A model generated the notes under the pieces. The model ran no database searches. It was not told the origin of the DNA and saw only the letters and a list, made by a program, of their open reading frames with translations. From NCBI GenBank assembly GCA_934524965.1, contig CAKSYU010000005.1, forward strand, positions 1-64,000: a stretch of 64,000 nt of DNA. Reading direction: 5' to 3'. The stretch comes from an uncultured Angelakisella sp. Its GTDB lineage: Bacteria; Bacillota; Clostridia; Oscillospirales; Ruminococcaceae. Below are positions 1 through 64,000 of the stretch, piece after piece. Both the position numbers and the translations under genes were made by a program. Each line of letters begins with the position of its first letter. Within the stretch, counting starts at the first letter, position 1.

Positions 1-229
1 TTTTCATCACCCTATTCTATTGTACCATATCTACGAGAAAAAACCCAGCTCCCACTGGACTTTTTCGACAAGCTGAGACGCCTATGTGGGCGTCTTTTTC
101 TTTTGAAAAAAACAACTTCTATCCTCACGTGCGCATGGGTGCGTCGCCCATATGCGCGTAAGCTGTTTTTGCCCTGAAATTCCACCTCCCCCCATCTGTA
201 AACTTTCCTTAAAAAATTGCCCCGCGTTA
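1..229. other. Intergenic region upstream of ruvC, no gene seen
   Basis: No convincing coding frame is present. It holds a terminator at 76-100 for whatever lies upstream, and an imperfect GC-rich dyad at 131-157 followed by a short T run near 166. The short reading frames here have no ribosome-binding site or family resemblance. Confidence 0.6.
76..100 (+). terminator. Rho-independent terminator of an upstream gene
   Basis: A 7-bp stem (AGACGCC 76-82 with GGCGTCT 89-95) is followed by a T run at 95-99. It probably ends a transcript entering from the left edge. Confidence 0.7.
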
Positions 230-258
230 TTGACGAACAAGCGTTCTTGTGGTACGAT
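230..258 (+). promoter_or_regulatory. Promoter of the ruvCAB operon
   Basis: TTGACG at 230-235 and TACGAT at 253-258 are separated by 17 nt, a good sigma-A promoter. The spacer contains a LexA box, so the operon is probably SOS-repressed. The transcript would start near 265, about 80 nt before ruvC. Confidence 0.75.
234..247. promoter_or_regulatory. LexA (SOS) operator
   Basis: CGAACAAGCGTTCT fits the Firmicutes SOS box GAAC-N4-GTTC and lies between the -35 and -10 of the ruvC promoter, where a repressor would block RNA polymerase. ruvAB is a classic LexA target in other bacteria, which supports the call. Confidence 0.75.
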
Positions 259-346
259 ATAAGATGTATCATTATGGGTAATCACGCCCTGATGAGTAAC
301 GGCGCAAACCGCCGGAAAACCGCGGAAAAGGGGAGGGAACAGCGCA

Positions 347-901
347 ATGCGTGTCATGGGCATCGACCCCGGCTACGCCATCGTCGGCGTGGGGCTGGTG
401 GATTACGATAATGTCCGCTTTTCGCTGGTGGAGTACGGCGCCATCACCACCCCCGCCGACCTGCCCTTCGAGACCCGCCTGCGGCAGATCTACGATGATA
501 TGGTGGGGCTGCTTACTCAGTACCGCCCCGATGCCGTCGCTATGGAGCAGCTGTTCTTCACCACCAACCGCACCACCGCCATCGCCGTGGCGGAGGCCCG
601 CGGCGTGCTCCTTCTGGCGGCGGAGCAGCAGGGGGTGCCGGTGTTCAGCTATACGCCGCTTCAGGTCAAATCGGCAGTGGTCGGCTACGGCAAGGCGGAA
701 AAGGAGCAGGTGATGGAAATGACCCGCCGCCTGCTGGGGCTTAAAGCCGTTCCCCAGCCCGATGACGCCGCCGATGCCCTTGCCATCGCCATCTGCCACG
801 GGCACAATGGCGGCAGCCGCCTGCCCACCGCCGCCCTTTCGGAGATCCGTGGCGGCAACCGCCGCGGCAAACCCATTAGCTACAAGGAGAAAAAGACATG
901 A
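347..901 (+). CDS. ruvC: Crossover junction endodeoxyribonuclease RuvC
   Basis: RuvC is the dimeric Holliday junction resolvase that makes paired nicks in four-way DNA after RuvAB has migrated the junction. The 184-residue length is normal for the family. The RNase H-like acidic residues are visible: Asp7 in MGIDPG, Glu67 in AMEQ, and Asp140/Asp143 in the DDAADA segment. The ATG at 347 follows a GGGAGGGAA-type ribosome-binding site. It is the first gene of a ruvCAB operon, and its last four bases overlap the ruvA start, suggesting translational coupling. The promoter carries a LexA box, so induction by DNA damage is likely. Confidence 0.97.
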   Translation: MRVMGIDPGYAIVGVGLVDYDNVRFSLVEYGAITTPADLPFETRLRQIYDDMVGLLTQYRPDAVAMEQLFFTTNRTTAIAVAEARGVLLLAAEQQGVPVFSYTPLQVKSAVVGYGKAEKEQVMEMTRRLLGLKAVPQPDDAADALAIAICHGHNGGSRLPTAALSEIRGGNRRGKPISYKEKKT

Positions 902-1515
902 TATACAGCATCAGCGGGCTGCTGCGTCAGGTAGCCCCCACCTATTGCGTCGTGGAGGCTTGTGGCGTCGGCTATCAGTGCTCCGCCTCCACCCATACCC
1001 TTTCCAGCCTTCCCGCGCGCGGGCAGGAGGTCACCCTGCTGACCCACCTGTGGGTCAAGGAGGACGGCGTGGAGCTGTTCGGCTTTTCCACCGAGCAGGA
1101 GCGCCATTGCTTCAAAATGCTCATCAGCGTTTCCGGCGTGGGACCCCGTGTGGCGCTTGCCATTCTCTCCGATGCCGCCCCGGATCGGCTGATGCTTTCT
1201 ATCGCCGCCGGCGATGCCAAAGCCCTTACCAGAGCGCAGGGGGTCGGCGCCAAGCTTGCCCAGCGCATTATTCTGGAACTGCGGGATAAGGTCAGCGATG
1301 ACGACCTCTCGGCGGAATTCGCCGCCGAAAGCGGCGGAGTGGAAATGGTCACCGGCAGCGTGCGCAGCACCGCCAAAAGCGAAGCCATCAGCGCACTGGT
1401 GGCGCTGGGCTACGGGCAGACCGATGCCGCCGCCGTCATCGCCCCGATGGAGGAGGGTCTCGCAGTCGATGAGCTGGTGCGCCGCGCCCTTAAATCCTTC
1501 AGCCGCGGCAAATAA
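898..1515 (+). CDS. ruvA: Holliday junction branch migration protein RuvA
   Basis: RuvA binds the four-way junction as a tetramer and loads the RuvB motor. The 205-residue product has the expected N-terminal OB-fold (MIYSISGLLRQV), central helix-hairpin-helix motifs (SGVGPRVALAILS, QGVGAKLAQRIILELRDK) and a C-terminal RuvB-binding domain rich in Ala/Asp (ALVALGYGQTDAAAVI). The start ATG overlaps the ruvC stop as ATGA. A 166-nt gap, much longer than usual inside this operon, separates it from ruvB. That gap is largely filled by a four-way-junction-like repeat. Confidence 0.96.
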   Translation: MIYSISGLLRQVAPTYCVVEACGVGYQCSASTHTLSSLPARGQEVTLLTHLWVKEDGVELFGFSTEQERHCFKMLISVSGVGPRVALAILSDAAPDRLMLSIAAGDAKALTRAQGVGAKLAQRIILELRDKVSDDDLSAEFAAESGGVEMVTGSVRSTAKSEAISALVALGYGQTDAAAVIAPMEEGLAVDELVRRALKSFSRGK

Positions 1516-1553
1516 TAAAACTGTTTTTTGAACTTCGCGCAGCGGGCTTGGTC

Positions 1554-1636
1554 GGGGCGCAGTCCCGCCGCCCTGCGGGCGGCGAAAGCAGGCTCCGCCT
1601 GCTTTGTTCCGGCTTCGCCGGAACGGGCTGCGCCCC
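1554..1636. repeat. Four-way-junction repeat, copy A (perfect)
   Basis: The outer stem 1554-1565/1625-1636 (12 bp, one G-T) encloses three abutting perfect hairpins. These are 1566-1573/1577-1584 (8 bp, loop tgc), 1585-1593/1597-1605 (9 bp, loop tcc) and 1606-1613/1617-1624 (8 bp, loop ttc). No base is left unpaired at the junction. There is no T run, so it is not an ordinary terminator. It lies between ruvA and ruvB. Confidence 0.85.
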
Positions 1637-1681
1637 CTCTGCCCGCCCCACCGACTACTCCCAAAGAGAGGAGACTACACC

Positions 1682-2752
1682 ATGTTCGATAGAGGCAAAC
1701 AGCCAGAATACGAGATGGATATGGAAAACCGCTTTGTCGCGCCGGAGGTCACGGAAAATGACTGCGACAATGAGTTTTCGCTTCGTCCGCACACCCTCGA
1801 GGAATACATCGGGCAGGAGCAGGTCAAGGAAAACCTGTCGGTCTTTATGCAGGCGGCAAAGCTCCGCGGCGAGCCGCTGGACCATGTGCTGCTTTACGGC
1901 CCTCCCGGCTTGGGCAAGACCACCCTTTCGCAGATCATCGCGGCGGAAATGGGGGTCAATATCCGCATTACCAGTGGGCCTGCCATCGAAAAGCCCGGTG
2001 ACCTTGCCGCACTGCTTACCAACCTCAATGAAAACGATATCCTGTTCATCGATGAGATCCACCGCCTGAACCGCAGTGTGGAGGAGGTGCTGTACCCCGC
2101 CATGGAGGACTACGCCCTCGATATCATCATCGGCAAGGGCCCCAGCGCCCGTTCCATTCGCATCGATCTGCCCCGCTTCACCTTGGTGGGCGCCACCACC
2201 CGTGCCGGTCAGCTTTCCGCCCCGCTGCGGGATCGCTTCGGCGTTGTGTTCCGTCTGGAGCTTTACACGCCGGAGGAGCTTTCGCAGATCGTTACCCGCT
2301 CCGCCGGGATCCTCGGCATTCCCTGTGAAGCCGCCGGCGCCATGGAGCTTGCCCGCCGCAGCCGCGGCACCCCCCGTATCGCCAACCGCTTTCTGAAGCG
2401 GGTTCGGGACTTTGCCCAGGTGCAGGGCAGCGGCGTCATCACGCCGGATATTGCCGCCGAAGCGCTGGAACGGCTGGAGGTGGATTACCTCGGGCTGGAC
2501 CGTGTGGACCGCCGGATCCTCTCCACCATCATTCAGAACTACGCCGGAGGGCCTGTCGGCTTGGATACCCTTGCCGCCGCCGTCGGCGAGGAGAGCGTGA
2601 CGCTGGAAGATGTCTACGAGCCGTACCTCATGCAGATCGGCTTTTTGGCAAGAACGCCGCGGGGACGCTGCGTGACCCGCCTTGCCTATAACCATCTCCA
2701 TCTGGAGGCACCGGACGGCGTGCCGGACGCCCAAATGACGCTGCAATTCTGA
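1682..2752 (+). CDS. ruvB: Holliday junction branch migration helicase RuvB
   Basis: RuvB is the AAA+ hexameric motor that drives branch migration on RuvA-bound junctions. From the ATG at 1682, preceded by AGAGAGGAG, the product is 356 residues, close to the family norm. Walker A (GPPGLGKTT, residues 73-81), Walker B (LFIDEIHRL, Asp124/Glu125), the sensor/arginine-finger region around APLRDRFG, and the C-terminal winged helix ([12 protein letters not shown]) are all present. The frame is open further upstream, but that extension runs through the GC-hairpin repeat and has no ribosome-binding site, so the shorter start is preferred. Confidence 0.97.
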
Positions 2753-2755
2753 GCC

Positions 2756-3442
2756 ATGGAAAAGCGGAAAAACCGCCTGCTGCCGGTGCTATTGGCAGCG
2801 CTGGCAGTCGGGCTTGTCTTACTGGGACTGGACTATTGGAACCTTTTGCCCCATAGAACTTATACGGCGGAGCATTTCGGCATCGAAACGCTGCAAAGCC
2901 CCTTGGACGCCGACGGCGACGGTATCGATGACTATACCGATATCCTGCTGGGGGCGCGCAGGGACGCCGAAAATCACCCCAAATACGATCCCGGCTATTT
3001 TGCCGGCGGCTACCCGCCGGAGGACAGGGGCGTTTGCACCGATGTGGTGTGGCGCGCCCTTCAGAATGCGGGCTACGACCTCAAGACATTGATCGACGCC
3101 GATATTGCGGAAAATACCTCCCTTTACCTGCGGGTACAGGGGAATCCCGACCCCAACATCGACTTTCGCCGGGTGCCGAATTTGCGAGTGTTTTTTGAGC
3201 GGTACGCCGAAAGCCTGACTACCGATCCGGAGGATATCGCCGCATGGCAGCCGGGGGATATCGTGACCTTTGAGGGACGGCACATCGGCATTATCTCCGA
3301 TAAGCGGAACAGGGACGGGATACCGTACCTCATTCACAACAGCGGACAGCCCAAAAGGGAGGAGGACGCCCTGCTGCGCTGCCACCGTAACCACCCCATT
3401 TCGGGGCATTTCCGCTGGAACGGCGGAACCAAAACTGATTGA
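2756..3442 (+). CDS. Membrane-anchored DUF1287 family protein
   Basis: This 228-residue protein has one N-terminal membrane anchor (LLPVLLAALAVGLVLLGL, about residues 8-27) and an extracytoplasmic DUF1287 domain. The domain has an NlpC/P60-like papain fold, with a candidate nucleophile Cys in RGVCTDVVWRA and a His in GRHIGIIS. An EF-hand-like DADGDGIDD segment near residue 52 suggests calcium binding. Cell-wall peptide hydrolysis is a plausible role but is inferred from fold only. It starts 3 nt after the ruvB stop, so it is probably co-transcribed with ruvCAB, and glmM follows 19 nt downstream. Confidence 0.8.
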   Translation: MEKRKNRLLPVLLAALAVGLVLLGLDYWNLLPHRTYTAEHFGIETLQSPLDADGDGIDDYTDILLGARRDAENHPKYDPGYFAGGYPPEDRGVCTDVVWRALQNAGYDLKTLIDADIAENTSLYLRVQGNPDPNIDFRRVPNLRVFFERYAESLTTDPEDIAAWQPGDIVTFEGRHIGIISDKRNRDGIPYLIHNSGQPKREEDALLRCHRNHPISGHFRWNGGTKTD

Positions 3443-3461
3443 GAAAGCGAGACGAAACGAT

Positions 3462-4814
3462 ATGGGCAGACTGTTTGGAACAGACGGCATTCGCGGCATT
3501 GCCAACCGCGATCTTTCCCTTCGCCGTGCCACTGAGGTGGGTATGGCGCTGGCAGAGGTGATCCGCTCGGAGCACCCCGGCGAGCGCCCTGCCGTGGTCA
3601 TCGGACGGGATACCAGACTTTCCGGCGATATGCTGCAGTCGGCGCTTGCCGGCGGACTGATGGCGGGCGGTGCCGATGTGGTGCTGCTGGGGGTCATTCC
3701 CACGCCGGCGGTGGCTTACCTTACCGTGCAGAAAAAGGCGGCGGCGGGCGTGGTTATTTCCGCCTCCCACAACCCCTACGAGTTCAACGGCATCAAAATT
3801 TTCGGACCGGAGGGCTACAAGCTGACCGATGACGAGGAGGACGAGATCGAGCGTATGCTCCTCGATCGGGATATCCCTATGATCCCGGTGGAGCCGGAGG
3901 AGATCGGCGTCTGCACCGAGGACCACGAGGCGGCAGCGTTTTATGCCGAATATCTTGCCTCCACCGTACCGGAGCGGTTGGACGGTATGCGGGTGCTGGC
4001 GGACTGCTCTAACGGCGCCGCCTGCCGTACCGCAGGGCTGCTGTTCTCTCTCTTGGGCGCCGAGGCGACCATACTGTGCGACGCCCCCGACGGCACCAAC
4101 ATCAATCGGGCGTGCGGCAGCACCCATGTGGAGCATCTGGCAAGCCTGATGGTCGGCGGCAAATACGATTTGGCGGTTGCCTTTGACGGTGATGCCGACC
4201 GTTGCCTTGCTGTGGACGAAAAGGGCAATGTGGTCAACGGCGACCAGATGATCGCTATTTTTGCACGGCAGATGAAAGCTGAGGGCAGGCTTTCCGGCAG
4301 CGCTGCCGTGGTAACGGTGATGAGCAGCTTCGGCTTTTTCCGCTTTGCAAAGGAGAATGGGATTCACGCCGAGACCACCAAGGTGGGCGACCGTTATGTG
4401 CTGGAGAATATGCGCAAAAACGGCTACAACATCGGAGGCGAGCAGTCGGGACATATCATTTTTCGGGAATATATGCCTACCGGAGACGGAGAGCTTTCCG
4501 CCATTCAGCTGATGCGGGTAATGAAGCTGACCGGCGAGCCGCTGAGCGGGCTGGCGGGCAGAATGCCGGTAACGCCGCAGGTGCTGCTGAATGTGGAGGC
4601 AGACCGCGACATGAAAGAGGCTCTGCATGAAAGTCCCGAAATGGAAGCGCTCATCGAGGAGTGCGAGGAACGGCTGGGCGATACCGGTCGTATCCTGATC
4701 CGAGCCAGCGGCACCGAGCCGCTGATCCGCGTGATGGTGGAGGGCGAGGACGCCGACCTCATTCGGGAGCTGGCGGAGCGGCTGGCAGCGGGCTGCGAAA
4801 AGCTGCTGCGATAA
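3462..4814 (+). CDS. glmM: Phosphoglucosamine mutase GlmM
   Basis: GlmM interconverts glucosamine-6-phosphate and glucosamine-1-phosphate, the step feeding UDP-GlcNAc and peptidoglycan synthesis. The 450-residue product begins MGRLFGTDGIRG, the family signature. It has the phosphoserine loop ISASHNPYEFNG (Ser102), the metal-binding loop FDGDADR, the sugar-binding loop GGEQSGH, and the C-terminal phosphate loop RASGTEPLIRVM. The start at 3462 is set by this alignment; upstream in-frame sequence overlaps the DUF1287 gene and is not expected to be translated. Confidence 0.96.
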   Translation: MGRLFGTDGIRGIANRDLSLRRATEVGMALAEVIRSEHPGERPAVVIGRDTRLSGDMLQSALAGGLMAGGADVVLLGVIPTPAVAYLTVQKKAAAGVVISASHNPYEFNGIKIFGPEGYKLTDDEEDEIERMLLDRDIPMIPVEPEEIGVCTEDHEAAAFYAEYLASTVPERLDGMRVLADCSNGAACRTAGLLFSLLGAEATILCDAPDGTNINRACGSTHVEHLASLMVGGKYDLAVAFDGDADRCLAVDEKGNVVNGDQMIAIFARQMKAEGRLSGSAAVVTVMSSFGFFRFAKENGIHAETTKVGDRYVLENMRKNGYNIGGEQSGHIIFREYMPTGDGELSAIQLMRVMKLTGEPLSGLAGRMPVTPQVLLNVEADRDMKEALHESPEMEALIEECEERLGDTGRILIRASGTEPLIRVMVEGEDADLIRELAERLAAGCEKLLR

Positions 4815-4874
4815 AGCGAAAATTGGTGCAGACCTTGTGGTTTGTACAGGCTATAAAGCATAGAGCGACAGAAA

Positions 4875-5759
4875 GTGAGTAAAACCATGCGCATTGCAGA
4901 CCAGTGGCAGGATTTTGAGATACTGGATACCAGCAGCGGTGAAAAGCTGGAGCGGTGGGGCGATACCCTGCTGATCCGACCCGATCCGCAGGTCATCTGG
5001 AAGCCGGAAAAGGGCGAGATATGGCAGAGGGCAGATGCCCGCTACAACCGTTCCAGCGCGGGCGGCGGCAGCTGGCAGATCTACCGCAGCCACCCCCAGT
5101 TCTGGACGATCCGCTACCGCGACCTGCGCTTCAAGATCAGTCCCACCGGCTTTAAGCACACGGGGCTGTTCCCGGAGCAGGCGGTCAACTGGGACTTTTT
5201 CCGCGAGAAGATAGAGACGGCGGGCAGACCCATTCGCGTCCTTAACCTGTTTGCCTATACCGGCGGCGCGACTTTGGCGTGCGCGGCGGCGGGCGCTGCC
5301 GTGTGCCACGTTGACGCCAGCAAGGGTATGGTGGCATGGGCGCGGGAAAACCAGCAGCTCTCGGGGCTTGCGGAAAAGCCGATCCGCTGGATTGTGGACG
5401 ACTGCCAGAAGTTTGTGGAGCGGGAGATCCGCCGGGGGAGCCTGTATGACGGCGTCATTATGGACCCGCCCAGCTACGGCAGGGGCCCCGGCGGTGAGGT
5501 ATGGAAGCTGGAGGACTCGGTGTATGACTTGGTGAAGCTGTGCGCCGGTGTGCTGACCGAAAATCCGCTGTTTTTTGCCATCAACTCCTACACCACGGGG
5601 CTTAGCCCCAGCGTGATGGAATATATCCTGAACACCACCGTCAGCCGCCGCTTTGCGGGGAAGGGCGAGACCTTCTCCTCAGAGATCGGGCTGCCGGTCA
5701 CAGCCACCGGCTGCCCATTGCCCTGCGGCTCTACCGCCGTGTGGCACAGCAGGGACTGA
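4875..5759 (+). CDS. Class I SAM-dependent methyltransferase, RlmI/K-like
   Basis: This 294-residue enzyme resembles the RlmI/RlmK group of 23S rRNA methyltransferases, including Firmicutes members without a PUA domain. The SAM-binding motif is LNLFAYTGGATLACAAAGA, followed by the acidic motif HVDASKGMVAWARENQQL and the catalytic-type DPPSYGRG motif. The middle DPPSYGRGPGGEVWKLED fits cytosine-C5 or guanine-N2 rRNA methyltransferases; the exact target cannot be told. A GTG at 4875 gives this start; an ATG at 4887 is an alternative, since neither has a strong ribosome-binding site. Confidence 0.8.
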   Translation: MSKTMRIADQWQDFEILDTSSGEKLERWGDTLLIRPDPQVIWKPEKGEIWQRADARYNRSSAGGGSWQIYRSHPQFWTIRYRDLRFKISPTGFKHTGLFPEQAVNWDFFREKIETAGRPIRVLNLFAYTGGATLACAAAGAAVCHVDASKGMVAWARENQQLSGLAEKPIRWIVDDCQKFVEREIRRGSLYDGVIMDPPSYGRGPGGEVWKLEDSVYDLVKLCAGVLTENPLFFAINSYTTGLSPSVMEYILNTTVSRRFAGKGETFSSEIGLPVTATGCPLPCGSTAVWHSRD

Positions 5760-5786
5760 GACTACGAAAAAGCGAGGAAACGCATT

Positions 5787-6632
5787 TTGAAAAAGCTGAT
5801 CGAAACCGAGCATATCTCCTTCAGCTACGAGGAGGAGACCGGACTGCCGCTGGTGCTGGAGGACGTAAGCATCAGCATCGGGCAGGGGGAATTTGTAGCG
5901 GTTCTGGGGCACAACGGCTCCGGCAAATCCACCTTTGCCAAGCACTGCAACGCCGTGCTGCTGCCCCGCACCGGCACCGTGACGGTGGACGGCATGGATA
6001 CGAAGGACGAGGACAAGCTGTTTGAGATCCGTCAGTGCGCCGGCATGGTGTTCCAGAACCCCGATAATCAGATCGTGGCGACGGTGGTGGAGGAGGACGT
6101 GGCGTTTGCCCCCGAAAATATGGGGGTGGAGCCCTCCGAGATCCGCCGCCGTGTGGACGAGGCGCTGAAGGCAGTGGGTATGTACGAATACCGCGAAAGC
6201 GCGCCCCACCAACTCAGCGGTGGGCAGAAGCAGCGGGTCGCCATTGCGGGCATTATCGCCATGCAGCCCCGCTGTATCCTGCTGGACGAGCCGACTGCCA
6301 TGCTGGACCCCCGCGGACGCCGCGAGGTGATGAAGGTACTGCGGCAATTAAATCGTGAAAAGGGCATTACCGTGGTGCTCATCACCCACTACATGGAGGA
6401 AGCCGCTGAGTGCGACCGTGTCATAGTGATGGACGACGGTAGGGTGCTGATGGACGATGTGCCCCGTAAGGTATTCAGCCATGTGGCGGAGCTGCGGCAG
6501 GTGGGGCTGGACGTGCCCCAGACCACCGAGCTGATGACGATCCTGAAGGAAGCCGGTCTGCCGGTGCAGGCGGATATCATTGACGAGCAGGAGTGCATCG
6601 AGGCACTGAAGACCCTGCTGACGACCCGATAA
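5787..6632 (+). CDS. ecfA1: ECF transporter ATPase EcfA1
   Basis: This is one of the two ATPases of the energy-coupling factor module that powers vitamin and metal uptake through interchangeable S-components. The 281-residue product has Walker A (GHNGSGKST), the Q-loop (VFQNPDNQIVATVVEEDVAFAPENMG, typical of EcfA), the LSGGQKQRVAIAG signature and Walker B (CILLDEPTAML). The start is a TTG at 5787 behind GAGGAAA; there is no nearby in-frame ATG. It is the first gene of an ecfA1-ecfA2-ecfT-truA run. The module probably also serves the S-component at 36055. Confidence 0.93.
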   Translation: MKKLIETEHISFSYEEETGLPLVLEDVSISIGQGEFVAVLGHNGSGKSTFAKHCNAVLLPRTGTVTVDGMDTKDEDKLFEIRQCAGMVFQNPDNQIVATVVEEDVAFAPENMGVEPSEIRRRVDEALKAVGMYEYRESAPHQLSGGQKQRVAIAGIIAMQPRCILLDEPTAMLDPRGRREVMKVLRQLNREKGITVVLITHYMEEAAECDRVIVMDDGRVLMDDVPRKVFSHVAELRQVGLDVPQTTELMTILKEAGLPVQADIIDEQECIEALKTLLTTR

Positions 6633-6642
6633 GGGAGGAACT

Positions 6643-7515
6643 GTGCAGAATATGTCTATCATCAAAACCGAGCATTTAACGCATATTTATTCGCAGGGCA
6701 CCCCCTATGAGCGGGCGGCGCTGCGGGATTTCAACATCGAGATAGAGGAGGGGGAGTTTGCCGGCATCATCGGGCATACCGGCTCCGGCAAATCCACCTT
6801 TATCCAGCACCTGAACGGGCTGCTGGCGCCCACCGAGGGCAAGGTGTACATTGACGGCGAGGACCTGTGGGCGGATAAAAAAGATCTGCGGCGCTTCCGC
6901 TTCAAGGTGGGGCTGGTGTTCCAGTACCCCGAATACCAGCTGTTCGGCGAGACGGTGGCGGCAGATGTCGCCTTTGGCCCCACCAACATGGGGCTGCCCC
7001 CCGAGGAAGTGGAAAAGCGGGTGAAGGAATCGCTGCGCTTTGTGGGGCTGAGTGAAGATGTGATGGAAAAAAGCCCGTTTGAGCTCAGCGGCGGGCAGAA
7101 GCGCCGTGTCGCCATTGCCGGTGTGCTGGCGATGGACCCCAAGGTGCTGGTGCTGGACGAGCCGACGGCGGGACTGGACCCCCGCGGCAGAGACACCATT
7201 CTGGGCGAGATAAGGGAATACCACGAGGAGCGCAAAAACACTGTGCTGCTGGTGAGCCACAGCATGGAGGACATTGCCCAGTACGCCAAAAAAGCGCTGG
7301 TCATTGCCGAGGGACGCCCCGCGATGTACGATACGGTGGAGAACATCTTTGCCCGCACCGAGGAGCTGACTGCCATGGGACTTGCCGTGCCGCAGATCAG
7401 CCGTGTCTTTGCCGGACTGCGCGCCGCAGGCTGCGCCGTGCCGGAGAATATCTACACCGTGGAGGGGGCGGCTGCCGCGATCCTTACCGCTGTGAAAGGG
7501 GGTGCCGCCCGATGA
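6643..7515 (+). CDS. ecfA2: ECF transporter ATPase EcfA2
   Basis: This is the second ECF ATPase, 290 residues, forming a heterodimer with EcfA1 beneath EcfT. It has Walker A (GHTGSGKST), the Q-loop (VFQYPEYQLFGETVAADVAFGPTNMG), the LSGGQKRRVAIAG signature and Walker B (VLVLDEPTAGLDP). The GTG at 6643 sits very close to the AGGGAGG site, and the in-frame ATG at 6652 is a reasonable alternative. The gene lies 10 nt after ecfA1 and overlaps ecfT by four bases, so the three proteins are probably made stoichiometrically. Confidence 0.93.
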   Translation: MQNMSIIKTEHLTHIYSQGTPYERAALRDFNIEIEEGEFAGIIGHTGSGKSTFIQHLNGLLAPTEGKVYIDGEDLWADKKDLRRFRFKVGLVFQYPEYQLFGETVAADVAFGPTNMGLPPEEVEKRVKESLRFVGLSEDVMEKSPFELSGGQKRRVAIAGVLAMDPKVLVLDEPTAGLDPRGRDTILGEIREYHEERKNTVLLVSHSMEDIAQYAKKALVIAEGRPAMYDTVENIFARTEELTAMGLAVPQISRVFAGLRAAGCAVPENIYTVEGAAAAILTAVKGGAAR

Positions 7516-8333
7516 TCCGCGATATTACCATCGGACAGTATTTCCCCGGGCAGAGCGCCCTGCACAAGATGGACCCCCGCATAAAAATACTGCTTTCGAT
7601 CCTGTACATCGTTATGCTGTTTGTGGCGGACAATATGTGGGGACTGCTGCTGGGCGTGCTGTTTGGCTTCCTTGCCTATGTTATCAGCCGGATCCCGCTT
7701 TCGATGATCTGGAAGTCCATGAAGCCGGTGGTGCCCATCGTCATCTTTACGGCGGTGCTGAACCTGTTTCTTTCCACCGGCGACCCGCTGTGGCAGTGGA
7801 AGTTCCTGAAGATCACCAAGGAGGGCATCGAAACGGCGGTGTTCATGTCGGTCAGGATTTTGTGCCTCATCGCGGGTACCTCGCTGCTGACCTATACCAC
7901 ATCGCCCATCGCCCTCACCGACGGTATCGAGCGGCTGCTGTCACCGCTTAAAAAGATCAAGCTGCCGGTGCATGAGCTGGCGATGATGATGACCATTGCG
8001 CTGCGGTTTATCCCCACCCTCATCGAGGAGACCGATAAGATCATGTCCGCCCAGAAAGCACGCGGCGCGGACTTGGAAAGCGGCGGCGTGATGCAGCGTG
8101 CCAAGGCGCTGCTGCCCATTCTCATTCCGCTGTTTGTTTCGGCGTTCCGCCGCGCGGACGAGCTGGCGCTGGCGATGGAATGCCGCTGCTACCACGGCGG
8201 CGAGGGGCGCACCCGCATGAAGCAGATGAAGCTGCACGGGCGCGACCTGGTTTCCAGCCTTGTAACGGCGGCGGTTTTTGCCGGCGTGATACTGCTGAAC
8301 CGATATGTTAACCTTTTGCCAACGATTTGGTAA
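7512..8333 (+). CDS. ecfT: ECF transporter transmembrane subunit EcfT
   Basis: EcfT is the membrane scaffold that couples the EcfA1A2 dimer to substrate-specific S-components. The 273-residue protein shows several hydrophobic spans between about residues 25 and 130, then a long cytoplasmic coupling region. The first coupling motif, AQKARGAD, is canonical. The second reads AMECRCYHGG instead of the more common Ala-Arg-Gly form. The ATG overlaps the ecfA2 stop. No dedicated S-component is adjacent, consistent with a shared (group II) module. Confidence 0.92.
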   Translation: MIRDITIGQYFPGQSALHKMDPRIKILLSILYIVMLFVADNMWGLLLGVLFGFLAYVISRIPLSMIWKSMKPVVPIVIFTAVLNLFLSTGDPLWQWKFLKITKEGIETAVFMSVRILCLIAGTSLLTYTTSPIALTDGIERLLSPLKKIKLPVHELAMMMTIALRFIPTLIEETDKIMSAQKARGADLESGGVMQRAKALLPILIPLFVSAFRRADELALAMECRCYHGGEGRTRMKQMKLHGRDLVSSLVTAAVFAGVILLNRYVNLLPTIW

Positions 8334-8382
8334 TAACCTTGTGATAAAGCTGTGATACGATAAGAGTGGAGGTGCCCTGCCT

Positions 8383-9144
8383 ATGCGATATCTGCTGACC
8401 CTGTGCTGGCGGGGGACTGCCTACTGCGGCTGGCAGGTGCAGCCGAATGTGCCTACGGTCTGCGGCACCGTGCAGGACGCCGTGGAACGGTTATTCGGGG
8501 AGCGGGGGGAGCTGACCGGCTGCTCCCGCACCGACAGCGGCGTACACGCCGTGGGCTTCGCGGCGGCGCTGAAATGCGAGGGCTGCCGCATCGCGCCCGA
8601 GGCGCTGCAAAGGGCGCTGAATGTGAATCTGCCGCGGGATATCGCCGTGACCGGCTGCCGTGCGGTGGGGGAGGACTTTCACCCCCGCTACGACGCCGCA
8701 GCCAAGCGCTACCGCTACCGCTGGTACCAGAGGGAAGCGAGAGACCCTTTCCGTGAGGGGCTGGCGGTACAGCTGCCCCGACCGGTGGATACCGCCGCGA
8801 TGAACGAGGCGGCTGCCCGGCTGCTGGGCACCCACAATTTTTCGGCGTTCTGCGCCGCGGGCGGCAAGATACCGCCGGAGGAGCGGGTGCGCACCCTGAC
8901 CGAATGCGCCGTGACCCAAACGGGCGACGAGGTGCATCTGACGGTGACGGGCGACGGATTTCTTTACAACATGGTGCGAATCATAGCGGGGACGCTGCTG
9001 GAGATCGGGCAGGGCAAACGCCCCCCTGAGGAGATGACCGCTATTTTACAAAGCGAGGACAGGGAGCGAGCCGGCAAAACGGCGCCCGCCTGCGGGCTTT
9101 ATCTGGAGCGGGTATTCTACGAGGAAAAGGAGGCGGGACTGTGA
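8383..9144 (+). CDS. truA: tRNA pseudouridine synthase A (TruA)
   Basis: TruA isomerises uridines at positions 38-40 of the tRNA anticodon arm. The 253-residue length is usual. The catalytic aspartate lies in CSRTDSGVHA, and the conserved RYRYRWY, GTHNFSAFC and FLYNMVRIIAGTLLEIG motifs are all present. The ATG at 8383 follows GGAGGTGCC. In many Firmicutes truA follows the ecfAAT genes, as here. The next gene starts inside its last codon, implying coupled translation. Confidence 0.96.
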   Translation: MRYLLTLCWRGTAYCGWQVQPNVPTVCGTVQDAVERLFGERGELTGCSRTDSGVHAVGFAAALKCEGCRIAPEALQRALNVNLPRDIAVTGCRAVGEDFHPRYDAAAKRYRYRWYQREARDPFREGLAVQLPRPVDTAAMNEAAARLLGTHNFSAFCAAGGKIPPEERVRTLTECAVTQTGDEVHLTVTGDGFLYNMVRIIAGTLLEIGQGKRPPEEMTAILQSEDRERAGKTAPACGLYLERVFYEEKEAGL

Positions 9145-10295
9145 GCGAACTGACCGAGTTCGAGGAAGCGCGCCGCAGACGCCGCCGCAAAAAAAACTGG
9201 CGCCGCACCCGCAGGCTTGCCGTGGTGCTGGCGATCATCGCGGTGCTGGGACTTCTGTTCTTTGCCGGAAGGCAGCAGGGCTGGGGGACGCACCTGACGA
9301 ATCTGGCGGCATCGCTGCAGGGCGGCAAGGGGGGATTCCCCGTGACGCTGGACCGGCAGGAGACACGGCAGCTCATCGGCGTGAAAGGCGGCGTGGCGCT
9401 GTGCGCCGAGGGCAGCGTGACGGTATATAATACCGGCGGGGTCATTACCGGAGAATTTCTGCACAGCTACAACAGTCCGGTCAGTGTGTACTCCGGCGGG
9501 CGGCTGCTGACCTACGATGTGGGCGGCACCGACTGGATGCTGACCAACAAGACCAAGACGCTGCAAAGCGGCACCGGTATGGGCATTCTGCTGGGCGGCA
9601 CGCTGAACGATAAGGGCACCGTGGCGCTTTCCCGCAGGGGCGGCAGCGGTCTTTCCGCCGTGACGGTCTACAATGCCCGCGGGGAGGAGATCTTCCTGCT
9701 GGAGAGCGGGGACTGCTACCTTTCGGTGCTGGCGCTGAACGGCAAAGGCACCTGGCTTGCCGCCGGAGGCGCGGCAAGCGGCGGAGGTGCCCTGGGCAGC
9801 GCGGTAAAGCTGCATGATATGACCGGACGGCAGCCGGCGGTCTCCCTGAGCTGGGAGGACGAGACGCTGCTGAAGCTGCAATGGTGCGGGGAGAACCTGC
9901 TGGCGGTGACGAACCGCGGGGCAAGGGTCATTTCCACCGGCGGGGCGGTGCTGTACGAGGCACGCTTTGCCGGAACGCCCACTGCCATTGCCATAGGGCA
10001 AAGCGGTACGCTGTACACCGCCTGCGGCGACAGCCGGGAGACGGCGGGCGTAACGGTGACCGCCTATGACGCGGAGCTGAACCCCGTCGGCACCAAAACG
10101 GTGGCGGAGCGGGTGCTGTCGCTTTCCGCCGAAAAGAACCGCGTGCTGATACTGACCGAAAGCACGCTGCTGCTGGGCGACGCGGCGCTTGCCGAGGTGA
10201 CCGACCGTGAGGAAGCGGGGATCCAGAAGATAGCGCCGTGGCAGAACGGCTATTACTGCATTACCGAGGAGGGGCTGACCCACCGGCGGCTGTAA
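9141..10295 (+). CDS. DUF5711 family membrane-anchored beta-propeller-like protein
   Basis: This 384-residue protein starts at a GTG overlapping the truA stop. A very basic N-terminus (ARRRRRRKKNWRRTRR) precedes one transmembrane helix (LAVVLAIIAVLGLLFFAG, about residues 27-44). A long extracytoplasmic region of repeating beta-strand units follows (Gly-rich turns such as SGGRLLTYDVGG, NKGTVALSRRGG, ENLLAVTNRG), the pattern of the DUF5711 family. Function is unknown. Its place between truA and a CvpA gene suggests a cell-envelope role, which is inference only. Confidence 0.7.
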   Translation: MSELTEFEEARRRRRRKKNWRRTRRLAVVLAIIAVLGLLFFAGRQQGWGTHLTNLAASLQGGKGGFPVTLDRQETRQLIGVKGGVALCAEGSVTVYNTGGVITGEFLHSYNSPVSVYSGGRLLTYDVGGTDWMLTNKTKTLQSGTGMGILLGGTLNDKGTVALSRRGGSGLSAVTVYNARGEEIFLLESGDCYLSVLALNGKGTWLAAGGAASGGGALGSAVKLHDMTGRQPAVSLSWEDETLLKLQWCGENLLAVTNRGARVISTGGAVLYEARFAGTPTAIAIGQSGTLYTACGDSRETAGVTVTAYDAELNPVGTKTVAERVLSLSAEKNRVLILTESTLLLGDAALAEVTDREEAGIQKIAPWQNGYYCITEEGLTHRRL

Positions 10296-10310
10296 ATGAC
10301 GGGAAATAAG

Positions 10311-10389
10311 CGGCGGCGGGACGGAGCGAGCGAGGGCTGACCAAAGCGCAGCGGAGGTCGGCACGAGACAAAGCGCAGTTGCGCCGCCG
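10311..10389. repeat. Possible degenerate four-way-junction repeat
   Basis: An 8-bp outer stem (10311-10318 with 10382-10389) encloses one clear 7-bp hairpin (10336-10342/10356-10362). The other two expected hairpins are not recognisable, so membership of the repeat family is uncertain. Confidence 0.25.
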
Positions 10390-10437
10390 GTACGGAGAAC
10401 GAAGCAAGACCGAAAAGAGAGAAAGGGGGGCGGCAAA

Positions 10438-11058
10438 ATGAAAGATATTTTTACCCCTTCGCTGATCTGGGACTTAGCGCTGCTGGCGCTGATCCTGTTT
10501 GTGATGATACGCTCGGTGGGGCGGGGCTTTATCAGCTCCTTTATCCACCTGCTGGGGCTGGCGGCGGCGTGCATTGTGGCGGCGCTGCTGAGCGGCAAGG
10601 CGGCGGCATGGGTGTACGATGGCTTCCTTGCGGAGCGCCTGCAGACGGCGGTAAGCGATACGCTGCGGCAGAAGCTGGCGACCTTCGCGGAGCTTTTGGA
10701 CCGCATAGACCCGACCGATACCATTTCCGCTTCGGCGGGGGACGCCCTGCGCACCGTGATGGTGGCGTTTTTGACGATCGTGGCGTTTCTCATCATTTTT
10801 TTGCTGGCAATGCTGATCGTGCGCGCGCTGGCAAAGCTGACCCGCAATGTGAACCGTGTGCCGGTGGTGGGCGGTGTGAACCGCGTGCTGGGCGGCGTGC
10901 TGGGCGCGGTGGAGGCATTTCTGCTGTGCTATCTGCTGGGCATGGCGGTGACGGTGCTGATCACCGTGAGCGAAAACCGCTGGGGCTGGCTGAACACCGC
11001 GGTGGTGCAGCAAAGCACCATTCTGAACTGGTTTGTGCAGTTCAAATTTCCTGTGTAG
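10438..11058 (+). CDS. CvpA family membrane protein
   Basis: This 206-residue protein has about four hydrophobic segments (around residues 8-22, 30-52, 102-125 and 150-178), with the glycine-rich SVGRGFISSFIHLLGLAAA start typical of CvpA/colicin V production family proteins. In E. coli CvpA affects colicin V export and envelope integrity; the biochemical role is unknown. The ATG at 10438 has GAAAGGGGGG upstream. The 142-nt gap before it contains direct repeats of an AAAGCGCAG motif and a possible decayed hairpin repeat. Confidence 0.75.
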   Translation: MKDIFTPSLIWDLALLALILFVMIRSVGRGFISSFIHLLGLAAACIVAALLSGKAAAWVYDGFLAERLQTAVSDTLRQKLATFAELLDRIDPTDTISASAGDALRTVMVAFLTIVAFLIIFLLAMLIVRALAKLTRNVNRVPVVGGVNRVLGGVLGAVEAFLLCYLLGMAVTVLITVSENRWGWLNTAVVQQSTILNWFVQFKFPV

Positions 11059-11187
11059 ATCCTGCCCGTAAACGGGCATAACAATAAAAGCTGAAAAATC
11101 CGAATGAGAAAGACATCTGCGGCGGCTGCGAAAGCGCCGTAAAACGGCGGATAAGATGAGAATACCCCCACGAAAGGAAGTGGAACG

Positions 11188-13485
11188 ATGGATAAGAAAG
11201 ATATGCTGTGCTCCCGCTGCAAAAAGCGGCTGGCGGTCATTTACATGACCCGCATGGAGAACGGACAGACGGTAAGCGAGGGACTGTGCCTCAAGTGCGC
11301 CAAGGAGCTGGGTCTGAAGCCAGTGGACGACCTGATGAACAAGATGGGGCTTTCCGAGGAAGACCTGGACAAGATGAGCGACCAGATGATGGAGGTCATG
11401 GGCGACATGGAGGAGGACGGCGAGGACGGCTTTGAAAAAGGCGGCGCGATGCCCTTCCCCTTTATGCAGAACCTGTTTGGCGGCATGATGAACCGCGAAA
11501 AAGAGGACGGCGAGGGGGAGGAGACCCCTACGCCCAAAAAGGAGCGGAACGAAAAGGGCGCGCCGAAGTATAAATATCTGGAAAACTACTGCGAGAACCT
11601 GACCCGCAAGGCGCGGGAGGGCAGAATGGACGCCATCATCGGGCGGGAAAAAGAGATTTACCGTGTGGTGCAGATCCTGAACCGCCGCACCAAGAACAAC
11701 CCCTGCCTCATCGGTGAGCCAGGCGTCGGAAAGACCGCCATCGCCGAGGGGATCGCCCAGCGCATCGTGGAGGGCAAAGTGCCTGCCAAGATCGCCAAAA
11801 AAGAGGTCTACATGCTGGATCTGACCGGACTGGTCGCCGGCACGCAGTTCCGCGGGCAGTTTGAAAGCCGCGTCAAGGGTCTGGTGGAGGACGTAAAGAA
11901 GCACGGCAATGTCATTCTGTTCATTGATGAGGTGCACACGCTGGTGGGCGTGGGCGACAGCGAGGGCAGTATGAACGCCGCCAATATCTTAAAGCCCGCC
12001 CTTTCGCGCGGGGAAATTCAGGTCATCGGCGCGACGACCTTTAACGAGTACCGCAAGAACATCGAAAAGGACGCTGCGCTGGAACGCCGCTTCCAAGCCG
12101 TAAAGGTGGGGGAGCCGACCATAGAGGATACCATCGCGGTGCTGCGGGGCATCAAAAAGTATTACGAGGATTACCATCGTGTAAAGGTGAGCGACTTTAT
12201 GGTGGAGCGCGCCGTCGTGCTCTCTGAGCGGTATATTCTGGATCGCTTTTTGCCCGACAAGGCGATAGACCTGCTGGACGAGGCTTGCTCGACCGCTTCT
12301 TTGGAATGTGCAGCGCAGACCGAGTACGACGGGCTTGCCGCTGAGCGGGAGGAAAAGCAGCGCCTCCTGAGCGATGTCATCAACCCCGAGGAGGGGACGG
12401 AGATCGACTATCAGCGTATGGCAGAGCTGAAAAGCGAGATCGCGCGGTTGGAGGAGCGCATGGACGCCCTGCATGACGCCGCCTTCAATTCTCCGGTGAC
12501 AGAGGACCATCTGGCAAAGGTCATTGAGCTGTGGAGCGGGATCCCCGCCAGCAAGGTGAAGGAAAGCGAGCTGCAGAAGGTGGCGGATCTGGAAAGCCGC
12601 CTCAAAAAGCGGATCATCGGGCAGGACGAGGCGGTGAATGCCGTAGCCGCAGCCGTGCGCCGCAGCCGGATCCGGCTTTCCGCCAAAAAGCGTCCGGCTT
12701 CGTTTATCTTTGTGGGACCTACCGGCGTGGGTAAGACCGAGCTGGTGAAGGTGCTCTCCGAGGAGATGTTCAACAATGTGGAGCCGCTGATCCGGCTGGA
12801 TATGTCGGAATTTATGGAGAAACATTCCGTCTCGCGCATCATCGGTTCGCCTCCCGGCTATGTAGGCTATGATGAGGCAGGACAGTTGACCGAAAAGGTG
12901 CGCCGCAGACCCTATTCCATCGTGCTGTTTGATGAGATAGAGAAGGCGCACCCCGATGTGATGAATATTCTGCTGCAGATTTTGGACGAGGGACGCATCA
13001 CCGATGCGCAGGGGCGGCAGATCTCCTTTGAGAATACCATCATCATTATGACCAGCAACGCGGGCAGCGAGCGGCAGGGCAGCGCCCTGGGCTTTGATAA
13101 GACCCGCTATGACGACGCCCGTGACAAGGCGGAGACCTCGCTACGGGAGTTCCTGCGCCCTGAGTTTATCGCCCGTGTGGACGAAGTGGTGGTGTTCCGC
13201 CCGCTGACTGAGGAGGATATGCAGAAGATTGCCGCCCTGATGCTGGAGGAGCTGCGGCAGGGACTTGCCGAGCGGGATATAAAGTTTGTCTGGGACGACG
13301 GCGTGCTGTGGCTGGCGGCTGGCGAAGCCTACGGGCACAAGAGCGGCGCCAGAGATTTGCGCAATGTGCTGCGGCGTCGGGTGGAGGATCCCATCTGTGC
13401 GCTGCTCGCCGGCTGCCCTGAGCAGCCGCCTGCGCTGATCCACGCGGAGGAGAAGGATGGCGAAATAGTGCTGGTGACGGCGTAA
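11188..13485 (+). CDS. clpE: ClpE/ClpC-type AAA+ unfoldase with N-terminal zinc finger
   Basis: This 765-residue HSP100 ATPase unfolds proteins for the ClpP protease. The N-terminus carries a four-cysteine zinc finger (Cys8, Cys11, Cys34, Cys37), as in ClpE and McsA, in place of the ClpC N-domain. Two AAA+ modules follow, with Walker A motifs GEPGVGKTA and GPTGVGKTE. Between them is a coiled middle region ([21 protein letters not shown]), and the second module has [26 protein letters not shown]. It lacks the McsA-type UVR region at the N-terminus, which favours ClpE over a ClpC/McsA fusion. I could not find a CtsR operator in the 129 nt upstream. Confidence 0.88.
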
Positions 13486-13500
13486 GGAGGAGACAACAAG

Positions 13501-13590
13501 ATGGACAAAGTAAAACGCATCGTGGCGCTGATCTTAGCGATCCTGATCGCGCTGAGCGCCGGCAGCTATCTGTTCTTTACGCTGCTGTAA
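13501..13590 (+). CDS. Small single-span membrane peptide (29 aa)
   Basis: An AAGGAGGAGA ribosome-binding site lies 5-6 nt before an ATG opening a 29-codon frame: a basic start (MDKVKR) followed by one long hydrophobic helix (IVALILAILIALSAG and on to SYLFFTLL). It begins 15 nt after the clpE stop and is followed at once by a strong terminator, so it is very likely the last gene of the clpE transcript. No family is recognised. A role as a membrane peptide modulating the Clp system is possible but unsupported. Confidence 0.65.
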   Translation: MDKVKRIVALILAILIALSAGSYLFFTLL

Positions 13591-13613
13591 GCCGGCACTG
13601 AAAAAAGAGGAAT

Positions 13614-13647
13614 TCCCCCTTGCCCGTTTGGGTGAGGGGGATTTTTT
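13614..13647 (+). terminator. Terminator of the clpE transcript
   Basis: An 11-12 bp hairpin (CCCCCTTGCCC 13615-13625 with GGGTGAGGGGG 13630-13640) with a GTTT loop is followed by six Ts. Confidence 0.85.
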
Positions 13648-13670
13648 GGCGTGGGAACTGAGACGGGAGA

Positions 13671-13770
13671 GGGGGCGGCAGGCAGCGCGGCGCAGCCGCG
13701 CTGCCCCGCCCGCCGTAAGGCGGGCGGGGCATGGCTCCGAGCCGACAGGCGAGGAGCGCCTGCCGCCCCC
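13671..13770. repeat. Four-way-junction repeat, copy B (third arm altered)
   Basis: The outer stem 13671-13683/13758-13770 is a perfect 13 bp. Arm 1 is 13684-13691/13695-13702 (8 bp, loop gca). Arm 2 is 13703-13714/13719-13730 (12 bp, loop gtaa). Arm 3 (13734-13757) is weaker: GCTCC/GGAGC, then a 2x2 GA/GA internal loop, then GCC/GGC. Three bases before arm 3 are unpaired. Confidence 0.75.
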
Positions 13771-13808
13771 ATCGACCTGCGGCGGGCAGGGACCGGCGGG
13801 GGGAAGCC

Positions 13809-13854
13809 CATAAAGAAAAGCCCCGCGGGAGGGCAAAATGCCGACCCGTGGGGC
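13809..13854 (-). terminator. Terminator of the 13870-14991 gene
   Basis: A 10-bp stem (13820-13829 with 13845-13854, one G-T) is followed on the minus strand by CTTTTCTTT. Confidence 0.7.
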
Positions 13855-13869
13855 AGTCCCGAAAGGGGA

Positions 13870-14991
13870 TCAATCGCAGAGGACATAGAGGTAGATGTAG
13901 GGACGGGTATATTCGTCGAATTCCTCCTCGGGGTCGGTCTGGAACGAGCAGATGATGCGCAGGGCGCCGACGGTCTCGGAGAGGTAGATCTCATCGTAAT
14001 AGGTGCCGGAAAGGAACGCTTCGCGGAATTCCTGTGAAAGTTGGCAGGCGGTAAGCAGTTCGGAGCTTTCGGCGGGGGCGGTAGTCTTGCGCAGGGCGCG
14101 GCTGAGTGTTTCAAAGTCCTTTTCCACGCGGCTGAGGTTTTCCTCGGGGCTCAGGGAGAGATCAATTTCCTCATCGTAGGAGACGCTTTCGATCTCGCCA
14201 GTTTTGGTGAGGGAGACATAGGCATAGCAGCGCTCATCATCGGTAAGCATTCCACGCAGGTAACCGGAGACGCGATAGCCATAGCTTTGGTAGCGCTCGG
14301 TGGGATCATCGGCATAGATGGCTTCACAGACGGGATCGAGCGCTGCCGAGATATTCCCGATCCGCACGGCGACAAGGGCAGCGTTCTGCTGCTTTACCTC
14401 ATTCGCTTCGACATACTGGGGAATATACACCCCGATGAGCACCACCAGCGGGATAAGAATAAGAGCAAGGCGCAGCTTTTTGGTATCGGGGATAGGGACA
14501 TGGTAGGCTTCCGCCACCGCTTCGGCATTGGCGGCAAGCTCCGCCAACATGGCGCCGGCAGTGGCAACGGCACCAATGGCTCCGGCGACCTCGGCAGCGG
14601 CGCCTGCTGTCCGCACCCCCTTGCGGCTGCTTTTTTGCATCATGCGGCCGGCGGCGCCCATGGCAAGGGAACCGGCGGCAGCGCCGGAGTAATCGCTTTG
14701 ACGCTGGGAGACAGTCCGTCGACACGCCAGCTCCGCCCATTCCGCCTTGCGCATGCCGAAGCGGGTGCTGAGGGTACAGAAGCAGAAAAGGAACAGATAA
14801 ACGACAACAAAGGCAAGGTAAACATAAAGCCCAAACGGGGTAAAGCCCTCGTGGTAAAATACAATGTCATCAAGCATTTCCAGCAGGATAAAGGGGACGC
14901 CGAGCACCAGCGCCATAATAACCGCCGTAATGGCGATGCGCGAACGGCGGCAATAGCGAACGATGAGCTTTTCTTCGCGGTCGGTCAGCAT
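13870..14991 (-). CDS. Hypothetical membrane protein with Ala/Gly-rich middle
   Basis: This 373-residue protein is of no family I recognise. Two membrane helices lie near the N-terminus (about residues 17-37 and 52-72). A cytosolic segment ending in an unusual Ala/Gly-rich stretch (about residues 105-160) follows. A third helix (LRLALILIPLVVLIGVYI) then leads into a C-terminal domain of about 180 residues with acidic patches. It stands alone on the minus strand, convergent with the clpE operon, with its own terminator. The ATG at 14991 lies behind a CTCCTTATG-side GGAGG site (minus strand). Reliability as a gene is high; function is unknown. Confidence 0.7.
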   Translation of the reverse strand: MLTDREEKLIVRYCRRSRIAITAVIMALVLGVPFILLEMLDDIVFYHEGFTPFGLYVYLAFVVVYLFLFCFCTLSTRFGMRKAEWAELACRRTVSQRQSDYSGAAAGSLAMGAAGRMMQKSSRKGVRTAGAAAEVAGAIGAVATAGAMLAELAANAEAVAEAYHVPIPDTKKLRLALILIPLVVLIGVYIPQYVEANEVKQQNAALVAVRIGNISAALDPVCEAIYADDPTERYQSYGYRVSGYLRGMLTDDERCYAYVSLTKTGEIESVSYDEEIDLSLSPEENLSRVEKDFETLSRALRKTTAPAESSELLTACQLSQEFREAFLSGTYYDEIYLSETVGALRIICSFQTDPEEEFDEYTRPYIYLYVLCD

Positions 14992-15079
14992 AAGGGAGGA
15001 GCCTCCTGTAAGGGGATATTATAAGCATATTTTAGCGTATTGCGGGACGGAGGGCAAGAGGGAGACAACAGAATAAAAC

Positions 15080-15113
15080 AGCGGGAGCCGCCGCAAAAAA
15101 CGGCGACTCCTGC
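15080..15113 (-). terminator. Terminator of the phn/5'-nucleotidase transcript
   Basis: A GC-rich stem of about 12 bp (AGCGGGAGCCGCCG against CGGCGACTCCTGCT, minor mismatches) lies just past the 5'-nucleotidase stop, with TGTTTTATT on the minus strand. A T run on the other side makes it potentially bidirectional. Confidence 0.6.
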
Positions 15114-15120
15114 TGCTTTT

Positions 15121-16635
15121 TTATCTGACACAAAAGTTACTGGAGGCAAGTGGAATATCACCGCCGTGCTGCCGGAAGTATTCCAGCAGCAGATCGGACA
15201 TTTCGGTGGCGATCTCCCGCACCACGGGGCAGCCGACATAGCAATCGTACCCGCCGGTGCCGCTGGCGCGGTAGCTATTCAGGCAGATGGTGAATTCATC
15301 GGTATCGGCGACGGGACGCCCCTTTACCGAGAGGGAGACGACCCGCTGCCCGACCGGACGGGAGATATCATAGGTGTAGGAGACACCGGCGTAGTAATCG
15401 TAGTTGTAGTGCTCCACCTTCGGCTCCAAAAAGCAATCCGAGACCCGCAGGGAGCCATCTGTGCCGCGGGTGAAGTAGGCGGCGCTGCGCTCCATCGCCT
15501 CGCGCAGGACAGCGCCGGTGATGCGCAGCACGGTGAGGGTATTGGTGTAGGGGTAGGCGATGAGCAGATCCCGACGGCGCACGACCTGCGGCAGACCGGC
15601 GACATCATTGGCAAGGCTGGCGGCGGAAAGATCTGCTCCGCTGACCTCCAGCTGCACGGCATTGAACAGATCGGCAAGCCCGCTGCCCTCCGCCGCCATA
15701 TGCAGGGGGGTATCCGGCAGCAGTGCGTGCGGCAGATGACCGACCACCTGATCCAGCCAGTTCTGCGCGCCGTGCTCCATCTCGGAGAACTGCCGCAGCC
15801 ACCGGGGGCGGCAGTCGCCGCCGGCGGGAATGGTACGGCTGGAGAAGTGCTTTTCGGCACTGCGGACGACGGCTTCGATTTGCAGGAACTCCTGCCCGCG
15901 GTCGGCGGGCTGCACCACAAAGGTGCCGTTTACCATCTGCCCCGGCACCGACATATGCTGGTGACCGGTAAGCAGCATATCGAAATCAAGCTCTTGACAG
16001 ATGCGGTAGGCGACATTTTCGTGGGTGGAGGAGAGCACACGACCGGTGGCAAGGTCACGCTCGAACCCGCCGTGGTAGACACAGAGGGTGAGATCGACCT
16101 GCGGGCGCAGCTCCTCCAGCGCCGCGGCAGCGGCAGGGATCGGATCGGAGATGGTGATGCCGGAGAGATGCTCCGGACGCTCCCAGATGTTCACATAGTC
16201 GGTGACGATGCCGACGATGCCGATACGCAGTCCGTTTTCCAGCGTGTGGATACGGGCTGGGTAGCGAATGCCCTCGCCCTCCCAGCGGATATTCTGACAG
16301 ACGCAGCGGGCGCGCAGCGCCTGCAGGTAGCTATCCAGGTAGGACATACCGTAATTAAAATCGTGGTTGCCCAGTGTGACATAGTCGTAGCCGCAGCAGT
16401 TCATCATCTCGGCAAAGGGGGCGGCGTTTTTCAGGGTATCATGGCAGAAGGCGCCCAAAGGGGAGCCCTGCAGCAGGTCGCCGCCATCAATGATGAGGGT
16501 GTTGCCATCGCGGGTGAAGCGGCTGGCGCACTTGAACAGACCGAGATCCCGCTCCTCGCGGCTGCGGTAATCGGTGGGATAGATATAGGCGTGAAGATCG
16601 GAAGTGAAAAAGACCGTCAGTTTTTTACTTTCCAT
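15121..16635 (-). CDS. Metallophosphatase/5'-nucleotidase family protein
   Basis: This 504-residue two-domain enzyme is of the UshA/CpdB-like family. The N-terminal metallophosphoesterase domain has TSDLHAYIY, DGGDLLQGS, TLGNHDFNYG and LTGHQHM, the dimetal ligands. The C-terminal half is the 5'-nucleotidase substrate domain (YPYTNTLTVLRITGAVLREAME). Most relatives are exported, but this one starts MESKKLTVFF with no signal peptide, so it should be cytosolic. It is the last gene of a phosphonate-type transporter operon, 2 nt after phnE2, suggesting it dephosphorylates whatever is imported. The exact substrate is not determinable. Confidence 0.85.
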   Translation of the reverse strand: MESKKLTVFFTSDLHAYIYPTDYRSREERDLGLFKCASRFTRDGNTLIIDGGDLLQGSPLGAFCHDTLKNAAPFAEMMNCCGYDYVTLGNHDFNYGMSYLDSYLQALRARCVCQNIRWEGEGIRYPARIHTLENGLRIGIVGIVTDYVNIWERPEHLSGITISDPIPAAAAALEELRPQVDLTLCVYHGGFERDLATGRVLSSTHENVAYRICQELDFDMLLTGHQHMSVPGQMVNGTFVVQPADRGQEFLQIEAVVRSAEKHFSSRTIPAGGDCRPRWLRQFSEMEHGAQNWLDQVVGHLPHALLPDTPLHMAAEGSGLADLFNAVQLEVSGADLSAASLANDVAGLPQVVRRRDLLIAYPYTNTLTVLRITGAVLREAMERSAAYFTRGTDGSLRVSDCFLEPKVEHYNYDYYAGVSYTYDISRPVGQRVVSLSVKGRPVADTDEFTICLNSYRASGTGGYDCYVGCPVVREIATEMSDLLLEYFRQHGGDIPLASSNFCVR

Positions 16636-16637
16636 AA

Positions 16638-17444
16638 TTACCCCCGTGCCAGCCGGACGCGGATCTTGGCGGAGATGGCTTCGATGATGAGTACCAGAAT
16701 GATAAGTCCCAGCAGGATAGCGCCGACCTCGTTCCAGCGGTAGCTGCTCATGGCAAAGATGAGCGGCGCGCCGATACCGCCGGCACCGACAAGACCCAGC
16801 ACGGTGGCATCGCGCAGGTTCATATCAAAGCGGTAGATGATGGTGGAGGTAAAATCGGCGGTGAGCTGCGGCAGGATACCGTAGCGGATCTTCTGGAAGG
16901 TGGTGCAGCCGGCGGCGTCTAAGGATTCCAGAATACGCTTATCCAGATCCTCGATGCTTTCGATGAACATTTTGGAGACCATGCCGATGGAGCACAGCGA
17001 CATGGTAAGCAGTCCCGCAAAGGGTCCCGGACCGGTGACACGGATAAACATAAGCCCGTAAACAAAGGCGGGAACGGTGCGGATAGCGGCAATGAGGGTG
17101 CGCCCGATCAAGGCGACGGGACGGGGCACCAGATTGCTGGCGGAAAGGAAGGAGAGCGGCAGCGAGATGACCGCGCCGACAATGGTGCCGAGGAACGCGA
17201 TGCAGAAGGTCTCCAGCAGCAGGTAGGGCACGCCGTTGGTGCCAAGAGTGAACAGCAGCTTGGAGGAGGGGTGGAAGATGCCGGAGAGAATGTTTTTGGC
17301 GACCTCCAGCCCGTTGCCGGTGGCATTGCTGATGCGTACCGCCGAGGCGGACCACGCTAAGAGGCACGCGACGATAAAGGCGGCAAGCAGCTGCCAGATC
17401 CATGTTTTAGGGGCGGAGGCATATGCCTTTTGAATTTTATTCAC
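16638..17444 (-). CDS. phnE2: Phosphonate-type ABC transporter permease PhnE (second)
   Basis: This 268-residue inner-membrane permease has about six hydrophobic spans and the binding-protein-dependent transport signature around ESIEDLDKRILESLDAAGCTTFQKIRYGILPQL, the EAA loop that docks the ATPase. It is paralogous to the neighbouring permease (17458-18279), and the two probably form the heterodimeric pore. The minus-strand start at 17444 has an AAAGGAGGGATC ribosome-binding site. The gap to the upstream permease is 13 nt. Phosphonate, phosphite or another phosphorus compound may be the substrate. Confidence 0.88.
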   Translation of the reverse strand: MNKIQKAYASAPKTWIWQLLAAFIVACLLAWSASAVRISNATGNGLEVAKNILSGIFHPSSKLLFTLGTNGVPYLLLETFCIAFLGTIVGAVISLPLSFLSASNLVPRPVALIGRTLIAAIRTVPAFVYGLMFIRVTGPGPFAGLLTMSLCSIGMVSKMFIESIEDLDKRILESLDAAGCTTFQKIRYGILPQLTADFTSTIIYRFDMNLRDATVLGLVGAGGIGAPLIFAMSSYRWNEVGAILLGLIILVLIIEAISAKIRVRLARG

Positions 17445-17457
17445 AGCGATCCCTCCT

Positions 17458-18279
17458 TTAAGTCAGGCGCTTGCGCAGGGCATGGCTGATCCCCTCGATG
17501 ATGAGCACGGTGATAAAGAGGACAATGAGGATCATGCCAAGGCTGTCATATTCGCGCCAGCCGATTTTTTCATTCATGATAAGTCCCAGACCGCCGGCGC
17601 CCACATAGCCCAGAATGGAGGCATAGCGGACATTGCCCTCCAGACAGAAGAGCGAGACGGAAAGGTAGGTGGGCAGCACCTGCGGGAATACCGCGGTGGT
17701 AAAGGCGCGCATACGGGTGGCGCCCAGCGCCTCCATCGCCTCAAAGGGTCCCATATCCACGGTCTCGATGACCTCGAAGAGCTGCTTGCCCACATAGGCA
17801 AAGGTGAACACGGCAATGGCACAGGTGCCTGCCATGGTGCCCAAGCCGAAGATGTAGGTGGCGATAAGCGCACAGACCAGCGTGGGCAGGGTGCGCACCA
17901 GACTGAGGAACAGCCGCACGACCGAGACCACAAAACGGTTGGTGACGATATTGCTGGCGGCGGCGATGGCAAAGGGAACGGCAAGCACCGCGCCGATAAA
18001 GGAGCCGAGGAAGGACATCTTGATGGTATCCCACAGCGGCGACCAGATTTTGGAGAGATAGGCGGTATTGGGCGGGAACATGGCGACCAGGATATCGAAG
18101 AACTTGCTGCCCTTTTTGACCAGAACCGTGAAATTAAAGCCAGTGATGCGGACGGAGACCGCCCCCAGCAGCAGAATGATGAGAAGCACGAGCCACGCAC
18201 GGCTGCGCTTTTCCTCTACCACGGCGCCGCTGGGCAGGGTGTAGCGGCGGGGCTTGAAGATGCGGTCATAAAGGCTCAT
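17458..18279 (-). CDS. phnE1: Phosphonate-type ABC transporter permease PhnE (first)
   Basis: This 273-residue permease is of the PhnE family. A cytosolic N-terminus (KPRRYTLPSGAVVEEKRSR) precedes the first helix (AWLVLLIILLLGAVSV). The EAA loop reads ETVDMGPFEAMEALGATRMRAFTTAVFPQVLPTYL. Its ATG overlaps the end of phnC by four bases, and the second permease follows 13 nt later, so phnC-phnE1-phnE2 is a tight operon. The sequence fits the phosphonate/phosphite uptake class; substrate specificity lies in PhnD. Confidence 0.88.
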   Translation of the reverse strand: MSLYDRIFKPRRYTLPSGAVVEEKRSRAWLVLLIILLLGAVSVRITGFNFTVLVKKGSKFFDILVAMFPPNTAYLSKIWSPLWDTIKMSFLGSFIGAVLAVPFAIAAASNIVTNRFVVSVVRLFLSLVRTLPTLVCALIATYIFGLGTMAGTCAIAVFTFAYVGKQLFEVIETVDMGPFEAMEALGATRMRAFTTAVFPQVLPTYLSVSLFCLEGNVRYASILGYVGAGGLGLIMNEKIGWREYDSLGMILIVLFITVLIIEGISHALRKRLT

Positions 18280-19034
18280 GCGGTCGCCTCCGTTTCCGGT
18301 TCTTCGCCGTAGATGGCATCGAGAACGGTCTGATCCACCTGCTTGGAGGGACCGTCGTAAACAATGCGTCCGGCACGGATCCCGATGATGCGGTCGGCGT
18401 ATTCGATCGCCAGCTCCACATGGTGGATATTGAGCAGAATGGAGATGCCCATTTCCTTATTGATGCGGACGAAATCCTGCATGACCTGACGGGCGGTGAC
18501 AGGGTCCAGCGCGGCGACAGGCTCATCTGCCAGAATGATGCGGGGATCCTGCGTTAGGGTGCGCGCCAGCGCCACACGCTGCTGCTGACCGCCGGAGAGC
18601 TGATCGGCGCGGATGTATGCCTTATCCAGAATGCCGACCTTATCAAGCGATTCCAGCGCCTTCATTTTGTCCTCCCGACGGAAAACGCCCAGCAGCACCC
18701 GCCAGAAGGGCATATCCGGCACGCAGGCGGAAAGCACATTCTTGATGACGGTGGTGCGGGTGACCAGATTGAAGGACTGGAACACCATGCCGATGCCGCG
18801 GCGGAAGCGGCGCAGGCTTTTGCCGGAAAGGGTGCTGACATCGATGCCGTTGACGGTGAGGGTGCCGGAGGTGATGCGGTGCATACGGTTGACGGAACGC
18901 AGCAGGGTGGATTTACCGGCGCCGGAGCGACCGATAATGGCGACGAATTCGCCATCCTGAATAGTCAGGTTCACATCGTCCAGCCCCACCGTGCCGTTGG
19001 GGTACACCTTGGATACATGGTCAAATTGAATCAT
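18276..19034 (-). CDS. phnC: Phosphonate-type ABC transporter ATPase PhnC
   Basis: This ATPase subunit of about 252 residues has Walker A (GRSGAGKST), a Q-loop (GMVFQSFNLVTRTTVIKNVL), the signature LSGGQQQRVALARTL and Walker B (IILADEPVAALDP), followed by the PhnC-typical HHVELAIEYADRIIGIRAGRIVYDG. The start at 19034 (MIQFDHVSK) has AGAGGAG upstream; a longer in-frame extension to 19103 has no support. An intrinsic terminator lies between phnD and this gene, so its expression is probably lower than that of the binding protein. Confidence 0.92.
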   Translation of the reverse strand: MIQFDHVSKVYPNGTVGLDDVNLTIQDGEFVAIIGRSGAGKSTLLRSVNRMHRITSGTLTVNGIDVSTLSGKSLRRFRRGIGMVFQSFNLVTRTTVIKNVLSACVPDMPFWRVLLGVFRREDKMKALESLDKVGILDKAYIRADQLSGGQQQRVALARTLTQDPRIILADEPVAALDPVTARQVMQDFVRINKEMGISILLNIHHVELAIEYADRIIGIRAGRIVYDGPSKQVDQTVLDAIYGEEPETEATA

Positions 19035-19117
19035 ACGGACTCCTCTTTTGCTGATATGATAGAATACGGTTTTTCCCTGACCGGAACCCGCGTCGGGCAA
19101 CACGGGCTCCGGTCAGA

Positions 19118-19175
19118 GAAAAAGGCGGGGAGGACCGCACAGCGAAAAGCAGGGTGCTGTGCTTGTCCTCCCCGC
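19118..19175 (-). terminator. Partial terminator between phnD and phnC
   Basis: An 11-bp stem (19125-19135/19165-19175) is topped by a second 7-bp stem (19137-19143/19156-19162) and followed on the minus strand by CTTTTTC. It sits just after the phnD stop and would let most transcripts end after the abundant binding protein. Confidence 0.75.
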
Positions 19176-19206
19176 ATATGGGATAGGGAATGGAAAACCG
19201 AAAGGT

Positions 19207-20256
19207 TTAGTTGGCGGCGCTCAGCTCCTGAATGAGCTTCTGGGCGGCGCGCTCGCTGTCATAATCGGAAGCCTGCGCCTTCTGATAACCGTTGTGGCTG
19301 TAGATGGCGATGACCTGCTTGCCGGCATCGGTATTGCCGATGTTGATAAAGGCGTTCTGCAGGGCGGCGATCAGCTCGTCGGTCATGATCTCGGAGTTCT
19401 TGCTGACGGAGATGGTGTCATTGTAGATGGGGGCGGTAACGCCTACCACACCGGTCTCCTCCCAGATGGAAGCCTCACGGCCGAACTCGCTGTTCCAGCG
19501 CTCGGCATAGTCGCGGCGGGCATCGGCATAGGTCACCAGAACATCGACCTGACCGGAAGCCAGACGGGCAAAGGCGCTGGCATAGGAATCGGACTGTACG
19601 GCGCTGGCGAGATCGGAGATGCCCTTGCCGTAATGATCCTGCAGCCACAGGGCGGGATAGATGTAACCGGCGGGGGAAGAAGTGCCCATAACGCTCCAGT
19701 TGGCGCTGTTCAGGTCTTCCCAGGTCAGCGCTTCGCCATTATTGACCTTGGCGAGCAGCTCCTGACCCTTATCGGAGGGACCGGCGATCATGAGAGCGCG
19801 GTAGGAGACCGCCTGCTTCTCGGAAGCCTCGGTGGGCTGACCATCGTTCCAGTCCTTCGCATCATCAAAATCCTTGCTGAGACCGTTGCGGGTAGCGGTG
19901 AGAATGACCTCAGCGCCGTCATCGTACAGAACATAGGTGCCGCCGGGGATCAGACCCACATCGATGGTGCCGGCTTCCAGACCCTCGCCGACAGCCTCAT
20001 AAGTGGTGCCGACAGTGATCTCGACCTCGCCGACCTCGTAGCCTTCCTTCGCCAGCTCAGCCTTGAGCATTTCCTTCAGGGGCTCGGTGACGGTGATGAT
20101 CTCGGAAGGCTCACGGGAAGGAACGAAAGCGACCTTGAGGGTCTCGATCTTCTTCGCGTCAGTCGTGCCGCCGGCGTTGTTATCCTTGTCGCCGCAGCCG
20201 ACCATCATGCTGAGAACCATAACGAGTACCAGCAAAAGTGCGAACAGCTTTTTCAT
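19207..20256 (-). CDS. phnD: Phosphate/phosphonate-binding lipoprotein PhnD
   Basis: This is the substrate-binding lipoprotein of the phn transporter, 349 residues from the ATG at 20256. The start is chosen because GGAGG lies 8 nt before it; a 9-residue longer frame begins with that same ribosome-binding region. A lipoprotein signal (KKLFALLLVLVMVLSMMVGC) ends in the lipobox cysteine. The mature part shows periplasmic-binding-protein features of the PhnD family (LKVAFVPSREPSEIITVTEPLKEML, GLIPGGTYVL, VLVTYADARRDY). The ligand cannot be read from sequence. Confidence 0.9.
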   Translation of the reverse strand: MKKLFALLLVLVMVLSMMVGCGDKDNNAGGTTDAKKIETLKVAFVPSREPSEIITVTEPLKEMLKAELAKEGYEVGEVEITVGTTYEAVGEGLEAGTIDVGLIPGGTYVLYDDGAEVILTATRNGLSKDFDDAKDWNDGQPTEASEKQAVSYRALMIAGPSDKGQELLAKVNNGEALTWEDLNSANWSVMGTSSPAGYIYPALWLQDHYGKGISDLASAVQSDSYASAFARLASGQVDVLVTYADARRDYAERWNSEFGREASIWEETGVVGVTAPIYNDTISVSKNSEIMTDELIAALQNAFINIGNTDAGKQVIAIYSHNGYQKAQASDYDSERAAQKLIQELSAAN

Positions 20257-20352
20257 TTGTTTTTCCTCCATAAATTTCTTCATAGCCTTATTTGCCCGCG
20301 GGGTGCGGGCAGCTCCTTCGGTGAAGCAGAACGGACAGCCTGCCCCACTGTT

Positions 20353-20361
20353 CCCAGTATA
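20353..20361 (-). promoter_or_regulatory. Extended -10 promoter of phnD
   Basis: On the minus strand TG-T-TATACT (TATACT at 20361-20356) forms an extended -10. No good -35 is visible 17 nt upstream, consistent with an activated or weak promoter. It lies about 95 nt before phnD. Confidence 0.5.
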
Positions 20362-20411
20362 ACATGCTGCCCGACGAAATTTTTTTCTGTTTGGGTAAAA
20401 AAAGTATTATA

Positions 20412-21170
20412 TTACGGGGCCCTGTCGCGGTCAAAGCGCTCGAAATAGATGGCGATGAGATCCTCGAACGCTAAAATGACATGCCCGAAGAACGGATTTG
20501 GCAGGCTGCCCACCAGCGTCTGCTTGGAGCCATCGATGACAAAGACGATATCGGCAAGGCTGGCAAGGGCGGAGTCACCGCGCTTGGTAAAAGCCATGAT
20601 CTTGTGCCCGTGCTGGCGGGCGTGGCGCACGTCGTTCAGCACCGGTTCGGTCTCACCGCTTTGGCTGACGGCGAACATGACCGAAGGCTCGCTGCTGCCG
20701 GTAAGCTGGTGGGCGTCCTGAAAGAGCATATAATCGTAGAAATGGACATTATTGAACACCATAAAGCCGCAGATGGAAAGCCGCTGCGCGATGTAGGAGC
20801 CGACGATATTGGAAAAGCCGGCACCGGTGGTGAACATCTTTTCCCGATGGGAGGCGGAAAGAAGCCCGCAGAAATCGTCGATCAGCTCCTCGGAATAGTT
20901 GTCAATGAGGTTCTTGAGGTTTTCGGCGTTGCGGCGCTCGCCCCGCCCGTTCAGCTGGCGGCTGAGGTAGTAGTACAGCTCGCTGTATCCCTCAAAGCCC
21001 AACCGCTTACACATTTTGACAATGGTGGCGGTGGAAACAAAGTTCTCGGTGGCGATCTGCTGAATGCCGACCCGCTTTTCCCCGCGCTCCAGGTGCGCGG
21101 CGATGCTGGTGATGATCTTCTGCTCGTCCTCCGAGAGCAGATTGGTCAGTAAAAAATAATTATCGCCCAT
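20412..21170 (-). CDS. RpiR/MurR family transcriptional regulator
   Basis: This 252-residue regulator has an N-terminal RpiR helix-turn-helix (IQQIATENFVSTATIVKMCKRLGFEGYSELYYYL, residues 40-74) and a C-terminal SIS domain (about residues 110-240, VMFAVSQSGETEPVLNDVRHARQHGHKIMAFT) that usually senses a sugar phosphate. It lies directly upstream of phnD in the same orientation and is the obvious candidate regulator of the phn operon. Pairing an RpiR regulator with a phosphonate-type transporter hints at a phosphorylated organic substrate (inference). Confidence 0.85.
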   Translation of the reverse strand: MGDNYFLLTNLLSEDEQKIITSIAAHLERGEKRVGIQQIATENFVSTATIVKMCKRLGFEGYSELYYYLSRQLNGRGERRNAENLKNLIDNYSEELIDDFCGLLSASHREKMFTTGAGFSNIVGSYIAQRLSICGFMVFNNVHFYDYMLFQDAHQLTGSSEPSVMFAVSQSGETEPVLNDVRHARQHGHKIMAFTKRGDSALASLADIVFVIDGSKQTLVGSLPNPFFGHVILAFEDLIAIYFERFDRDRAP

Positions 21171-21348
21171 GTGCAGCCGTCCTTTCCGAGAGAGCCTTTG
21201 TCGCCCTTTTACAACTTATTATAGCACCCGAAAACAGGGAGTTCTACCGTTTAATTGTAAAATGCAAATCACAAAAGGGAACAGAAGGTGTTGCGGAATG
21301 CCCTTTTGGTCGTTTATAATAATAAAAAAGGAAAACGGAGGGAAAACG

Positions 21349-21933
21349 ATGAAGAAACTGTTTGCGGCAGCGGCGGCGCTGTGTCTTTTGCTGGCGGTGG
21401 GTTGCGGCGCGGAGAAAAAACCGGAGATCCCCGAGGGCTGGCAGCAGGTGGATTTTGTGTGGAACCGGGAGGACGGCGCCCGCCTGACCCTTTCGACAAT
21501 ACTGCCGGAGGAATGGGACAAGGACAGTATAAACGGGAACGGCGGCATCTACGAGAATCTCCGCTACGAGCTTTCCATTGACGATAAGGACCAATGGAAG
21601 ATGGCGGGCAGCCACGGCGTGGTAGCGGTGCTGGAGGAGGGGCAAACCCTGCAGAATGTGGAGATCGACGCGGGCTATCCCCTTGGGTGCCTGTCTGTCG
21701 AGTATGTTACGATCGGCGACAGAACCTACCGCAAGGAAAATATCCCGATCGACGCCAAAGGCTCCCACATGCCAGCAGGGGAATTGGCTTACGCGAATGT
21801 CTACTATTTCTGCGTCGATGAGTATCTGCTGGACTTCTTCATCTATTACAGCGGGCAGGGCATCAGTGAGGAGGACTATGACCACGCCCAGCAGGAGACG
21901 ATCCTTTCCAACCTCACGGTCAGTTTTTCGTGA
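21349..21933 (+). CDS. Small lipoprotein, unknown function
   Basis: This 194-residue secreted lipoprotein starts at the ATG at 21349 behind GGAGGGAAAAC. The signal peptide KKLFAAAAALCLLLAVGC ends with a lipobox cysteine. The mature domain has a mixed alpha/beta composition with many aromatic and acidic residues and no motif I recognise. It stands alone between the RpiR gene, divergent on the left, and the convergent UroD gene. A bidirectional terminator follows. The earlier in-frame extension overlaps the RpiR promoter region and is not believed. Confidence 0.7.
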   Translation: MKKLFAAAAALCLLLAVGCGAEKKPEIPEGWQQVDFVWNREDGARLTLSTILPEEWDKDSINGNGGIYENLRYELSIDDKDQWKMAGSHGVVAVLEEGQTLQNVEIDAGYPLGCLSVEYVTIGDRTYRKENIPIDAKGSHMPAGELAYANVYYFCVDEYLLDFFIYYSGQGISEEDYDHAQQETILSNLTVSFS

Positions 21934-21951
21934 GGAAAAGCAGAAAAATAG

Positions 21952-21990
21952 AATTCCCCTCTCCGGTAAAACGGGGAGGGGAATTTTTTG
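21952..21990. terminator. Bidirectional terminator
   Basis: A 13-bp stem (21952-21964/21973-21985, one T-G) with an 8-nt loop and T runs on both strands ends both the lipoprotein gene (+) and the UroD-family gene (-). Confidence 0.85.
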
Positions 21991-21996
21991 TAAAAG

Positions 21997-23016
21997 TCAG
22001 GCGTTTTTCATCTTGTCCCGATAGAACTCATCAATGGCGGCAAAGAAAGCATCGATATTTTCCCATTTGCATGTGGGCGGCATATCGCAGCCGGAGGAAA
22101 TGACAAAATTCGGCCACCGGTCGCAGGCGGCAAGGATCTCCTTGGTATTGGCGGCAACACCTTCCGGTGTGCCGACGACGAACTGCTCCGCGGGGGCGAC
22201 ATTGCCCATAATGAGACTGTCGGACGGCATCAGGGGGACGATATCCTCCATCTTGATGCAGTTGCCGAAGTGGTAGCCTTCGGCATGGAACGCGCCCAGA
22301 TCCTCTGCCATCTTGGTGACGCTTTCGCCGCAGTTATGGTAGACACAGACATATTCCCGACACTGCACGGCATCAATGACCGCCTTGGTGTAGGGGTGAG
22401 AAAGCTTCCGTGCCAGACGCGGGGAGATCAGTCCGGTCGTCGGTTCCGCCAGAACAAAGCCATCGGCACCGGCTTCCTTGTATGCCCTGGCGTAGCTAAT
22501 GATGAATTCGGTCGCCTTTTCCATAACGATCCTGACGGTATCGGGATCGGTAACGCTGGCAGTCATCAGCTCGGACATACCCATCAGCCGTCCGGCAAGG
22601 GTGTAGGGACCAATGATACCGGCGAATACGGGACGGTCGGTGATAAGCTTTTTTGCCTTGCGGATCGCGTCAATATAGATCTGTGTGCGTCCGCTGCCGA
22701 CGGCGGGTACCTGCAGGGCTTCGGCATCGGCGCGGTTATGCACCACCACATTGGTAACAGAGGGAATGGCGTCTTCGTAGATATCCACCGCGCCGCCGAA
22801 GCACTCGGTCTCCACGGTGAGATCCATCATGCTGAGGGCCGCCAGTGTGGGCAGACGGTCGGCAAGCAGCTTCATGCCCTTTGCCAGCGTGTCACTGTCG
22901 CTGATCAGCTCCCGCACGCTGATGCCCATGAGCTTGGTCACGGGGAAAGAAAGCACAGGAATTCCGCGCTTGACGGGATTGTTGATGACATTCATTTTCC
23001 ATTGCAGCATATCCAT
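21997..23016 (-). CDS. UroD-family methylcobamide methyltransferase (MtaA/MtbA-like)
   Basis: This 339-residue protein is of the uroporphyrinogen decarboxylase superfamily, in the branch of zinc-dependent methyltransferases (MtaA, MtbA, CmuA). These move methyl groups between corrinoid proteins and a thiol or folate acceptor. The predicted zinc ligands are all present: His227 and Cys229 in VYHNCG, and Cys310 in SSGCDMPP. The true UroD signature is absent, so haem synthesis is unlikely. It follows the radical SAM gene by about 40 nt on the minus strand. The acceptor is not known; coenzyme M is not expected in Clostridia. Confidence 0.82.
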   Translation of the reverse strand: MDMLQWKMNVINNPVKRGIPVLSFPVTKLMGISVRELISDSDTLAKGMKLLADRLPTLAALSMMDLTVETECFGGAVDIYEDAIPSVTNVVVHNRADAEALQVPAVGSGRTQIYIDAIRKAKKLITDRPVFAGIIGPYTLAGRLMGMSELMTASVTDPDTVRIVMEKATEFIISYARAYKEAGADGFVLAEPTTGLISPRLARKLSHPYTKAVIDAVQCREYVCVYHNCGESVTKMAEDLGAFHAEGYHFGNCIKMEDIVPLMPSDSLIMGNVAPAEQFVVGTPEGVAANTKEILAACDRWPNFVISSGCDMPPTCKWENIDAFFAAIDEFYRDKMKNA

Positions 23017-23056
23017 TTGGGAATACCTCCTATGTATGATAGTGATCGACCGATGA

Positions 23057-24103
23057 TCAGAAATCGGAATCGGTTTTCTTGAGATAGTCGTAATTCAGCC
23101 GGACGGAGGAACCGTCGCCCTTGAGCAGGCTGGTAAAGCCGCACTCAAACATCAGCTTGCGGCAGCGTGCCATATCCCAGCCCCGTGCCTTGGAGGTATC
23201 CAAAGCGGTATCGCGGGGGTTGGCGCCGGTTTCGGCAGTGATAAAGTTGGCGCCGGAAAGGTAACCGGCTTCGCATGGCTCGTGAACGCCGAAGATCTTG
23301 GCGGTTTCTACCGAGGCGTAGGCAAGACCGACGCAGCCCATCATGTGCGCCATCTTCAGGTCGCTGATCTGTCCCATTGCTTCAAACGGGGTGCCGGGCA
23401 CGGCGGTGCGCTTCATGGCACCGAACTGGGTGACGCCCAGCTCCACGCAGCGGTAGATCTCTTCAGTGATCTCATCAAGGGTGGTCTCAGGTCCGATCGG
23501 CTCGCAGCAGCTGAAAAGATCCAAGCCGGCCTGCCGGATAAACCGCATGGACTGCACGCGGGTGGTAGGGTCCAGACTGGTATTGACACCCTCGCCGATG
23601 CGATGAACATGATAAGCGCCGCTGGCGCCAGCCGCCTTGATATCCTTGTAGAACTGCAGGTCGTTATCACCTGTGTTGATCCAGATCTGCGTGGTGAGCG
23701 GCGCGATGCTGCGGGCATAGCGCACCATATCCAGCAGATACTCCTTATCGGTATCCGCCATGGTCATCAGGTACAGACCGAACAGGTCATCGTAGCGGGT
23801 AAAGCTCTCGATGGTCTCCCGGACCGTTTCGCGGCTGACCTGGAAAGACGGCACGCAGGTGTGATCCCGCCCGAAGGAGCAGAATTTGCAGTTGGCATCG
23901 CAGGGGTGGATATCCACACCAATCTGCGCAATGATGACGCCGGCATTGCCGGTTTTCTCCCGAATGATGCGGTCGGACATGGCGCGGATCTGCGCCGACT
24001 CATAGGAATATTCGGGACAGTACACCAGGGTGCGCAGTTCCGCCTTGGTCAGGCGCTCCCGGCGGTATGCTTTTTCCAGAATGGGCTGAATATTAGGACT
24101 CAT
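23057..24103 (-). CDS. Radical SAM protein, BioB/PylB/HmdB-like
   Basis: This 348-residue radical SAM enzyme has the cluster motif CDANCKFC (Cys68, Cys72, Cys75) and the TIM-barrel and BATS-like C-terminal layout of the biotin synthase/methylornithine synthase/HmdB group. It is not an obvious BioB, since no biotin genes are nearby. PylB is also doubtful, because no other pyrrolysine gene is in the window and the mttB here has no in-frame UAG. It sits directly before the UroD-family gene and behind a palindrome that may be the PadR operator. The product is unknown; a dedicated cofactor or modification for the methyl transfer is possible. Confidence 0.75.
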   Translation of the reverse strand: MSPNIQPILEKAYRRERLTKAELRTLVYCPEYSYESAQIRAMSDRIIREKTGNAGVIIAQIGVDIHPCDANCKFCSFGRDHTCVPSFQVSRETVRETIESFTRYDDLFGLYLMTMADTDKEYLLDMVRYARSIAPLTTQIWINTGDNDLQFYKDIKAAGASGAYHVHRIGEGVNTSLDPTTRVQSMRFIRQAGLDLFSCCEPIGPETTLDEITEEIYRCVELGVTQFGAMKRTAVPGTPFEAMGQISDLKMAHMMGCVGLAYASVETAKIFGVHEPCEAGYLSGANFITAETGANPRDTALDTSKARGWDMARCRKLMFECGFTSLLKGDGSSVRLNYDYLKKTDSDF

Positions 24104-24134
24104 GGGGGGTTCCTCCTTGTTGGCTTGAGTAAAT

Positions 24135-24148
24135 AAGACTTAGTCTAA
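24135..24148. promoter_or_regulatory. Putative PadR operator, upstream of radical SAM gene
   Basis: AGACT-T-AGTCT (24136-24146) is a perfect 5+5 palindrome in the 88-nt gap between padR and the radical SAM gene. A near copy, AGACTTAATCT, lies upstream of the cobW-padR pair at 25580. Confidence 0.5.
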
Positions 24149-24191
24149 TAGAAAAATATAGAAAGATGAGGTACGGAACGGAGCATGTGAT

Positions 24192-24563
24192 TTACAGACC
24201 GCTGACGCAGTCCTCCAGATGGGCGGTCAGCTCCAGAATGTCAACGCCGTACTGCCCCAGCGCGACCGTCCAATTTCTCAGACAGCTTTTCCCCGCGGGG
24301 GTAAGGGCATAGAACTTTTTGGGCGTTTCGCCTACGGTTTCCGCCTGCCATGTGGTAGAGAGCAGGCCGACGCTTTCCAGCTTTTTAAGATAGCGGTAGA
24401 CGCCGGTGGGGTCGGGACGCTTTTGCAGGAACAGCGTGTATTTTTCCAGCTCGCCTACGATCTCCAGCCCATACATCGGGCGGGCAGCGACGATCATAAG
24501 AATGTGCGGCTGAAGGAATTTTTCAAAGTTTTTCCCCATACAGGCGCATTGGGCATCGATCAT
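24192..24563 (-). CDS. PadR family transcriptional regulator
   Basis: This 123-residue regulator has a PadR winged helix (FLQPHILMIVAARPMYGLEIVGELEKY, YRYLKKLESVGLLSTTWQAE, KKFYALTPAGKSCL) and a short C-terminal dimerisation helix. It lies between cobW (23 nt upstream) and the radical SAM gene. Similar palindromes flank the cobW-padR pair on both sides, so it probably controls both its own transcript and the radical SAM-UroD transcript. PadR proteins are usually repressors relieved by a small molecule; the ligand here is unknown. Confidence 0.85.
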   Translation of the reverse strand: MIDAQCACMGKNFEKFLQPHILMIVAARPMYGLEIVGELEKYTLFLQKRPDPTGVYRYLKKLESVGLLSTTWQAETVGETPKKFYALTPAGKSCLRNWTVALGQYGVDILELTAHLEDCVSGL

Positions 24564-24585
24564 ACGGTTCTCCTTATCTTGACGG

Positions 24586-25503
24586 TCACAGGCTCAGTTC
24601 GCCATGCAGCGTTTCCCGCATGGCGGCGGTCACGGCACTTACGATGCGAATCCCAATGCCGGAAATAACAACAAGCTGGGGGGCGGGCAGGGAACGCTTC
24701 CACGGGGTAACGCTGATCTGTTCCCCGACGCAGGAGACCTCCACCGCTCCGTCCGGTGTGTTCAGAAAGCCCTTGATACGGTAGGCAGAACCGGCGATAA
24801 GACCGAGAAATGCGGTAAGATCATGACGGGAGATGGGCTTGCGTTCCCGCAGGACAAGGGTGACGGGGCGGGATTCATAGGTATTGGTGCTTGGCTGCCA
24901 TGCGCCGGTCAGACCGGAAGGGCTTTCCACCGTGCCCCGTATATCAAAGCGGCAGTAGGAGGCGCAGATGATGTGGGCGGTGGGGTTTTCGCTGCGGATC
25001 AGGGTCAGGCACCGGTGGTACTGCTCCTCCGTAAACAGATCGGATTTATTGACGATGACATAATCGGAGGAGGAGACCTGCCGGTTAAGCGCTACCAGCA
25101 GTTCGGACATTTCACAAAAGGTGACGCCATCTACCACGCAGAGTGAATGGGTATAGCGGTACTCCTGCCCCAGATGGGGACGGATCCCCTCCAGAATAGC
25201 GGGCATACTGGCGGGATCTGCCAAGCCGGAGGCTTCGATGAAGAGATACCGAATGTCGCGGTGGGAAAGGCGGATCAAAGTTTCGACAAAGCTTTCCTTG
25301 ATGCAGGCGCAGAAGATGGAGCCGTTGGAGAGCTCCGCCATCTCGATACTGTCCTGCCGCACGATCTCCGCGTCAATGCTGACCGAACCGAATTCATTGA
25401 TGATGACAGCAATTTTTTCTTCTTTGAATTCCTCGATCATAGATCGGAGCAGGGTCGTTTTTCCGGCACCGAGGAATCCGGTAAGCATAATAAGATGGAT
25501 CAA
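24586..25503 (-). CDS. CobW/G3E family GTPase (metallochaperone-like)
   Basis: This 305-residue G3E GTPase has Walker A (TGFLGAGKTT), switch residues in INEFGSVSIDAEIV, Walker B-like FIEASGLADP and the guanine motif VNKSD, plus the C-terminal CobW domain. The usual CxCC metal motif reads FCACIK, retaining two cysteines. CobW proteins deliver zinc or cobalt to client enzymes. Linkage to a zinc-dependent UroD-type methyltransferase and a corrinoid system makes metal insertion for this pathway a reasonable inference. It is the first gene of the cobW-padR-radSAM-uroD run. Confidence 0.85.
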   Translation of the reverse strand: MIHLIMLTGFLGAGKTTLLRSMIEEFKEEKIAVIINEFGSVSIDAEIVRQDSIEMAELSNGSIFCACIKESFVETLIRLSHRDIRYLFIEASGLADPASMPAILEGIRPHLGQEYRYTHSLCVVDGVTFCEMSELLVALNRQVSSSDYVIVNKSDLFTEEQYHRCLTLIRSENPTAHIICASYCRFDIRGTVESPSGLTGAWQPSTNTYESRPVTLVLRERKPISRHDLTAFLGLIAGSAYRIKGFLNTPDGAVEVSCVGEQISVTPWKRSLPAPQLVVISGIGIRIVSAVTAAMRETLHGELSL

Positions 25504-25578
25504 ACCGTGCAGGCACCTCCTTTGCCGAATGGAATATATAATTAAGTGAATGATCGGAAGAAAGAATGGGTGATGGAT

Positions 25579-25591
25579 TAGACTTAATCTA
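25579..25591. promoter_or_regulatory. Putative PadR operator, upstream of cobW-padR
   Basis: TAGACTTAATCTA, an imperfect palindrome (one mismatched pair), lies about 76 nt upstream of the cobW start and matches the site at 24136 in 10 of 11 core positions. Confidence 0.5.
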
Positions 25592-25649
25592 TATGATGGG
25601 CGGACGCTGCGGGATATCGGCTGGCGCCCATATCCCGTAACGCAGGGGA

Positions 25650-27023
25650 TTATTTCTTTTTCGCGGCGTATTCTTTTACCACCGTCACCAGCTCCTCGGC
25701 GGAGGGAATGAGGGAGATAAATTTGGGTTCGCCGTCAATGGTCATAGTGGGCAGATTCTTCAGCCCCATCTTGACATAACGGGGGATATCCTCCTTGACG
25801 CAGTACTTGTAGATACGGTACTCGGCGATATCCTTGATCTGCTCGTACACGTCCTCTACCGCGGCGCGCATATAGAAGCAGGCGGCGCACTGGTCGGGGT
25901 CCAGCAGGAATAGCTCGATGATGACCTTTTCACTGTTGGCATAATCGGGGATCTCCACATGGGAGGTATCCACGACTGTCTCGTAGTTCTTTATCATTTC
26001 GCGAGCGGTTTCGGTGTGCTTGATCGCCTGTACGCAGGAAACGGTATTTTCGATCGGTGTCGCGTAGGGCATATCACAGCCGGGGGCGATGATGAAGTTG
26101 CCGTCGGAGACCGCGCGCAGCGAGTCGATCAGGTCAACGACCGATTTCATGTTATCCTGCTGATTGCCGAACAGCATGGTGGTGGTCAGCGGGATATTGC
26201 CGCCGATGGCAATATTGTACCGGTCGGTGATCTTTTTGGCTTCCGCCATATTGACATTCTCATCAATGGAGATGGAATCGGGTCCCATCTTACACATGAC
26301 CTCGATCTGCTTGGTGGCGTTGCCGCACACAAAGAAGGACGAGTATGCCCCGCGTGCCCGGATATAATCGAAGACCGAGCAAAAGCCATCGCTGAGCAGC
26401 TTGTCGATCATCTTGGGGGAGATCTGGGAGACCATGGGGTCAACGACCGCGATGACATCCATGCCGGCATCTAGATACATGCCTGCCATCTTGATGGCGA
26501 CCTTGGAGCAGAACGCGATAAGATCGCGGACATACTGTGCGTCGCTCATCATGTCCATAAAGATATCGGTGCCGCGCAGGTGAGAAGCCAGCGTGAACGG
26601 ACCGCAGATAAGACCGTACAGTGCCGTGGTATCGCCAAAGGCTTTCTTAACCCGCTTCATGGCTTCCAGTACGACCGGAATACGTCCGCTGGTCTCATCG
26701 GGGATACGGCAGTCACAGGGGATCCCCTTGGCGGCGCCGCTCCACGGGTGGGAGCTGACGGAGGGAGGGTTGTCATCTGCCCATTTCAGCTCACAGCCCA
26801 GGATCTCCGCCTCGATCTGCAGATCGAAAACCACAGGCTGTCCATCGGGAGTGTAGATCTTGTTGACTTCGATCAGCGCCTCGGTCAGCTTGTCGGCATC
26901 GGTCAGGACCTCGCGGGCGCTATAGCCTTTTAAGAGACCGGCATGGACGCCGGCGAAGGGGACCCACGGGATCTCGTCGGTTTTTTCGTGCCGCAGCGTT
27001 TGGAAAATCAATTCTTTGCCCAT
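25650..27023 (-). CDS. UroD-family methyltransferase fused to a thioredoxin-like domain
   Basis: This 457-residue protein starts at 27023 behind GGAGGAAAAAG. Residues 1 to about 345 form a UroD-family methyltransferase barrel. Residues about 365-457 form a thioredoxin-like domain with a CAAC motif (Cys379, Cys382) and a cis-Pro-like LPTMTIDGEP. In the barrel the zinc cysteines are kept (Cys233 in FVCGNA, Cys316 in APGCDMPY), but the usual His two residues before the first Cys is Phe231. The fusion suggests methyl transfer linked to thiol chemistry, or a thiol as acceptor. It is a single-gene unit between RACo and cobW. Function is inferred. Confidence 0.75.
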   Translation of the reverse strand: MGKELIFQTLRHEKTDEIPWVPFAGVHAGLLKGYSAREVLTDADKLTEALIEVNKIYTPDGQPVVFDLQIEAEILGCELKWADDNPPSVSSHPWSGAAKGIPCDCRIPDETSGRIPVVLEAMKRVKKAFGDTTALYGLICGPFTLASHLRGTDIFMDMMSDAQYVRDLIAFCSKVAIKMAGMYLDAGMDVIAVVDPMVSQISPKMIDKLLSDGFCSVFDYIRARGAYSSFFVCGNATKQIEVMCKMGPDSISIDENVNMAEAKKITDRYNIAIGGNIPLTTTMLFGNQQDNMKSVVDLIDSLRAVSDGNFIIAPGCDMPYATPIENTVSCVQAIKHTETAREMIKNYETVVDTSHVEIPDYANSEKVIIELFLLDPDQCAACFYMRAAVEDVYEQIKDIAEYRIYKYCVKEDIPRYVKMGLKNLPTMTIDGEPKFISLIPSAEELVTVVKEYAAKKK

Positions 27024-27114
27024 TCTTTTTCCTCCACTATTTTTGAGTAAAAACACAGGGAACAAGATATAGGCAGCCGGCTCTCCAACAGCGCGGAACC
27101 CATATCTCATTCCC

Positions 27115-27136
27115 GTAACAGTTCAGTTATGTATTC
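27115..27136. promoter_or_regulatory. Shared upstream motif, copy 1
   Basis: A 22-nt motif lying 92-113 nt before the UroD-thioredoxin start matches 19 of 22 bases of one at 30450, including an exact 13-mer CAGTTATGTATTC. It is probably a binding site for a regulator common to the demethylation genes. Confidence 0.4.
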
Positions 27137-27190
27137 GCCTATATTGTAGAACATTGTGCAAAAAAAGTAAATTAGACGAAAGTACGAAAT

Positions 27191-27225
27191 TAGGGTCAGA
27201 ACGGATCGCTCCGCTCTGACCCTTA
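27191..27225 (-). terminator. Hairpin after the corrinoid activator gene
   Basis: A stem of 9-10 bp (TAGGGTCAGA against TCTGACCCTTA) continues through an inner 4-bp stem and is followed on the minus strand by a weak AATTT. It separates the RACo gene from the UroD-thioredoxin gene. Confidence 0.55.
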
Positions 27226-27238
27226 ATATAACAGCGCG

Positions 27239-28777
27239 TTATTCGGCGGGGACAGGGAACATCATCTGGGCAATGTATTTGTCATGGAAATAGGGGCTGG
27301 AGGCAAGCTCCACCGTTTCCATGCGCTGCACCAGCCGTTCCGCCTCCTGCTGACGGTGTGCCGATTGCAGGATCTGTGCCGCACCGTTGCCTGCCGCGTT
27401 GCCGATGGCAATGGCTTTTTGGGCAAAACCGGGCGGGATCAGCCCGATGGATTCCGCGCTGGCGGGACGCAGATAGCTGCCGAAACCGCCGCACAGAATA
27501 ATGGCATCAATATCCGCGTAGGTTAGCCCCGCGGTGTGGATCAGGGTATCCATGCCGGCACGGATCGCTGCCTTTGCCAGCTGGACCTGCCGAATATCCT
27601 TTTGGGAAAGGTACACGGGGCTTTGCTCAAAGAAGAAATCTCCGCTTTCCGCCAGCTTCAGCTTGCCTTTTGCCGTAATCTTTCCGGCATTCAGCAGCGC
27701 CGCTACAGCGTCGATCAGCCCGCTGCCGCACAGTTTATCGGCAGGCAGCCCGCCGATGGTGGTATAGGTAAATTTACCGTCCTGATACTCGACCGCATTG
27801 ATGGCACCGCCGCAGGCGTTGCCGCCGCAGGAAATGCCTGCGCCCTCAAAGGCGGGACCTGCCGCGGTGGAACAGCAAAGTAATTTGCTGCCGGAGGAAA
27901 GCACCATCTCGCCGTTGGTGCCGGCATCGACCAGCAGAATATTGCCCTGCATCTGTGCCATGCCGCTGGCAAGGACACTGCAGGTAATGTCTGCACCCAC
28001 ATAGGCGGAGGCGCACTCGGGGATCCAGCAGGGGAGATGCTCAAAACCGGGCAGGGCAATATCAAAAAGTCCGCCAAAAGGCTGCTCCATGGTAAAGGGA
28101 GCGACCGAGAGCGGCGCAGGCTCAATGCCGCACAAAATGTACATCATGGTGGTATTGCCGCACATCACCAGATAGCGTACCGCCTCGGTGCCGATGTCCG
28201 CCTCGGCGCACAGGTCTTTTATCATATCGCTCAACTGTCGGCGGATCAGCGCCGACTGGGGTGCGATGGTATCGCTGTTGCAGGCAACAATACGGGAAAT
28301 AACATCGGCACCGTATGCCTGCTGGCGGTTCAGCTCGCCTTTTGCCGCCAGCGGGCGCTTTTCGGCGGGGGAAAAAAGCTGCGCCGCTACCGTTGTGGTG
28401 CCGATATCAAAGGCAACGCCATAGCCTTCGCGGTACAGCGGTGCCAAGTTTCCCTCCCATGCGGTATAGGTGTTTTCCACCACCGCGTCGGTGGTGTTCG
28501 GGAGCAGTTCCACCGTGCAGTCCCCTGCCGCGGCGGCATAGCACGCCATACGGATTCCCGCCGCCTGTTCTGCGGGGAAGATCCACTTGACCTCATTGGG
28601 AAGGGGTTTGCTGAGAGCACCTGCGGCTTTCACCTTGCACTTGCCGCAGCTTCCCTTGCCGCCGCAGGGAAAGCTGACCGAAATGCCGGCTTTTTGAATA
28701 GCGGCAAGCAGAGTCTCGCCAGGTTCCACGGAGACAGCATATTGGCGGTCGCCTTTGCGGACTGTTACGGTTGGCAT
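27239..28777 (-). CDS. Corrinoid reductive activator (RACo/RamA-like, ferredoxin-ASKHA)
   Basis: This 512-residue protein uses ATP to reduce inactive Co(II) corrinoid protein back to Co(I). A [2Fe-2S] ferredoxin domain lies at the N-terminus (Cys38, Cys44, Cys47, Cys78 in SFPCGGKGSCGKC and MACYA). It is followed by a linker and a large ASKHA ATPase domain (GVAFDIGTTTVAAQLF, LLVDAGTNGEMVL, IILCGGFGSYL). The layout is that of RACo of acetogens rather than the 4Fe-4S RamA of methanogens. It follows the PucR gene by 33 nt and should serve the corrinoid protein at 31998. Confidence 0.9.
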   Translation of the reverse strand: MPTVTVRKGDRQYAVSVEPGETLLAAIQKAGISVSFPCGGKGSCGKCKVKAAGALSKPLPNEVKWIFPAEQAAGIRMACYAAAAGDCTVELLPNTTDAVVENTYTAWEGNLAPLYREGYGVAFDIGTTTVAAQLFSPAEKRPLAAKGELNRQQAYGADVISRIVACNSDTIAPQSALIRRQLSDMIKDLCAEADIGTEAVRYLVMCGNTTMMYILCGIEPAPLSVAPFTMEQPFGGLFDIALPGFEHLPCWIPECASAYVGADITCSVLASGMAQMQGNILLVDAGTNGEMVLSSGSKLLCCSTAAGPAFEGAGISCGGNACGGAINAVEYQDGKFTYTTIGGLPADKLCGSGLIDAVAALLNAGKITAKGKLKLAESGDFFFEQSPVYLSQKDIRQVQLAKAAIRAGMDTLIHTAGLTYADIDAIILCGGFGSYLRPASAESIGLIPPGFAQKAIAIGNAAGNGAAQILQSAHRQQEAERLVQRMETVELASSPYFHDKYIAQMMFPVPAE

Positions 28778-28810
28778 GGTTTCTCCCTCTCTTTCTCCGG
28801 ATGTGCCGGC

Positions 28811-30016
28811 TTAAAAGCGGTTGGGCAGTTTATCGGAGACCTGATTGACCAAATCCGGATACAGTTCCCTGATGTGCAGCCACAGTTCCAGTATAACGCC
28901 GTCGCGGAAATTCTGCGGGTCCAGCCCCACGATTTCCTTGATGCGGCGGAAGCGGTACAACAGGGTGTTTTTATGGATATTCAGGTCATCGGCGGTCTTT
29001 TGAACGGCGCAGCTGTTGCCAAAGTAGACATTGATGGTCTCCACCAGTTCGTCCTTCAGCTCCTCACAGTGGGGGAAGTACTGGTTCAAAAAGGAGCGAA
29101 TGACCGGCTGCGGCAGCTGATAAATAAGATTGAGCAGATGCCAGTCGTTGATGGTGGTCGCGTGTGTCCGGTGAAACCGCATTGCCAGATTGACGCAGCG
29201 GTTCGCCTCCTGGAAGCTCTCGCGGTAGCCCCGCAGCGAATCCCGAATGGTGCCGATGCCAATGGTACAGGACATATTGATCTGCTCCAGCTTGGTCGTC
29301 AGAAAATCAAAGGACGCCATCATCTCGTCCCGCACATGGTTTTGGCTGAAGGTGCGCATGGGGGAGGAACTGATGCTGAACGCATAGAGATTCCGCCCAA
29401 GATAGCAGTAAAAGTTGACATGGACCCGACCGATGATATTTTGCAGGATATAGTTTTCCATAAAGGAGGCATCGGAATTGATGGCGGTGACGCCGCCCAC
29501 CCGCTTGCCGGAAATGCGGATCACCACGATTCGGGCGGAATGGTTGGCATCAATGCCGATCTCTGCGGCGGTGGATTCCAGCTCGCTCCAATCGGTATAT
29601 TCCGGGTCAAACAGGTTGACAATCCAGCCCTCGATGATGCGGCGCTTATAGACGGCGGCGTTGCCGCTGCTGGCTTTTTCTATCAGGGTCTCCAGCGTAT
29701 ATTTCAGCAGATTGATAAGGGAGCGGTCCAGCTCCTTTTTATTTTCCGGTGTGCGCAGCACGCAGATGGCGGCAACGGAATTCAGGGTATAAAGCGGGAA
29801 TGCCGCGCCGCTCCAGTAGGGCGATCGGGTGCTGTCCAGCGGTACGATCTCGCCGGAGGAAGCGGCTTTGACGGCGTCCGGTACCATGCAGCCGCGTTCT
29901 TCGGGGCGCAGGGAGGCGATCACCTCGCCCGTGGGGGCAAGAATACAGATCCGCTGCTCCAGAAGCTGAGAAGCTTCCTCCAGAATAAAGACTGCGGACT
30001 CCTTGCTGAGCGCCAT
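28811..30016 (-). CDS. PucR/CdaR family transcriptional regulator
   Basis: This regulator of about 401 residues has a variable sensor N-terminus (residues about 1-150), a GGDEF-like middle (RIVVIRISGKRVGG...), and a C-terminal PucR helix-turn-helix (KTADDLNIHKNTLLYRFRRIKEIVGLDPQNF). The start at 30016 is preferred because AGGCGGTGAT lies six bases upstream; a GTG three codons earlier falls inside that site. PucR proteins often control purine, allantoin or amine catabolism. It is divergent from the NCS1-corrinoid-mttB operon and upstream of RACo, so it is the likely master regulator of the pathway. Confidence 0.85.
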   Translation of the reverse strand: MALSKESAVFILEEASQLLEQRICILAPTGEVIASLRPEERGCMVPDAVKAASSGEIVPLDSTRSPYWSGAAFPLYTLNSVAAICVLRTPENKKELDRSLINLLKYTLETLIEKASSGNAAVYKRRIIEGWIVNLFDPEYTDWSELESTAAEIGIDANHSARIVVIRISGKRVGGVTAINSDASFMENYILQNIIGRVHVNFYCYLGRNLYAFSISSSPMRTFSQNHVRDEMMASFDFLTTKLEQINMSCTIGIGTIRDSLRGYRESFQEANRCVNLAMRFHRTHATTINDWHLLNLIYQLPQPVIRSFLNQYFPHCEELKDELVETINVYFGNSCAVQKTADDLNIHKNTLLYRFRRIKEIVGLDPQNFRDGVILELWLHIRELYPDLVNQVSDKLPNRF

Positions 30017-30577
30017 GTGGATCACCGCCTTTCTGCTATTGTACGAATGTACAAATATTTCCCGAAAGGATAGGACGACCGATCCTTTCTTTTCTTGATG
30101 CTAACAGATAATAAATGAAAAAGCAAGCATATTGCAATAAAAATGGTGTTTTATTTCTGCTGTTTATATGCATTATGTACAAACATACAATAAATAAGCA
30201 AAAATAATGTTAATAAACTGTACTTACATACAAAAACAGAATTCATGAGGAAAAATAAACGGAATTTTAACTGGAATTTGGCTGACGGTTCCTTTTTTGG
30301 CGGACTGCAAAACGCCATGGAAAGAGAAAAAACACTAAAATTATTGCAAAAATAGACGCAAGACCAGTTATTTTGCTCAAATTGGAGAGATAATTCGTTT
30401 TTTCGACCGATGACAAATCGGGAAGCCGGTTGATACAATTATGTTACCGGTTACAGAGCAGTTATGTATTCAAAATTCTGGAGGGACAAGTCTCCGGTGG
30501 CTGAACCTCCCGCAATCCAGATCCCGCAACAATCCGTTTCCTTAGCAGAACCAAATAATTGAGAGGAGTTTTTTCTA
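30017..30577. other. AT-rich divergent regulatory region
   Basis: About 560 bp, far more AT-rich than its surroundings, separates the PucR gene (-) from the NCS1 permease gene (+). I see no credible gene. It holds the shared motif at 30450-30471 and, at 30481-30513, a stem-like GGAG/CTCC segment. A long 5' leader for the permease operon is likely. Confidence 0.6.
30450..30471. promoter_or_regulatory. Shared upstream motif, copy 2
   Basis: This motif matches 27115-27136 in 19 of 22 positions and lies about 107-128 nt before the NCS1 permease start. Relative to the gene it controls, it has the opposite orientation to copy 1. Confidence 0.4.
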
Positions 30578-31960
30578 ATGGCAAGCAACGAAACCAGCGT
30601 TCAGATTGCCGAGGAGTATCCTATTGAAGTATCGGTTCCTATGGAAGCCCGTCATTACGGGTTCATAGATATGATCGCTACCTGGATCGGCGCTAACGCA
30701 AATACTTCCTCCTGGTACACCGGCGGCTGCATTGCCGCGGTAGGTGTTCTGGGCGGATTTGCAGTCATCTTTATCGCAAACCCCATTGCCTACGCTATCA
30801 TGGCACTGGTCGGCTACATGGGCTACAAGGTCGGTACCACCTCGATGGGTCTTACCCGTGCCTCCTTCGGTATCAAGGGTTCTATCCTGCCCTCGGTACT
30901 CAACGCCACCCAGTTCATCGGCTGGTGCGCCATGAATACTTACATCGCCGCCATCTCCATGAGCTATCTGTTCGAGATGATGTTCGGCTGGCCCGCCTTC
31001 GGCGCGGAAGGCTCCACCTTTACCATGGTGGTCGGCGTTCTGTTCTGTTCGGTGCTTCAGATCGGCATGACCGTCGTACAGGGCTCCAAGTCCATCAAGA
31101 TCGCGGAGCGCGTCGGCGTTATCGCACTCTTGATCCTTACTGTCTGGGAGACCTATGTAATCCTGAAGGCTTACCCGCTTTCGCAGATTTTGGCATGGCA
31201 GCCCAGCGGCGATTTCTCCATTACCTTCGGTGCCGCCATGGATATCATGGTCGCGTTCTCCTTCGGCTGGATCCCCGCCATCGCGGAATTTACCCGCTAT
31301 ACCAAGGATAAGAAATCCGCGGTCGTCGCCCCCATGATCGGCGCGAATGTAGCGCTGTTCTGGTTCGCCATCATCGGCATGTTCGGCGCTATCGCCAATT
31401 CCATTTCCACCGGTATATTCGATCCCAACGCCTCCGATCCCTCTACCGTTATGGCAAATTTGGGACTGGGCTGGGTCGCTTTCGGTGTACTTATCCTTGC
31501 TACCTGCACCACCAACTGCGTCAATATTTATTCTTCGGGCATGTCCGTTGCCAACTGTCTGCCCAAGGTAGGCGAAAAGAAGTGCCTGTACGGGACAGCC
31601 GCACTCACGGTCATCGTTTCCCTTATCCCTGTCTGGGTCGGCAGCTTTTACGATACCTTTGTTTACTTCCTGGGCTATGTCGGGCTGATCTTTGCCCCGC
31701 TACTCGCCATCATGATCATCGACTTCTATGTAGTGCAGAAGCGCGAGTATGACTGGTCCCAGTGCGCCACTGTAGGCGGTAAGTACTGGTATAAAGGCGG
31801 CGTGAACTGGATCGCAGTCGCTTCGTGGGCGATTGGTGTTGTTGCGTACTTCCTGTGCCTGAACTGGAGCCTCGTAATGAACACTATGGGCGCTATCTAC
31901 GCTACCGTGATCATCACCGCCGTGGTTTATGCCGTTCTTAATAAAATCGTCAGAAAATAA
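30578..31960 (+). CDS. NCS1 family permease (cytosine/purine/hydantoin-type)
   Basis: This 460-residue nucleobase-cation-symport-1 transporter has about twelve membrane spans. The N-terminal region (WIGANANTSSWYTGGCIAAVG) and the SMGLTRASFGIKGSILPSVLNATQFIGWCAMN segment match the family's substrate-site helices. NCS1 members import cytosine, hydantoins, allantoin, thiamine or related heterocycles, not betaines. It is the first gene of the operon with the corrinoid protein and mttB, so the methyl donor may be an N-methylated heterocycle. The ATG follows GAGAGGAG. Codon use favours highly expressed genes. Confidence 0.88.
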   Translation: MASNETSVQIAEEYPIEVSVPMEARHYGFIDMIATWIGANANTSSWYTGGCIAAVGVLGGFAVIFIANPIAYAIMALVGYMGYKVGTTSMGLTRASFGIKGSILPSVLNATQFIGWCAMNTYIAAISMSYLFEMMFGWPAFGAEGSTFTMVVGVLFCSVLQIGMTVVQGSKSIKIAERVGVIALLILTVWETYVILKAYPLSQILAWQPSGDFSITFGAAMDIMVAFSFGWIPAIAEFTRYTKDKKSAVVAPMIGANVALFWFAIIGMFGAIANSISTGIFDPNASDPSTVMANLGLGWVAFGVLILATCTTNCVNIYSSGMSVANCLPKVGEKKCLYGTAALTVIVSLIPVWVGSFYDTFVYFLGYVGLIFAPLLAIMIIDFYVVQKREYDWSQCATVGGKYWYKGGVNWIAVASWAIGVVAYFLCLNWSLVMNTMGAIYATVIITAVVYAVLNKIVRK

Positions 31961-31997
31961 AACCGATATTGTCACCGTACAATCGAAAGGAGTTATC

Positions 31998-32639
31998 ATG
32001 GACAAACTGTTAGAAAAGATCACCGCTTCCGTAATCGATACCGATGAAGGCGATGCCGCCGAGCTTGCCCAGGAAGCTTTGGATGCAGGCATCAATGTGT
32101 TCACCATCGTAGATGCCCTTACCGAAGGCATTGACGAGCTGGGCAGACAGTTCGAGAACCTGGAGTGCTTCCTTCCCGAACTGATCCTTGGCGGCAACGC
32201 GATGGAAGAAGCCATGAAGGTGCTGAATCCCGAGATCGAGAAGAATATCCAGACCGCCGAAGAGCCTATCGTTATCGTTACCGGCAACCTGCAGGGCGAT
32301 ATCCATGATATCGGCCGTGAGATCCTGTGCACCATGCTGCGCGTCGCGGGCTTTACCGTACATGACCTGGGCAACGATGTAAAGGCTGCCGATTTTATCG
32401 AGAGCGCCCAGCGCTATAATGCCGACTTCATCGGCCTGTCCTCTCTGCTTACCACCTCCCTGCCGTTCTCCAAGGACGTCATCAAGCTGCGTGATGATCT
32501 CGGTCTCAAGGCAAAGGTCATCATGGGCGGCGGTGCCGTTACCAAGGAGTATGTTGAGCAGATCGGTGCCGACGGCTATTCCGGTACGGCGGTAGAAGCA
32601 GTAGAACTTGTAAAGCGTCTTTACGCGGAAGGGAAATAA
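31998..32639 (+). CDS. Methyltransferase cognate corrinoid protein (MtbC/MttC-like)
   Basis: This 213-residue carrier binds cobalamin and shuttles methyl groups. Residues 1-88 are the helical cap (ALTEGIDELGRQFENLECFLPELILGGNAM). Residues 90-213 are the Rossmann B12 domain with DIHDIG (His103 is the lower axial cobalt ligand), the VHDLG loop, SSLLTTS and IMGGGAVTKEY. The ATG at 31998 has AAAGGAG upstream; a longer frame overlaps the permease gene. It lies 37 nt after the permease and 3 nt before mttB, so the carrier and methyltransferase are translated together. Confidence 0.94.
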   Translation: MDKLLEKITASVIDTDEGDAAELAQEALDAGINVFTIVDALTEGIDELGRQFENLECFLPELILGGNAMEEAMKVLNPEIEKNIQTAEEPIVIVTGNLQGDIHDIGREILCTMLRVAGFTVHDLGNDVKAADFIESAQRYNADFIGLSSLLTTSLPFSKDVIKLRDDLGLKAKVIMGGGAVTKEYVEQIGADGYSGTAVEAVELVKRLYAEGK

Positions 32640-32642
32640 AAT

Positions 32643-34019
32643 ATGGCAATCAATATCTTTGAGGTTTTGCGCAGAGCCGAAGACGGCGTCTACATGAAGG
32701 AAGACGAGTTCAATATGAAGCTTTACAAGACCAATAAGGCACTTGTAAAGAAATATGGCATCAAGTTTGACCGTGAAAATCCTATTCAGGAAAATGACGA
32801 GATGGCTTCCAACCTGTTCGATGCCGCCATCGAGCTGTGTCTGGAAATGGGCGGTATGTACTGCGTGGATACCAGCCGCATCATCAAGGTCTCCAAGGAA
32901 GAGATCCTGGAAGCGCTGGAGCAGGCACCCAAGGAGATGCTGCTGGGCGAGGGCAAGGATGCCCGCACCCTGCGTGCCCGCCGGATCCACGACGGTCACA
33001 AGATGACGGTCTGCGGCGGCTGCCCCGGCACCCCCCTGCCCGAGGAGCTGTTCCTGCCCATTATGATGTCCTATGCCAAGGAGCCGCTGCTGGATATTAT
33101 CATTCCCGGTTCTCTGGTCACCATCGAGGGCATGGATGTTAAGACCGGCGGACCGCTGGAGATCCGTGCCTGCCGTCAGGAGATGCTGTGGATGCGTGAG
33201 GCTCTGACCCGCTACGGTCGTCCCGGTACTCACATCTACGCTGCCGGCGAATCCTCCGCTACTGAGCTGGGCACGCTGGCAATCTGCAACGAAAAATATA
33301 TGCGCGGCACCGATTCCCACATGATCCCCGTTCTGACCGAGCTGAAGACCGATAATATCCGTCTTTCCCGTGTCATGACCGGTCTGGAGTATCCCTCTTG
33401 GACCACCTCCCTGATGGATCCCATCATCGGCGGCTTTGCCGGCGGTGCCGAGGGTGCTGCCATCGTAGGTGCCGCCGCCATCATGCTGGCGACTGCCTGC
33501 TACGGCGTTCAGATGCATTGCCTGCACGCCATTCACAATAAGTATGTTTCCGTTTCCACCCGTGAGGGTATGTGGATGGATTCTATCATCGGTCGTGCCT
33601 TCGCGGTACGCAGCCCCATCGCCATTTTTGCCGATGCGTGGACGACCTGCGGCGCCGGCACTGAGGAAGTTCTCTACGAAGCGGCGGCTCTCGCCATCGC
33701 ACAGGAACTTTCCGCCCTGAATACCGACTCTCTGGGTTCTACTAACGGCGTTTACCCCAACTGCTCCGGTCTGGAGGATCGCCTGTTTGCCGAAACGGTC
33801 GATGCCGTGTTCCACCAGGGCATGACCGAGGTAGAGGGCAATGCGATGCTCAAGAAGATCCTAGAGAAGTACGAGTACACGCTGGATGAGCCGAAGCTGG
33901 GCAAGCGCTTTGACGAGGTGTACGATGTACGCACCATCGAGCCGACCGCCGAGTGGAAGGGCATGTACGATAAGGTCAAGGCCGACCTCGCTACGATGGG
34001 CATTCAGTATCGCTTCTGA
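32643..34019 (+). CDS. MttB superfamily methyltransferase, non-pyrrolysine
   Basis: This 458-residue member of the trimethylamine methyltransferase superfamily should transfer a methyl from a quaternary or N-methylated compound to the corrinoid protein. The frame is uninterrupted, with no in-frame UAG, so it is not a pyrrolysine-type MttB. Non-pyrrolysine relatives include the glycine betaine, proline betaine, carnitine and gamma-butyrobetaine enzymes MtgB, MtpB, MtcB and MtyB. The TIM-barrel body shows the family's GG-rich stretches (GGFAGGAEGAAIVGAAAIML). The substrate cannot be assigned; the NCS1 partner is unlike the betaine systems. Confidence 0.88.
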   Translation: MAINIFEVLRRAEDGVYMKEDEFNMKLYKTNKALVKKYGIKFDRENPIQENDEMASNLFDAAIELCLEMGGMYCVDTSRIIKVSKEEILEALEQAPKEMLLGEGKDARTLRARRIHDGHKMTVCGGCPGTPLPEELFLPIMMSYAKEPLLDIIIPGSLVTIEGMDVKTGGPLEIRACRQEMLWMREALTRYGRPGTHIYAAGESSATELGTLAICNEKYMRGTDSHMIPVLTELKTDNIRLSRVMTGLEYPSWTTSLMDPIIGGFAGGAEGAAIVGAAAIMLATACYGVQMHCLHAIHNKYVSVSTREGMWMDSIIGRAFAVRSPIAIFADAWTTCGAGTEEVLYEAAALAIAQELSALNTDSLGSTNGVYPNCSGLEDRLFAETVDAVFHQGMTEVEGNAMLKKILEKYEYTLDEPKLGKRFDEVYDVRTIEPTAEWKGMYDKVKADLATMGIQYRF

Positions 34020-34040
34020 TTTACTCCCCTTCTCTTCCAT

Positions 34041-34072
34041 AAGGAGCGGCTCGGGGCTCCGGGCCGCTCCTT
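34041..34072 (+). other. Intercistronic hairpin after mttB
   Basis: A perfect 10-bp stem (AAGGAGCGGC with GCCGCTCCTT) lies 21 nt after the mttB stop. No T run follows, so it may stabilise the upstream mRNA or weaken read-through rather than terminate. Confidence 0.6.
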
Positions 34073-34098
34073 AACCCCCCCTGCCATGGAGATCACTT

Positions 34099-34743
34099 AT
34101 GCGCCATCCGGTACTTGTTGTCTGTGAAATGCTGGAGGATGAGATCCGCTGCATTACCGAAAAACATCGGCTCAGTATCCCCACCATATGGGTAGACCGT
34201 GGTCTGCACGATTATCCGGTACGCCTGCACCGGCGGCTTGCCGAGATCATCGCGGAAATGGACGGCTTCGAATATGACGGGATTCTACTGGGCTTTATGC
34301 TGTGCGGCAATGCGCTGGATGGCATCAGGGCGGGGAACCTGCCGATCATCTTTCCGCGTTTCCACGACTGCATTGATATGCAGCTATCACAGCCACGGGA
34401 TCCGTATGCCTTTTACCTGACTGCCGGCTGGCTCAAGGGCTCGGTCTCCCTGCTGAATACCTACGAGCAGGCGGTGCTGCAGTACGGCGAAAAAAAGGCA
34501 AAAAAGTTCCTGGACCTTTCGCTGAAGAACTACAAATCCCTTACCATGATCGATACCGGCGCTTACCCATGCGAGGAAACGCTGGCGATCCCTCAAAAGC
34601 TCAGCGCGCTTTGCGGTCTGCCGCTTACGCGGTGCAGCGGGAATTACACCGTGCTGGAAAAGCTCCTGTGCGGTGTGTGGGATGAGCAGTTCTGCACGCT
34701 GCACCCGCACGAGACACTTTCCGCAGCCGGTATTTTTCTTTAA
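34099..34743 (+). CDS. DUF1638 family protein
   Basis: This 214-residue protein is of the DUF1638 family, found repeatedly next to corrinoid methyltransferase genes in methanogens and Clostridia. It begins RHPVLVVCEMLEDEIRCI and contains the family's cysteine-bearing segments (GFMLCGNALDGIR, FPRFHDCIDM, TGAYPCEE, TRCSGNYTVLEKLLCG), which could bind a metal or corrinoid. Biochemical function is unknown. Its place directly after mttB ties it to the pathway, perhaps in corrinoid loading. Confidence 0.8.
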   Translation: MRHPVLVVCEMLEDEIRCITEKHRLSIPTIWVDRGLHDYPVRLHRRLAEIIAEMDGFEYDGILLGFMLCGNALDGIRAGNLPIIFPRFHDCIDMQLSQPRDPYAFYLTAGWLKGSVSLLNTYEQAVLQYGEKKAKKFLDLSLKNYKSLTMIDTGAYPCEETLAIPQKLSALCGLPLTRCSGNYTVLEKLLCGVWDEQFCTLHPHETLSAAGIFL

Positions 34744-34757
34744 GGGAGGAAAGCATC

Positions 34758-35237
34758 ATGGCAGGCGTCACTTTCGATGAAAGCGGGATCACTATTTTAG
34801 GGGAGAACATTCCCTACGAGGGGATTATCAAGGTTCTTTCCGATAAAGCAAGAACTACCCACACCATTGTATTTGATGTGACGGGGGAGGAGCGTGCCTT
34901 TCAGGTCAGGCTCTCCCCGCAGGAATTTGGGGCAATGAAAAAATGCTGTAAGCAGAAAAACGCGGCGGCATATTTTCAGCCTTATCAGGTGGGTGAAGGG
35001 CTGGCGATTGCTACAGTCGCCTGCACAGTCATTGTTATTCTGGGCTTCTGCGCCGCCATCGCCGGCTTTAAGCGCAGCGATACCATGGGCTACACCTTCG
35101 GCGCCGTTGCGCTGGCTGCCATGCTCGCCAATATCTTTGTTAAACGAAAAATCAGCCTGATGCGCAGTCATCAGGGGGATGACCCCAAAAAAATCACCGC
35201 GGCACGGCTGGCTAACAGCCTGTGGCGGCAGGAATGA
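34758..35237 (+). CDS. Hypothetical protein with two membrane helices
   Basis: This 159-residue protein of unknown family starts 14 nt after DUF1638 behind GGGAGGAAAG. The N-terminal 80 residues look like a small beta-rich domain (VTFDESGITILGENIPYEGIIKVLSD, similar in pattern to bacterial PH-like folds). Two membrane helices (about residues 86-108 and 116-131) and a basic tail follow. It is probably the last gene of the mttB operon, before the B12 riboswitch. No function is proposed. Confidence 0.65.
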   Translation: MAGVTFDESGITILGENIPYEGIIKVLSDKARTTHTIVFDVTGEERAFQVRLSPQEFGAMKKCCKQKNAAAYFQPYQVGEGLAIATVACTVIVILGFCAAIAGFKRSDTMGYTFGAVALAAMLANIFVKRKISLMRSHQGDDPKKITAARLANSLWRQE

Positions 35238-35411
35238 CGGCATCTATTATTATCAGTGCCTTCTCAAAGGGAAAGGAGGAACGGCAGCCCTGCCCGAAAA
35301 TGCGCTCGGGCGGGCTGCCCCGCTCCTCTGAACCAAAGCGATCCATAAGATCGGGTGGAGCTTTGCCCGCCCCGACACAAACCGCAAAACTGAATATGAG
35401 GCAGAGATCAT

Positions 35412-35580
35412 AACGGAATCAGGTGAAAGTCCTGAGCGATCTCGTCGCTGTAACGGGTAGGAACGCCCCCAAATGCCACTGTGAACAAACGGGAAGGCGG
35501 GGTGTCTCCCATGATCCGAAGCCAGAAGACGGTTCTCTGCTTCCCGCAGAATCACCACGAGGAATTGGTCGATGGAAGCA
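35412..35580 (+). promoter_or_regulatory. Cobalamin riboswitch
   Basis: The aptamer core reads GGAATCAGGTGAAAGTCC (from 35415), then GTAACGGGTAGG, then TGCCACTGTG, GGGAAGGCGGGG, and the B12 box AGCCAGAAGACGG (35520-35532). These are the expected cobalamin riboswitch elements in order. It lies upstream of a transporter operon, matching the usual B12 uptake control. A hairpin at 35584-35601 and a terminator at 35612-35643 form the expression platform. Outer limits are approximate. Confidence 0.92.
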
Positions 35581-35611
35581 ATGGCACGGCATCTGCCGTG
35601 CTGTTAGAACA

Positions 35612-35643
35612 GCCGCACTCCTTTGGGGGCGGCGCATTTTTTT
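35612..35643 (+). terminator. Riboswitch-controlled terminator
   Basis: GCCGC (35612-35616) pairs with GCGGC (35629-35633), followed by seven Ts at 35637-35643 and then directly by the ribosome-binding site of the next gene. Cobalamin binding would favour this hairpin. Confidence 0.65.
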
Positions 35644-35655
35644 AGGAGGTTCAAA

Positions 35656-36051
35656 ATGAAGAACAAGAAGACAGTCGCGGTACTTATTGCTGTGTTGGTG
35701 CTGGTGGCAGCGGCAATGCTCCTCATTCTGCAGCAGAACAAACCCCAGACCGTGCAGGGCGCCAAGGAGATCACCCTCACCGTCATTTATGAGGACGGCA
35801 GCCAAAAGGATTTCACGGTCCATACCGATGCCGAAACGCTGGGCGAAGCTCTGCTTGCCGAGGGACTTGTGCAGGGCAGCGACGGTGCCTATGGTTTGTT
35901 TGTTACCACCGTTGATGGAGTAGAGGCACAGGATAGCTTGCACCAGTGGTGGTGCTTCAATGACGGCGAGGGCAATATGCTTTCTACCGGCATCGATCAG
36001 GAACCGATCTCCGATGGCGGTAAATATCAGGCGGTACTCTCCACCTACTAA
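35656..36051 (+). CDS. DUF4430 (transcobalamin-like) secreted protein
   Basis: This protein of about 131 residues has an N-terminal signal/anchor helix (KNKKTVAVLIAVLVLVAAAMLLI) followed by one DUF4430 domain, related to the cobalamin-capping domain of transcobalamin. It shows ITLTVIYEDGSQKDFTVHTDAETLGEALLAEGLV and the conserved WWCFNDGEGNMLSTGIDQEPISDGGKYQAVLSTY. The ATG at 35656 follows TAGGAGG. Placed behind a B12 riboswitch and 3 nt before an ECF S-component, it is probably a surface cobalamin-binding partner of that transporter. Confidence 0.85.
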   Translation: MKNKKTVAVLIAVLVLVAAAMLLILQQNKPQTVQGAKEITLTVIYEDGSQKDFTVHTDAETLGEALLAEGLVQGSDGAYGLFVTTVDGVEAQDSLHQWWCFNDGEGNMLSTGIDQEPISDGGKYQAVLSTY

Positions 36052-36054
36052 GCC

Positions 36055-36570
36055 ATGGAAAAGAAAAAGCTTACGACCTTCGATATTGTCCTTACCGCCA
36101 TGTTCTCAGCCATTCTTATCGTCAGCAAGGAGCTGCTGGCATGGCTGCCCAATATCGAGATCGTCACCATGCTCATTATTCTGTACACGCGGCATTTCCC
36201 ACGGCATACCCTTTACATCATCTACATCTTTGCCGGCGCGGAGTGCTGTCTGTATGGCATAACGGTCTATTCTGTCGTGTATTTCTATGTCTGGACGCTT
36301 CTGTATCTTGCGGTACTGGCGCTCAGAAAGACCGATAATTTCTGGATATTCTTTTTTGTTGCGGTCATGTACGGCTTTCTGTTCGGGACGCTGTGCTCTC
36401 CCATCTATTTCTTTATCGGCGGGTGGAAAATGGTCGCGAGCTGGATCGTATCGGGTCTTACCTTTGACCTGATTCACGGTCTGGGCAATGCCGTGGTGAT
36501 GCTGGCGCTTTACCGTCCGCTGGATCACGCCATGGCAAAGGGGCTGCGCCGCTTACAGCCCCAGCAGTAA
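36055..36570 (+). CDS. ECF transporter S-component, predicted cobalamin/corrinoid
   Basis: This 171-residue integral membrane protein has five to six helices and the S-component style N-terminus (KKLTTFDIVLTAMFSAILIVSK), which bears the AxxxA-type helix that docks on EcfT. Substrate specificity is predicted from context: the B12 riboswitch and DUF4430 partner point to cobalamin or a precursor. It would draw energy from the EcfA1A2T module at 5787-8333. A strong terminator follows, so the unit is just two genes. Confidence 0.8.
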   Translation: MEKKKLTTFDIVLTAMFSAILIVSKELLAWLPNIEIVTMLIILYTRHFPRHTLYIIYIFAGAECCLYGITVYSVVYFYVWTLLYLAVLALRKTDNFWIFFFVAVMYGFLFGTLCSPIYFFIGGWKMVASWIVSGLTFDLIHGLGNAVVMLALYRPLDHAMAKGLRRLQPQQ

Positions 36571-36584
36571 AAGCATGGATAAAG

Positions 36585-36623
36585 GAGCCGGCAGGGGAGA
36601 AATATCTCTTGCCGGCTCTTTTT
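36585..36623 (+). terminator. Terminator of the B12 uptake operon
   Basis: A 9-bp stem GAGCCGGCA/TGCCGGCTC (36585-36593/36610-36618) is followed by five Ts. Confidence 0.85.
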
Positions 36624-36715
36624 GCAAAAAATCCTCCCATTTTGTCACACTTTCCCACTCTGCATCGTTTATAATGGTGAAGGAATACCACGCGGCTTAA
36701 TAAGGGAGGAAAAGT

Positions 36716-37288
36716 ATGAAGAAGTTTTTGAAAAAATACGGCTACATTCTGCTGGCGGTCGTTATTGTGGCGGGGTGCTATGTCGGCTTTCAGGCGTTCC
36801 GGTACTGGTATCTGGATACGGCAGATCAAAGCGGACGCGGTTATCACTCCATTGAAAAGGTGAAGAAAAAATGCGGCAGAGAGGATCTTCTGCATTTGGA
36901 GGATTACTACGACTGGAGCACCATATGGTATACCCTATACTACCCTAAGGGAGAACCGGAAAATCCGAATGAAATCACCGGCTTTTACAACTGGAGAAAA
37001 GAGAACCCCACCGTTTACGGGATCGAGTTCCCCAAGGACGGTCTGACCATCGAAGAATACATGGGGCGCCACCACACGGAGCCAATAGCCGGCGGCTATC
37101 TCGATACCGATGTGTGGACGGATTTCCCCGTGACGGTGTACTACGAGGTAAAGGTCTACCCGCACACCTACGATCCCAGCGGTTACGCCTTCTTCGAGTA
37201 CGGCGGTGCCTATTATCGAATTCATGTCAGCAGCCGCCAGGAAGCCCGCGCCATTTGTACGGCACTGTTTGCCTCTGCCGGAGGCTGA
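36716..37288 (+). CDS. Hypothetical membrane-anchored protein
   Basis: This 190-residue protein has one N-terminal membrane helix (YGYILLAVVIVAGCYVGFQAF) and an extracytoplasmic domain very rich in Tyr and Trp (WSTIWYTLYYPKGEP, YGGAYYRIHVSS). The cysteine in VAGCY could be a lipobox, but the context is weak. A TATAAT box at 36670-36675 lies about 40 nt upstream, and GGGAGGAAAAG precedes the ATG. It is a single-gene unit ended by a shared terminator. No family is recognised. Confidence 0.65.
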   Translation: MKKFLKKYGYILLAVVIVAGCYVGFQAFRYWYLDTADQSGRGYHSIEKVKKKCGREDLLHLEDYYDWSTIWYTLYYPKGEPENPNEITGFYNWRKENPTVYGIEFPKDGLTIEEYMGRHHTEPIAGGYLDTDVWTDFPVTVYYEVKVYPHTYDPSGYAFFEYGGAYYRIHVSSRQEARAICTALFASAGG

Positions 37289-37303
37289 AAATACGGATAA
37301 AAA

Positions 37304-37345
37304 GTTTCTTCCCCCATGGCTCACCGCTTGGGGGAAGAACTTTTT
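37304..37345. terminator. Bidirectional terminator
   Basis: A stem of about 11 bp (TTTCTTCCCCCA against TGGGGGAAGAA) with T runs on both strands lies between the convergent membrane protein and anti-sigma genes. Confidence 0.8.
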
Positions 37346-37356
37346 GCTTTTATTTG

Positions 37357-38343
37357 TCAGAACAGGGGCGGTTCCGGCTCCGGCGGGAATTCCCAGTATT
37401 GCGTCAGGTCGGCGACCACCGCGGAGCGGAACACCGGGTGACCGGCGCTCATATCCACCGTGACAAGGGTGGGATAGCCGCAGTAGTCCTCCCAGCTGAC
37501 GGCAGCTTTTAGGATGACCTCCATGGTAAAGGTGCCGTCCCCGTTCTCGGTGCAGCTCAGCAGTCCCACCTTTTCCACCGCGTAGGTTTGGGCATACTGG
37601 AACGAATAATCATAGTTCAGGTCGCAGTAGGCGTCCCGCTGGGCGTCATAATACCGCGGGATCTGCTTCACCTGCCTGTCCAGCTCCTCCTGTGTGATGC
37701 CGAAGAAGTATGCCGCGAATTCCGCCACGGCTTCCCGCTGCACCCATTTGGTAGAGGCATCGACATAAGGGTACTCCAGCCCGTAGGCGTCGCAGTAGTA
37801 GTACATCATCTGCAACAGGCGGGAAATGCTGATATTGGCGCTGTCGTTAAAATTAGCGACATCGCGGAAGCTCGCCCATATTTCCAGCGCCTCCTGCGTT
37901 TCCTCATTCGGCACCTCGATGTACTCAAAGTCCTCAAAGTAGAAGTGGGGGTACTCCACCCGTGTGCCGCCCACACTGGTCCATTTATTTGTATAATAAC
38001 GGATCGTGTACAGCAGCTTTTCCAGAATGGATTGCTTTTTCTCCACGGGGGAAAGGGCAAAGGTGGTGGTCGCCGCCACCGCAACCGCCAGGAATACCAC
38101 CGCGACCCGGCTTACGGCGATCTTCAGCCCGTGCAGCACGGTATCCTTGGCGTCCTCCCATGTCACCCGCCGGAATGCCGCCTCGATGACATTATCCCGG
38201 GGTAGCGGCGCGGCAGGCTCTCCGGCAGCCTCCCGCATCAGTCGGGCGCTCTCCTTTTTGGCGTGCTCCTTCAGCGCCGCCCTGATCAGCAGCTCCTCGT
38301 ACTGCGTCTGTATGGTTTCTTCGTCAAGGGGATAGTTACTCAT
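37357..38343 (-). CDS. Putative anti-sigma factor (single-span membrane protein)
   Basis: This 328-residue protein has a cytosolic N-terminal part (residues 1 to about 72), one membrane helix (VAVVFLAVAVAATTTFAL, about 80-97) and an external domain of about 225 residues. Its start overlaps the end of the sigma-factor gene by 8 nt, the standard arrangement of a sigma/anti-sigma pair. No zinc-binding HxxxCxxC motif is visible, so it would be a non-ZAS type. The role is inferred from context and topology; the external domain has no recognised ligand. Confidence 0.65.
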   Translation of the reverse strand: MSNYPLDEETIQTQYEELLIRAALKEHAKKESARLMREAAGEPAAPLPRDNVIEAAFRRVTWEDAKDTVLHGLKIAVSRVAVVFLAVAVAATTTFALSPVEKKQSILEKLLYTIRYYTNKWTSVGGTRVEYPHFYFEDFEYIEVPNEETQEALEIWASFRDVANFNDSANISISRLLQMMYYYCDAYGLEYPYVDASTKWVQREAVAEFAAYFFGITQEELDRQVKQIPRYYDAQRDAYCDLNYDYSFQYAQTYAVEKVGLLSCTENGDGTFTMEVILKAAVSWEDYCGYPTLVTVDMSAGHPVFRSAVVADLTQYWEFPPEPEPPLF

Positions 38344-38899
38344 CGTTCATTCCTCCTTTCGCGCGGTAAGCCGCCAGCACCTTTTTTCTGGCGCGGCTTA
38401 CTATGGTACGGGCGTTTTCCGCCGTCAGCCCCGTCAGCCGCGCGATCTCCTTATACGGCAGCTCCAGCATATAGTAGTAATTCAGCAGGTCTATCTCCCG
38501 CTGCGGCAGCTGCGCCAGACACTGCTCCAGCAGCTCCCGCTGTTCCAGCCGCAGCATCGCCTGCTCCGCCGCGCCGTCCTCGGCAAGTGTTTCCGCCCAG
38601 TCCGTGTCATAGCCGGTCGCCTCCTGCCGCTGCTGCTTTTTGCGGTACAGGTCTATGCTGGCGGTCTCGGTCACGGCGGTCAGGTAGTAGGCAAGCTCCT
38701 CGGTCGGGATCGCCCGCACCTTTTCCAGATGCCGTATGACCTTGAGGATCGCCTCATGCACGGCTTCCTCGGCGTCGCCCTCGTCCCGCAGAATGGCAAG
38801 CGCGCGCCGCAGCATGACCGGCTGGCAGCGGGTGTACAGCTCCGCCACAAATTTCCGGTCGTTGTCATTTTCTATCGCCATGATGAAAACAGGCAGCAT
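38336..38899 (-). CDS. ECF-type RNA polymerase sigma factor
   Basis: This sigma-70 family protein of about 187 residues has region 2 (RRALAILRDEGDAEEAVHEAILKVIRHLEKV) and region 4 (LAQLPQREIDLLNYYYMLELPYKEIARLTGLTAENARTIVSRARKKVL). The start at 38899 (MLPVFIMAIEND) is chosen for the AAAGGGGAA site. Region 3 is missing, as in extracytoplasmic-function sigma factors. Co-transcription with an overlapping membrane protein suggests it responds to an envelope signal. I did not identify its target promoters. Confidence 0.88.
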   Translation of the reverse strand: MLPVFIMAIENDNDRKFVAELYTRCQPVMLRRALAILRDEGDAEEAVHEAILKVIRHLEKVRAIPTEELAYYLTAVTETASIDLYRKKQQRQEATGYDTDWAETLAEDGAAEQAMLRLEQRELLEQCLAQLPQREIDLLNYYYMLELPYKEIARLTGLTAENARTIVSRARKKVLAAYRAKGGMNDE

Positions 38900-39029
38900 A
38901 TGGGTTCCCCTTTGTCGCTTTTTTCTTGATAGTACCACAAGTACGGCATCGGGCGCAATCAGGTACCGCCCTTACCCTGCACCTTAATAAACGCGCCGCC
39001 CCCGCATTTTGTGACAGCTTTTTGATAAA

Positions 39030-39057
39030 AAATTCCCCTGCCGCAGCAAGGGAATTT
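39030..39057 (-). terminator. Terminator of the amylase gene
   Basis: An 8-bp stem AAATTCCC/GGGAATTT (39030-39037/39050-39057) has T-rich flanks on both sides. Confidence 0.7.
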
Positions 39058-39082
39058 TTCGATGGCTTAAAGCGATATTTGT

Positions 39083-40366
39083 TTACGCTTCGGCAATAAT
39101 GACCGCTTCCTCGCCGATGGTCAGCTTCCCGTCGGTCACGGTCACTTCGCTGCCAGAAAGGGCGTCGGTGTAGCGCCCGTCGGGCAGCTCGACTTTTGCC
39201 GTGCCGCCCTTGCCCTCCAGCGGGAACACGCCCACGGCGCGCGCGGCGGGACCGGTGTAGCTGGCGGTCACAATGCCCTGCTCGTCATCGGCAGTGATGC
39301 GGAACAGCTCGTCGGTGGGCAGCTTCTTTTTGATGGCGGCAAGTCTGGCAAGATAGGCGCTGATATCCCGCCCGCCGTTCCAGTCGATCGGCTCCTTTTC
39401 AAAAAGGGAGGGCGTATGCTTGGCGCAGACCTCCTCGCCTGAGTACAGCAGGGTAGTGCCTTTCATAAAGTAATTCAGCGCCGTCCATGCCAGCAGCTTT
39501 TTCTCATCGGGGAAGCGGTCTGCCGCGCGGGAGGTATCGTGGTTTTCCAGGCAGCGCAGCTTGTTGTAGCGGCTGTCAAAGCTCACCTCCTGATAATCCA
39601 CCGCCTCAAACCAGCGGGAGAGCGGCAGCCGCCCCTCGGTAACGCCCTCGTACAGCAGCCACAGGTCATAGGGGTACAGGATATCAAAGGCGGTGAACAG
39701 CTCGGTATCGGTCGCGGCGTAGAAGCCCATCGAGCGGAACGCCTGAATGTGGGCAAGGTGGACGCTTTCGCCCAGCCAGATGGCGTCGGGACGCACCTTT
39801 TCCACGGCACGGCGTGCCTCCTGCCAGAACGCCACCGGTACGGTGCTGGCGACATCGCAGCGGAAGCCGTCAACATACTGTGCCCAGTAGCACAGCGAGT
39901 TGATCTGGTACTGCCACAGACCGCGGTTTTCATAGTCAAGGTCAACTACATCGGTCCAGTCGCCCACCTTGTTGCCGCGGCAGCCGTCCGGCTTGTAATA
40001 GAAGAAATCGGGGTGCTCCGCCGCCAGTGTGGAATCGGGCGAGGTGTGGTTATATACCACATCAATGATGCACTTCATGCCGCGCTTGTGGATCTCCTCC
40101 ACCAGATACAGAAAATCCTCCAATGTGCCGTATTCGGGGTTGACGGAGCGGTAATCGCGGTTGGCGTAGGGGCAGCCCAGGCTTCCCTTTTTGTTCTGTT
40201 CGCCGATGGGGTGAATGGGCATAAACCAGACAATATCCACCCCCAGCGCGGCGATCCGGTCTAGATCCGGCTCGATGGCGCGGAAGGTGCCCTCCGGCGT
40301 GTGACTGCGCACATAAACCTCGTAGATGACGCTGCGCCGCAGGGCGGCATCGGTATTCATTGCCAT
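39083..40366 (-). CDS. Glycoside hydrolase family 13 (alpha-amylase-like), cytosolic
   Basis: This 427-residue GH13 enzyme starts at 40366 behind AAAGGAGGAAAAC. The four GH13 regions are visible: DVVYNHT, GFRCDVAS (catalytic nucleophile Asp), WLGES (acid/base Glu) and ENHDTSR (transition-state Asp). A short beta C-domain ends the protein. There is no signal peptide, so it acts on internal oligosaccharides such as maltodextrin. The long upstream extension of the frame has no ribosome-binding site and lies over a hairpin-rich region. Exact specificity within GH13 is open. Confidence 0.87.
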   Translation of the reverse strand: MAMNTDAALRRSVIYEVYVRSHTPEGTFRAIEPDLDRIAALGVDIVWFMPIHPIGEQNKKGSLGCPYANRDYRSVNPEYGTLEDFLYLVEEIHKRGMKCIIDVVYNHTSPDSTLAAEHPDFFYYKPDGCRGNKVGDWTDVVDLDYENRGLWQYQINSLCYWAQYVDGFRCDVASTVPVAFWQEARRAVEKVRPDAIWLGESVHLAHIQAFRSMGFYAATDTELFTAFDILYPYDLWLLYEGVTEGRLPLSRWFEAVDYQEVSFDSRYNKLRCLENHDTSRAADRFPDEKKLLAWTALNYFMKGTTLLYSGEEVCAKHTPSLFEKEPIDWNGGRDISAYLARLAAIKKKLPTDELFRITADDEQGIVTASYTGPAARAVGVFPLEGKGGTAKVELPDGRYTDALSGSEVTVTDGKLTIGEEAVIIAEA

Positions 40367-40428
40367 GGTGTTTTCCTCCTTTATTTTGGTTGGGTATCGT
40401 TTCTCCCGCCCCACGCGGCTCGTCCTGC

Positions 40429-40537
40429 CGGCGAAAAAGAAATTCCGGCTGCGTCGTGCCTTGACAGGCATGCGTTCGATCCCATCGAACAACAGCCTGC
40501 CCGCGGCGCCTCCTTGCCGCCTCTTCCTTTTTCGCCG
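40429..40537. repeat. Degenerate four-way-junction repeat upstream of the amylase gene
   Basis: The outer stem 40429-40439/40527-40537 is a perfect 11 bp. Inside are hairpins at 40455-40472 (7 bp, loop tgac, one G-T), 40474-40490 (GTTCGAT/ATCGAAC, loop ccc) and 40503-40520 (5 bp, long loop), with unpaired spacers between them. The layout matches the perfect copies but is looser. Confidence 0.5.
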
Positions 40538-40799
40538 CCCTGCCGTGCCTTGGGGACGGGAGCATTTTTCGCGTAGATTATAACCGATTTATTTCGGGCT
40601 TTCAAGACGGTTTTGCAGGAAAAACGGCGGAATTTTATCCCCCATTCCCACACCATTGGGATAAATGCCTGTTAACGCGATTTGCAGGAAGTTTATGCAA
40701 AATTTATTTTCAAATGCATAATTTGCAGCATTTTCACTCAATTTATCGGATATGTCAATAAAATGCCCTGTTTTTCGGCATGTTTTTCAGTCAAAATGG

Positions 40800-40828
40800 G
40801 TGACAAGACGTTAAGAATGTGTTAATAT
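40800..40828 (+). promoter_or_regulatory. Promoter of the first tiny membrane peptide gene
   Basis: GTGACA (40800-40805) and TAATAT (40823-40828) are 17 nt apart. The transcript would have a leader of about 55 nt with a small GGGG/CCCC hairpin before the ribosome-binding site. Confidence 0.65.
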
Positions 40829-40888
40829 ACATGCACAGGGGCTCCAGACCCCACAGGACTGTAAAGAGAAATTGAGGAGGATTTTACC

Positions 40889-40972
40889 ATGATCACTACT
40901 ATCATCGCTATTGTTGCTGCTGTCGTTCTGCTGGCGCTCAACCTGATCCGTGACTACGGCAAGAAGGGCTGA
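40889..40972 (+). CDS. Tiny membrane peptide 1 (27 aa, IRDYGKKG tail)
   Basis: GAGGAGGATTTTACC precedes an ATG opening a 27-codon frame: a short N-terminus, one hydrophobic helix (about residues 4-17), then the polar tail NLIRDYGKKG. It has its own promoter (40800) and terminator (41005), so it is a complete transcription unit. The peptide shares its whole plan with two neighbours, and from LLALNLIRDYG onward it is almost identical to the second. No known family is recognised. A membrane-active regulator or type I toxin is possible. Confidence 0.75.
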   Translation: MITTIIAIVAAVVLLALNLIRDYGKKG

Positions 40973-41004
40973 TAAGCACTTCATCGCACCCCGTAAAGTA
41001 AAAG

Positions 41005-41032
41005 GAGCAGGGCACGCACCCTGTTCTTTTTT
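41005..41032 (+). terminator. Terminator of tiny peptide gene 1
   Basis: An 8-bp stem GAGCAGGG/CCCTGTTC (one G-T) is followed by six Ts. Confidence 0.8.
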
Positions 41033-41153
41033 CATGTCGGGCAGTTCCGCGGCTCATATCGCCGCCTTCTGGCGGAATATTACATCAGAGCGCGTGTTCG
41101 CGCAGGGGAACGGGGCTGCGCCCCATAGATGAAATACCAGGGAGGCTGTTTTT

Positions 41154-41240
41154 ATGGCAAGAATCTACATCATCGCCATCGTCGTCGCCATCATTCTGCT
41201 GGCGCTCAATCTGATCCGCGACTACGGCAATAAGGGTTGA
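41154..41240 (+). CDS. Tiny membrane peptide 2 (28 aa, IRDYGNKG tail)
   Basis: AGGGAGGCTGTTTTT precedes an ATG opening a 28-codon frame (MARIYIIAIVVAII, then LLALNLIRDYGNKG). It has one membrane helix and a short charged tail. The last 14 residues differ from peptide 1 at only one position, while the DNA differs at several third codon positions. This shows that selection acts on protein rather than on a recent DNA duplication. It is preceded by a GGGGctgcgCCCC hairpin and followed by a 12-bp terminator. No confident promoter was found. Confidence 0.75.
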   Translation: MARIYIIAIVVAIILLALNLIRDYGNKG

Positions 41241-41270
41241 TCTTCTCGGTTCATCGGTTACACATAGCAA

Positions 41271-41300
41271 AAAAGGCAGGGGAGCGCCCCTGCCTTTTTT
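41271..41300. terminator. Terminator of tiny peptide gene 2
   Basis: A 12-bp perfect stem AAAAGGCAGGGG/CCCCTGCCTTTT with loop agcg ends in a T run (41295-41300). The symmetry makes it bidirectional. Confidence 0.85.
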
Positions 41301-41304
41301 GTGT

Positions 41305-41318
41305 AGAACGCCAGTTCT
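41305..41318. promoter_or_regulatory. SOS-box-like palindrome before tiny peptide gene 3
   Basis: AGAACGCCAGTTCT contains GAAC-N4-GTTC, the same form as the ruvC operator, with the flanking A/T also pairing. It lies between a weak -35/-10 pair (TTGTGT 41299, CATAAA 41322) and about 12 nt before a second one (TTAACA 41329, GATATT 41353). About one chance match is expected in a window this size. Confidence 0.35.
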
Positions 41319-41433
41319 TCACATAAAGTTAACATATTGTTTTCTTTTGTGCGATATTTCTTTGTCCCCGCCGGTGCTATGATACCGTCAAACCATCGGG
41401 ACAGCCGCTATGGGCGGTCAGGGAGGCGTTTTT

Positions 41434-41526
41434 ATGAGCTCCGAACACATTTATATTCTTGCCATCGTCGCCGTTATTATCACCCTCGCGATCCGCAGGA
41501 TCCGCTGGTACGGCATAAACGGCTGA
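41434..41526 (+). CDS. Tiny membrane peptide 3 (30 aa, IRWYGING tail)
   Basis: AGGGAGGCGTTTTT, nearly identical to the site before peptide 2, precedes an ATG opening a 30-codon frame. It has SSEHIYILAIVAVIITLAI as helix and RRIRWYGING as tail. It is the most diverged of the trio but keeps the helix length, the I-R-x-Y-G core and the final Gly. It is followed by a 7-bp terminator. The long leader of 80-110 nt could carry regulation. Function is unknown. Confidence 0.72.
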   Translation: MSSEHIYILAIVAVIITLAIRRIRWYGING

Positions 41527-41559
41527 ATGATCTGAATGATACAGAAAAACGGCAAAAGC

Positions 41560-41585
41560 GGCAGGGGCGGCACCCTGCCTTTTTG
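41560..41585 (+). terminator. Terminator of tiny peptide gene 3
   Basis: A 7-bp stem GGCAGGG/CCCTGCC (41560-41566/41573-41579) is followed by five Ts. Confidence 0.75.
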
Positions 41586-41737
41586 CTGCAAAAATTTTTC
41601 TCCCTGACGGAAATTTTGCATTTTGCGGCTTTTCCTTTTATTACGGCTTTTATTTTGCCGTTCTGTGTGCTATACTATCATCGGATCACAGCGTCACAGG
41701 GCGCTGTCAACTTCATAGAAAACAAGAGGACCGTCCA

Positions 41738-43021
41738 ATGAAGAAACTCATTGTAAACGGCGCGGAGCAGCTCTACGGAGAGGTTTCCGCCGGCGGCGCA
41801 AAAAATGCCGCTGTAGCCATTATTCCCGCCACCGTACTGGCACGCGGACGCTGCGTGCTGGAAAATGTCCCCGATATCCACGATACCGAGCTGCTGTTTG
41901 CCATGCTGCGCGCCATGGGCGCCACCGTGGAAAAAACCGGACGCACCTCGGCGATCATTGATACTTCCACCCTTACCGAAGCCACCGTCCCGTACGAGCT
42001 TTCCAAGCATATGCGCGCCAGCTATTACTTCATCGGCTCGCTGCTGGGGCGCTTCGGGCAGGCGTGCGTTTCCATGCCCGGCGGCTGCAATTTCGGCGTC
42101 CGTCCCATCGATCAGCACATCAAGGGCTTCGAGCTGCTGGGTGCCGAGATCCGCATCGAAAACGGGCTCATCTATGCCGATACCAAGGGTATGCAGGGTG
42201 CGCACATCTACTTCGATCAGGTCTCGGTGGGCGCCACCATCAATGTCATGCTGGCAGCGGTCAAGGCGTCCGGCATGACCGTTCTCGAAAATGTGGCAAA
42301 GGAGCCGCATATCGTCGATCTTGCCAACTTCCTCAATTCCATGGGCGCGGATATCCGCGGCGCGGGTACCGATGTCATTAAGATCCGCGGTGTCGATGTG
42401 CTGCACGGCACCGATTACAGCATCATTCCCGACCAGATCGAAGCCGGCACCTACATGGCGGCGGCAGCGGCGGTCGGCGGCGATGTCCTTGTCAAGAATG
42501 TGATCCCCAAGCACCTCGAGCCCATCACCGCCAAGCTGCGGGAGGCGGGCGCCACCATCACCGAGGGCGATGACTGGGTGCGGGTCGTCCGTACCGGCGC
42601 GCTGCGCCGCATCAACCTCAAAACCATGCCGCACCCCGGCTTCCCCACCGATATGCAGCCCCAGATGGCTGCCATGCTCACCTGTGCCGAGGGGACAAGC
42701 ATCATCACCGAGGGCGTGTGGGATAACCGCTTCCGCTATACCGAGCAGCTGGTGCGCATGGGTGCCCGCATCACCGTAGACGGCAAGGTCGCCGTCATCG
42801 AGGGCGTCAAGGGACTTCAGGGCGCGCCGGTCAAGGCGTGCGATCTGCGCGGCGGCGCGGCGGTCATCATCGCCGGTCTGATGGCAAAGGGCACCACCGA
42901 GATCGAGGATACCCTGCACATCGAGCGCGGGTACGAGAATGTGGTGGAAAAGTTCGCCGGCATCGGCGCCGATCTCCACTATGTCACCCTGCCGGATCAG
43001 CCCCTCTCCGAGCAGGCATAA
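41738..43021 (+). CDS. murA: UDP-N-acetylglucosamine 1-carboxyvinyltransferase MurA
   Basis: MurA catalyses the first committed step of peptidoglycan synthesis, transferring enolpyruvate from PEP to UDP-GlcNAc, and is the fosfomycin target. The 427-residue length fits. Lys22-Asn23 in SAGGAKNAA and the catalytic Cys117 in SMPGGCNFGVRPIDQHI are present, so it is predicted fosfomycin-sensitive. FPTDMQPQMAAMLTCAEGTS and NRFRYTEQLVRMGA are further family motifs. It is the first gene of a murA-walJ-rlmH run, with a terminator directly after it. Confidence 0.96.
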   Translation: MKKLIVNGAEQLYGEVSAGGAKNAAVAIIPATVLARGRCVLENVPDIHDTELLFAMLRAMGATVEKTGRTSAIIDTSTLTEATVPYELSKHMRASYYFIGSLLGRFGQACVSMPGGCNFGVRPIDQHIKGFELLGAEIRIENGLIYADTKGMQGAHIYFDQVSVGATINVMLAAVKASGMTVLENVAKEPHIVDLANFLNSMGADIRGAGTDVIKIRGVDVLHGTDYSIIPDQIEAGTYMAAAAAVGGDVLVKNVIPKHLEPITAKLREAGATITEGDDWVRVVRTGALRRINLKTMPHPGFPTDMQPQMAAMLTCAEGTSIITEGVWDNRFRYTEQLVRMGARITVDGKVAVIEGVKGLQGAPVKACDLRGGAAVIIAGLMAKGTTEIEDTLHIERGYENVVEKFAGIGADLHYVTLPDQPLSEQA

Positions 43022-43047
43022 AGCCCAGATCCAGTTTTAATAAACCG

Positions 43048-43082
43048 AGCCGGAGCCGAGACCGTTCTGCTCCGGCTTTTTC
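43048..43082 (+). terminator. Terminator after murA
   Basis: A 9-bp stem AGCCGGAGC/GCTCCGGCT (43048-43056/43069-43077) is followed by a T run. Confidence 0.8.
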
Positions 43083-43096
43083 CGTTCTTCGCAAAC

Positions 43097-43182
43097 AGGG
43101 TGCGGCGCGCCCCGCATTCCGGCTCGTGCCGCCCACAGCAAACGGGCGCCCCTCCGCCGCAGGGCGGGGCGCGCCGCACCCT
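43097..43182. repeat. Long-stem degenerate four-way-junction repeat
   Basis: A perfect 19-bp outer stem (43097-43115/43164-43182) encloses 48 nt with only weak hairpins, such as CGGC/GCCG around 43120-43131. It resembles the repeat family with decayed inner arms. It ends about 29 nt before the WalJ-like gene. Confidence 0.5.
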
Positions 43183-43210
43183 CATCTATCTCTTCCCCCG
43201 AGGTGACAGC

Positions 43211-43996
43211 ATGGTAACATTTTATCCGCTCTCCAGCGGCAGCAGCGGCAACAGCTGCTATCTTTCCGCCGGCGAGGGGCAGGGCGGTCTGCTCATTGAT
43301 GCGGGCATCTCCGCCCGCCGTATCCGGCAGACCCTCTGCGATGCCAATATCGACCCCGCCGGTCTGCGGGGGATCCTTATCACCCACGACCACGCCGACC
43401 ATGTGGCAGGGCTGCGGGTGCTGGCAAAGCAGCTTCGCCTGCCGGTGTACGCCACCGCCGGCACGCTGGAGCGCCTGACCGCATTGGTAGAGGCGGGTAC
43501 CCGCCTGATCCCGCTGGAAGCGGAGCAGGAGATCGCCGGTATGGGCGTGCGGTGGTTCGCCACCCAGCACGATGCTCCCGATTCCTGCGGCTTCCGCATC
43601 GAGGCGGGCAGCCGCAACATCGGCTTTGCCACCGACCTGGGGTGCGTCACCCCCACCGTGTGGGAGCACCTTTTGGGCAGTCACCTCACCGTGCTGGAAT
43701 CCAATTACGAGGACAGTGTCCTCATGAACTGCGGCTACCCCTATTATCTCAAGCAGCGTATCCGCTCGGAGTACGGGCACCTTTCCAATGCCGAAGCCGC
43801 CCGCACCGTCACGGAGCTGGCACAGCGCGGCACGGCGCACTTTGTGCTGGCGCACCTCAGCCGGGAGAGCAATACCCCCGCCTTGGCGCGCGGCAATACC
43901 GAAGCGGCGCTTGCCACCGCCGGTATGCAGCCGGAGCGGGATTACCGCCTGTGGGTCGCCCCGCGGGACTGCGCCGGCAGCATGATCCGTTTTTGA
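43211..43996 (+). CDS. MBL-fold metallohydrolase, WalJ/YycJ-like
   Basis: This 261-residue metallo-beta-lactamase-fold protein is of the YycJ/WalJ group, linked to DNA processing and cell-wall stress in Firmicutes. The start at 43211 (MVTFYPLSSGSSGNSCYL, a strong family signature) follows a GAGGTGAC site. The metal motif ITHDHADHV and a later FATDLGCV and LSRESNTPALA are present. It lies 11 nt upstream of rlmH. The longer open frame to the left covers the long-stem repeat and is not used. Confidence 0.88.
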   Translation: MVTFYPLSSGSSGNSCYLSAGEGQGGLLIDAGISARRIRQTLCDANIDPAGLRGILITHDHADHVAGLRVLAKQLRLPVYATAGTLERLTALVEAGTRLIPLEAEQEIAGMGVRWFATQHDAPDSCGFRIEAGSRNIGFATDLGCVTPTVWEHLLGSHLTVLESNYEDSVLMNCGYPYYLKQRIRSEYGHLSNAEAARTVTELAQRGTAHFVLAHLSRESNTPALARGNTEAALATAGMQPERDYRLWVAPRDCAGSMIRF

Positions 43997-44007
43997 GGAG
44001 GAGAAAC

Positions 44008-44481
44008 ATGCTGAAAATACAGCTCATCGCCATCGGCAAGGTCAAGGAGGACTGGATGCGGCAGGGCATCGCCGAGTATCAGAAGCGGCTGGGCGCCTAC
44101 TGCCGGTTCGAGATCATCGAGCTGGAGGAATACCGCCTGCCGGATAATCCCTCGGAAGCCGAGATCGCCCGCGGTCTGGAGGAGGAGGGGAACCGAATTC
44201 TCAAGAAGGCGTCGGGGCTTATCTTCCCGCTCTGCATCGAGGGGGAGATGCTCACCTCTCCGCAGCTTGCCCAGCTGATCGCCGCCTCCGCGCAGAAAAG
44301 CGGCTGCCTCAGCTTTATCATCGGCGGCAGCTACGGGCTTTCCCCACAGGTCAAGGCAGCAGCCGCCCGCCGGATCAGCTTCTCCCGCCTCACCTTCCCG
44401 CACCAGCTCGCCCGTGTGCTGCTGTGCGAGCAGCTCTACCGCGCCTGCTCCATTAACGCCGGCGCCAAGTATCATAAATAA
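44008..44481 (+). CDS. rlmH: 23S rRNA pseudouridine1915 N3-methyltransferase RlmH
   Basis: This 157-residue SPOUT methyltransferase modifies pseudouridine 1915 in helix 69 of 23S rRNA. Family motifs are IQLIAIGKVKEDW, LCIEGEMLTSPQLA, FIIGGSYGLSPQVKAAA and RISFSRLTFPHQLARVLLCEQLYRA. The end AGAKYHK matches the typical YHK terminus. The start at 44008 has GAGGAGGAGAAAC. It is the last gene of the murA-walJ-rlmH run, followed by a terminator. Confidence 0.95.
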   Translation: MLKIQLIAIGKVKEDWMRQGIAEYQKRLGAYCRFEIIELEEYRLPDNPSEAEIARGLEEEGNRILKKASGLIFPLCIEGEMLTSPQLAQLIAASAQKSGCLSFIIGGSYGLSPQVKAAAARRISFSRLTFPHQLARVLLCEQLYRACSINAGAKYHK

Positions 44482-44485
44482 TGCT

Positions 44486-44520
44486 TCCCCCCGCAGCCCA
44501 TAGCTTCGGGGGGATTTTTC
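44486..44520 (+). terminator. Terminator after rlmH
   Basis: TCCCCCC (44486-44492) pairs with GGGGGGA (44508-44514), followed by five Ts. Confidence 0.8.
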
Positions 44521-45806
44521 TGCTTTATCGCCTACCGGCGGGGCAAAATCGTTTCCCACTCCGTCCGCCTTGCGGTGCCCGAAAAAATCTTCGCGCTGCT
44601 CGCTTGCTCGATTTTTTCGACCGCTGCGGATGCTCCGCCTCGCTGCATCTGCCACAGGCAGCGCTCGGCTCTGCATCCCACTCCCCGCGACCCATAGCCT
44701 CCCCTGTGTAAGGGGAGGTGGCGAATGAAATGAGCCGGAGGGGTTGCCGGCAGAAACTATGGAAATAATCCCATCTCGCCTATCGGCGTCGCAAAGTTTT
44801 AATTAGGGCTTGGTTACTCCGCCTACCGGCGGGGTGGTACTTTTGCACCGCCTCGTCGGACGCAACCTCCGCTTCAATCGGGCAGACCCTCCGCTATGCT
44901 GCGGGCAGCCCTTTCCGCTGTGGTGCGTCCTCCTCTCCCCACAAGGTCTTACGACCTTGCGGGGACCCCAAATTCCAAAAGCGTTTTAGGGCTGCTGCCC
45001 TAAAAACCCACATCGCTTGGCTGCGCTGGATACGGATATTGTTTTTCTGCAGCAGCAGAAAAACAAATCCGTACGGCGCGCAGATGCGCTCAAAAAGTGT
45101 CTGCGACGCATTTTTATCGCCCGCGCGCTGGAGCGCGAAGGGCGAACCACCACCCCTCTCCCCTCCTCTGAGGAGGGGAACTAAGCCACAGGTGGGCTAA
45201 CACTTGCGAGTTGGCTGCGCCTTTATGTTCATAGCAGTCGGCACTTGCCGAGCGCTGAAGTAAGACAAGCAGGAAGTGGGACAGGAACCCCCTCCCCCGC
45301 TTCGGGGGAGGGGAGGGGAAGGGGGCAGATGTGCCCACAGCCCCTTGTAAGCACCGTTTAGCCCACGCTTCGGGAAGCTGCCCTTTGGCTTTCCGAGCGG
45401 GCGTTCCGGTGCGTCGGGGTCTCGGGGTGTCCCCGAGCGTGTTTTGCAATAGGGGACCCCGACGGGTCGTACGACCCGTTGGGGAAAGGAGGAACGGCGG
45501 AGCGTTGGAGGGTTGTCTATTCCATGGGAATAGCGACCTGACATGGAGCGTAGCCCGCGACGACGCGCACGAGCAAAAGGAAGTCCCCGCCGGATAGGCG
45601 TACAAGCCTGAACCTTTTATGAGGTTTTGCCCCGCCGTTAGGCGACAACAAACCATCGCCATAACCAATATCACCGATCCACTGCGATCTTCCCACCAAA
45701 AAAGCCCCCTTTCGGGAGCTTAGTTGTAAATTTATTGTAAATCTTTGTGCGAATTCAACACTTTCACTGCAAATCTGGTCGATTTCGTCCGTATTAGTGG
45801 AGGGGG
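44521..45806. other. 1.3-kb gene-free, repeat-like region
   Basis: No supported gene is present: open frames here lack ribosome-binding sites, are Pro/Arg/Ser-rich and occur on both strands. The stretch is a patchwork of short palindromes, such as CCTCCCC/GGGGAGG at 44698-44719, AAGGTC/GACCTT at 44942-44957, CCCCTCC/GGAGGGG near 45160-45180, CCTCCCCCGC/GGGGGAGG at 45288-45312, and ACGGGTCG/CGACCCGT at 45460-45479. It looks like decayed mobile or intergenic repeat material. A non-coding RNA cannot be excluded. Confidence 0.55.
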
Positions 45807-46436
45807 TCACTCCACCCCGTCCAGCAGCCGCTGCAAATTCTCCGCGAACTTCCCCAGATGGAATCCGTCCATCAGCCGGTGGTTCGCGTCAATGGAGTAG
45901 GGGAGCGTCAGCCGCCCGTCCGCTTCCCTGCGGTACTTCCCCCAAACCACCTGCGGCGTCCCGTCGTTAGGACCCTCCCGGTTGTTCAGTACACCGGTAA
46001 AGTCCAGCCACGGCAGGCAGCTCAGGTAGATCAGCCCCTCCATCTGCTCGTCCGTCTGGTCCAGCAGTCCGCTTTGCGCTGCGCTTTTTTCGGCTGTCCT
46101 CCGGCAGAATTCCGCAGGCTCCGGCGTCATTTCCACCGTCACTATGTGGAATAATTCGCTCCCCGCGCGCAGGTCGGTCAGGCTCGGGATCAGCTCCCCT
46201 ACGCGCACGGGCGCGCCGCCCGCAAGCCGGTAGTGAAAGTTTTCGATCGGCTCCATGGCACGGATGCTGTACCAGCACAGCGCATAGTAAAAGCTCACTC
46301 CGTTTTCCTTGCACCAGCGGTGCAGTCGGGTCACATTAAGCCGGAAAGTGACCCCAAGGTAGGGGAATTGCTGGGCGGAAAACAGCTTGTAGTGTTCCCG
46401 CCGGTCCCAGGTGTTCAGGTCAATGGGCTGTGCCAT
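45807..46436 (-). CDS. Chloramphenicol acetyltransferase-like protein
   Basis: This 209-residue protein has the CAT fold: the N-terminus IDLNTWDRREHYKLFSAQQFPYLGVTF, a middle SFYYALCWYSIRAME, and the catalytic His motif NHRLMDGFH near the C-terminus (HxxxDG). Type A CATs inactivate chloramphenicol by acetyl-CoA transfer, but many chromosomal relatives act on other substrates. Resistance should therefore not be assumed. It is alone on the minus strand at the edge of the repeat-like region. A perfect four-way-junction repeat lies about 75 nt upstream of its start. Confidence 0.82.
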   Translation of the reverse strand: MAQPIDLNTWDRREHYKLFSAQQFPYLGVTFRLNVTRLHRWCKENGVSFYYALCWYSIRAMEPIENFHYRLAGGAPVRVGELIPSLTDLRAGSELFHIVTVEMTPEPAEFCRRTAEKSAAQSGLLDQTDEQMEGLIYLSCLPWLDFTGVLNNREGPNDGTPQVVWGKYRREADGRLTLPYSIDANHRLMDGFHLGKFAENLQRLLDGVE

Positions 46437-46511
46437 ATCGGTTCCTCCCGTTTCGCCTTACGGCAGATTTGGTTACTGCGTCTTTTGCGGCTTTGCCAAA
46501 AAGCCCCATTG

Positions 46512-46592
46512 CGCCCGCAGGGCGTTTTTGCTCCGCAAAAACTGACGGTCTGCGACCGTCAAGCCCGCCTGCGGCGGGCTGCCCTGCGGGCG
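46512..46592. repeat. Four-way-junction repeat, copy C (perfect)
   Basis: The outer stem 46512-46523/46581-46592 is a perfect 12 bp. Three abutting 8-bp perfect hairpins lie inside: 46524-46531/46535-46542 (loop tcc), 46543-46550/46554-46561 (loop tgc) and 46562-46569/46573-46580 (loop tgc). No base is unpaired at the junction. It lies between the CAT-like gene and nfnB. Confidence 0.9.
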
Positions 46593-46632
46593 TCTCCCCG
46601 CCGGTCTCCCGCCGCAATTTTCAGCAAAGCTT

Positions 46633-48045
46633 TTAGTCCCAGGCGGCGGCTTCGCCGCTCAGGTATTCGTCGATCTCCTTTGCCGCCTGCCGTCCGGCAC
46701 CCATTGCCAGAATGACGGTGGCGGCACCGGTCACGGCGTCGCCGCCGGCAAAAACGGCAGGCATGGTGGTGCGGCAGCTCTTTTCGGCGGTCAGCAGCCG
46801 TCCCCGCCGGTCGGCATCAAGGTGGGGGGTGGTGCGGTGCAGCAGCGGGTTCGGTGTGGTGCCGATCGCCATGATAACGGCGTCACAGGGCAGGGTGAAT
46901 TGGGCACCCGGCAGCACCTCGGGGCGGCGGCGACCGCTTTCGTCCGGTTCGCCCAGCACCATGGTGTCGCACCGTATGCCGGCGACAAAGCCGTTTTCGT
47001 CTCCCAGGATCTCCACGGGGTTGGTCAGCAGCCGGAAGGTGACGCCCTCCTCTTCGGCGTGCTCCACCTCCTCGGCTCTTGCCGGCAGCTCCTCCCGTCC
47101 CCGCCGGTAAACGATGGTCACTTCGGCGCCGCAGCGCAGGGCACAGCGCGCCGCGTCCATCGCCACATTGCCGCCGCCGACCACCACCACATGCTTGGCG
47201 GGCATTAGGGGGGTCATGGCGTCCGGCTGGGCGGCATGCATCAAGTTGATGCGGGTCAGCCATTCATTGGCGGAAAAGACGCCGCACAGCGTCTCGCCGG
47301 GAATGCCCATAAAGTTGGGCAGCCCCGCCCCGCTGCCAAGAAACACGGCGGAAAAGCCGCGGTTCAGCAGCTCCTGCACCGGCAGGGTGCGACCGATGAC
47401 GGTATCCGTTTCGAGGGTGACGCCCAGCTTTTGCAGAGCGGCGACCTCCTCGCTTAAAATGCTTTTCGGCAGGCGGAACGCCGGAATGCCGTAAGCCAGC
47501 ACGCCGCCGGCGGTGTGCAGTGCCTCAAAAACGGTGACGGAATAGCCCATTCTTGCCAGTTCGCCCGCGCAGGCAAGCCCGGCGGGACCGGAGCCGACCA
47601 CCGCCACCTTTTTGCCCTTTTCTTCGGGACGGGGCAGGAAATTCGTTTCGGGGTGGGTGCGGTGCCAATCGGCAACAAAGCGCTCCAGCCGCCCGATGGC
47701 AACGCTTTCCCCCTTTTTGCCGCGGACGCAGACCGCCTGACACTGGCTTTCCTGCGGACAGACCCTACCGCAGACGGCGGGCAGGGTGTTATCTGCCGAA
47801 AGGATCTGCCAGGCGGCGGCAAAGTCGCCCTCGGCGACCCTGGCGATAAACTGCGGGATATGCACCCCGACGGGGCAGCCGGAACGGCAGGGGGCGTTGG
47901 GGCAATCGAGGCAGCGGCGCGCCTCCCCGATGGCGGTATTTTCATCATAGCCCAGTGCTACCTCCTCAAAATTGCAGCGGCGGCAGTCAGGGGACTGCAC
48001 CGGCATGGGGGCGGCGGCAGGGGAGAGGTTAAGATCTTTTTTCAC
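46633..48045 (-). CDS. nfnB: NfnB/GltA-type NAD(P)H-dependent flavoprotein
   Basis: This 470-residue protein has an N-terminal Fe-S domain (CRRCNFEEVALGYDENTAIGEARRCLDCPNAPCRSGCPVGVHIP) and two nucleotide-binding domains (VAVVGSGPAGLACAGELARMGYSVTVFE, VVVVGGGNVAMDAARCAL). It matches the small glutamate synthase subunit family, which includes NfnB. Because the nfnA partner lies directly upstream, NfnB of the electron-bifurcating ferredoxin:NADP transhydrogenase is the better call. The GTG start at 48045 has AGAGGAA upstream; the open frame continues further but through a hairpin repeat. A glutamate synthase large subunit is not nearby. Confidence 0.85.
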   Translation of the reverse strand: MKKDLNLSPAAAPMPVQSPDCRRCNFEEVALGYDENTAIGEARRCLDCPNAPCRSGCPVGVHIPQFIARVAEGDFAAAWQILSADNTLPAVCGRVCPQESQCQAVCVRGKKGESVAIGRLERFVADWHRTHPETNFLPRPEEKGKKVAVVGSGPAGLACAGELARMGYSVTVFEALHTAGGVLAYGIPAFRLPKSILSEEVAALQKLGVTLETDTVIGRTLPVQELLNRGFSAVFLGSGAGLPNFMGIPGETLCGVFSANEWLTRINLMHAAQPDAMTPLMPAKHVVVVGGGNVAMDAARCALRCGAEVTIVYRRGREELPARAEEVEHAEEEGVTFRLLTNPVEILGDENGFVAGIRCDTMVLGEPDESGRRRPEVLPGAQFTLPCDAVIMAIGTTPNPLLHRTTPHLDADRRGRLLTAEKSCRTTMPAVFAGGDAVTGAATVILAMGAGRQAAKEIDEYLSGEAAAWD

Positions 48046-48096
48046 GGGAATTCCTCTTTTCGGGGTAAAATAGGAGATACGGAAAGACTGGGGAGA

Positions 48097-48184
48097 ACCG
48101 CCCGAAGGGCGTTTCGGCGCAGCCGAAACCGGCGGTCGCAGACCGCCGAAGCCGTCCCGCGGGACGGCTTGCCCTTCGGGCGGT
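48097..48184. repeat. Four-way-junction repeat, copy D (perfect)
   Basis: The outer stem 48097-48110/48171-48184 is a perfect 14 bp. Inner hairpins are 48111-48118/48122-48129 (8 bp, loop gca), 48130-48137/48141-48148 (8 bp, loop gca) and 48149-48157/48162-48170 (9 bp, loop cgcg). No base is unpaired at the junction. It lies inside the nfnA-nfnB operon. Confidence 0.9.
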
Positions 48185-48217
48185 GCGGCCCAGCCGGAGG
48201 TTCCGGTCAAGGCGGTG

Positions 48218-49063
48218 TTATTTCGGCTCCAGCCCCAGAAGGCGGCAGGCAGCCTCGCGGCTTTGCTGCTCCTGCGGGCGGTAAATTCTGCCGCGGCGGA
48301 TCGCTTCGGCAAAATCCACCTGATGCCCGTCGAATTCCGGTCCGTCCACACAGGCAAAGCGGACCTCGCCGCCGACGGTAAGGCGGCAGCAGCCGCACAT
48401 ACCGGTGCCGTCGATCATAATGGGGTTCATGCTGACGGTGCAGGGGGTCTGATAACGGGCGGTGAGGTCGCTGACCGCTTTCATCATGGGCAGCGGACCG
48501 ATGGCAAACACCATATCGAACCGTTCACCCTCCTGTAAAAGCCGCTCCAGCGCGCCGGTGACAAAGCCCTTTTCGCCGGCGGTGCCGTCATCGCTGCACA
48601 GCAGGAAGCGGTCGCTGGCTTCGGTCATCTCCTGCTCCAGAATAACCTGCGGCTTACCGCGAAAGCCGGCAATGGCGGTGACACGGCAGCCCTGACGGTG
48701 CAGGGCGGCGGCGGTGGGCAGGGCGATGGCGCAGCCCAGTCCTCCGCCGATGACGGCGGCATTGCGGTAACCCTCGATGTGGCTGGGACACCCCAAGGGT
48801 CCCGCAAAGGTGGGGAGGCTGTCGCCCACCGAAAGGCTGTCCAGCAGCAGGGTGGTGCCGCCGACGACCTGATAGACGATGGTGACGGTGCCGGCTGCGG
48901 GGTCAAAATCCGAGATGGTGAGGGGGATACGCTCGGCGTCCTCGGTGGGACGCAGAATGATGAACTGACCGGCAGCGGCGTGGGTGGCGACTTCCGGCGC
49001 CGAGACGACCATGCGGCTGATGCCTGCCGCAAGGGTTTCCTTGCGGAGAATGGGTGCTTTCAT
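48218..49063 (-). CDS. nfnA: NfnA-type ferredoxin-NADP reductase subunit
   Basis: This 281-residue subunit is of the NfnA/SudB family. It has an FAD-binding domain (GQFIILRPTEDAERIPLTISD), an NAD-binding domain (NAAVIGGGLGCAIALPTAAAL) and a C-terminal [2Fe-2S] site (DGTGMCGCCRLTV and FACVDGPEFDGHQVDF). With NfnB it should form the bifurcating transhydrogenase that balances NADH, NADPH and reduced ferredoxin in anaerobes. It is upstream of nfnB on the minus strand; the 172-nt gap contains a perfect four-way-junction repeat. Confidence 0.87.
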   Translation of the reverse strand: MKAPILRKETLAAGISRMVVSAPEVATHAAAGQFIILRPTEDAERIPLTISDFDPAAGTVTIVYQVVGGTTLLLDSLSVGDSLPTFAGPLGCPSHIEGYRNAAVIGGGLGCAIALPTAAALHRQGCRVTAIAGFRGKPQVILEQEMTEASDRFLLCSDDGTAGEKGFVTGALERLLQEGERFDMVFAIGPLPMMKAVSDLTARYQTPCTVSMNPIMIDGTGMCGCCRLTVGGEVRFACVDGPEFDGHQVDFAEAIRRGRIYRPQEQQSREAACRLLGLEPK

Positions 49064-49164
49064 GGGGGATACCTGCTTTCTTTTCTACGAGGAATATAAG
49101 TCCGGATTATAGGACACGGCTTCTGCTATACTGGGGACAGTAAAGCGAAAGGGGCGTGCCGGAT

Positions 49165-49287
49165 ATGCGTTATGAGATGAAGTTTGTGCGGGGCCATGTG
49201 GAGATCTACGACGGGGAGGGGAACTTTGTGTTCTCCGCCGATAACGAGCGGGAGGCGGAGGAAGACCTGCAGCTGCTTTCCGCCTGA
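49165..49287 (+). CDS. Small acidic protein (40 aa)
   Basis: This 40-codon frame begins with an ATG at 49165 (MRYEMKFVRGHVEIYDGEGNFVFSADNEREAEEDL). AAAGGGGCG lies about 8-13 nt upstream and a TATACT-like -10 around 49125-49130. Alternating hydrophobic and charged residues suggest a compact beta-hairpin plus helix. It is divergent from nfnA and followed by a four-way-junction repeat. I recognise no family, but composition and signals favour a real gene. Confidence 0.6.
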   Translation: MRYEMKFVRGHVEIYDGEGNFVFSADNEREAEEDLQLLSA

Positions 49288-49307
49288 AGTAGGTGCGGGA
49301 GGCAGGT

Positions 49308-49396
49308 TCGGGCGGCAGCCCGACCGACCCGCAGGGTCGGTCAGCGCCCCCCAAGGGGGGCGTGCGGCGGCTTTGCCGCCGCGGGCTGCCGCCCGA
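49308..49396. repeat. Four-way-junction repeat, copy E
   Basis: The outer stem 49308-49321/49383-49396 is a perfect 14 bp. Inner hairpins are 49322-49330/49334-49342 (9 bp, loop gca), 49345-49351/49356-49362 (7-8 bp, loop caag) and 49364-49371/49375-49382 (8 bp, loop ttt). Only A49343 is clearly unpaired. It lies between the 40-aa gene and the lipid kinase gene. Confidence 0.85.
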
Positions 49397-49425
49397 TGCC
49401 CCCGCCTTATATTCCGATCCGCGCC

Positions 49426-50307
49426 TTACACTATAAGGGTCACGGCGTTTTTGTTATTGATGATGTGGGTGTGGGTAAAGGAGCCGCCGAATTCGCCGTC
49501 GATGGTCCAGCTGATGGAGTGACTCGCCTCAAAGACGATATCCGAGGCACGTAGCATCTTTACCAGCGGTCCGTCATAATTCTGGGTCATCAGGGCGGTC
49601 AGCATCGCCTGCGCCTCGATGGCGTTTAAGGGATTTTTGACCAGCAGCAGCTCATACATACCGTCATCGAGAAGCACCCGTTCGGGATCGAGCTTTAAGA
49701 CGCCGCCCAGCGAGATGGTATTGGTGACGGCGCCGAACAGGTAGTCCTCCTCAAACTGCTCCCCATCGGCGGTGATCCGAACATGAATGGGCTGGATCTT
49801 GCCAAGGCTTTTGACTCCCTCCAGAATGTAGGCGAGGTGCCCCAGCGCGTTTTTGATCTCCTGCGGGGTGGCATAGCTTGTCTCGGTAAAGGCACCGAAG
49901 GCGGCGATATAGTTGAAATAGCGGTCGTTCAGCGTGCCGACATCCATGTGGAACTCATTGCCGGTGACAGCGCGCAGGGCGGATTCCTCCACACGGGCGG
50001 GCAGCCGCAGGCTAACGGCAAGGTCATTGGTGGAGCCGAGGGGGATATATCCCATCGGGCGGCGGTCCTCCCGCTGCATCATGCCGCTGACCATTTCGTT
50101 GAGGGTGCCGTCGCCGCCGCAGCAGACGATAAGATCGAAGCGTCCGGCGTCCTCCACCACCTTGCGGGTGCAGTCCTGACGGGCACGGGTGGGATAAACA
50201 GTGACCTCGTAATCGTGGTCGGCAAAAATTTTGACCATCTTGTAAAGATCGGTCTGCGCCTGACTGCGTCCGGCGATGGGGTTGATGATAAACAGAAGTT
50301 TTTTCAT
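49426..50307 (-). CDS. Diacylglycerol/lipid kinase, YegS/DgkB family
   Basis: This 293-residue soluble lipid kinase begins KKLLFIINPIAGRSQAQ. It has the nucleotide motif CCGGDGTLNEMVSGM, the GYIPLGSTNDLA motif and a C-terminal beta-sandwich (DGMYELLLVKNPLN). The DgkB/YegS group phosphorylates diacylglycerol or related lipids using ATP, recycling lipids released during lipoteichoic acid or membrane synthesis. The precise lipid is unknown. It is transcribed alone or after the WYL regulator, about 100 nt upstream. Confidence 0.87.
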   Translation of the reverse strand: MKKLLFIINPIAGRSQAQTDLYKMVKIFADHDYEVTVYPTRARQDCTRKVVEDAGRFDLIVCCGGDGTLNEMVSGMMQREDRRPMGYIPLGSTNDLAVSLRLPARVEESALRAVTGNEFHMDVGTLNDRYFNYIAAFGAFTETSYATPQEIKNALGHLAYILEGVKSLGKIQPIHVRITADGEQFEEDYLFGAVTNTISLGGVLKLDPERVLLDDGMYELLLVKNPLNAIEAQAMLTALMTQNYDGPLVKMLRASDIVFEASHSISWTIDGEFGGSFTHTHIINNKNAVTLIV

Positions 50308-50408
50308 GTGCGGTTTCTCCTTAGCATCAATTTGGCATCGGTTTATGGGGGGAAAGGATCATTCCCAAAGGGGCGGCGCCCCGTCATGACGGGGGGATCT
50401 GCGAGGAG

Positions 50409-51395
50409 TCAGCGGTAGGCGTCAAGGATCCCCTGCAAATGGCGGCAGAACTGCTGCACGACCGGCTGGGGCGAAAGGATCCTGACCGGTGTGCCCAGTC
50501 CGGTGAGCCACGCGAAGAACTGCGGACTGGGGACGACCTCCACGGTGACGGTGAAGCCGCCCTCGCAGTCGGGGGTAAGGATCATATCCCGACCGAAGCG
50601 GTCAAAGACGATATTCGCCATGGAGCTTTCAAACCGCAGCGTGACCTGCTGCGGCTCGCCGCTGTACATACCGAACACCTTGCGGGAATAGGCGGCGGGG
50701 TCAAAGCCCGCGAACAGCTCCTTGCCCTGCCGTTCCTCGCCGGTCTGGGAGATGGCTTCCATTTTATCCACGCGGTAGTGGCGGCGCTCGGCGTGCTCGG
50801 CATCGTAGCCGACAAGGTAGTAATTTTCGTCGTCCCACAGCAGCGCCCACGGGCTGATGTGGTAGCGCTTGCCCTCGTGCCGGTATTTCTTTTTGCCGGT
50901 CATGTCCCAATCGAAGTAGCGGAAGGTGATCTGGCTGCCGGCGGCGATGGCGCTGTGGAGGGCATCGACATTGTAGTAGATGCTTTCGTTCATATTCTTG
51001 ATGCGGTGGGCGACATAGACCTGACGGCGGAGCGCCTGCGCCTCATGGCGGCTTGCCAGCTTTTCCAGCTTGGCGATCAGCTCGTTGCTTTTGCGCAGGG
51101 AGAGAAATTTACTGCTCTGCACGGCGTCGACAAGGAGCTTTAATTCGGGGAGCTGAAACTGGCGGTTGGCGATATAGTAGCCGCCGTCCTGCGCCTTGCG
51201 GTACTCGATATCCAGTCCGGTGCTGCGCAGCCCGTCGAGGTCATCGTAGATGCTTTTGCGCTCGGCGGCGATATCGTGCTGGGCAAGGTATTCAATCATC
51301 TGGGGAATGGTGACAGGGTGTGCCTCATCGGTATTTTCCAGCAGGAACTGCCGGAGATACAGGCATTTGAGCTTCTGCTTGGCGGAACGGGGCAT
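50409..51395 (-). CDS. WYL-domain transcriptional regulator
   Basis: This 328-residue regulator has an N-terminal winged helix (KLKCLYLRQFLLENTDEAHPVTIPQMIEYLAQHDIAAERKSIYDDLDGLRSTG). It also has a central WYL domain (ISPWALLWDDENYYLVGYDAEHAERRHYRVDKM) and a C-terminal WCX-type extension. WYL proteins bind nucleic-acid ligands or small molecules and often control DNA-damage or defence genes. No defence genes are adjacent here, so its target is unclear. The start follows AAAGGAGGTCG on the minus strand. Confidence 0.85.
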   Translation of the reverse strand: MPRSAKQKLKCLYLRQFLLENTDEAHPVTIPQMIEYLAQHDIAAERKSIYDDLDGLRSTGLDIEYRKAQDGGYYIANRQFQLPELKLLVDAVQSSKFLSLRKSNELIAKLEKLASRHEAQALRRQVYVAHRIKNMNESIYYNVDALHSAIAAGSQITFRYFDWDMTGKKKYRHEGKRYHISPWALLWDDENYYLVGYDAEHAERRHYRVDKMEAISQTGEERQGKELFAGFDPAAYSRKVFGMYSGEPQQVTLRFESSMANIVFDRFGRDMILTPDCEGGFTVTVEVVPSPQFFAWLTGLGTPVRILSPQPVVQQFCRHLQGILDAYR

Positions 51396-51854
51396 AGGCG
51401 ACCTCCTTTACAGCGGATCTTCACCCTCATTCTACCACAGGGGATGGCAAAATACAATGGACAAAGACCCATAAGGGGGACATAGGGGGAGGATAAACTA
51501 ATTTGTTAGTTCCTGTTTCCCTCCTGCTCGGAGGGAGGATAGTTTGTACTGGGCGCAAGCAAGGGGGAACCCTCTCTTGCAGGGTTCCCCCTCTTGCCGG
51601 AACGATCCGCCGGATCGTCCCGACAATTCAACCCCTTTCGGAGCGCCCTCCGGAATACTGTGGGGAAAGTTTGTGGAAGCTGCTTGCATCAAAAATATCT
51701 GGCGATATTTTTGAGACTGCGCTGAGGGATTTCGCGCTCTGCGGAGCGCGACCAAGGCTCCGCCTTTGGAAACCGCAAGCCTTTTGAAAAAGGCTTGACC
51801 GAAAACTTTTGCGTTTTGGTTCTTGGTTCGCGCGGGTGCGGGCGGGCGCACGCG
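51396..51854. other. Intergenic region with mixed palindromes
   Basis: No supported gene is present. It contains a hairpin GGGGGAACCCT/AGGGTTCCCCC (about 51569-51597), CGATCC/GGATCG (51603-51617) and AAGCCTTTT/AAAAGGCTT (about 51778-51797). These resemble another class of intergenic repeat rather than the four-way-junction family. The open frames on the minus strand lack start signals. Confidence 0.5.
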
Positions 51855-51859
51855 AGAAA

Positions 51860-51888
51860 AAAGACACCTCCTGAAAAGAGGTGTCTTT
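51860..51888 (-). terminator. Terminator of secA
   Basis: An 11-bp perfect stem AAAGACACCTC/GAGGTGTCTTT (51860-51870/51878-51888) is followed on the minus strand by TTTTCTC. Confidence 0.85.
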
Positions 51889-51900
51889 GGGAAAACCTGA

Positions 51901-54630
51901 TTATTTGCCGCAGCACTTTTTGTACTTCAGTCCGCTGCCGCAGGGGCAGGGATCGTTGCGACCGGGCTTCTTTTTATCGGCTTTCATGGGGATCTTCTTC
52001 ACGGTGCCGTCCTCGCCGGTGGCAAGGGGCTTCATGGTCTGCTCCCGCTTGATCTCGGTCTGCTGGGGACGGGGACGGACGGTAAGCAGCATTTTGACGG
52101 TATTTTCCTTGATGCCCTCGATCATCTGGTCGAACATCTCAAAGCCCTCCAGACGGTAGGCAACAACGGGGTCCTGCTGGGCGTAGCCGCGCAGACCGAT
52201 GCCGCGCTTCAGCTCCTCCATAGCGTCGATGTGATCCATCCACAGGGTATCGACATTCCGCAGCAGCACCACCCGCTCGATCTCCTCGAACGCGTCGCCG
52301 AACAGCTCCCGCTGGGCATCGTAGCGTGCCGCCGCCTTCTCCTGCAAAATCTCGGCGATATCGTCACGGCTCATCTGCCGCAGTTCGTCCAAGGAGTAGC
52401 GCAGGTCATTTTCATCGGTGATCCAGCCCATAAAGCGGTCGCGCAGACCGTCCAGGTTCCATTCCTCGTGGTTCTTTTCATCAACGAGGTACTGCTGCAC
52501 GCTGGAGGCGATGTATTCTTCCATCATCTTGCGGATACTGTCGGAGACCGACTCGCCGTCCAGCACACGGCGGCGCTGAGAATAGATGATCTCGCGCTGG
52601 CGGTTCATGACATCATCGTACTTAAGGACATTTTTGCGCATCTCAAAGTGCATGCCCTCGATGCGTGCCTGCGCCGACTGAATGGAATTGGAGAGGAGCT
52701 TTGCCTCGATGGGCATGCTGTCATCGACACCCATGCTGTTCATCAGTGCCTGCAGGCGCTCGCCGCCGAACAGACGCATGAGGTCATCTTCCAGCGAGAT
52801 GACGAACTTGGTGGTGCCGGGGTCGCCCTGACGACCGGCACGACCGCGCAGCTGGTTATCGATGCGGCGGCTCTCGTGCCGCTCGGTGCCGAGGATATAC
52901 AGACCGCCGGCGGCGCGTACCTTTTCGGCTTCGGGGGCGATCTCCTGCTTGTACTTCGCCAGCAGCTCCTGGAAGTGGCGGCGGGCGGCAAGGATCGTTT
53001 CATCCTGCGTTTCGCCGTAGGCTGTGGCTTCGTAGATCAGCTCCTCCTCCATGCCCTCCCGGCGCAGCGCGTCCTTGGCAAGGTATTCGGCGTTGCCGCC
53101 CAGCATGATATCGGTACCGCGCCCCGCCATATTGGTGGAGATGGTGACGGCGCCGGACTTACCTGCCTGCGCGACGATCTCGGCTTCCTTTTCGTGGAAC
53201 TTGGCGTTGAGCACCTCGTGAGGGATCCCGCGGGATTTGAGGAGCTTGCTGATCATCTCCGATTTTTCGATGGAGGTGGTGCCGACCAGAATGGGCTGGC
53301 GGCGGGCGTAGCAATCCGCGATGATATCCAGAATGGCGGCGTATTTGCCCTTCTGGGTCTTGTAGACGGCATCGGGGAGATCGACGCGGGCGAGGGGCTT
53401 ATTGGTGGGCAGCTCCACGACATCAAGGCGGTAGATATCACGGAACTCCTGCTCCTCGGTCATGGCGGTACCGGTCATGCCCGCCAGCTTATCGTACATT
53501 CTGAAGTAGTTCTGGAAGGTGATGGTGGCAAGGGTGCGGTTTTCCCGCGCGACGGTGACATGCTCCTTTGCCTCGATCGCCTGATGCAGACCGTTGGAGT
53601 AACGGCGTCCGATCATAAGGCGTCCGGTGAATTCATCGACGATGATGACCTCGCCGTCCTTTACCACATAGTCGATATCCCGCTGCATGACGCCGCGGGC
53701 GGCGATCGCCTGATTGATGTGGTGGGCAAGGGTGAGGTTTTCGGGGTCATTGAGGCTCTCGATACCGAAATACTGCTCCGCCTTGCGGGCGCCCTGCGGG
53801 GTGATGGTGGCGGTACGCGCCTTTTCATCGACGATGTAATCGGCGTGGACGTCTTCCTGATCGTCCTTGGCGTCCATTTCCTTCACACGCAGGGGGGTGA
53901 GGGTGGCGGCGAAGCGGTCGGCCTTTTCATACAGGTCGGTGGATTTTTCACCTGCACCGCTGATGATAAGGGGGGTACGGGCTTCATCGATCAGAATGGA
54001 GTCCACCTCATCGACGATGGCGTAGCTCCAGCCGCGCTGGACGCAGTTGCGCTTGTAGACCACCATGTTGTCGCGCAGGTAGTCGAAGCCGAATTCGTTA
54101 TTGGTGCCGTAGGTGATATCGGCGGCGTAGGCTGCCCGTTTTTCATCGGGGCTCATGCCGCTGACGGCAAGCCCGACGGTGAGACCCATCCAGCGGTAGA
54201 GGTTGCCCATCCACTCGCTGTCGCGGCGTGCCAGATATTCATTGACGGTGACGATGTGGACGCCCTTGCCGGCAAGGGCATTGAGGTAGGCGGGCAGGGT
54301 GGCGACCAGCGTTTTGCCCTCGCCGGTCTTCATTTCCGCGATGCGCCCCTGATGCAGAATGATACCGCCCATGACCTGAACGGGGAAGTGGCGCATGCCG
54401 AGGACACGGTCGGCGGCTTCGCGGCAGGCGGCAAAGGCTTCCGGCAGGATATCCTCGAGGGTCTTGCCGGAGGCGAGCAGCGCGCGGAAGCGGTCGGTCT
54501 CGCCCTGCAGGGTCTGGTTATCCATCTGGCGGTAATGGTCCTCCAGCGCCAGCACGGCATCGACCTGCGGACGAATGCGCTTTAATTCCTTGGCGCTGTA
54601 AGAACCGAACAGTTTATCTACGAGTCCCAT
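51901..54630 (-). CDS. secA: Preprotein translocase ATPase SecA
   Basis: This 909-residue SecA motor pushes secretory proteins through SecYEG. It has the nucleotide site MKTGEGKTLVATLPAYL, the DEAD-like DEVDSILIDEARTPLIISG, the second nucleotide domain SNMAGRGTDIMLGG-type region (here ISTNMAGRGTDIMLGG), QLRGRAGRQGDPG and the helical scaffold. The C-terminus ends in the zinc SEC-C motif (GRNDPCPCGSGLKYKKCCGK) that binds SecB or ribosomes. The start at 54630 follows AAAAGGAGAATTCC. It is monocistronic, with a strong terminator. Confidence 0.97.
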   Translation of the reverse strand: MGLVDKLFGSYSAKELKRIRPQVDAVLALEDHYRQMDNQTLQGETDRFRALLASGKTLEDILPEAFAACREAADRVLGMRHFPVQVMGGIILHQGRIAEMKTGEGKTLVATLPAYLNALAGKGVHIVTVNEYLARRDSEWMGNLYRWMGLTVGLAVSGMSPDEKRAAYAADITYGTNNEFGFDYLRDNMVVYKRNCVQRGWSYAIVDEVDSILIDEARTPLIISGAGEKSTDLYEKADRFAATLTPLRVKEMDAKDDQEDVHADYIVDEKARTATITPQGARKAEQYFGIESLNDPENLTLAHHINQAIAARGVMQRDIDYVVKDGEVIIVDEFTGRLMIGRRYSNGLHQAIEAKEHVTVARENRTLATITFQNYFRMYDKLAGMTGTAMTEEQEFRDIYRLDVVELPTNKPLARVDLPDAVYKTQKGKYAAILDIIADCYARRQPILVGTTSIEKSEMISKLLKSRGIPHEVLNAKFHEKEAEIVAQAGKSGAVTISTNMAGRGTDIMLGGNAEYLAKDALRREGMEEELIYEATAYGETQDETILAARRHFQELLAKYKQEIAPEAEKVRAAGGLYILGTERHESRRIDNQLRGRAGRQGDPGTTKFVISLEDDLMRLFGGERLQALMNSMGVDDSMPIEAKLLSNSIQSAQARIEGMHFEMRKNVLKYDDVMNRQREIIYSQRRRVLDGESVSDSIRKMMEEYIASSVQQYLVDEKNHEEWNLDGLRDRFMGWITDENDLRYSLDELRQMSRDDIAEILQEKAAARYDAQRELFGDAFEEIERVVLLRNVDTLWMDHIDAMEELKRGIGLRGYAQQDPVVAYRLEGFEMFDQMIEGIKENTVKMLLTVRPRPQQTEIKREQTMKPLATGEDGTVKKIPMKADKKKPGRNDPCPCGSGLKYKKCCGK

Positions 54631-54699
54631 AGTTGGAATTCTCCTTTTCTTTGGGGATTATGGTTTGTGGGGACGGCTCCGCCGGTGGGCGGAGGGCGG

Positions 54700-54769
54700 G
54701 GCGGGCGCGCCGACGCGGTCGAGGGCTGCCCGTCAGGGTCAGCCCGAGGGGAGCAGAGGGGCGCCCGCC
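54700..54769. repeat. Degenerate four-way-junction repeat upstream of secA
   Basis: A perfect 9-bp outer stem (54700-54708/54761-54769) encloses one good inner hairpin (54723-54731/54737-54745, one mismatch), a weak 4-bp one (54709-54719), and no recognisable third. Confidence 0.45.
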
Positions 54770-54920
54770 ATCATCTTTAACCATACTATTTTACCGCCGG
54801 AGGGGGGCGGTGTCAAATAAAAGAGTGGAACAGGCTGTGGCTAAACTGTAAATTTTTGCGCGGGGCGGGGAAATTTACGCCCGCTGCCGGAAAATCCGAC
54901 AAAATATTGTATAAAACCTA

Positions 54921-54949
54921 TTGCAAAAGCTGGGGATAGTCTCTATAAT
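54921..54949 (+). promoter_or_regulatory. Promoter of the NifU-like/GGGtGRT operon
   Basis: TTGCAA (54921-54926), a 17-nt spacer and a consensus TATAAT (54944-54949) form a strong promoter. Two direct copies of TGTTATTTTA follow within the leader (54961 and 54981), possibly an operator. Confidence 0.8.
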
Positions 54950-55019
54950 AAACATGGTATTGTTATTTTAATCACAATGTTATTTTAGCGACAAAGTCTG
55001 TTCGGAAGGAGAATGTGCA

Positions 55020-55712
55020 ATGAACTATTCCCACGAAGTAGAGAGCATGTGCCCTGTCACCAAGGGCCCTCACCACGGCCCCGCGCCGATCCCCGAGGAG
55101 GGACGATGGGTAAAGGCGTACCAGATCAGCGATATTTCCGGTCTTTCCCACGGCATCGGCTGGTGCGCGCCGCAGCAGGGCGCCTGCAAGCTGACCCTGA
55201 ATGTCAAGAACGGAATCATTGAGGAGGCGCTGGTAGAGACCATCGGCTGCAGCGGCATGACCCATTCCGCCGCCATGGCAGGCGAGATCCTGCCCGGCAA
55301 GACGCTGCTGGAGGCGCTGAACACCGACCTCGTCTGCGACGCCATCAATGTGGCGATGCGCGAGATCTTTAAGCAGCTTGCCTATGGCCGCAGCCAGACC
55401 GCCTTCAGCGAGGACGGTCTGCCCATCGGCGCTTCTTTGGAGGATCTGGGCAAGGGACTGCGCAGCCAGACCGGCACCATCTTCTCCACCGGCGCCAAGG
55501 GCGTGCGCTATCTGGAGCTTGCCGAGGGCTACATTACCAAGGTGGCGCTGGACAAGAACGGCGAAGCCATCGGCTACCAGTTTGTACGGCTGGGCAAAAT
55601 GATGGAGGATATCCGTCATGGCAAGAGCCCCGCCGAGGCATACGAGAAAAATCTCGGTACCTACGGCCGCTTTGCCGATGCACCCAAGTACATTGATCCC
55701 AGAGAAGAATAA
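55020..55712 (+). CDS. NifU-like Fe-S cluster assembly scaffold protein
   Basis: This 230-residue protein of the iron-sulfur scaffold (NifU N-terminal/IscU-like) superfamily is larger than usual and typical of Clostridia. Candidate cluster cysteines are in GWCAPQQGACK and ETIGCSGMTHS, plus Cys11 in VESMCPV. It lies 18 nt before the GGGtGRT gene in one operon with a consensus promoter, so the two proteins very likely work together. Its long C-terminal part (from about residue 135) has no recognised motif. The recipient of the cluster is unknown. Confidence 0.82.
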   Translation: MNYSHEVESMCPVTKGPHHGPAPIPEEGRWVKAYQISDISGLSHGIGWCAPQQGACKLTLNVKNGIIEEALVETIGCSGMTHSAAMAGEILPGKTLLEALNTDLVCDAINVAMREIFKQLAYGRSQTAFSEDGLPIGASLEDLGKGLRSQTGTIFSTGAKGVRYLELAEGYITKVALDKNGEAIGYQFVRLGKMMEDIRHGKSPAEAYEKNLGTYGRFADAPKYIDPREE

Positions 55713-55730
55713 GAGAAGGAGGACACGACA

Positions 55731-56732
55731 ATGGCAAAATTTGAAGGACAGGAAAGACGGATGCCCGGCATCAATGCCTGCCTGAAAGAGTACGGAATGA
55801 ATACCCTGGAAGATGCCCGTGACCTCGCTCTGGCACACGGCATCAATGTGGAGGAAATTGTAAAGGGCGTACAGCCCATTGCCTTTGATAACGCTGTTTG
55901 GGCTTATACGCTGGGCGTGGCGCTGGCACTGAAAAAAGGCGTAAAGAGTGCCGCCGAAGCCAGTGAGATGATCGGCGTGGGCTTGCAGGCATTCTGCGTA
56001 CCCGGCTCCGTTGCCGAGCAGCGTCAGGTGGGTCTGGGTCACGGCAACCTGGGCGCCATGCTGCTGCGCGATGAGACCAAGTGCTTCTGCTTCCTGGCGG
56101 GGCATGAGTCCTTTGCGGCGGCGGAGGGTGCCATCGGCATTGCCCGCAACGCCAACAAAGCCCGCAAGGAGCCGCTGCGCGTGATCCTGAACGGTTTGGG
56201 CAAGGACGCTGCCTATATCATCAGCCGCATCAACGGCTTTACCTATGTAGAGACCGACTTTGACTTTGCCACCGGCGAGGTGAAGGTCGTGCGAGAGATC
56301 GCCTTCGGCGAGGGTGAGCGCGCCAAGATCAAGTGCTACGGCTGCAACGATGTTCTGGAGGGTGTAGCCATTATGAAACTGGAGAAGGTCGATGTTTCCA
56401 TCACCGGCAACTCCACCAACCCCACCCGCTTCCAGCACCCCGTTGCCGGCACCTACAAGAAGTGGTGCTATGAGAACGGCGTCAAGTATTTCTCGGTGGC
56501 AAGCGGCGGCGGCACCGGCCGTACCCTGCACCCCGATAACATGGCGGCGGGTCCCGCCTCCTACGGCCTGACCGACACGATGGGCCGTATGCACGGCGAC
56601 GCCCAGTTTGCCGGCTCCTCCTCCGTGCCCGCTCACGTAGAGATGATGGGTCTGATCGGCATGGGCAACAACCCCATGGTGGGCGCGACGGTAGCGTGCG
56701 CTGTGGCGGCTTATCAGGCGCTGAACAAGTAA
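55731..56732 (+). CDS. GGGtGRT family protein
   Basis: This 333-residue protein carries the name-giving SGGGTGRTLHPDN motif (around residues 262-274). It belongs to an uncharacterised family found mainly in anaerobic Firmicutes. Other conserved-looking features are VGLGHGNLGAMLLRDETKCFCFLAGHESFAAAEG, IKCYGCND and the C-terminal GNNPMVGATVACAVAA. Several cysteines could hold a cluster delivered by the adjacent NifU-like protein. Codon use and the strong promoter suggest high expression. No enzymatic function is known to me. Confidence 0.85.
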   Translation: MAKFEGQERRMPGINACLKEYGMNTLEDARDLALAHGINVEEIVKGVQPIAFDNAVWAYTLGVALALKKGVKSAAEASEMIGVGLQAFCVPGSVAEQRQVGLGHGNLGAMLLRDETKCFCFLAGHESFAAAEGAIGIARNANKARKEPLRVILNGLGKDAAYIISRINGFTYVETDFDFATGEVKVVREIAFGEGERAKIKCYGCNDVLEGVAIMKLEKVDVSITGNSTNPTRFQHPVAGTYKKWCYENGVKYFSVASGGGTGRTLHPDNMAAGPASYGLTDTMGRMHGDAQFAGSSSVPAHVEMMGLIGMGNNPMVGATVACAVAAYQALNK

Positions 56733-56750
56733 ATACCCCCAAGACGCACA

Positions 56751-56794
56751 AGACGCAGGGCTTTCCCCGAAAGGGACGCTCTGCGTCTTTTTTT
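56751..56794 (+). terminator. Terminator of the GGGtGRT operon
   Basis: An 8-bp stem AGACGCAG/CTGCGTCT (56751-56758/56781-56788) with an inner CTTTCCCCGAAAGGG hairpin is followed by seven Ts. Confidence 0.85.
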
Positions 56795-56855
56795 CCCCGA
56801 TGGCTTTGGCGGGGAAGATGTGGTGGAATAAGGGCAGAGACCAGGGAAGGGGAAG

Positions 56856-56942
56856 CCGCCCGCAGGGCGCTCCGGCGCAGCCGGAGCAGGGAGCGGCGCA
56901 GCCGCTCCCTGCCCGCCCGTGGGCGGGCTGCCCTGCGGGCGG
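56856..56942. repeat. Four-way-junction repeat, copy F
   Basis: The outer stem 56856-56868/56930-56942 is a perfect 13 bp. Inner hairpins are 56869-56876/56880-56887 (8 bp, loop gca), 56888-56897/56901-56910 (10 bp, loop gca) and 56911-56917/56922-56928 (7-8 bp, loop cgtg). Only T56929 is unpaired at the junction. Confidence 0.9.
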
Positions 56943-57270
56943 TGCCTGCGGTGGGCAGGAGCCAGTCGAGGGAGGTGCCCCGATGAAAAGTAAGGCAGAG
57001 GGAAAAATCCCGCGTGAAGTGTGAGCGGAGCGGAAAATGGCTTGCGAAAACCAGCCAAGGCAAGGACTGCGATTTTTATGGCATGGAAAAGCAGGACAGA
57101 GACGAAAAATCCGCACAAAGTACGAGTGGTACGGAAAAGCGGAACGCTTCGCAACCGGTGGTTGACAGATTTGATGGTCGGATTGGTGGTGCGCAACCGT
57201 GTCGAATGGTAGGATAACGGCACAGGGACGGACAGAAGATGCCGCCCGGAATAAAGGAGGGTATGACAGA
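56943..57270. other. Leader region of the XRE regulator gene, no gene seen
   Basis: Short open frames occur but lack ribosome-binding sites. A TTGACA lies near 57162 without a good -10. The GGAGGG site of the next gene is at 57256-57261. I see no structured RNA with confidence. Confidence 0.5.
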
Positions 57271-58272
57271 ATGATACTGGCTGATAAGATCATTGATTTG
57301 AGAAAGAAAGCGGGCTGGTCGCAGGAGGAGCTGGCGGAAAAGCTTGCGGTCACGCGGCAGTCGGTCTCCAAGTGGGAGGGGGCGCAGTCTATTCCCGATA
57401 TGGATAAGGTGGTGCAGATGAGCCGCCTGTTTGGGGTGACGACCGACTACCTGCTGAAGGACGAGATAGAGATAGCGGAGCCGACGGCAAACGCAGACGA
57501 CCGTCAGCCGCCGCTGCGCCGTGTAACGATCGGCGAGGCTTCCGACTATCTGGCGCTGCGGCGTGCCGCCGCCCCCAAGATGGCGCTGGCGACGATGCTG
57601 TGCGTGTTTTCGCCCATTGCGCTCATCGGGCTGGCGGCGGTGAGTGAGCTTTCGGTCTCGATATTTCCCATTCGGGAAGATGTGGCAGCTGGCATCGGGC
57701 TGTGCGTGCTGCTGGTTCTGGCCGCCATTGCGGTGGTGCTGTTTATGGACTGCGGAAATAAAGCAAAGGAATATGATTTTTTGGAGAAGGAGCCGTTTGA
57801 GACAGAGTACGGCGTGGCCGGCATGGTAAAGGAACGGCAGAAAGCCTTCAAGCCGACCTATGACCGCATGAACACCATCGGCACGGTGCTGTGTATCCTT
57901 TCAGTGCTGCCGTTGTTTGCAACCATGGCATTTACGGTAGGTGTGGATTTTTTTATGACGATGGCGGTGTGCTTGCTGCTGGCGGTGGTCGGCGTCGGCG
58001 TGTATTTCTTTGTGTATGGCGGAACCATTAACGGTTCGATGGAAAAGCTACTGGAGGAGGGCGACTACACCCGCAGCGAAAAATCCCGGAAGAACGTCAC
58101 CGGACCGGTGAGCGTGATCTACTGGCTGGCAGTAACGGCGGTCTTTCTGATTTATACCTTTGGGCCCAACGGCAACGGGCAGCCCGGGTACAGCTGGATC
58201 ATCTGGGCGGTGGCAGGCGTGCTGTACGCCGCAGTGCTGGCGGTGGTGAAGCTGATAAGAAGCCGGAAATAA
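57271..58272 (+). CDS. XRE-family regulator fused to a membrane domain
   Basis: This 333-residue protein has an N-terminal helix-turn-helix of the XRE/Cro type (residues about 7-60, SQEELAEKLAVTRQSVSKWEGAQSIPDMDKVVQMSRLFGVTTDYLL) and about six membrane helices further on (for example MALATMLCVFSPIALIGLAA, GIGLCVLLVLAAIAVVLFM, WIIWAVAGVLYAAVLAVV). The start at 57271 has AAAGGAGGG. Such membrane-tethered regulators are common in Clostridia, and their signals are mostly unknown. It is followed by a terminator and then two small membrane protein genes. Confidence 0.8.
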   Translation: MILADKIIDLRKKAGWSQEELAEKLAVTRQSVSKWEGAQSIPDMDKVVQMSRLFGVTTDYLLKDEIEIAEPTANADDRQPPLRRVTIGEASDYLALRRAAAPKMALATMLCVFSPIALIGLAAVSELSVSIFPIREDVAAGIGLCVLLVLAAIAVVLFMDCGNKAKEYDFLEKEPFETEYGVAGMVKERQKAFKPTYDRMNTIGTVLCILSVLPLFATMAFTVGVDFFMTMAVCLLLAVVGVGVYFFVYGGTINGSMEKLLEEGDYTRSEKSRKNVTGPVSVIYWLAVTAVFLIYTFGPNGNGQPGYSWIIWAVAGVLYAAVLAVVKLIRSRK

Positions 58273-58281
58273 CAGCATTGG

Positions 58282-58312
58282 GAAAAAGCGCCAAAAGGGG
58301 CTTTTTCTTTTT
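58282..58312 (+). terminator. Terminator after the XRE regulator
   Basis: An 8-bp stem GAAAAAGC/GCTTTTTC (58282-58289/58300-58307) is followed by a T-rich run. Confidence 0.75.
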
Positions 58313-58445
58313 ATTGCAAATTCCCGTCAGATACCATCGTTTGTGCCAAAGGAGGACATTGTTCTTAAGGGAAAATGCCGATGGAAATATCTGTGCGGAT
58401 ATGATATGCTGAGGGGGAGAGAGGAAAACCGAAAGGAGACAAAAA

Positions 58446-58781
58446 ATGAGAGAAAAGCTGAGAAAGCATGGAAGAGAAATCCTAAGTGTGGCGCTGTCTC
58501 TTGTTATTGCGGCGTTCGGGTGGCTGATCAGGGATCTTAACCGGATCGGAGCATTAAAAGAGGTTGCCTTCAATTTGGAACTGATACAGTGGGTGGGCGC
58601 TGTGCTTATTATATGGTCGGGGGAGCTGCTGCCGGTGGAGGAACCGGACTACGGACCGGAGATCAACCGGCGGAACCGGAAGATCGTCGCTGTAACGGAG
58701 ATCGTGCTGACGGTTTTGGTCACGGCGATTTTTATTGCGCAGCTGGTGACGGGCGAGATGCTTCTGTGGCGGCTGTTCTGA
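58446..58781 (+). CDS. Small membrane protein, paralogue a
   Basis: This 111-residue protein has about three hydrophobic helices (residues about 12-28, 46-62 and 82-102) and a basic N-terminus. The start follows GAAAGGAGAC. The last helix and tail (AIFIAQLVTGEMLLWRLF) resemble the end of the next gene's product (AVFFWRVITGNYLLFQ), and the helix order is the same. The two are therefore probably diverged duplicates. No family is recognised. Confidence 0.65.
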   Translation: MREKLRKHGREILSVALSLVIAAFGWLIRDLNRIGALKEVAFNLELIQWVGAVLIIWSGELLPVEEPDYGPEINRRNRKIVAVTEIVLTVLVTAIFIAQLVTGEMLLWRLF

Positions 58782-58851
58782 CAGCCGAAAGACGGGGTGT
58801 TCCGTAAGAGAAGACGAATGGGAACAAGAGGAAAACAGAAAGGAGACGAAC

Positions 58852-59193
58852 ATGAACGATAAGCTGGAGAAAAAGGAATGGTGGGATCTGCTGAAAGGAG
58901 CCTCCTTCTTTGCGGTTGTGCTGACATTGATAGTGAACGAATACAGCTATAAAAGCATGGACAGCACCATCTATGTGATAGCGTGTGTGGCGGAATTGTT
59001 GATTTTTTTGACTGCCATTGGGGTGGACTATGTGCGGTATGTGGTAATAAATGAGCCGATAAAGAAAATGGAACCGGAGAAGATGGAACGGCGGAGAAAG
59101 CGTCTGAAGTGGGAGACAGCAATTTATGTGGTGCTGGCGCTGGCGGTGTTCTTCTGGCGGGTGATCACGGGGAATTATCTTTTATTCCAATAA
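58852..59193 (+). CDS. Small membrane protein, paralogue b
   Basis: This 113-residue protein has three hydrophobic helices (residues about 17-31, 39-62 and 82-104) and a highly charged loop (EPIKKMEPEKMERRRKRLK) between helices 2 and 3. The ribosome-binding site GAAAGGAGAC is identical to that of paralogue a. It lies 70 nt downstream and is likely co-transcribed. The topology suggests an integral membrane accessory protein. Function is unknown. Confidence 0.65.
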   Translation: MNDKLEKKEWWDLLKGASFFAVVLTLIVNEYSYKSMDSTIYVIACVAELLIFLTAIGVDYVRYVVINEPIKKMEPEKMERRRKRLKWETAIYVVLALAVFFWRVITGNYLLFQ

Positions 59194-59220
59194 ATGAAGG
59201 TACGAGTAAGGGCGCGAGAG

Positions 59221-59250
59221 TTGACAAAGGGGCGGCGGCTGGGCTATAAT
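59221..59250 (+). promoter_or_regulatory. Promoter of the CPBP protease gene
   Basis: Consensus TTGACA (59221-59226) and consensus TATAAT (59245-59250) are separated by 18 nt. Both hexamers are perfect, so expression is probably constitutive. Confidence 0.8.
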
Positions 59251-59295
59251 CAGCTATCATGATGTCGGCGGATTTTTGCCGGAGAAGGAGAACCC

Positions 59296-60270
59296 ATGTC
59301 GGATTTTTACCCCTTTGCACCGCGGGAAAGTGAGCTGCAGGAATACAGAAAAGACGCACGCCGATGCTTCAGCCGCATCGGGTGGGCATGCTTTGCCATG
59401 ATGGGGGCGGCGCAGGTGGGTGCGCTGCTGCTCATGATGGGGTGCCAGTGGCTTGTCATACGGGGCAGCCGGGCGATGATTGCTTTTATCCAGAGCGACT
59501 GGTTCCAGTGGGTCATTACCGATGCGGCGAACTATGGGCTGGGGCTGCCGTTGCTGCTGCTGATCCTGCGTCCGCTGCCGAAGTCTGCCGCCCTGCCCCG
59601 CCGGAGGGTGACGGGTAAGCAGTTTGGTGCGCTGGCGCTGGTAAGCTATGCGGTGGTGTATGTTTCCAACCTTATCGGATTGGGCGTGAACGCCGCCATA
59701 AGCGCCCTGCGGGGGCAGCAGGCGGGCGATCCGCTGCAGAATATGGTATCGGGCACCAACCCGTGGATCATCTTCCTATTCGGTGTGGTGATCGCGCCGC
59801 TGATCGAGGAATGGATCTTCCGGAACCTGATCCTGCGGCGGCTGGCGCCGTGGGGGGAGCCGGTGGCGATCTTCGGCTCGGCATTCCTGTTCGGGCTGTT
59901 CCACGGCAACTTCGGGCAGTTCTTCTATGCCTTTGCGCTGGGCGCGGTATTTGCCTATGTAGCGCTGCGCAGCGGCGGTATCCGCTACACGGTGGCACTG
60001 CACTTTTTGGTGAATTTCTTTGGTATGACCGTTTCGCAGGCGGTAAGCGAAAGCATGCTGCTGACGGCGATCTACGGCTGGCTGGTGCTGACGATGGTGG
60101 TCGCGGGCGCGATGATCCTGTGGCGGCACCGCGGCAAGATAAAGCTGCGGGAGGGGACAAGTCCCATTCCCGCGGAGGAAAAGCGGGGCTTGTTCCTGGG
60201 CAATGTCGGCATGATCGCCATGATGTCGCTCGGCGGGATCTTGATGCTGTATGTGGCGTTCTGGAGCTGA
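59296..60270 (+). CDS. CPBP family intramembrane metalloprotease
   Basis: This 324-residue integral membrane protease is of the CAAX prenyl protease/bacteriocin-processing (CPBP, Abi) family. It has about eight helices. The catalytic motifs are EEWIFRNLILRR (Glu-Glu and Arg), FGLFHGNFGQFFYA (His) and LHFLVNFFGM (His, Asn). In bacteria such proteins process or confer immunity to peptides, or cleave membrane proteins; no bacteriocin genes are adjacent. It is monocistronic, with a consensus promoter and a terminator. Confidence 0.9.
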   Translation: MSDFYPFAPRESELQEYRKDARRCFSRIGWACFAMMGAAQVGALLLMMGCQWLVIRGSRAMIAFIQSDWFQWVITDAANYGLGLPLLLLILRPLPKSAALPRRRVTGKQFGALALVSYAVVYVSNLIGLGVNAAISALRGQQAGDPLQNMVSGTNPWIIFLFGVVIAPLIEEWIFRNLILRRLAPWGEPVAIFGSAFLFGLFHGNFGQFFYAFALGAVFAYVALRSGGIRYTVALHFLVNFFGMTVSQAVSESMLLTAIYGWLVLTMVVAGAMILWRHRGKIKLREGTSPIPAEEKRGLFLGNVGMIAMMSLGGILMLYVAFWS

Positions 60271-60280
60271 ATATAAAAGC

Positions 60281-60306
60281 AAAAGCTGCCTGCGGGCGGC
60301 TTTTTT
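60281..60306 (+). terminator. Terminator of the CPBP protease gene
   Basis: A 10-bp stem AAAAGCTGCC/GGGCGGC-TTTT type (60281-60290/60295-60304, one T-G) with loop tgcg is followed by Ts. Confidence 0.8.
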
Positions 60307-60404
60307 GCTGCGTAAAATTCCTTGTCAATTTGCACCAATCCACCGGGGAAAGTTTGTGAAAGATGTGGCAAGCCTACGAAAATTAAAAATCCGCCAAGAA
60401 CCCC

Positions 60405-60433
60405 TTGCAGGCGATAGGAATAAGTGATAAACT
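60405..60433 (+). promoter_or_regulatory. Promoter of the guanine riboswitch transcript
   Basis: TTGCAG (60405-60410) and TAAACT (60428-60433) are 17 nt apart, about 26 nt upstream of the aptamer. Confidence 0.65.
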
Positions 60434-60458
60434 GCAAATGTAAACAAAATATGACCAA

Positions 60459-60530
60459 AGCTCATATATGCCCGATAATATGGTTCGGGCGTTTCTACGC
60501 CGGTCCCGCAAAGGCCGGCACTATGGGTGT
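60459..60530 (+). promoter_or_regulatory. Guanine-type purine riboswitch
   Basis: The aptamer has P1 CTCATA (60461) with TATGGG (60522), P2 with the conserved GATAATATGG loop, the J2-3 core GTTTCTAC (60491) and a P3 GCCGG/CCGGC stem. The specificity base just before TATGGG is C (60521), indicating guanine/hypoxanthine rather than adenine. The core pyrimidines are standard, arguing against a 2'-deoxyguanosine variant. It precedes a purine-type NCS2 permease. Confidence 0.93.
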
Positions 60531-60531
60531 T

Positions 60532-60576
60532 CCGATCCGTTCCGCCACAGCGGGAGGGGTTGGCTTTGCTTTTTGT
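60532..60576 (+). terminator. Riboswitch-controlled terminator
   Basis: CCGATCC (60532-60538) pairs with GGGTTGG (60557-60563) over an inner TCCGC/GCGGGA-type stem and is followed by CTTTGCTTTTTG. Ligand binding should allow this hairpin to form and shut off the permease. Confidence 0.75.
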
Positions 60577-60670
60577 TGACGGCTGGCTGGGACACTCATT
60601 CTGAAATGAGACCGGTCGGCATTTTGTTTTGTCCGCTTCAGTATTTTTTATAAGTAAAAGGAGCAATACT

Positions 60671-62005
60671 ATGGAAAAGCTGTTTAAGCTGAAAGCGCAC
60701 GGCACCGATGTGAAAACTGAGATCCGTGCAGGCATTACCACCTTCTTTGCGATGGCGTATATCATTTTCGTCAACTCCAACTATCTTTCCATGACCGGCA
60801 TGAACAAGACCGGCGTTATGGTAGCGACCTGCATTTCTGCTGCCATCGGCTGCCTGCTCACTGCGTTCCTTGCCAATGTGCCCTTCTGTCAGGCACCCGG
60901 CATGGGTCTCAACACCTTCTTCACCTTTACCGTATGCTTCGGCATGGGCTATACCTGGGAGCAGGCACTGGCAATCGTATTTATCTCCGGCCTGCTGTTC
61001 CTCGTCGTGACCGTCAGCCCCCTGCGCAAGAAGATCATTGAGGCGATCCCCGCTTCCCTGAAGGCCGCTATTTCCGCCGGTATCGGCTTCTTTATTGCCC
61101 TTATCGGTATGTTCAATGTCAATATCGTTACCGCCTTCGGTTCCGGCGAGGCCGGCGCCTACACCGATATGGGCAGCATCACCAAGGGTGCGGCTCTGCT
61201 GGCCCTCATCGGTTTGGCGATCACCGCTATTCTGGTTGCTTACCGCGTAAAGGGTGCTATCTTTATCGGCATCATCGCTACTACCCTCATTGGCTTCCTT
61301 ATGGGTCAGACCACCATTCCCGAGAGCTTTACCGTAGCCGGAATTGGCGAGGCATTTGACGAGGTCGCCCTTAAGCTGGACTTCCCCGGCGCTCTTTCTG
61401 CCGGCGGCGTTGTTCCTTTCCTCACCGCTATCATCACCTTTGCCATCTGCGACTGCTTTGATACCGTCGGTACCCTGCTGGGTACCGCAGGCAACGCCGG
61501 CATGCTGGACGAGAACGGCAACTTCCCCGGCGGTGACCGTGCCCTGATCGCTGATGCCATTGCCACCTGCACCGGTGCTTTGATCGGTACCTCCACCGTT
61601 ACCACCTTTGTTGAGTCCTCCACCGGCATCGAGGACGGCGGCCGTACCGGCTTGACCTCCGTGACCACCGGCATTCTGTTCGCACTGGCTGTTATTCTGG
61701 CTCCCGTGGCGGGCATCGTTCCCTCCGCTGCCACCGCTCCCGCACTCATCATCGTCGGTGTATTCATGATGAAGGGCGTGCTGAAGATCGACTGGTCCGA
61801 TATGGAGACTGCGATCCCCTGCTTCCTGACCATTGCCATGATGCCCTTTGCCTACTCCATTGCGGACGGCATCGGCTTCGGCATTATCTCCTACACCCTC
61901 ATCAAGCTGGCGCGCGGCAAAGCGAAAGAGGTTCCCGTACTGATGTACATTCTCTCCGTTCTGTTTATCCTCAGCTATGTGCTGCTGGCGACCACCGCTG
62001 CCTGA
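60671..62005 (+). CDS. NCS2 family permease, guanine/hypoxanthine type (AzgA-like)
   Basis: This 444-residue permease has about twelve to fourteen spans and resembles the AzgA branch of NCS2: FKLKAHGTDVKTEIRAGITTFFAMAYIIFVN at the start, then FCQAPGMGLNTFFTFTVC, then TFAICDCFDTVGTLLGTAGNAGML, and STVTTFVESSTGIEDGGRTGLTSV. The start at 60671 has AAAGGAGC upstream. The guanine riboswitch in its leader supports guanine or hypoxanthine as substrate. It is a single-gene unit with its own terminator. Confidence 0.92.
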   Translation: MEKLFKLKAHGTDVKTEIRAGITTFFAMAYIIFVNSNYLSMTGMNKTGVMVATCISAAIGCLLTAFLANVPFCQAPGMGLNTFFTFTVCFGMGYTWEQALAIVFISGLLFLVVTVSPLRKKIIEAIPASLKAAISAGIGFFIALIGMFNVNIVTAFGSGEAGAYTDMGSITKGAALLALIGLAITAILVAYRVKGAIFIGIIATTLIGFLMGQTTIPESFTVAGIGEAFDEVALKLDFPGALSAGGVVPFLTAIITFAICDCFDTVGTLLGTAGNAGMLDENGNFPGGDRALIADAIATCTGALIGTSTVTTFVESSTGIEDGGRTGLTSVTTGILFALAVILAPVAGIVPSAATAPALIIVGVFMMKGVLKIDWSDMETAIPCFLTIAMMPFAYSIADGIGFGIISYTLIKLARGKAKEVPVLMYILSVLFILSYVLLATTAA

Positions 62006-62025
62006 TAAGGCAAAACAAATTTCCG

Positions 62026-62058
62026 ACCGCTCCGGCTTTTATAGTCGGGGCGGTTTTT
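62026..62058 (+). terminator. Terminator of the NCS2 permease gene
   Basis: A 9-bp stem ACCGCTCCG/CGGGGCGGT (62026-62034/62046-62054, one T-G) is followed by five Ts. Confidence 0.8.
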
Positions 62059-62082
62059 GTATGGGGAGGGAGAGCTTGCCGG

Positions 62083-62161
62083 CGGCGCAGCCACGCGCCC
62101 TGCGGGCGCGTTCCCGCGGCAAAGCCGCGGGAGCCGGACTTTTAGTCCGGCGGCTGCGCCG
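62083..62161. repeat. Four-way-junction repeat, copy G (perfect)
   Basis: The outer stem 62083-62092/62152-62161 is a perfect 10 bp. Three abutting perfect hairpins lie inside: 62093-62100/62104-62111 (8 bp, loop tgc), 62112-62120/62124-62132 (9 bp, loop aaa) and 62133-62140/62144-62151 (8 bp, loop ttt). No base is unpaired at the junction. It follows the permease terminator and precedes the DUF3343 gene. Confidence 0.9.
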
Positions 62162-62252
62162 TATGCAAACCTGCCGACTGCACAGATTTTGCCGGGGGGC
62201 AGGCTTGATAACGGCAGGGCAATGAGGTAAAATAGGGGACGAGGTGAAAAAG

Positions 62253-62513
62253 ATGAACGAAGATTACCTGATGATCTCCTTTGAGAATACCCATTCCGCC
62301 ATACAGACCGAGCGGCTGCTGGGGCAGCACTTTAAGGTGGTGACCATGCCGACGCTGCGGGCGGTGACGCAAAGCTGCGGGATCTCGCTGCGGCTGGCGG
62401 CGGAGGACTACGAGCCGGTGCGGAAGATGGTGGCGGAGAGCGGGCTTTCGCCGGAGCTGTACGCCATCTACTTGGTGAATTCCAACAAAAATGTGCTGGA
62501 ACTTTGTAAGTAG
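62253..62513 (+). CDS. DUF3343 family protein
   Basis: This 86-residue protein is of the DUF3343 family, described as a putative selenium/sulfur carrier-like group and often near selenium metabolism genes in Clostridia. It shows YLMISFENTHSAIQTERLL, MPTLRAVTQSCGISLRL (one conserved Cys) and LSPELYAIYLV. The ATG at 62253 is preferred over an in-frame GTG three codons earlier, because GAGGTG then serves as ribosome-binding site. No selenium genes are visible in the window, so its role is open. Confidence 0.8.
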   Translation: MNEDYLMISFENTHSAIQTERLLGQHFKVVTMPTLRAVTQSCGISLRLAAEDYEPVRKMVAESGLSPELYAIYLVNSNKNVLELCK

Positions 62514-62520
62514 CGCGGGG

Positions 62521-62549
62521 TTGTCATTGTCGAAAATGTATGTTAAAAT
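62521..62549 (+). promoter_or_regulatory. Promoter of the amidohydrolase leader
   Basis: TTGTCA (62521-62526) and TAAAAT (62544-62549) are separated by exactly 17 nt. Transcription would begin near 62556 and yield a leader of about 175 nt. Confidence 0.75.
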
Positions 62550-62553
62550 ATAG

Positions 62554-62617
62554 GCGAACCGAATAGGAGTCCTCCGGATATTGGCAGACTATGGAGCGGC
62601 TTTCCCCTTAACATTCG
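62554..62617 (+). promoter_or_regulatory. Candidate structured leader (unidentified riboswitch?)
   Basis: GCGAA (62554-62558) can pair with TTCGC (62614-62618), closing a region with a possible GTC/GAC stem (62569 and 62587) and a CC-GGATATT-GG loop. The 3' arm of the closing stem abuts the terminator, so the two could compete. It matches no riboswitch class I can name; the GATAT and ACTATGG strings recall purine aptamers, but the core GTTTCTAC is absent. Confidence 0.35.
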
Positions 62618-62650
62618 CGCCCTGCTCCCATTCGGGAGCAGGGCGTTTTT
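62618..62650 (+). terminator. Attenuator-type terminator in the amidohydrolase leader
   Basis: A perfect 12-bp stem CGCCCTGCTCCC/GGGAGCAGGGCG (62618-62629/62634-62645) with loop attc is followed by five Ts. It lies 80 nt before the start codon and after a good promoter, so it must be regulated or bypassed for expression. Confidence 0.85.
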
Positions 62651-62729
62651 CACAAGGGGCATTGGGTTCAAACTTTTCCTTAGCGCCCTGCCGGATTATT
62701 TTAACAAAATTTTTTGGAGGGAATTTACC

Positions 62730-63968
62730 ATGCAAATGCTCATCAAGAACGCGAAGCTCCGTGACCGTGAGGAACTGGTCAACATTCTTATCGACGGCGG
62801 CAAGATCGTTGATATCGGCGTAGGTCTGACCGCTGAGGCGGAGACCGTGATCGATGCCGAGGGCAACCTGACCACCGCCTCCTACATTGATCCCCATATC
62901 CATCTGGATAAGGTAAATGTACTGGATGTTCTGCCCAAGAACCAGAGCGGCACCTTGAAGGAAGCCATCGAGATGCTGTGGGACAAAAAGCGCAACTATG
63001 TCAACGAGGACATTCTGGCGCGCGGCGGCGATGTAGTGGAGCGCGAGATCAAGAACGGTGTACTGAATATCCGTACCCATATTGATGTCGACACCATCAC
63101 CGGTCTGAAAGCGACCGAGGGCGTTCTGGCGCTGAAAGATAAATATAAGGGCGTAGTGGATATGCAGACCGTTGCATTCCCGCAGGAGGGTATTGTAAAA
63201 GACCCCGGCGCCGATAAGCTGATGTGGCAGGCAATGGAGATGGGCTGCGATGTAGTAGGCGGTATGCCCGCCAACGAGAACTGCCCCGACGACAGCCGTG
63301 CCCATGTAAAGCTGTGCTTTGATATTGCCGAAAAGTACGATGCCGATGTTGATATGCATGTGGACGAGAGCGACGACCCCTTCTACCGCACGCTGGAGAT
63401 GGTAGCCGATGAGACCATCGCCCGTGGCTGGCAGGGTCGTGTCACCGCCGGTCACACCTGCGCGATGGCTGCCTATGACGACCACTATGCCGCTTATGTC
63501 ATCGAAAAGGTGAAGAAAGCCGGCATCAATGTCATCACCAACCCCGTTACCAACCTGATGCTCCAGGGTCGTCTGGATAAGCAGCCGATCCGCCGCGGTA
63601 TCACCCGCGTGAAGGAGCTGCTGGCTGCCGGCGTGACCATGAGCTTTGGTCAGGACTGTGTCAACGATACCTTCTATCCCTACGGTGCGGGCGATATGCT
63701 GCAGGTGGCTCTCATCACCGGTCATGCCGCACAGCTCAGCCTGCCCGATGAGATCGAAAAGACCTTCGATATGATCACCGATGACGCTGCCAAGATCCTC
63801 CGTCTGGAGAATTATGGTCTGAAGGTCGGCTGCAACGCCGATATCGTCATCACCGCTTGCCGTGACGCGCGCGACGCGATCCGTCTGACTCCGGAGCGCC
63901 GCTATGTCATCAAGCGCGGACGCGTAGTGGCTTCCACTACCGTCCAGTCCAAACTTGCCATCTTCTAA
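62730..63968 (+). CDS. Cytosine deaminase-like amidohydrolase
   Basis: This 412-residue metal-dependent amidohydrolase is of the CodA/AtzC branch. Metal ligands appear in DPHIHLDK, VDMHVDESDD, TAGHTCAMA and SFGQDCVND. The segment INVITNPVTNLMLQGRLDKQPIRRGITRVKELLAAGV closely follows E. coli cytosine deaminase. The usual GHDD is GQDC here, keeping the catalytic Asp but changing neighbours, so the substrate may be another ring amine (for example isocytosine, creatinine or a triazine). The ATG follows TTGGAGGG. Expression is behind a terminator-containing leader. Downstream sequence ends at the window edge. Confidence 0.85.
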   Translation: MQMLIKNAKLRDREELVNILIDGGKIVDIGVGLTAEAETVIDAEGNLTTASYIDPHIHLDKVNVLDVLPKNQSGTLKEAIEMLWDKKRNYVNEDILARGGDVVEREIKNGVLNIRTHIDVDTITGLKATEGVLALKDKYKGVVDMQTVAFPQEGIVKDPGADKLMWQAMEMGCDVVGGMPANENCPDDSRAHVKLCFDIAEKYDADVDMHVDESDDPFYRTLEMVADETIARGWQGRVTAGHTCAMAAYDDHYAAYVIEKVKKAGINVITNPVTNLMLQGRLDKQPIRRGITRVKELLAAGVTMSFGQDCVNDTFYPYGAGDMLQVALITGHAAQLSLPDEIEKTFDMITDDAAKILRLENYGLKVGCNADIVITACRDARDAIRLTPERRYVIKRGRVVASTTVQSKLAIF

Positions 63969-64000
63969 TGTTTTCTCTCTTGGGAAAGGGGCGTCTCCTC

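Follow-up and report, generated by a model that had tools for sequence, protein, structure and literature searches.

The hairpin-forming elements of mitochondria and sponges carry their hairpins in line and are not known to set three arms within an outer stem. In REP elements, as described in PMC2817692, a GT(A/G)G head adjoins the palindrome, which is 20-40 bp long and has a sequence common to the copies (PMC3733652, in extract). In a single event, template switching produces perfect stems and mends those already present (PMC8794818, in extract), and loops of the GNA or GNNA class are those of extra-stable DNA mini-hairpins (PMC4686876, in extract). Here we set beside these systems seven elements from one window, meaning the whole 64-kb stretch of DNA that was analysed.

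Results

The seven stretches, of 79-100 nt, had been picked out in a first-pass annotation as sharing one exact architecture, and on folding all seven gave, at the coordinates first assigned to them, an outer stem enclosing three hairpins (Table 1). A blind shape finder, which knows the shape alone (stems of at least 6 bp, an outer stem of at least 7 bp, small gaps), recovered six of them within the window and missed B. It reproduced the junctions described as having no unpaired base (A, C, D and G), and counted three unpaired bases in E and one in F. B carries a 2x2 internal loop in its third arm and three unpaired junction bases, so the claim of one exact architecture is limited to six clean copies, with B a degenerate seventh; its score of 35 bits came from a covariance model that has B's + strand among its own rows. 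Loops recur across copies and are mostly closed by C-G, as had been observed. A small C-GNA-G hairpin is possible in the outer stem's own 5' strand in C, D, F and G and, on inspection by eye, in A and E too, where it takes a G-T pair and a GGCA loop respectively. Elsewhere in the window the finder output two weak two-arm structures.

Table 1. Coordinates, fold, head motif and genomic setting of the seven elements (bp for stems and arms; strand in brackets)
Element	Position	Outer stem	Arms	Loops	Head	Head position	Head to stem	Setting
A	1554..1636 (-)	12 (one G-T)	8/9/8	TGC, TCC, TTC on + (GNA on -)	GGGAG, flank GGGAGTAG	1658..1662 (-), on GNA strand	21 nt; weakest case	between ruvA (898-1515 +) and gene called as ruvB (1682-2752 +)
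B (degenerate)	13671..13770 (+)		two clean; third with internal loop	GCA, GTAA; third arm GACA	GGGAGA	13665..13670 (+)	abutting	between convergent genes
C	46512..46592 (-)	12	8/8/8	TCC, TGC, TGC on +	GGGGAGA	46593..46599 (-)	abutting	between two - genes, 46633-48045 and CatA-like 45807-46436
D	48097..48184 (+)	14	8/8/9	GCA, GCA, CGCG	GGGGAGA	48090..48096 (+)	abutting	between 48218-49063 (-) and 46633-48045 (-)
E	49308..49396 (+)	14	9/7/8 (middle arm 8 if one G-T counted)	GCA, CAAG, TTT	GGGAGG	49297..49302 (+)	5 nt	between 40-aa ORF (+) and lipid kinase gene (-), convergent
F	56856..56942 (+)	13	8/10/7	GCA, GCA, CGTG	GGGAAGGGGAAG	56844..56855 (+)	abutting	after GGGtGRT-protein gene (55761-56732 +)
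G	62083..62161 (.)	10	8/9/8	TGC, AAA, TTT on +	GGGGAGGGAGAG	62063..62074 (+)	8 nt	after permease gene (60671-62005 +)

Chance frequency, an outcome that the annotation had itself raised against the family, was checked in 150 first-order (Markov) shuffled windows: two loose elements with at least three arms turned up in these 9.6 Mb, versus six in the real 64 kb. In a structure-fitted alignment of thirteen rows, where the effective n is seven because six copies enter with both strands and B with one, 99.3% of 461 cells hold a standard pair and 34 of 36 pairs have changed on both sides across copies. None of 500 shuffled alignments reached that pairing level, and sliding the alignment by 1-3 columns lowered pairing to 38-46%; alignments made with MAFFT confuse the arms and played no part in the pairing analysis. 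The shape is kept while the letters change in matched pairs, which bears out the earlier description of differing stem sequences with complete pairing. Paired changes of this kind may come from selection for structure and also from template-switch correction.

Most arms end in one class of loop. Triloops read GNA on one strand (TNC on its complement) in 13 of 16 cases inside the elements versus 1 of 30 in the rest of the window (Fisher p 7e-8; 1 of 22 outside the elements under a stricter loop rule), and in the relatives' DNA such loops account for 144 of 798 at stems of at least 6 bp. The copies with two or more GNA or GNNA loops (A, B, C, D and F) have all of them on one strand; the other loops, found in 6 of 21 arms, are CGCG, CAAG, CGTG, TTT twice and AAA. 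DNA folding energies of the two strands lie within 2 kcal/mol of each other, and the parameters used thus show no preference for either strand. A link of polarity to GC skew was considered and dropped, since skew follows gene direction and codon use.

An oriented head seems to lie beside the cloverleaf, judging from the flanks. The motif GGGA(A)G occurs within 28 nt on one side of all eight copies (the seven and one in a separate genome, G014) and on the other side of none, against a background of 6.4% per 28-nt stretch and strand, the motif having been picked post hoc after looking at the flanks. The head side is set in A-F by the loops, independently of the motif, and in G and the G014 copy by the motif itself; in each of these two the single GNA/TNC loop gives the opposite polarity (for G, - by its loop and + by its head).

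By a rough gene call on the window all seven elements are intergenic, each with at least one gene end pointing toward it. Such placement, with tandem genes 33-75 bp away on both sides of A, C and D, and predicted RNA folds of -64 to -98 kcal/mol, would suit an RNA element, a transcript cloverleaf, maintained by selection on pairing in the RNA, that blocks exonucleases or separates the expression of an operon's genes. We consider this unlikely. Convergent genes flank B and E, and inspection by eye places B, F and G past a terminator-like hairpin that has a T run; among copies between tandem genes C, F and G (G by its head) are sense and A and D antisense to transcription, a mixture other than a transcript function predicts. 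G-T (in RNA, G-U) pairs are nearly absent, at 2 of 301 in the eight copies versus 10 of 75 in the window's two riboswitches folded alike, a comparison that rests on these two, both with predicted folds. On this sequence evidence we favour a shape kept at the DNA level, because pairing is exact Watson-Crick with almost no G-T and the loops are GNA/TNC; the annotation had left DNA and RNA both open. Its remark that the elements lack a T run agrees with our reading by eye, which met none directly 3' of any of the seven on the + strand, and an identity as intrinsic terminators was rejected on that basis. Nor did any element match Rfam 15 at gathering score, in keeping, for RNA families, with the view that no named family has this layout; the window's sole matches at that score were a purine and a cobalamin riboswitch.

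Element A sits in a ruvC-ruvA-ruvB cluster, whose products process four-way junctions; this may be coincidence.

Orthologous sequence for A came from two database RuvA proteins that extend beyond the usual end in two different frames. Because two frames are read through, the relative's ruvA-ruvB spacer is nearly fixed at the DNA level: 68 residues of both proteins fit 64 DNA sequences differing at five positions, and an indel between them is ruled out, as both fit one DNA over those residues. The spacer so deduced holds an ortholog of A in which 8 of 24 compared arm pairs have changed on both sides and none is broken, assuming C at one ambiguous base. Compensatory change in an orthologous copy, proposed earlier as a check on the family, is thus found at ruvA-ruvB on DNA deduced from proteins. 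The spacer probably holds a second element as well. Over the 16 combinations of four inner ambiguous bases the finder returned two three-arm elements in 4, one in 8 and none in 4, with two arginine codons having to start with C. The ambiguous bases leave unaffected the ortholog's arms 1 and 2 and, in the second element, the outer stem and arms 1 and 3; the ortholog's arm 3 does depend on them. The search for further read-through proteins returned none besides the query itself.

Beyond this spacer copies were rare. G014 gave one perfect copy in the ~530 kb read, so high copy density is established for one window. The covariance model found one match in 20 genomes (up to 150 candidates scored in each) and none in 295 genomes of the order with at most 15 candidates scored in each, a weak negative. 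Searches anchored on proteins stayed outside the genus of the window: RuvA homologues were found in 0 of 297 genomes at E 1e-90, 0 of 394 at 1e-70 and 0 of 400 at 1e-66, in 2 of 89 at 1e-54 (49-51% identity), and in 2 of 4 and 19 of 26 at 1e-45 (best identity 56%); RuvB was at most 79% identical among the matches listed. In viral contigs the outer-stem pattern hit 7 stretches and the arm pattern 36, none with an element resembling the window's, and RuvA was not found; a ClpC-like protein occurred at no fewer than 80 loci, at most 47% identical among those listed. Plasmids searched with window positions 1-24000 gave no relevant match. Two viral contigs (L112 and L115) contained two weak three-arm folds with arms of 6-7 bp.

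These results bear on whether the hairpins are a passive mutational product, kept perfect by template switching with neither function nor spread. Since one switching event can make or repair a perfect stem (PMC8794818, in extract), exact pairing and the few G-T pairs would be accounted for. Taken alone, though, such a process leaves unexplained why six copies place three 7-10 bp arms within an outer stem, why this layout recurs in the relative's spacer and in another genome, why the loops are GNA and a head motif is present, and why the shape is rare elsewhere, with one distinct element place in 4.30 Mb of further DNA at the finder's strict settings; we regard it as quite unlikely.

Discussion

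We give an even chance to the reading that these are dispersed, oriented, intergenic DNA elements, a GGGA(A)G head plus a cloverleaf, conserved in shape rather than in sequence, through a mechanism that we infer as follows. The elements would act as DNA. A strand while single, most likely the lagging-strand template, would fold into a cloverleaf with GNA-capped arms, and template switching inside each arm would rewrite the stem; sequence could then drift while pairing stays perfect, because one side of an arm is copied onto its partner, and copies would share architecture and little sequence, since the template for recopying an arm is that arm's other side. The family would spread as a small element that is non-autonomous, with a putative enzyme recognising head plus shape. 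No mobilising enzyme was found, the Y1 transposase (PF01797) giving no match in the one genome searched (G014; completeness not given, one known copy), with the control search positive in 5 of 14 control genomes; nor was an empty site seen. As to the marks of a MITE, an inverted repeat is present in the form of the outer stem, and target-site duplication is not evident by eye in the printed flanks. That the family is inherited and propagated in the form of a DNA shape, with an oriented head and four-way-junction cloverleaf recognised in single-stranded DNA with the stems recopied, is a possible but doubtful proposal.

Searches for dispersed repeats mostly rely on sequence similarity and would miss a family kept by shape; families of this kind could be commoner than known. 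The elements also offer a natural, countable test of template switching versus selection in keeping hairpins perfect. An enzyme that recognised the folded DNA, should there be one, would be reading a four-way junction and not a sequence.

Among described systems, REP/BIME are alike in being intergenic, palindromic and oriented, with a short unpaired head on one side of a GC-rich palindrome and a place after gene ends (PMC2817692, PMC3733652, both in extract), but that our elements are classical REP/BIME mobilised by the REP-associated Y1 tyrosine transposase is highly improbable, given no match to it in G014, a GGGA(A)G head where REP has GT(A/G)G (GTAG or GTGG abuts the stem on either side in 0 of 8 copies in the printed flanks), a single three-armed four-way junction of 79-100 nt where REP has a 20-40 bp hairpin, and stems of varied sequence (both sides altered in 34 of 36 pairs) where REP copies share sequence. 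By the tests run, REP identity was rejected on head, length and sequence sharing. The mitochondrial double-hairpin and sponge elements, in the accessible parts of PMC2800124, PMC4478555 and PMC7218506, are likewise compact, dispersed and intergenic, but belong to organelle genomes, whereas ours are bacterial. Extra-stable mini-hairpins share the loop class found at most arm tips; they are a biophysical motif of short DNA fragments (PMC4686876, in extract), and the elements a genomic repeat family. Hairpins maintained by template switching show the same double substitutions that keep pairing (PMC8794818, in extract), yet template switching is a mutation mechanism, whereas the elements described here have a fixed architecture.

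The three-armed fold and its placement

All seven stretches fold as the first-pass annotation had described, with an outer stem enclosing three hairpins. The common architecture it had assigned to them holds for the six that a geometry-only finder recovered, and less well for B, which is degenerate and was missed. The finder returned no further three-arm structure in the 64 kb window, and 150 first-order shuffled windows yielded two elements with three or more arms under the same loose settings. A covariance model, started from two copies and rebuilt on thirteen rows (six copies on both strands, B on one), recovers all seven elements in the window, the rows used in building matching by construction. 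B scores lowest (35 bits on the plus strand, 31 on the minus), and the best other place in the window reaches 12. No Rfam family matches any element.

Our own rough gene call places all seven elements in intergenic DNA, five between tandem genes, two between convergent genes and none in the five divergent gaps, an absence that is not significant given that these gaps make up 2.6 of 10.0 kb. Element A sits in the gap from ruvA to the next gene, called as ruvB, with ruvC preceding. By eye, short complementary stretches resume outside the perfect outer stem of A, D, E and G, past an internal loop or bulge, as if a longer stem had decayed around this corrected core. A nearly identical extra hairpin, CCTGCGGYGGGCAGG, is present to the right of B and of F, and such a 3' hairpin may be part of the element in some copies.

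Elements and neighbouring features (window coordinates unless another locus is named)
Feature	Position	Strand	Outer stem	Arms	Remarks
Element A	1554-1636
Element B	13671-13770
Hairpin right of B	13776-13790
Element C	46512-46592
Element D	48097-48184
Element E	49308-49396
Element F	56856-56942
Hairpin right of F	56945-56959
Element G	62083-62161
Relative's spacer, first element			10 (one mismatch)	9/8/8
Relative's spacer, second element			11	9/8/7
G014 copy	L274 10027-10107		10	10/8/8	zero unpaired junction bases
Cobalamin riboswitch	35388-35552
Purine riboswitch	60442-60543				upstream of permease-family gene at 60671
CatA-like acetyltransferase gene	45807-46436	-			below curated cut-off for chloramphenicol acetyltransferase
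Long gap	40367-41737				no called genes, several ordinary hairpins
Long gap	44482-45806				no called genes, several ordinary hairpins

Arms change on both sides

In the model alignment, which is fitted to the structure and counts as seven copies, standard pairs fill 99.3% of 461 cells, with both-side changes in 34 of 36 pairs. None of 500 shuffles reaches this level of pairing and covariation, and a shift of the partners by 1-3 columns lowers pairing to 38-46%. G-T pairs account for 2 of 301 in the seven copies together with an eighth from a separate genome, G014, and for 10 of 75 in the window's purine and cobalamin riboswitches, folded in the same way. Selection on RNA tolerates G-U; the exact complementarity of the elements points to copying or selection at the DNA level.

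Orthologous sequence came from two RuvA proteins in the protein collection, P0022 (300 aa) and P0110 (283 aa), which both have 87% identity to the window RuvA and extend beyond the usual end into the ruvA-ruvB spacer of a relative. The two tails translate one DNA in two reading frames: a continuous run of 68 tail residues fits 64 DNA sequences differing at five positions. Setting aside the same register shifted by one residue and the 14 tail residues shared in one frame, the longest other overlap was 9 residues. The final 14 residues equal the window spacer before ruvB in one frame, bar one residue. Database proteins that are frameshifted or read through, where they cover a stretch in two frames, can determine its non-coding sequence almost uniquely, which is a useful route where the DNA itself cannot be had.

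For the deduced spacer of 205 nt the folding energy is -151.7 kcal/mol when the ambiguous bases are chosen most favourably (z of -7.9 versus mononucleotide shuffles) and -137.6 when they are chosen least favourably. The most favourable choice gives two three-arm elements; across the 16 combinations at the four inner ambiguous positions, both elements appear in 4, one in 8 and none in 4, and two copies at this one site of a close relative are probable. Element A has its ortholog in the first of the two. In a hand alignment from the loops outward, with C assumed at arm 3's ambiguous position, 16 of the 24 arm pairs are unchanged, 8 are changed on both sides (one to T-G) and none is broken; were that base an A, one pair would break. 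The first-pass annotation had named a lack of compensatory changes between orthologous copies as refuting its reading; such changes are present here, at one site and in DNA deduced from proteins.

Loops and the head motif

Arm loops read GNA on one strand (the GNA strand) and TNC on the other in 13 of 16 triloop hairpins inside elements (stems of 6 bp or more), compared with 1 of 30 outside elements in the window (Fisher p 7e-8), or 1 of 22 under a stricter loop rule. Across 2.03 Mb of relatives' genome DNA the corresponding counts are 144 of 798 at stems of at least 6 and 29 of 113 at stems of at least 8. Loops of the form GNA or GNNA with at least two G-C pairs make extraordinarily stable DNA mini-hairpins, according to Hirao and colleagues (PMC4686876). 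With tetraloops counted, loops of this class cap 15 of the 21 arms in the seven window copies, on one or other strand, and every copy that has two or more (A, B, C, D and F) has them all on one strand. A C-GNA-G mini-hairpin also lies within the outer stem's 5' strand in C, D, F and G and, by eye, one with a G-T pair in A and one with a GGCA loop in E, so that a single strand could alternatively form five successive hairpins. With the parameters used, DNA folding energies of the two strands differ by less than 2 kcal/mol.

A GGGA(A)G motif, the head, picked post hoc after inspection, lies within 28 nt on the left side of 8/8 copies and on the right side of 0/8, the background in intergenic DNA being 6.4% per stretch and strand. 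For this count A-F were oriented by the GNA strand; for G and the G014 copy the motif set the orientation, and the single GNA/TNC loop that each of these two has would give the opposite one, which counts against a strict link between loop polarity and head. Among the copies between tandem genes, C, F and G (G by its head) have the sense orientation, and A and D the antisense.

Distribution beyond the window

A strict shape scan (stems of at least 7, outer stem of at least 8) of 313 loci, 4.30 Mb of genomes and viral contigs with some overlap, found one distinct place outside the window, in G014 (fetched loci L273 and L274). Under looser settings three-arm folds appeared here and there, their arms shorter or more of their bases unpaired. 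The covariance model matched in 1 of 20 genomes, again G014, whose RuvA shares 51% identity with that of the window; order-wide it matched in 0 of 295 genomes, with at most 15 candidates scored in each. No second copy was found in about 530 kb of G014.

The G014 copy lies 26 bp downstream of a plus-strand ORF, and a permease-like ORF on the minus strand is open through it, which places the copy between convergent genes or at that ORF's 3' end; it may sit at, or have replaced, the end of the permease-like gene. Other recurring palindromes with conserved sequence are present in G014 (CTTCCTTTCTT...AAGAAAGGAAG, TAAGGGGCGGAGCCCCTTA and CGGACTCCC...GGGAGTCCG, in L277, L279, L283, L285, L286, L289, L291, L292 and L293), several near contig ends.

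The window comes from a bacterium resembling Oscillospirales that is not among the genomes searched. Within one family, 32 of 120 genomes have, at the threshold applied, a RuvB 74-79% identical to the window's, and RuvA in the searched genomes is at most 56% identical. The protein collection has RuvA clusters at 97, 91 and 84% identity, one at 84% on 962 contigs. Dense occurrence of the family is known from this window, along with the two probable copies at one site of a close relative.

Maintenance and comparison with known systems

We think that maintenance at the DNA level is the best reading of the elements. A single strand would fold with its arms capped by GNA loops, a step supported indirectly, and template switching, a known mechanism (PMC8794818), might recopy one side of an arm from the other; such recopying fits the both-side changes and the scarcity of G-T pairs. 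Spread may proceed through recognition of head plus shape, which we infer from how the copies are dispersed and oriented and from the second element that the relative's spacer probably contains.

REP elements are repeated palindromes of 20-40 bp (PMC3733652) with a GT(A/G)G head (PMC2817692); tested on both features, the present elements show neither. The REP transposase family gave no match in G014, the one genome searched, the control being positive in 5 of 14 control genomes. Among the matches listed from open-licence papers, no bacterial repeat has this layout. Multi-arm elements go unmentioned in the available portion of a hairpin survey of 118,019 genomes (PMC13155455), which deals with single inverted repeats.
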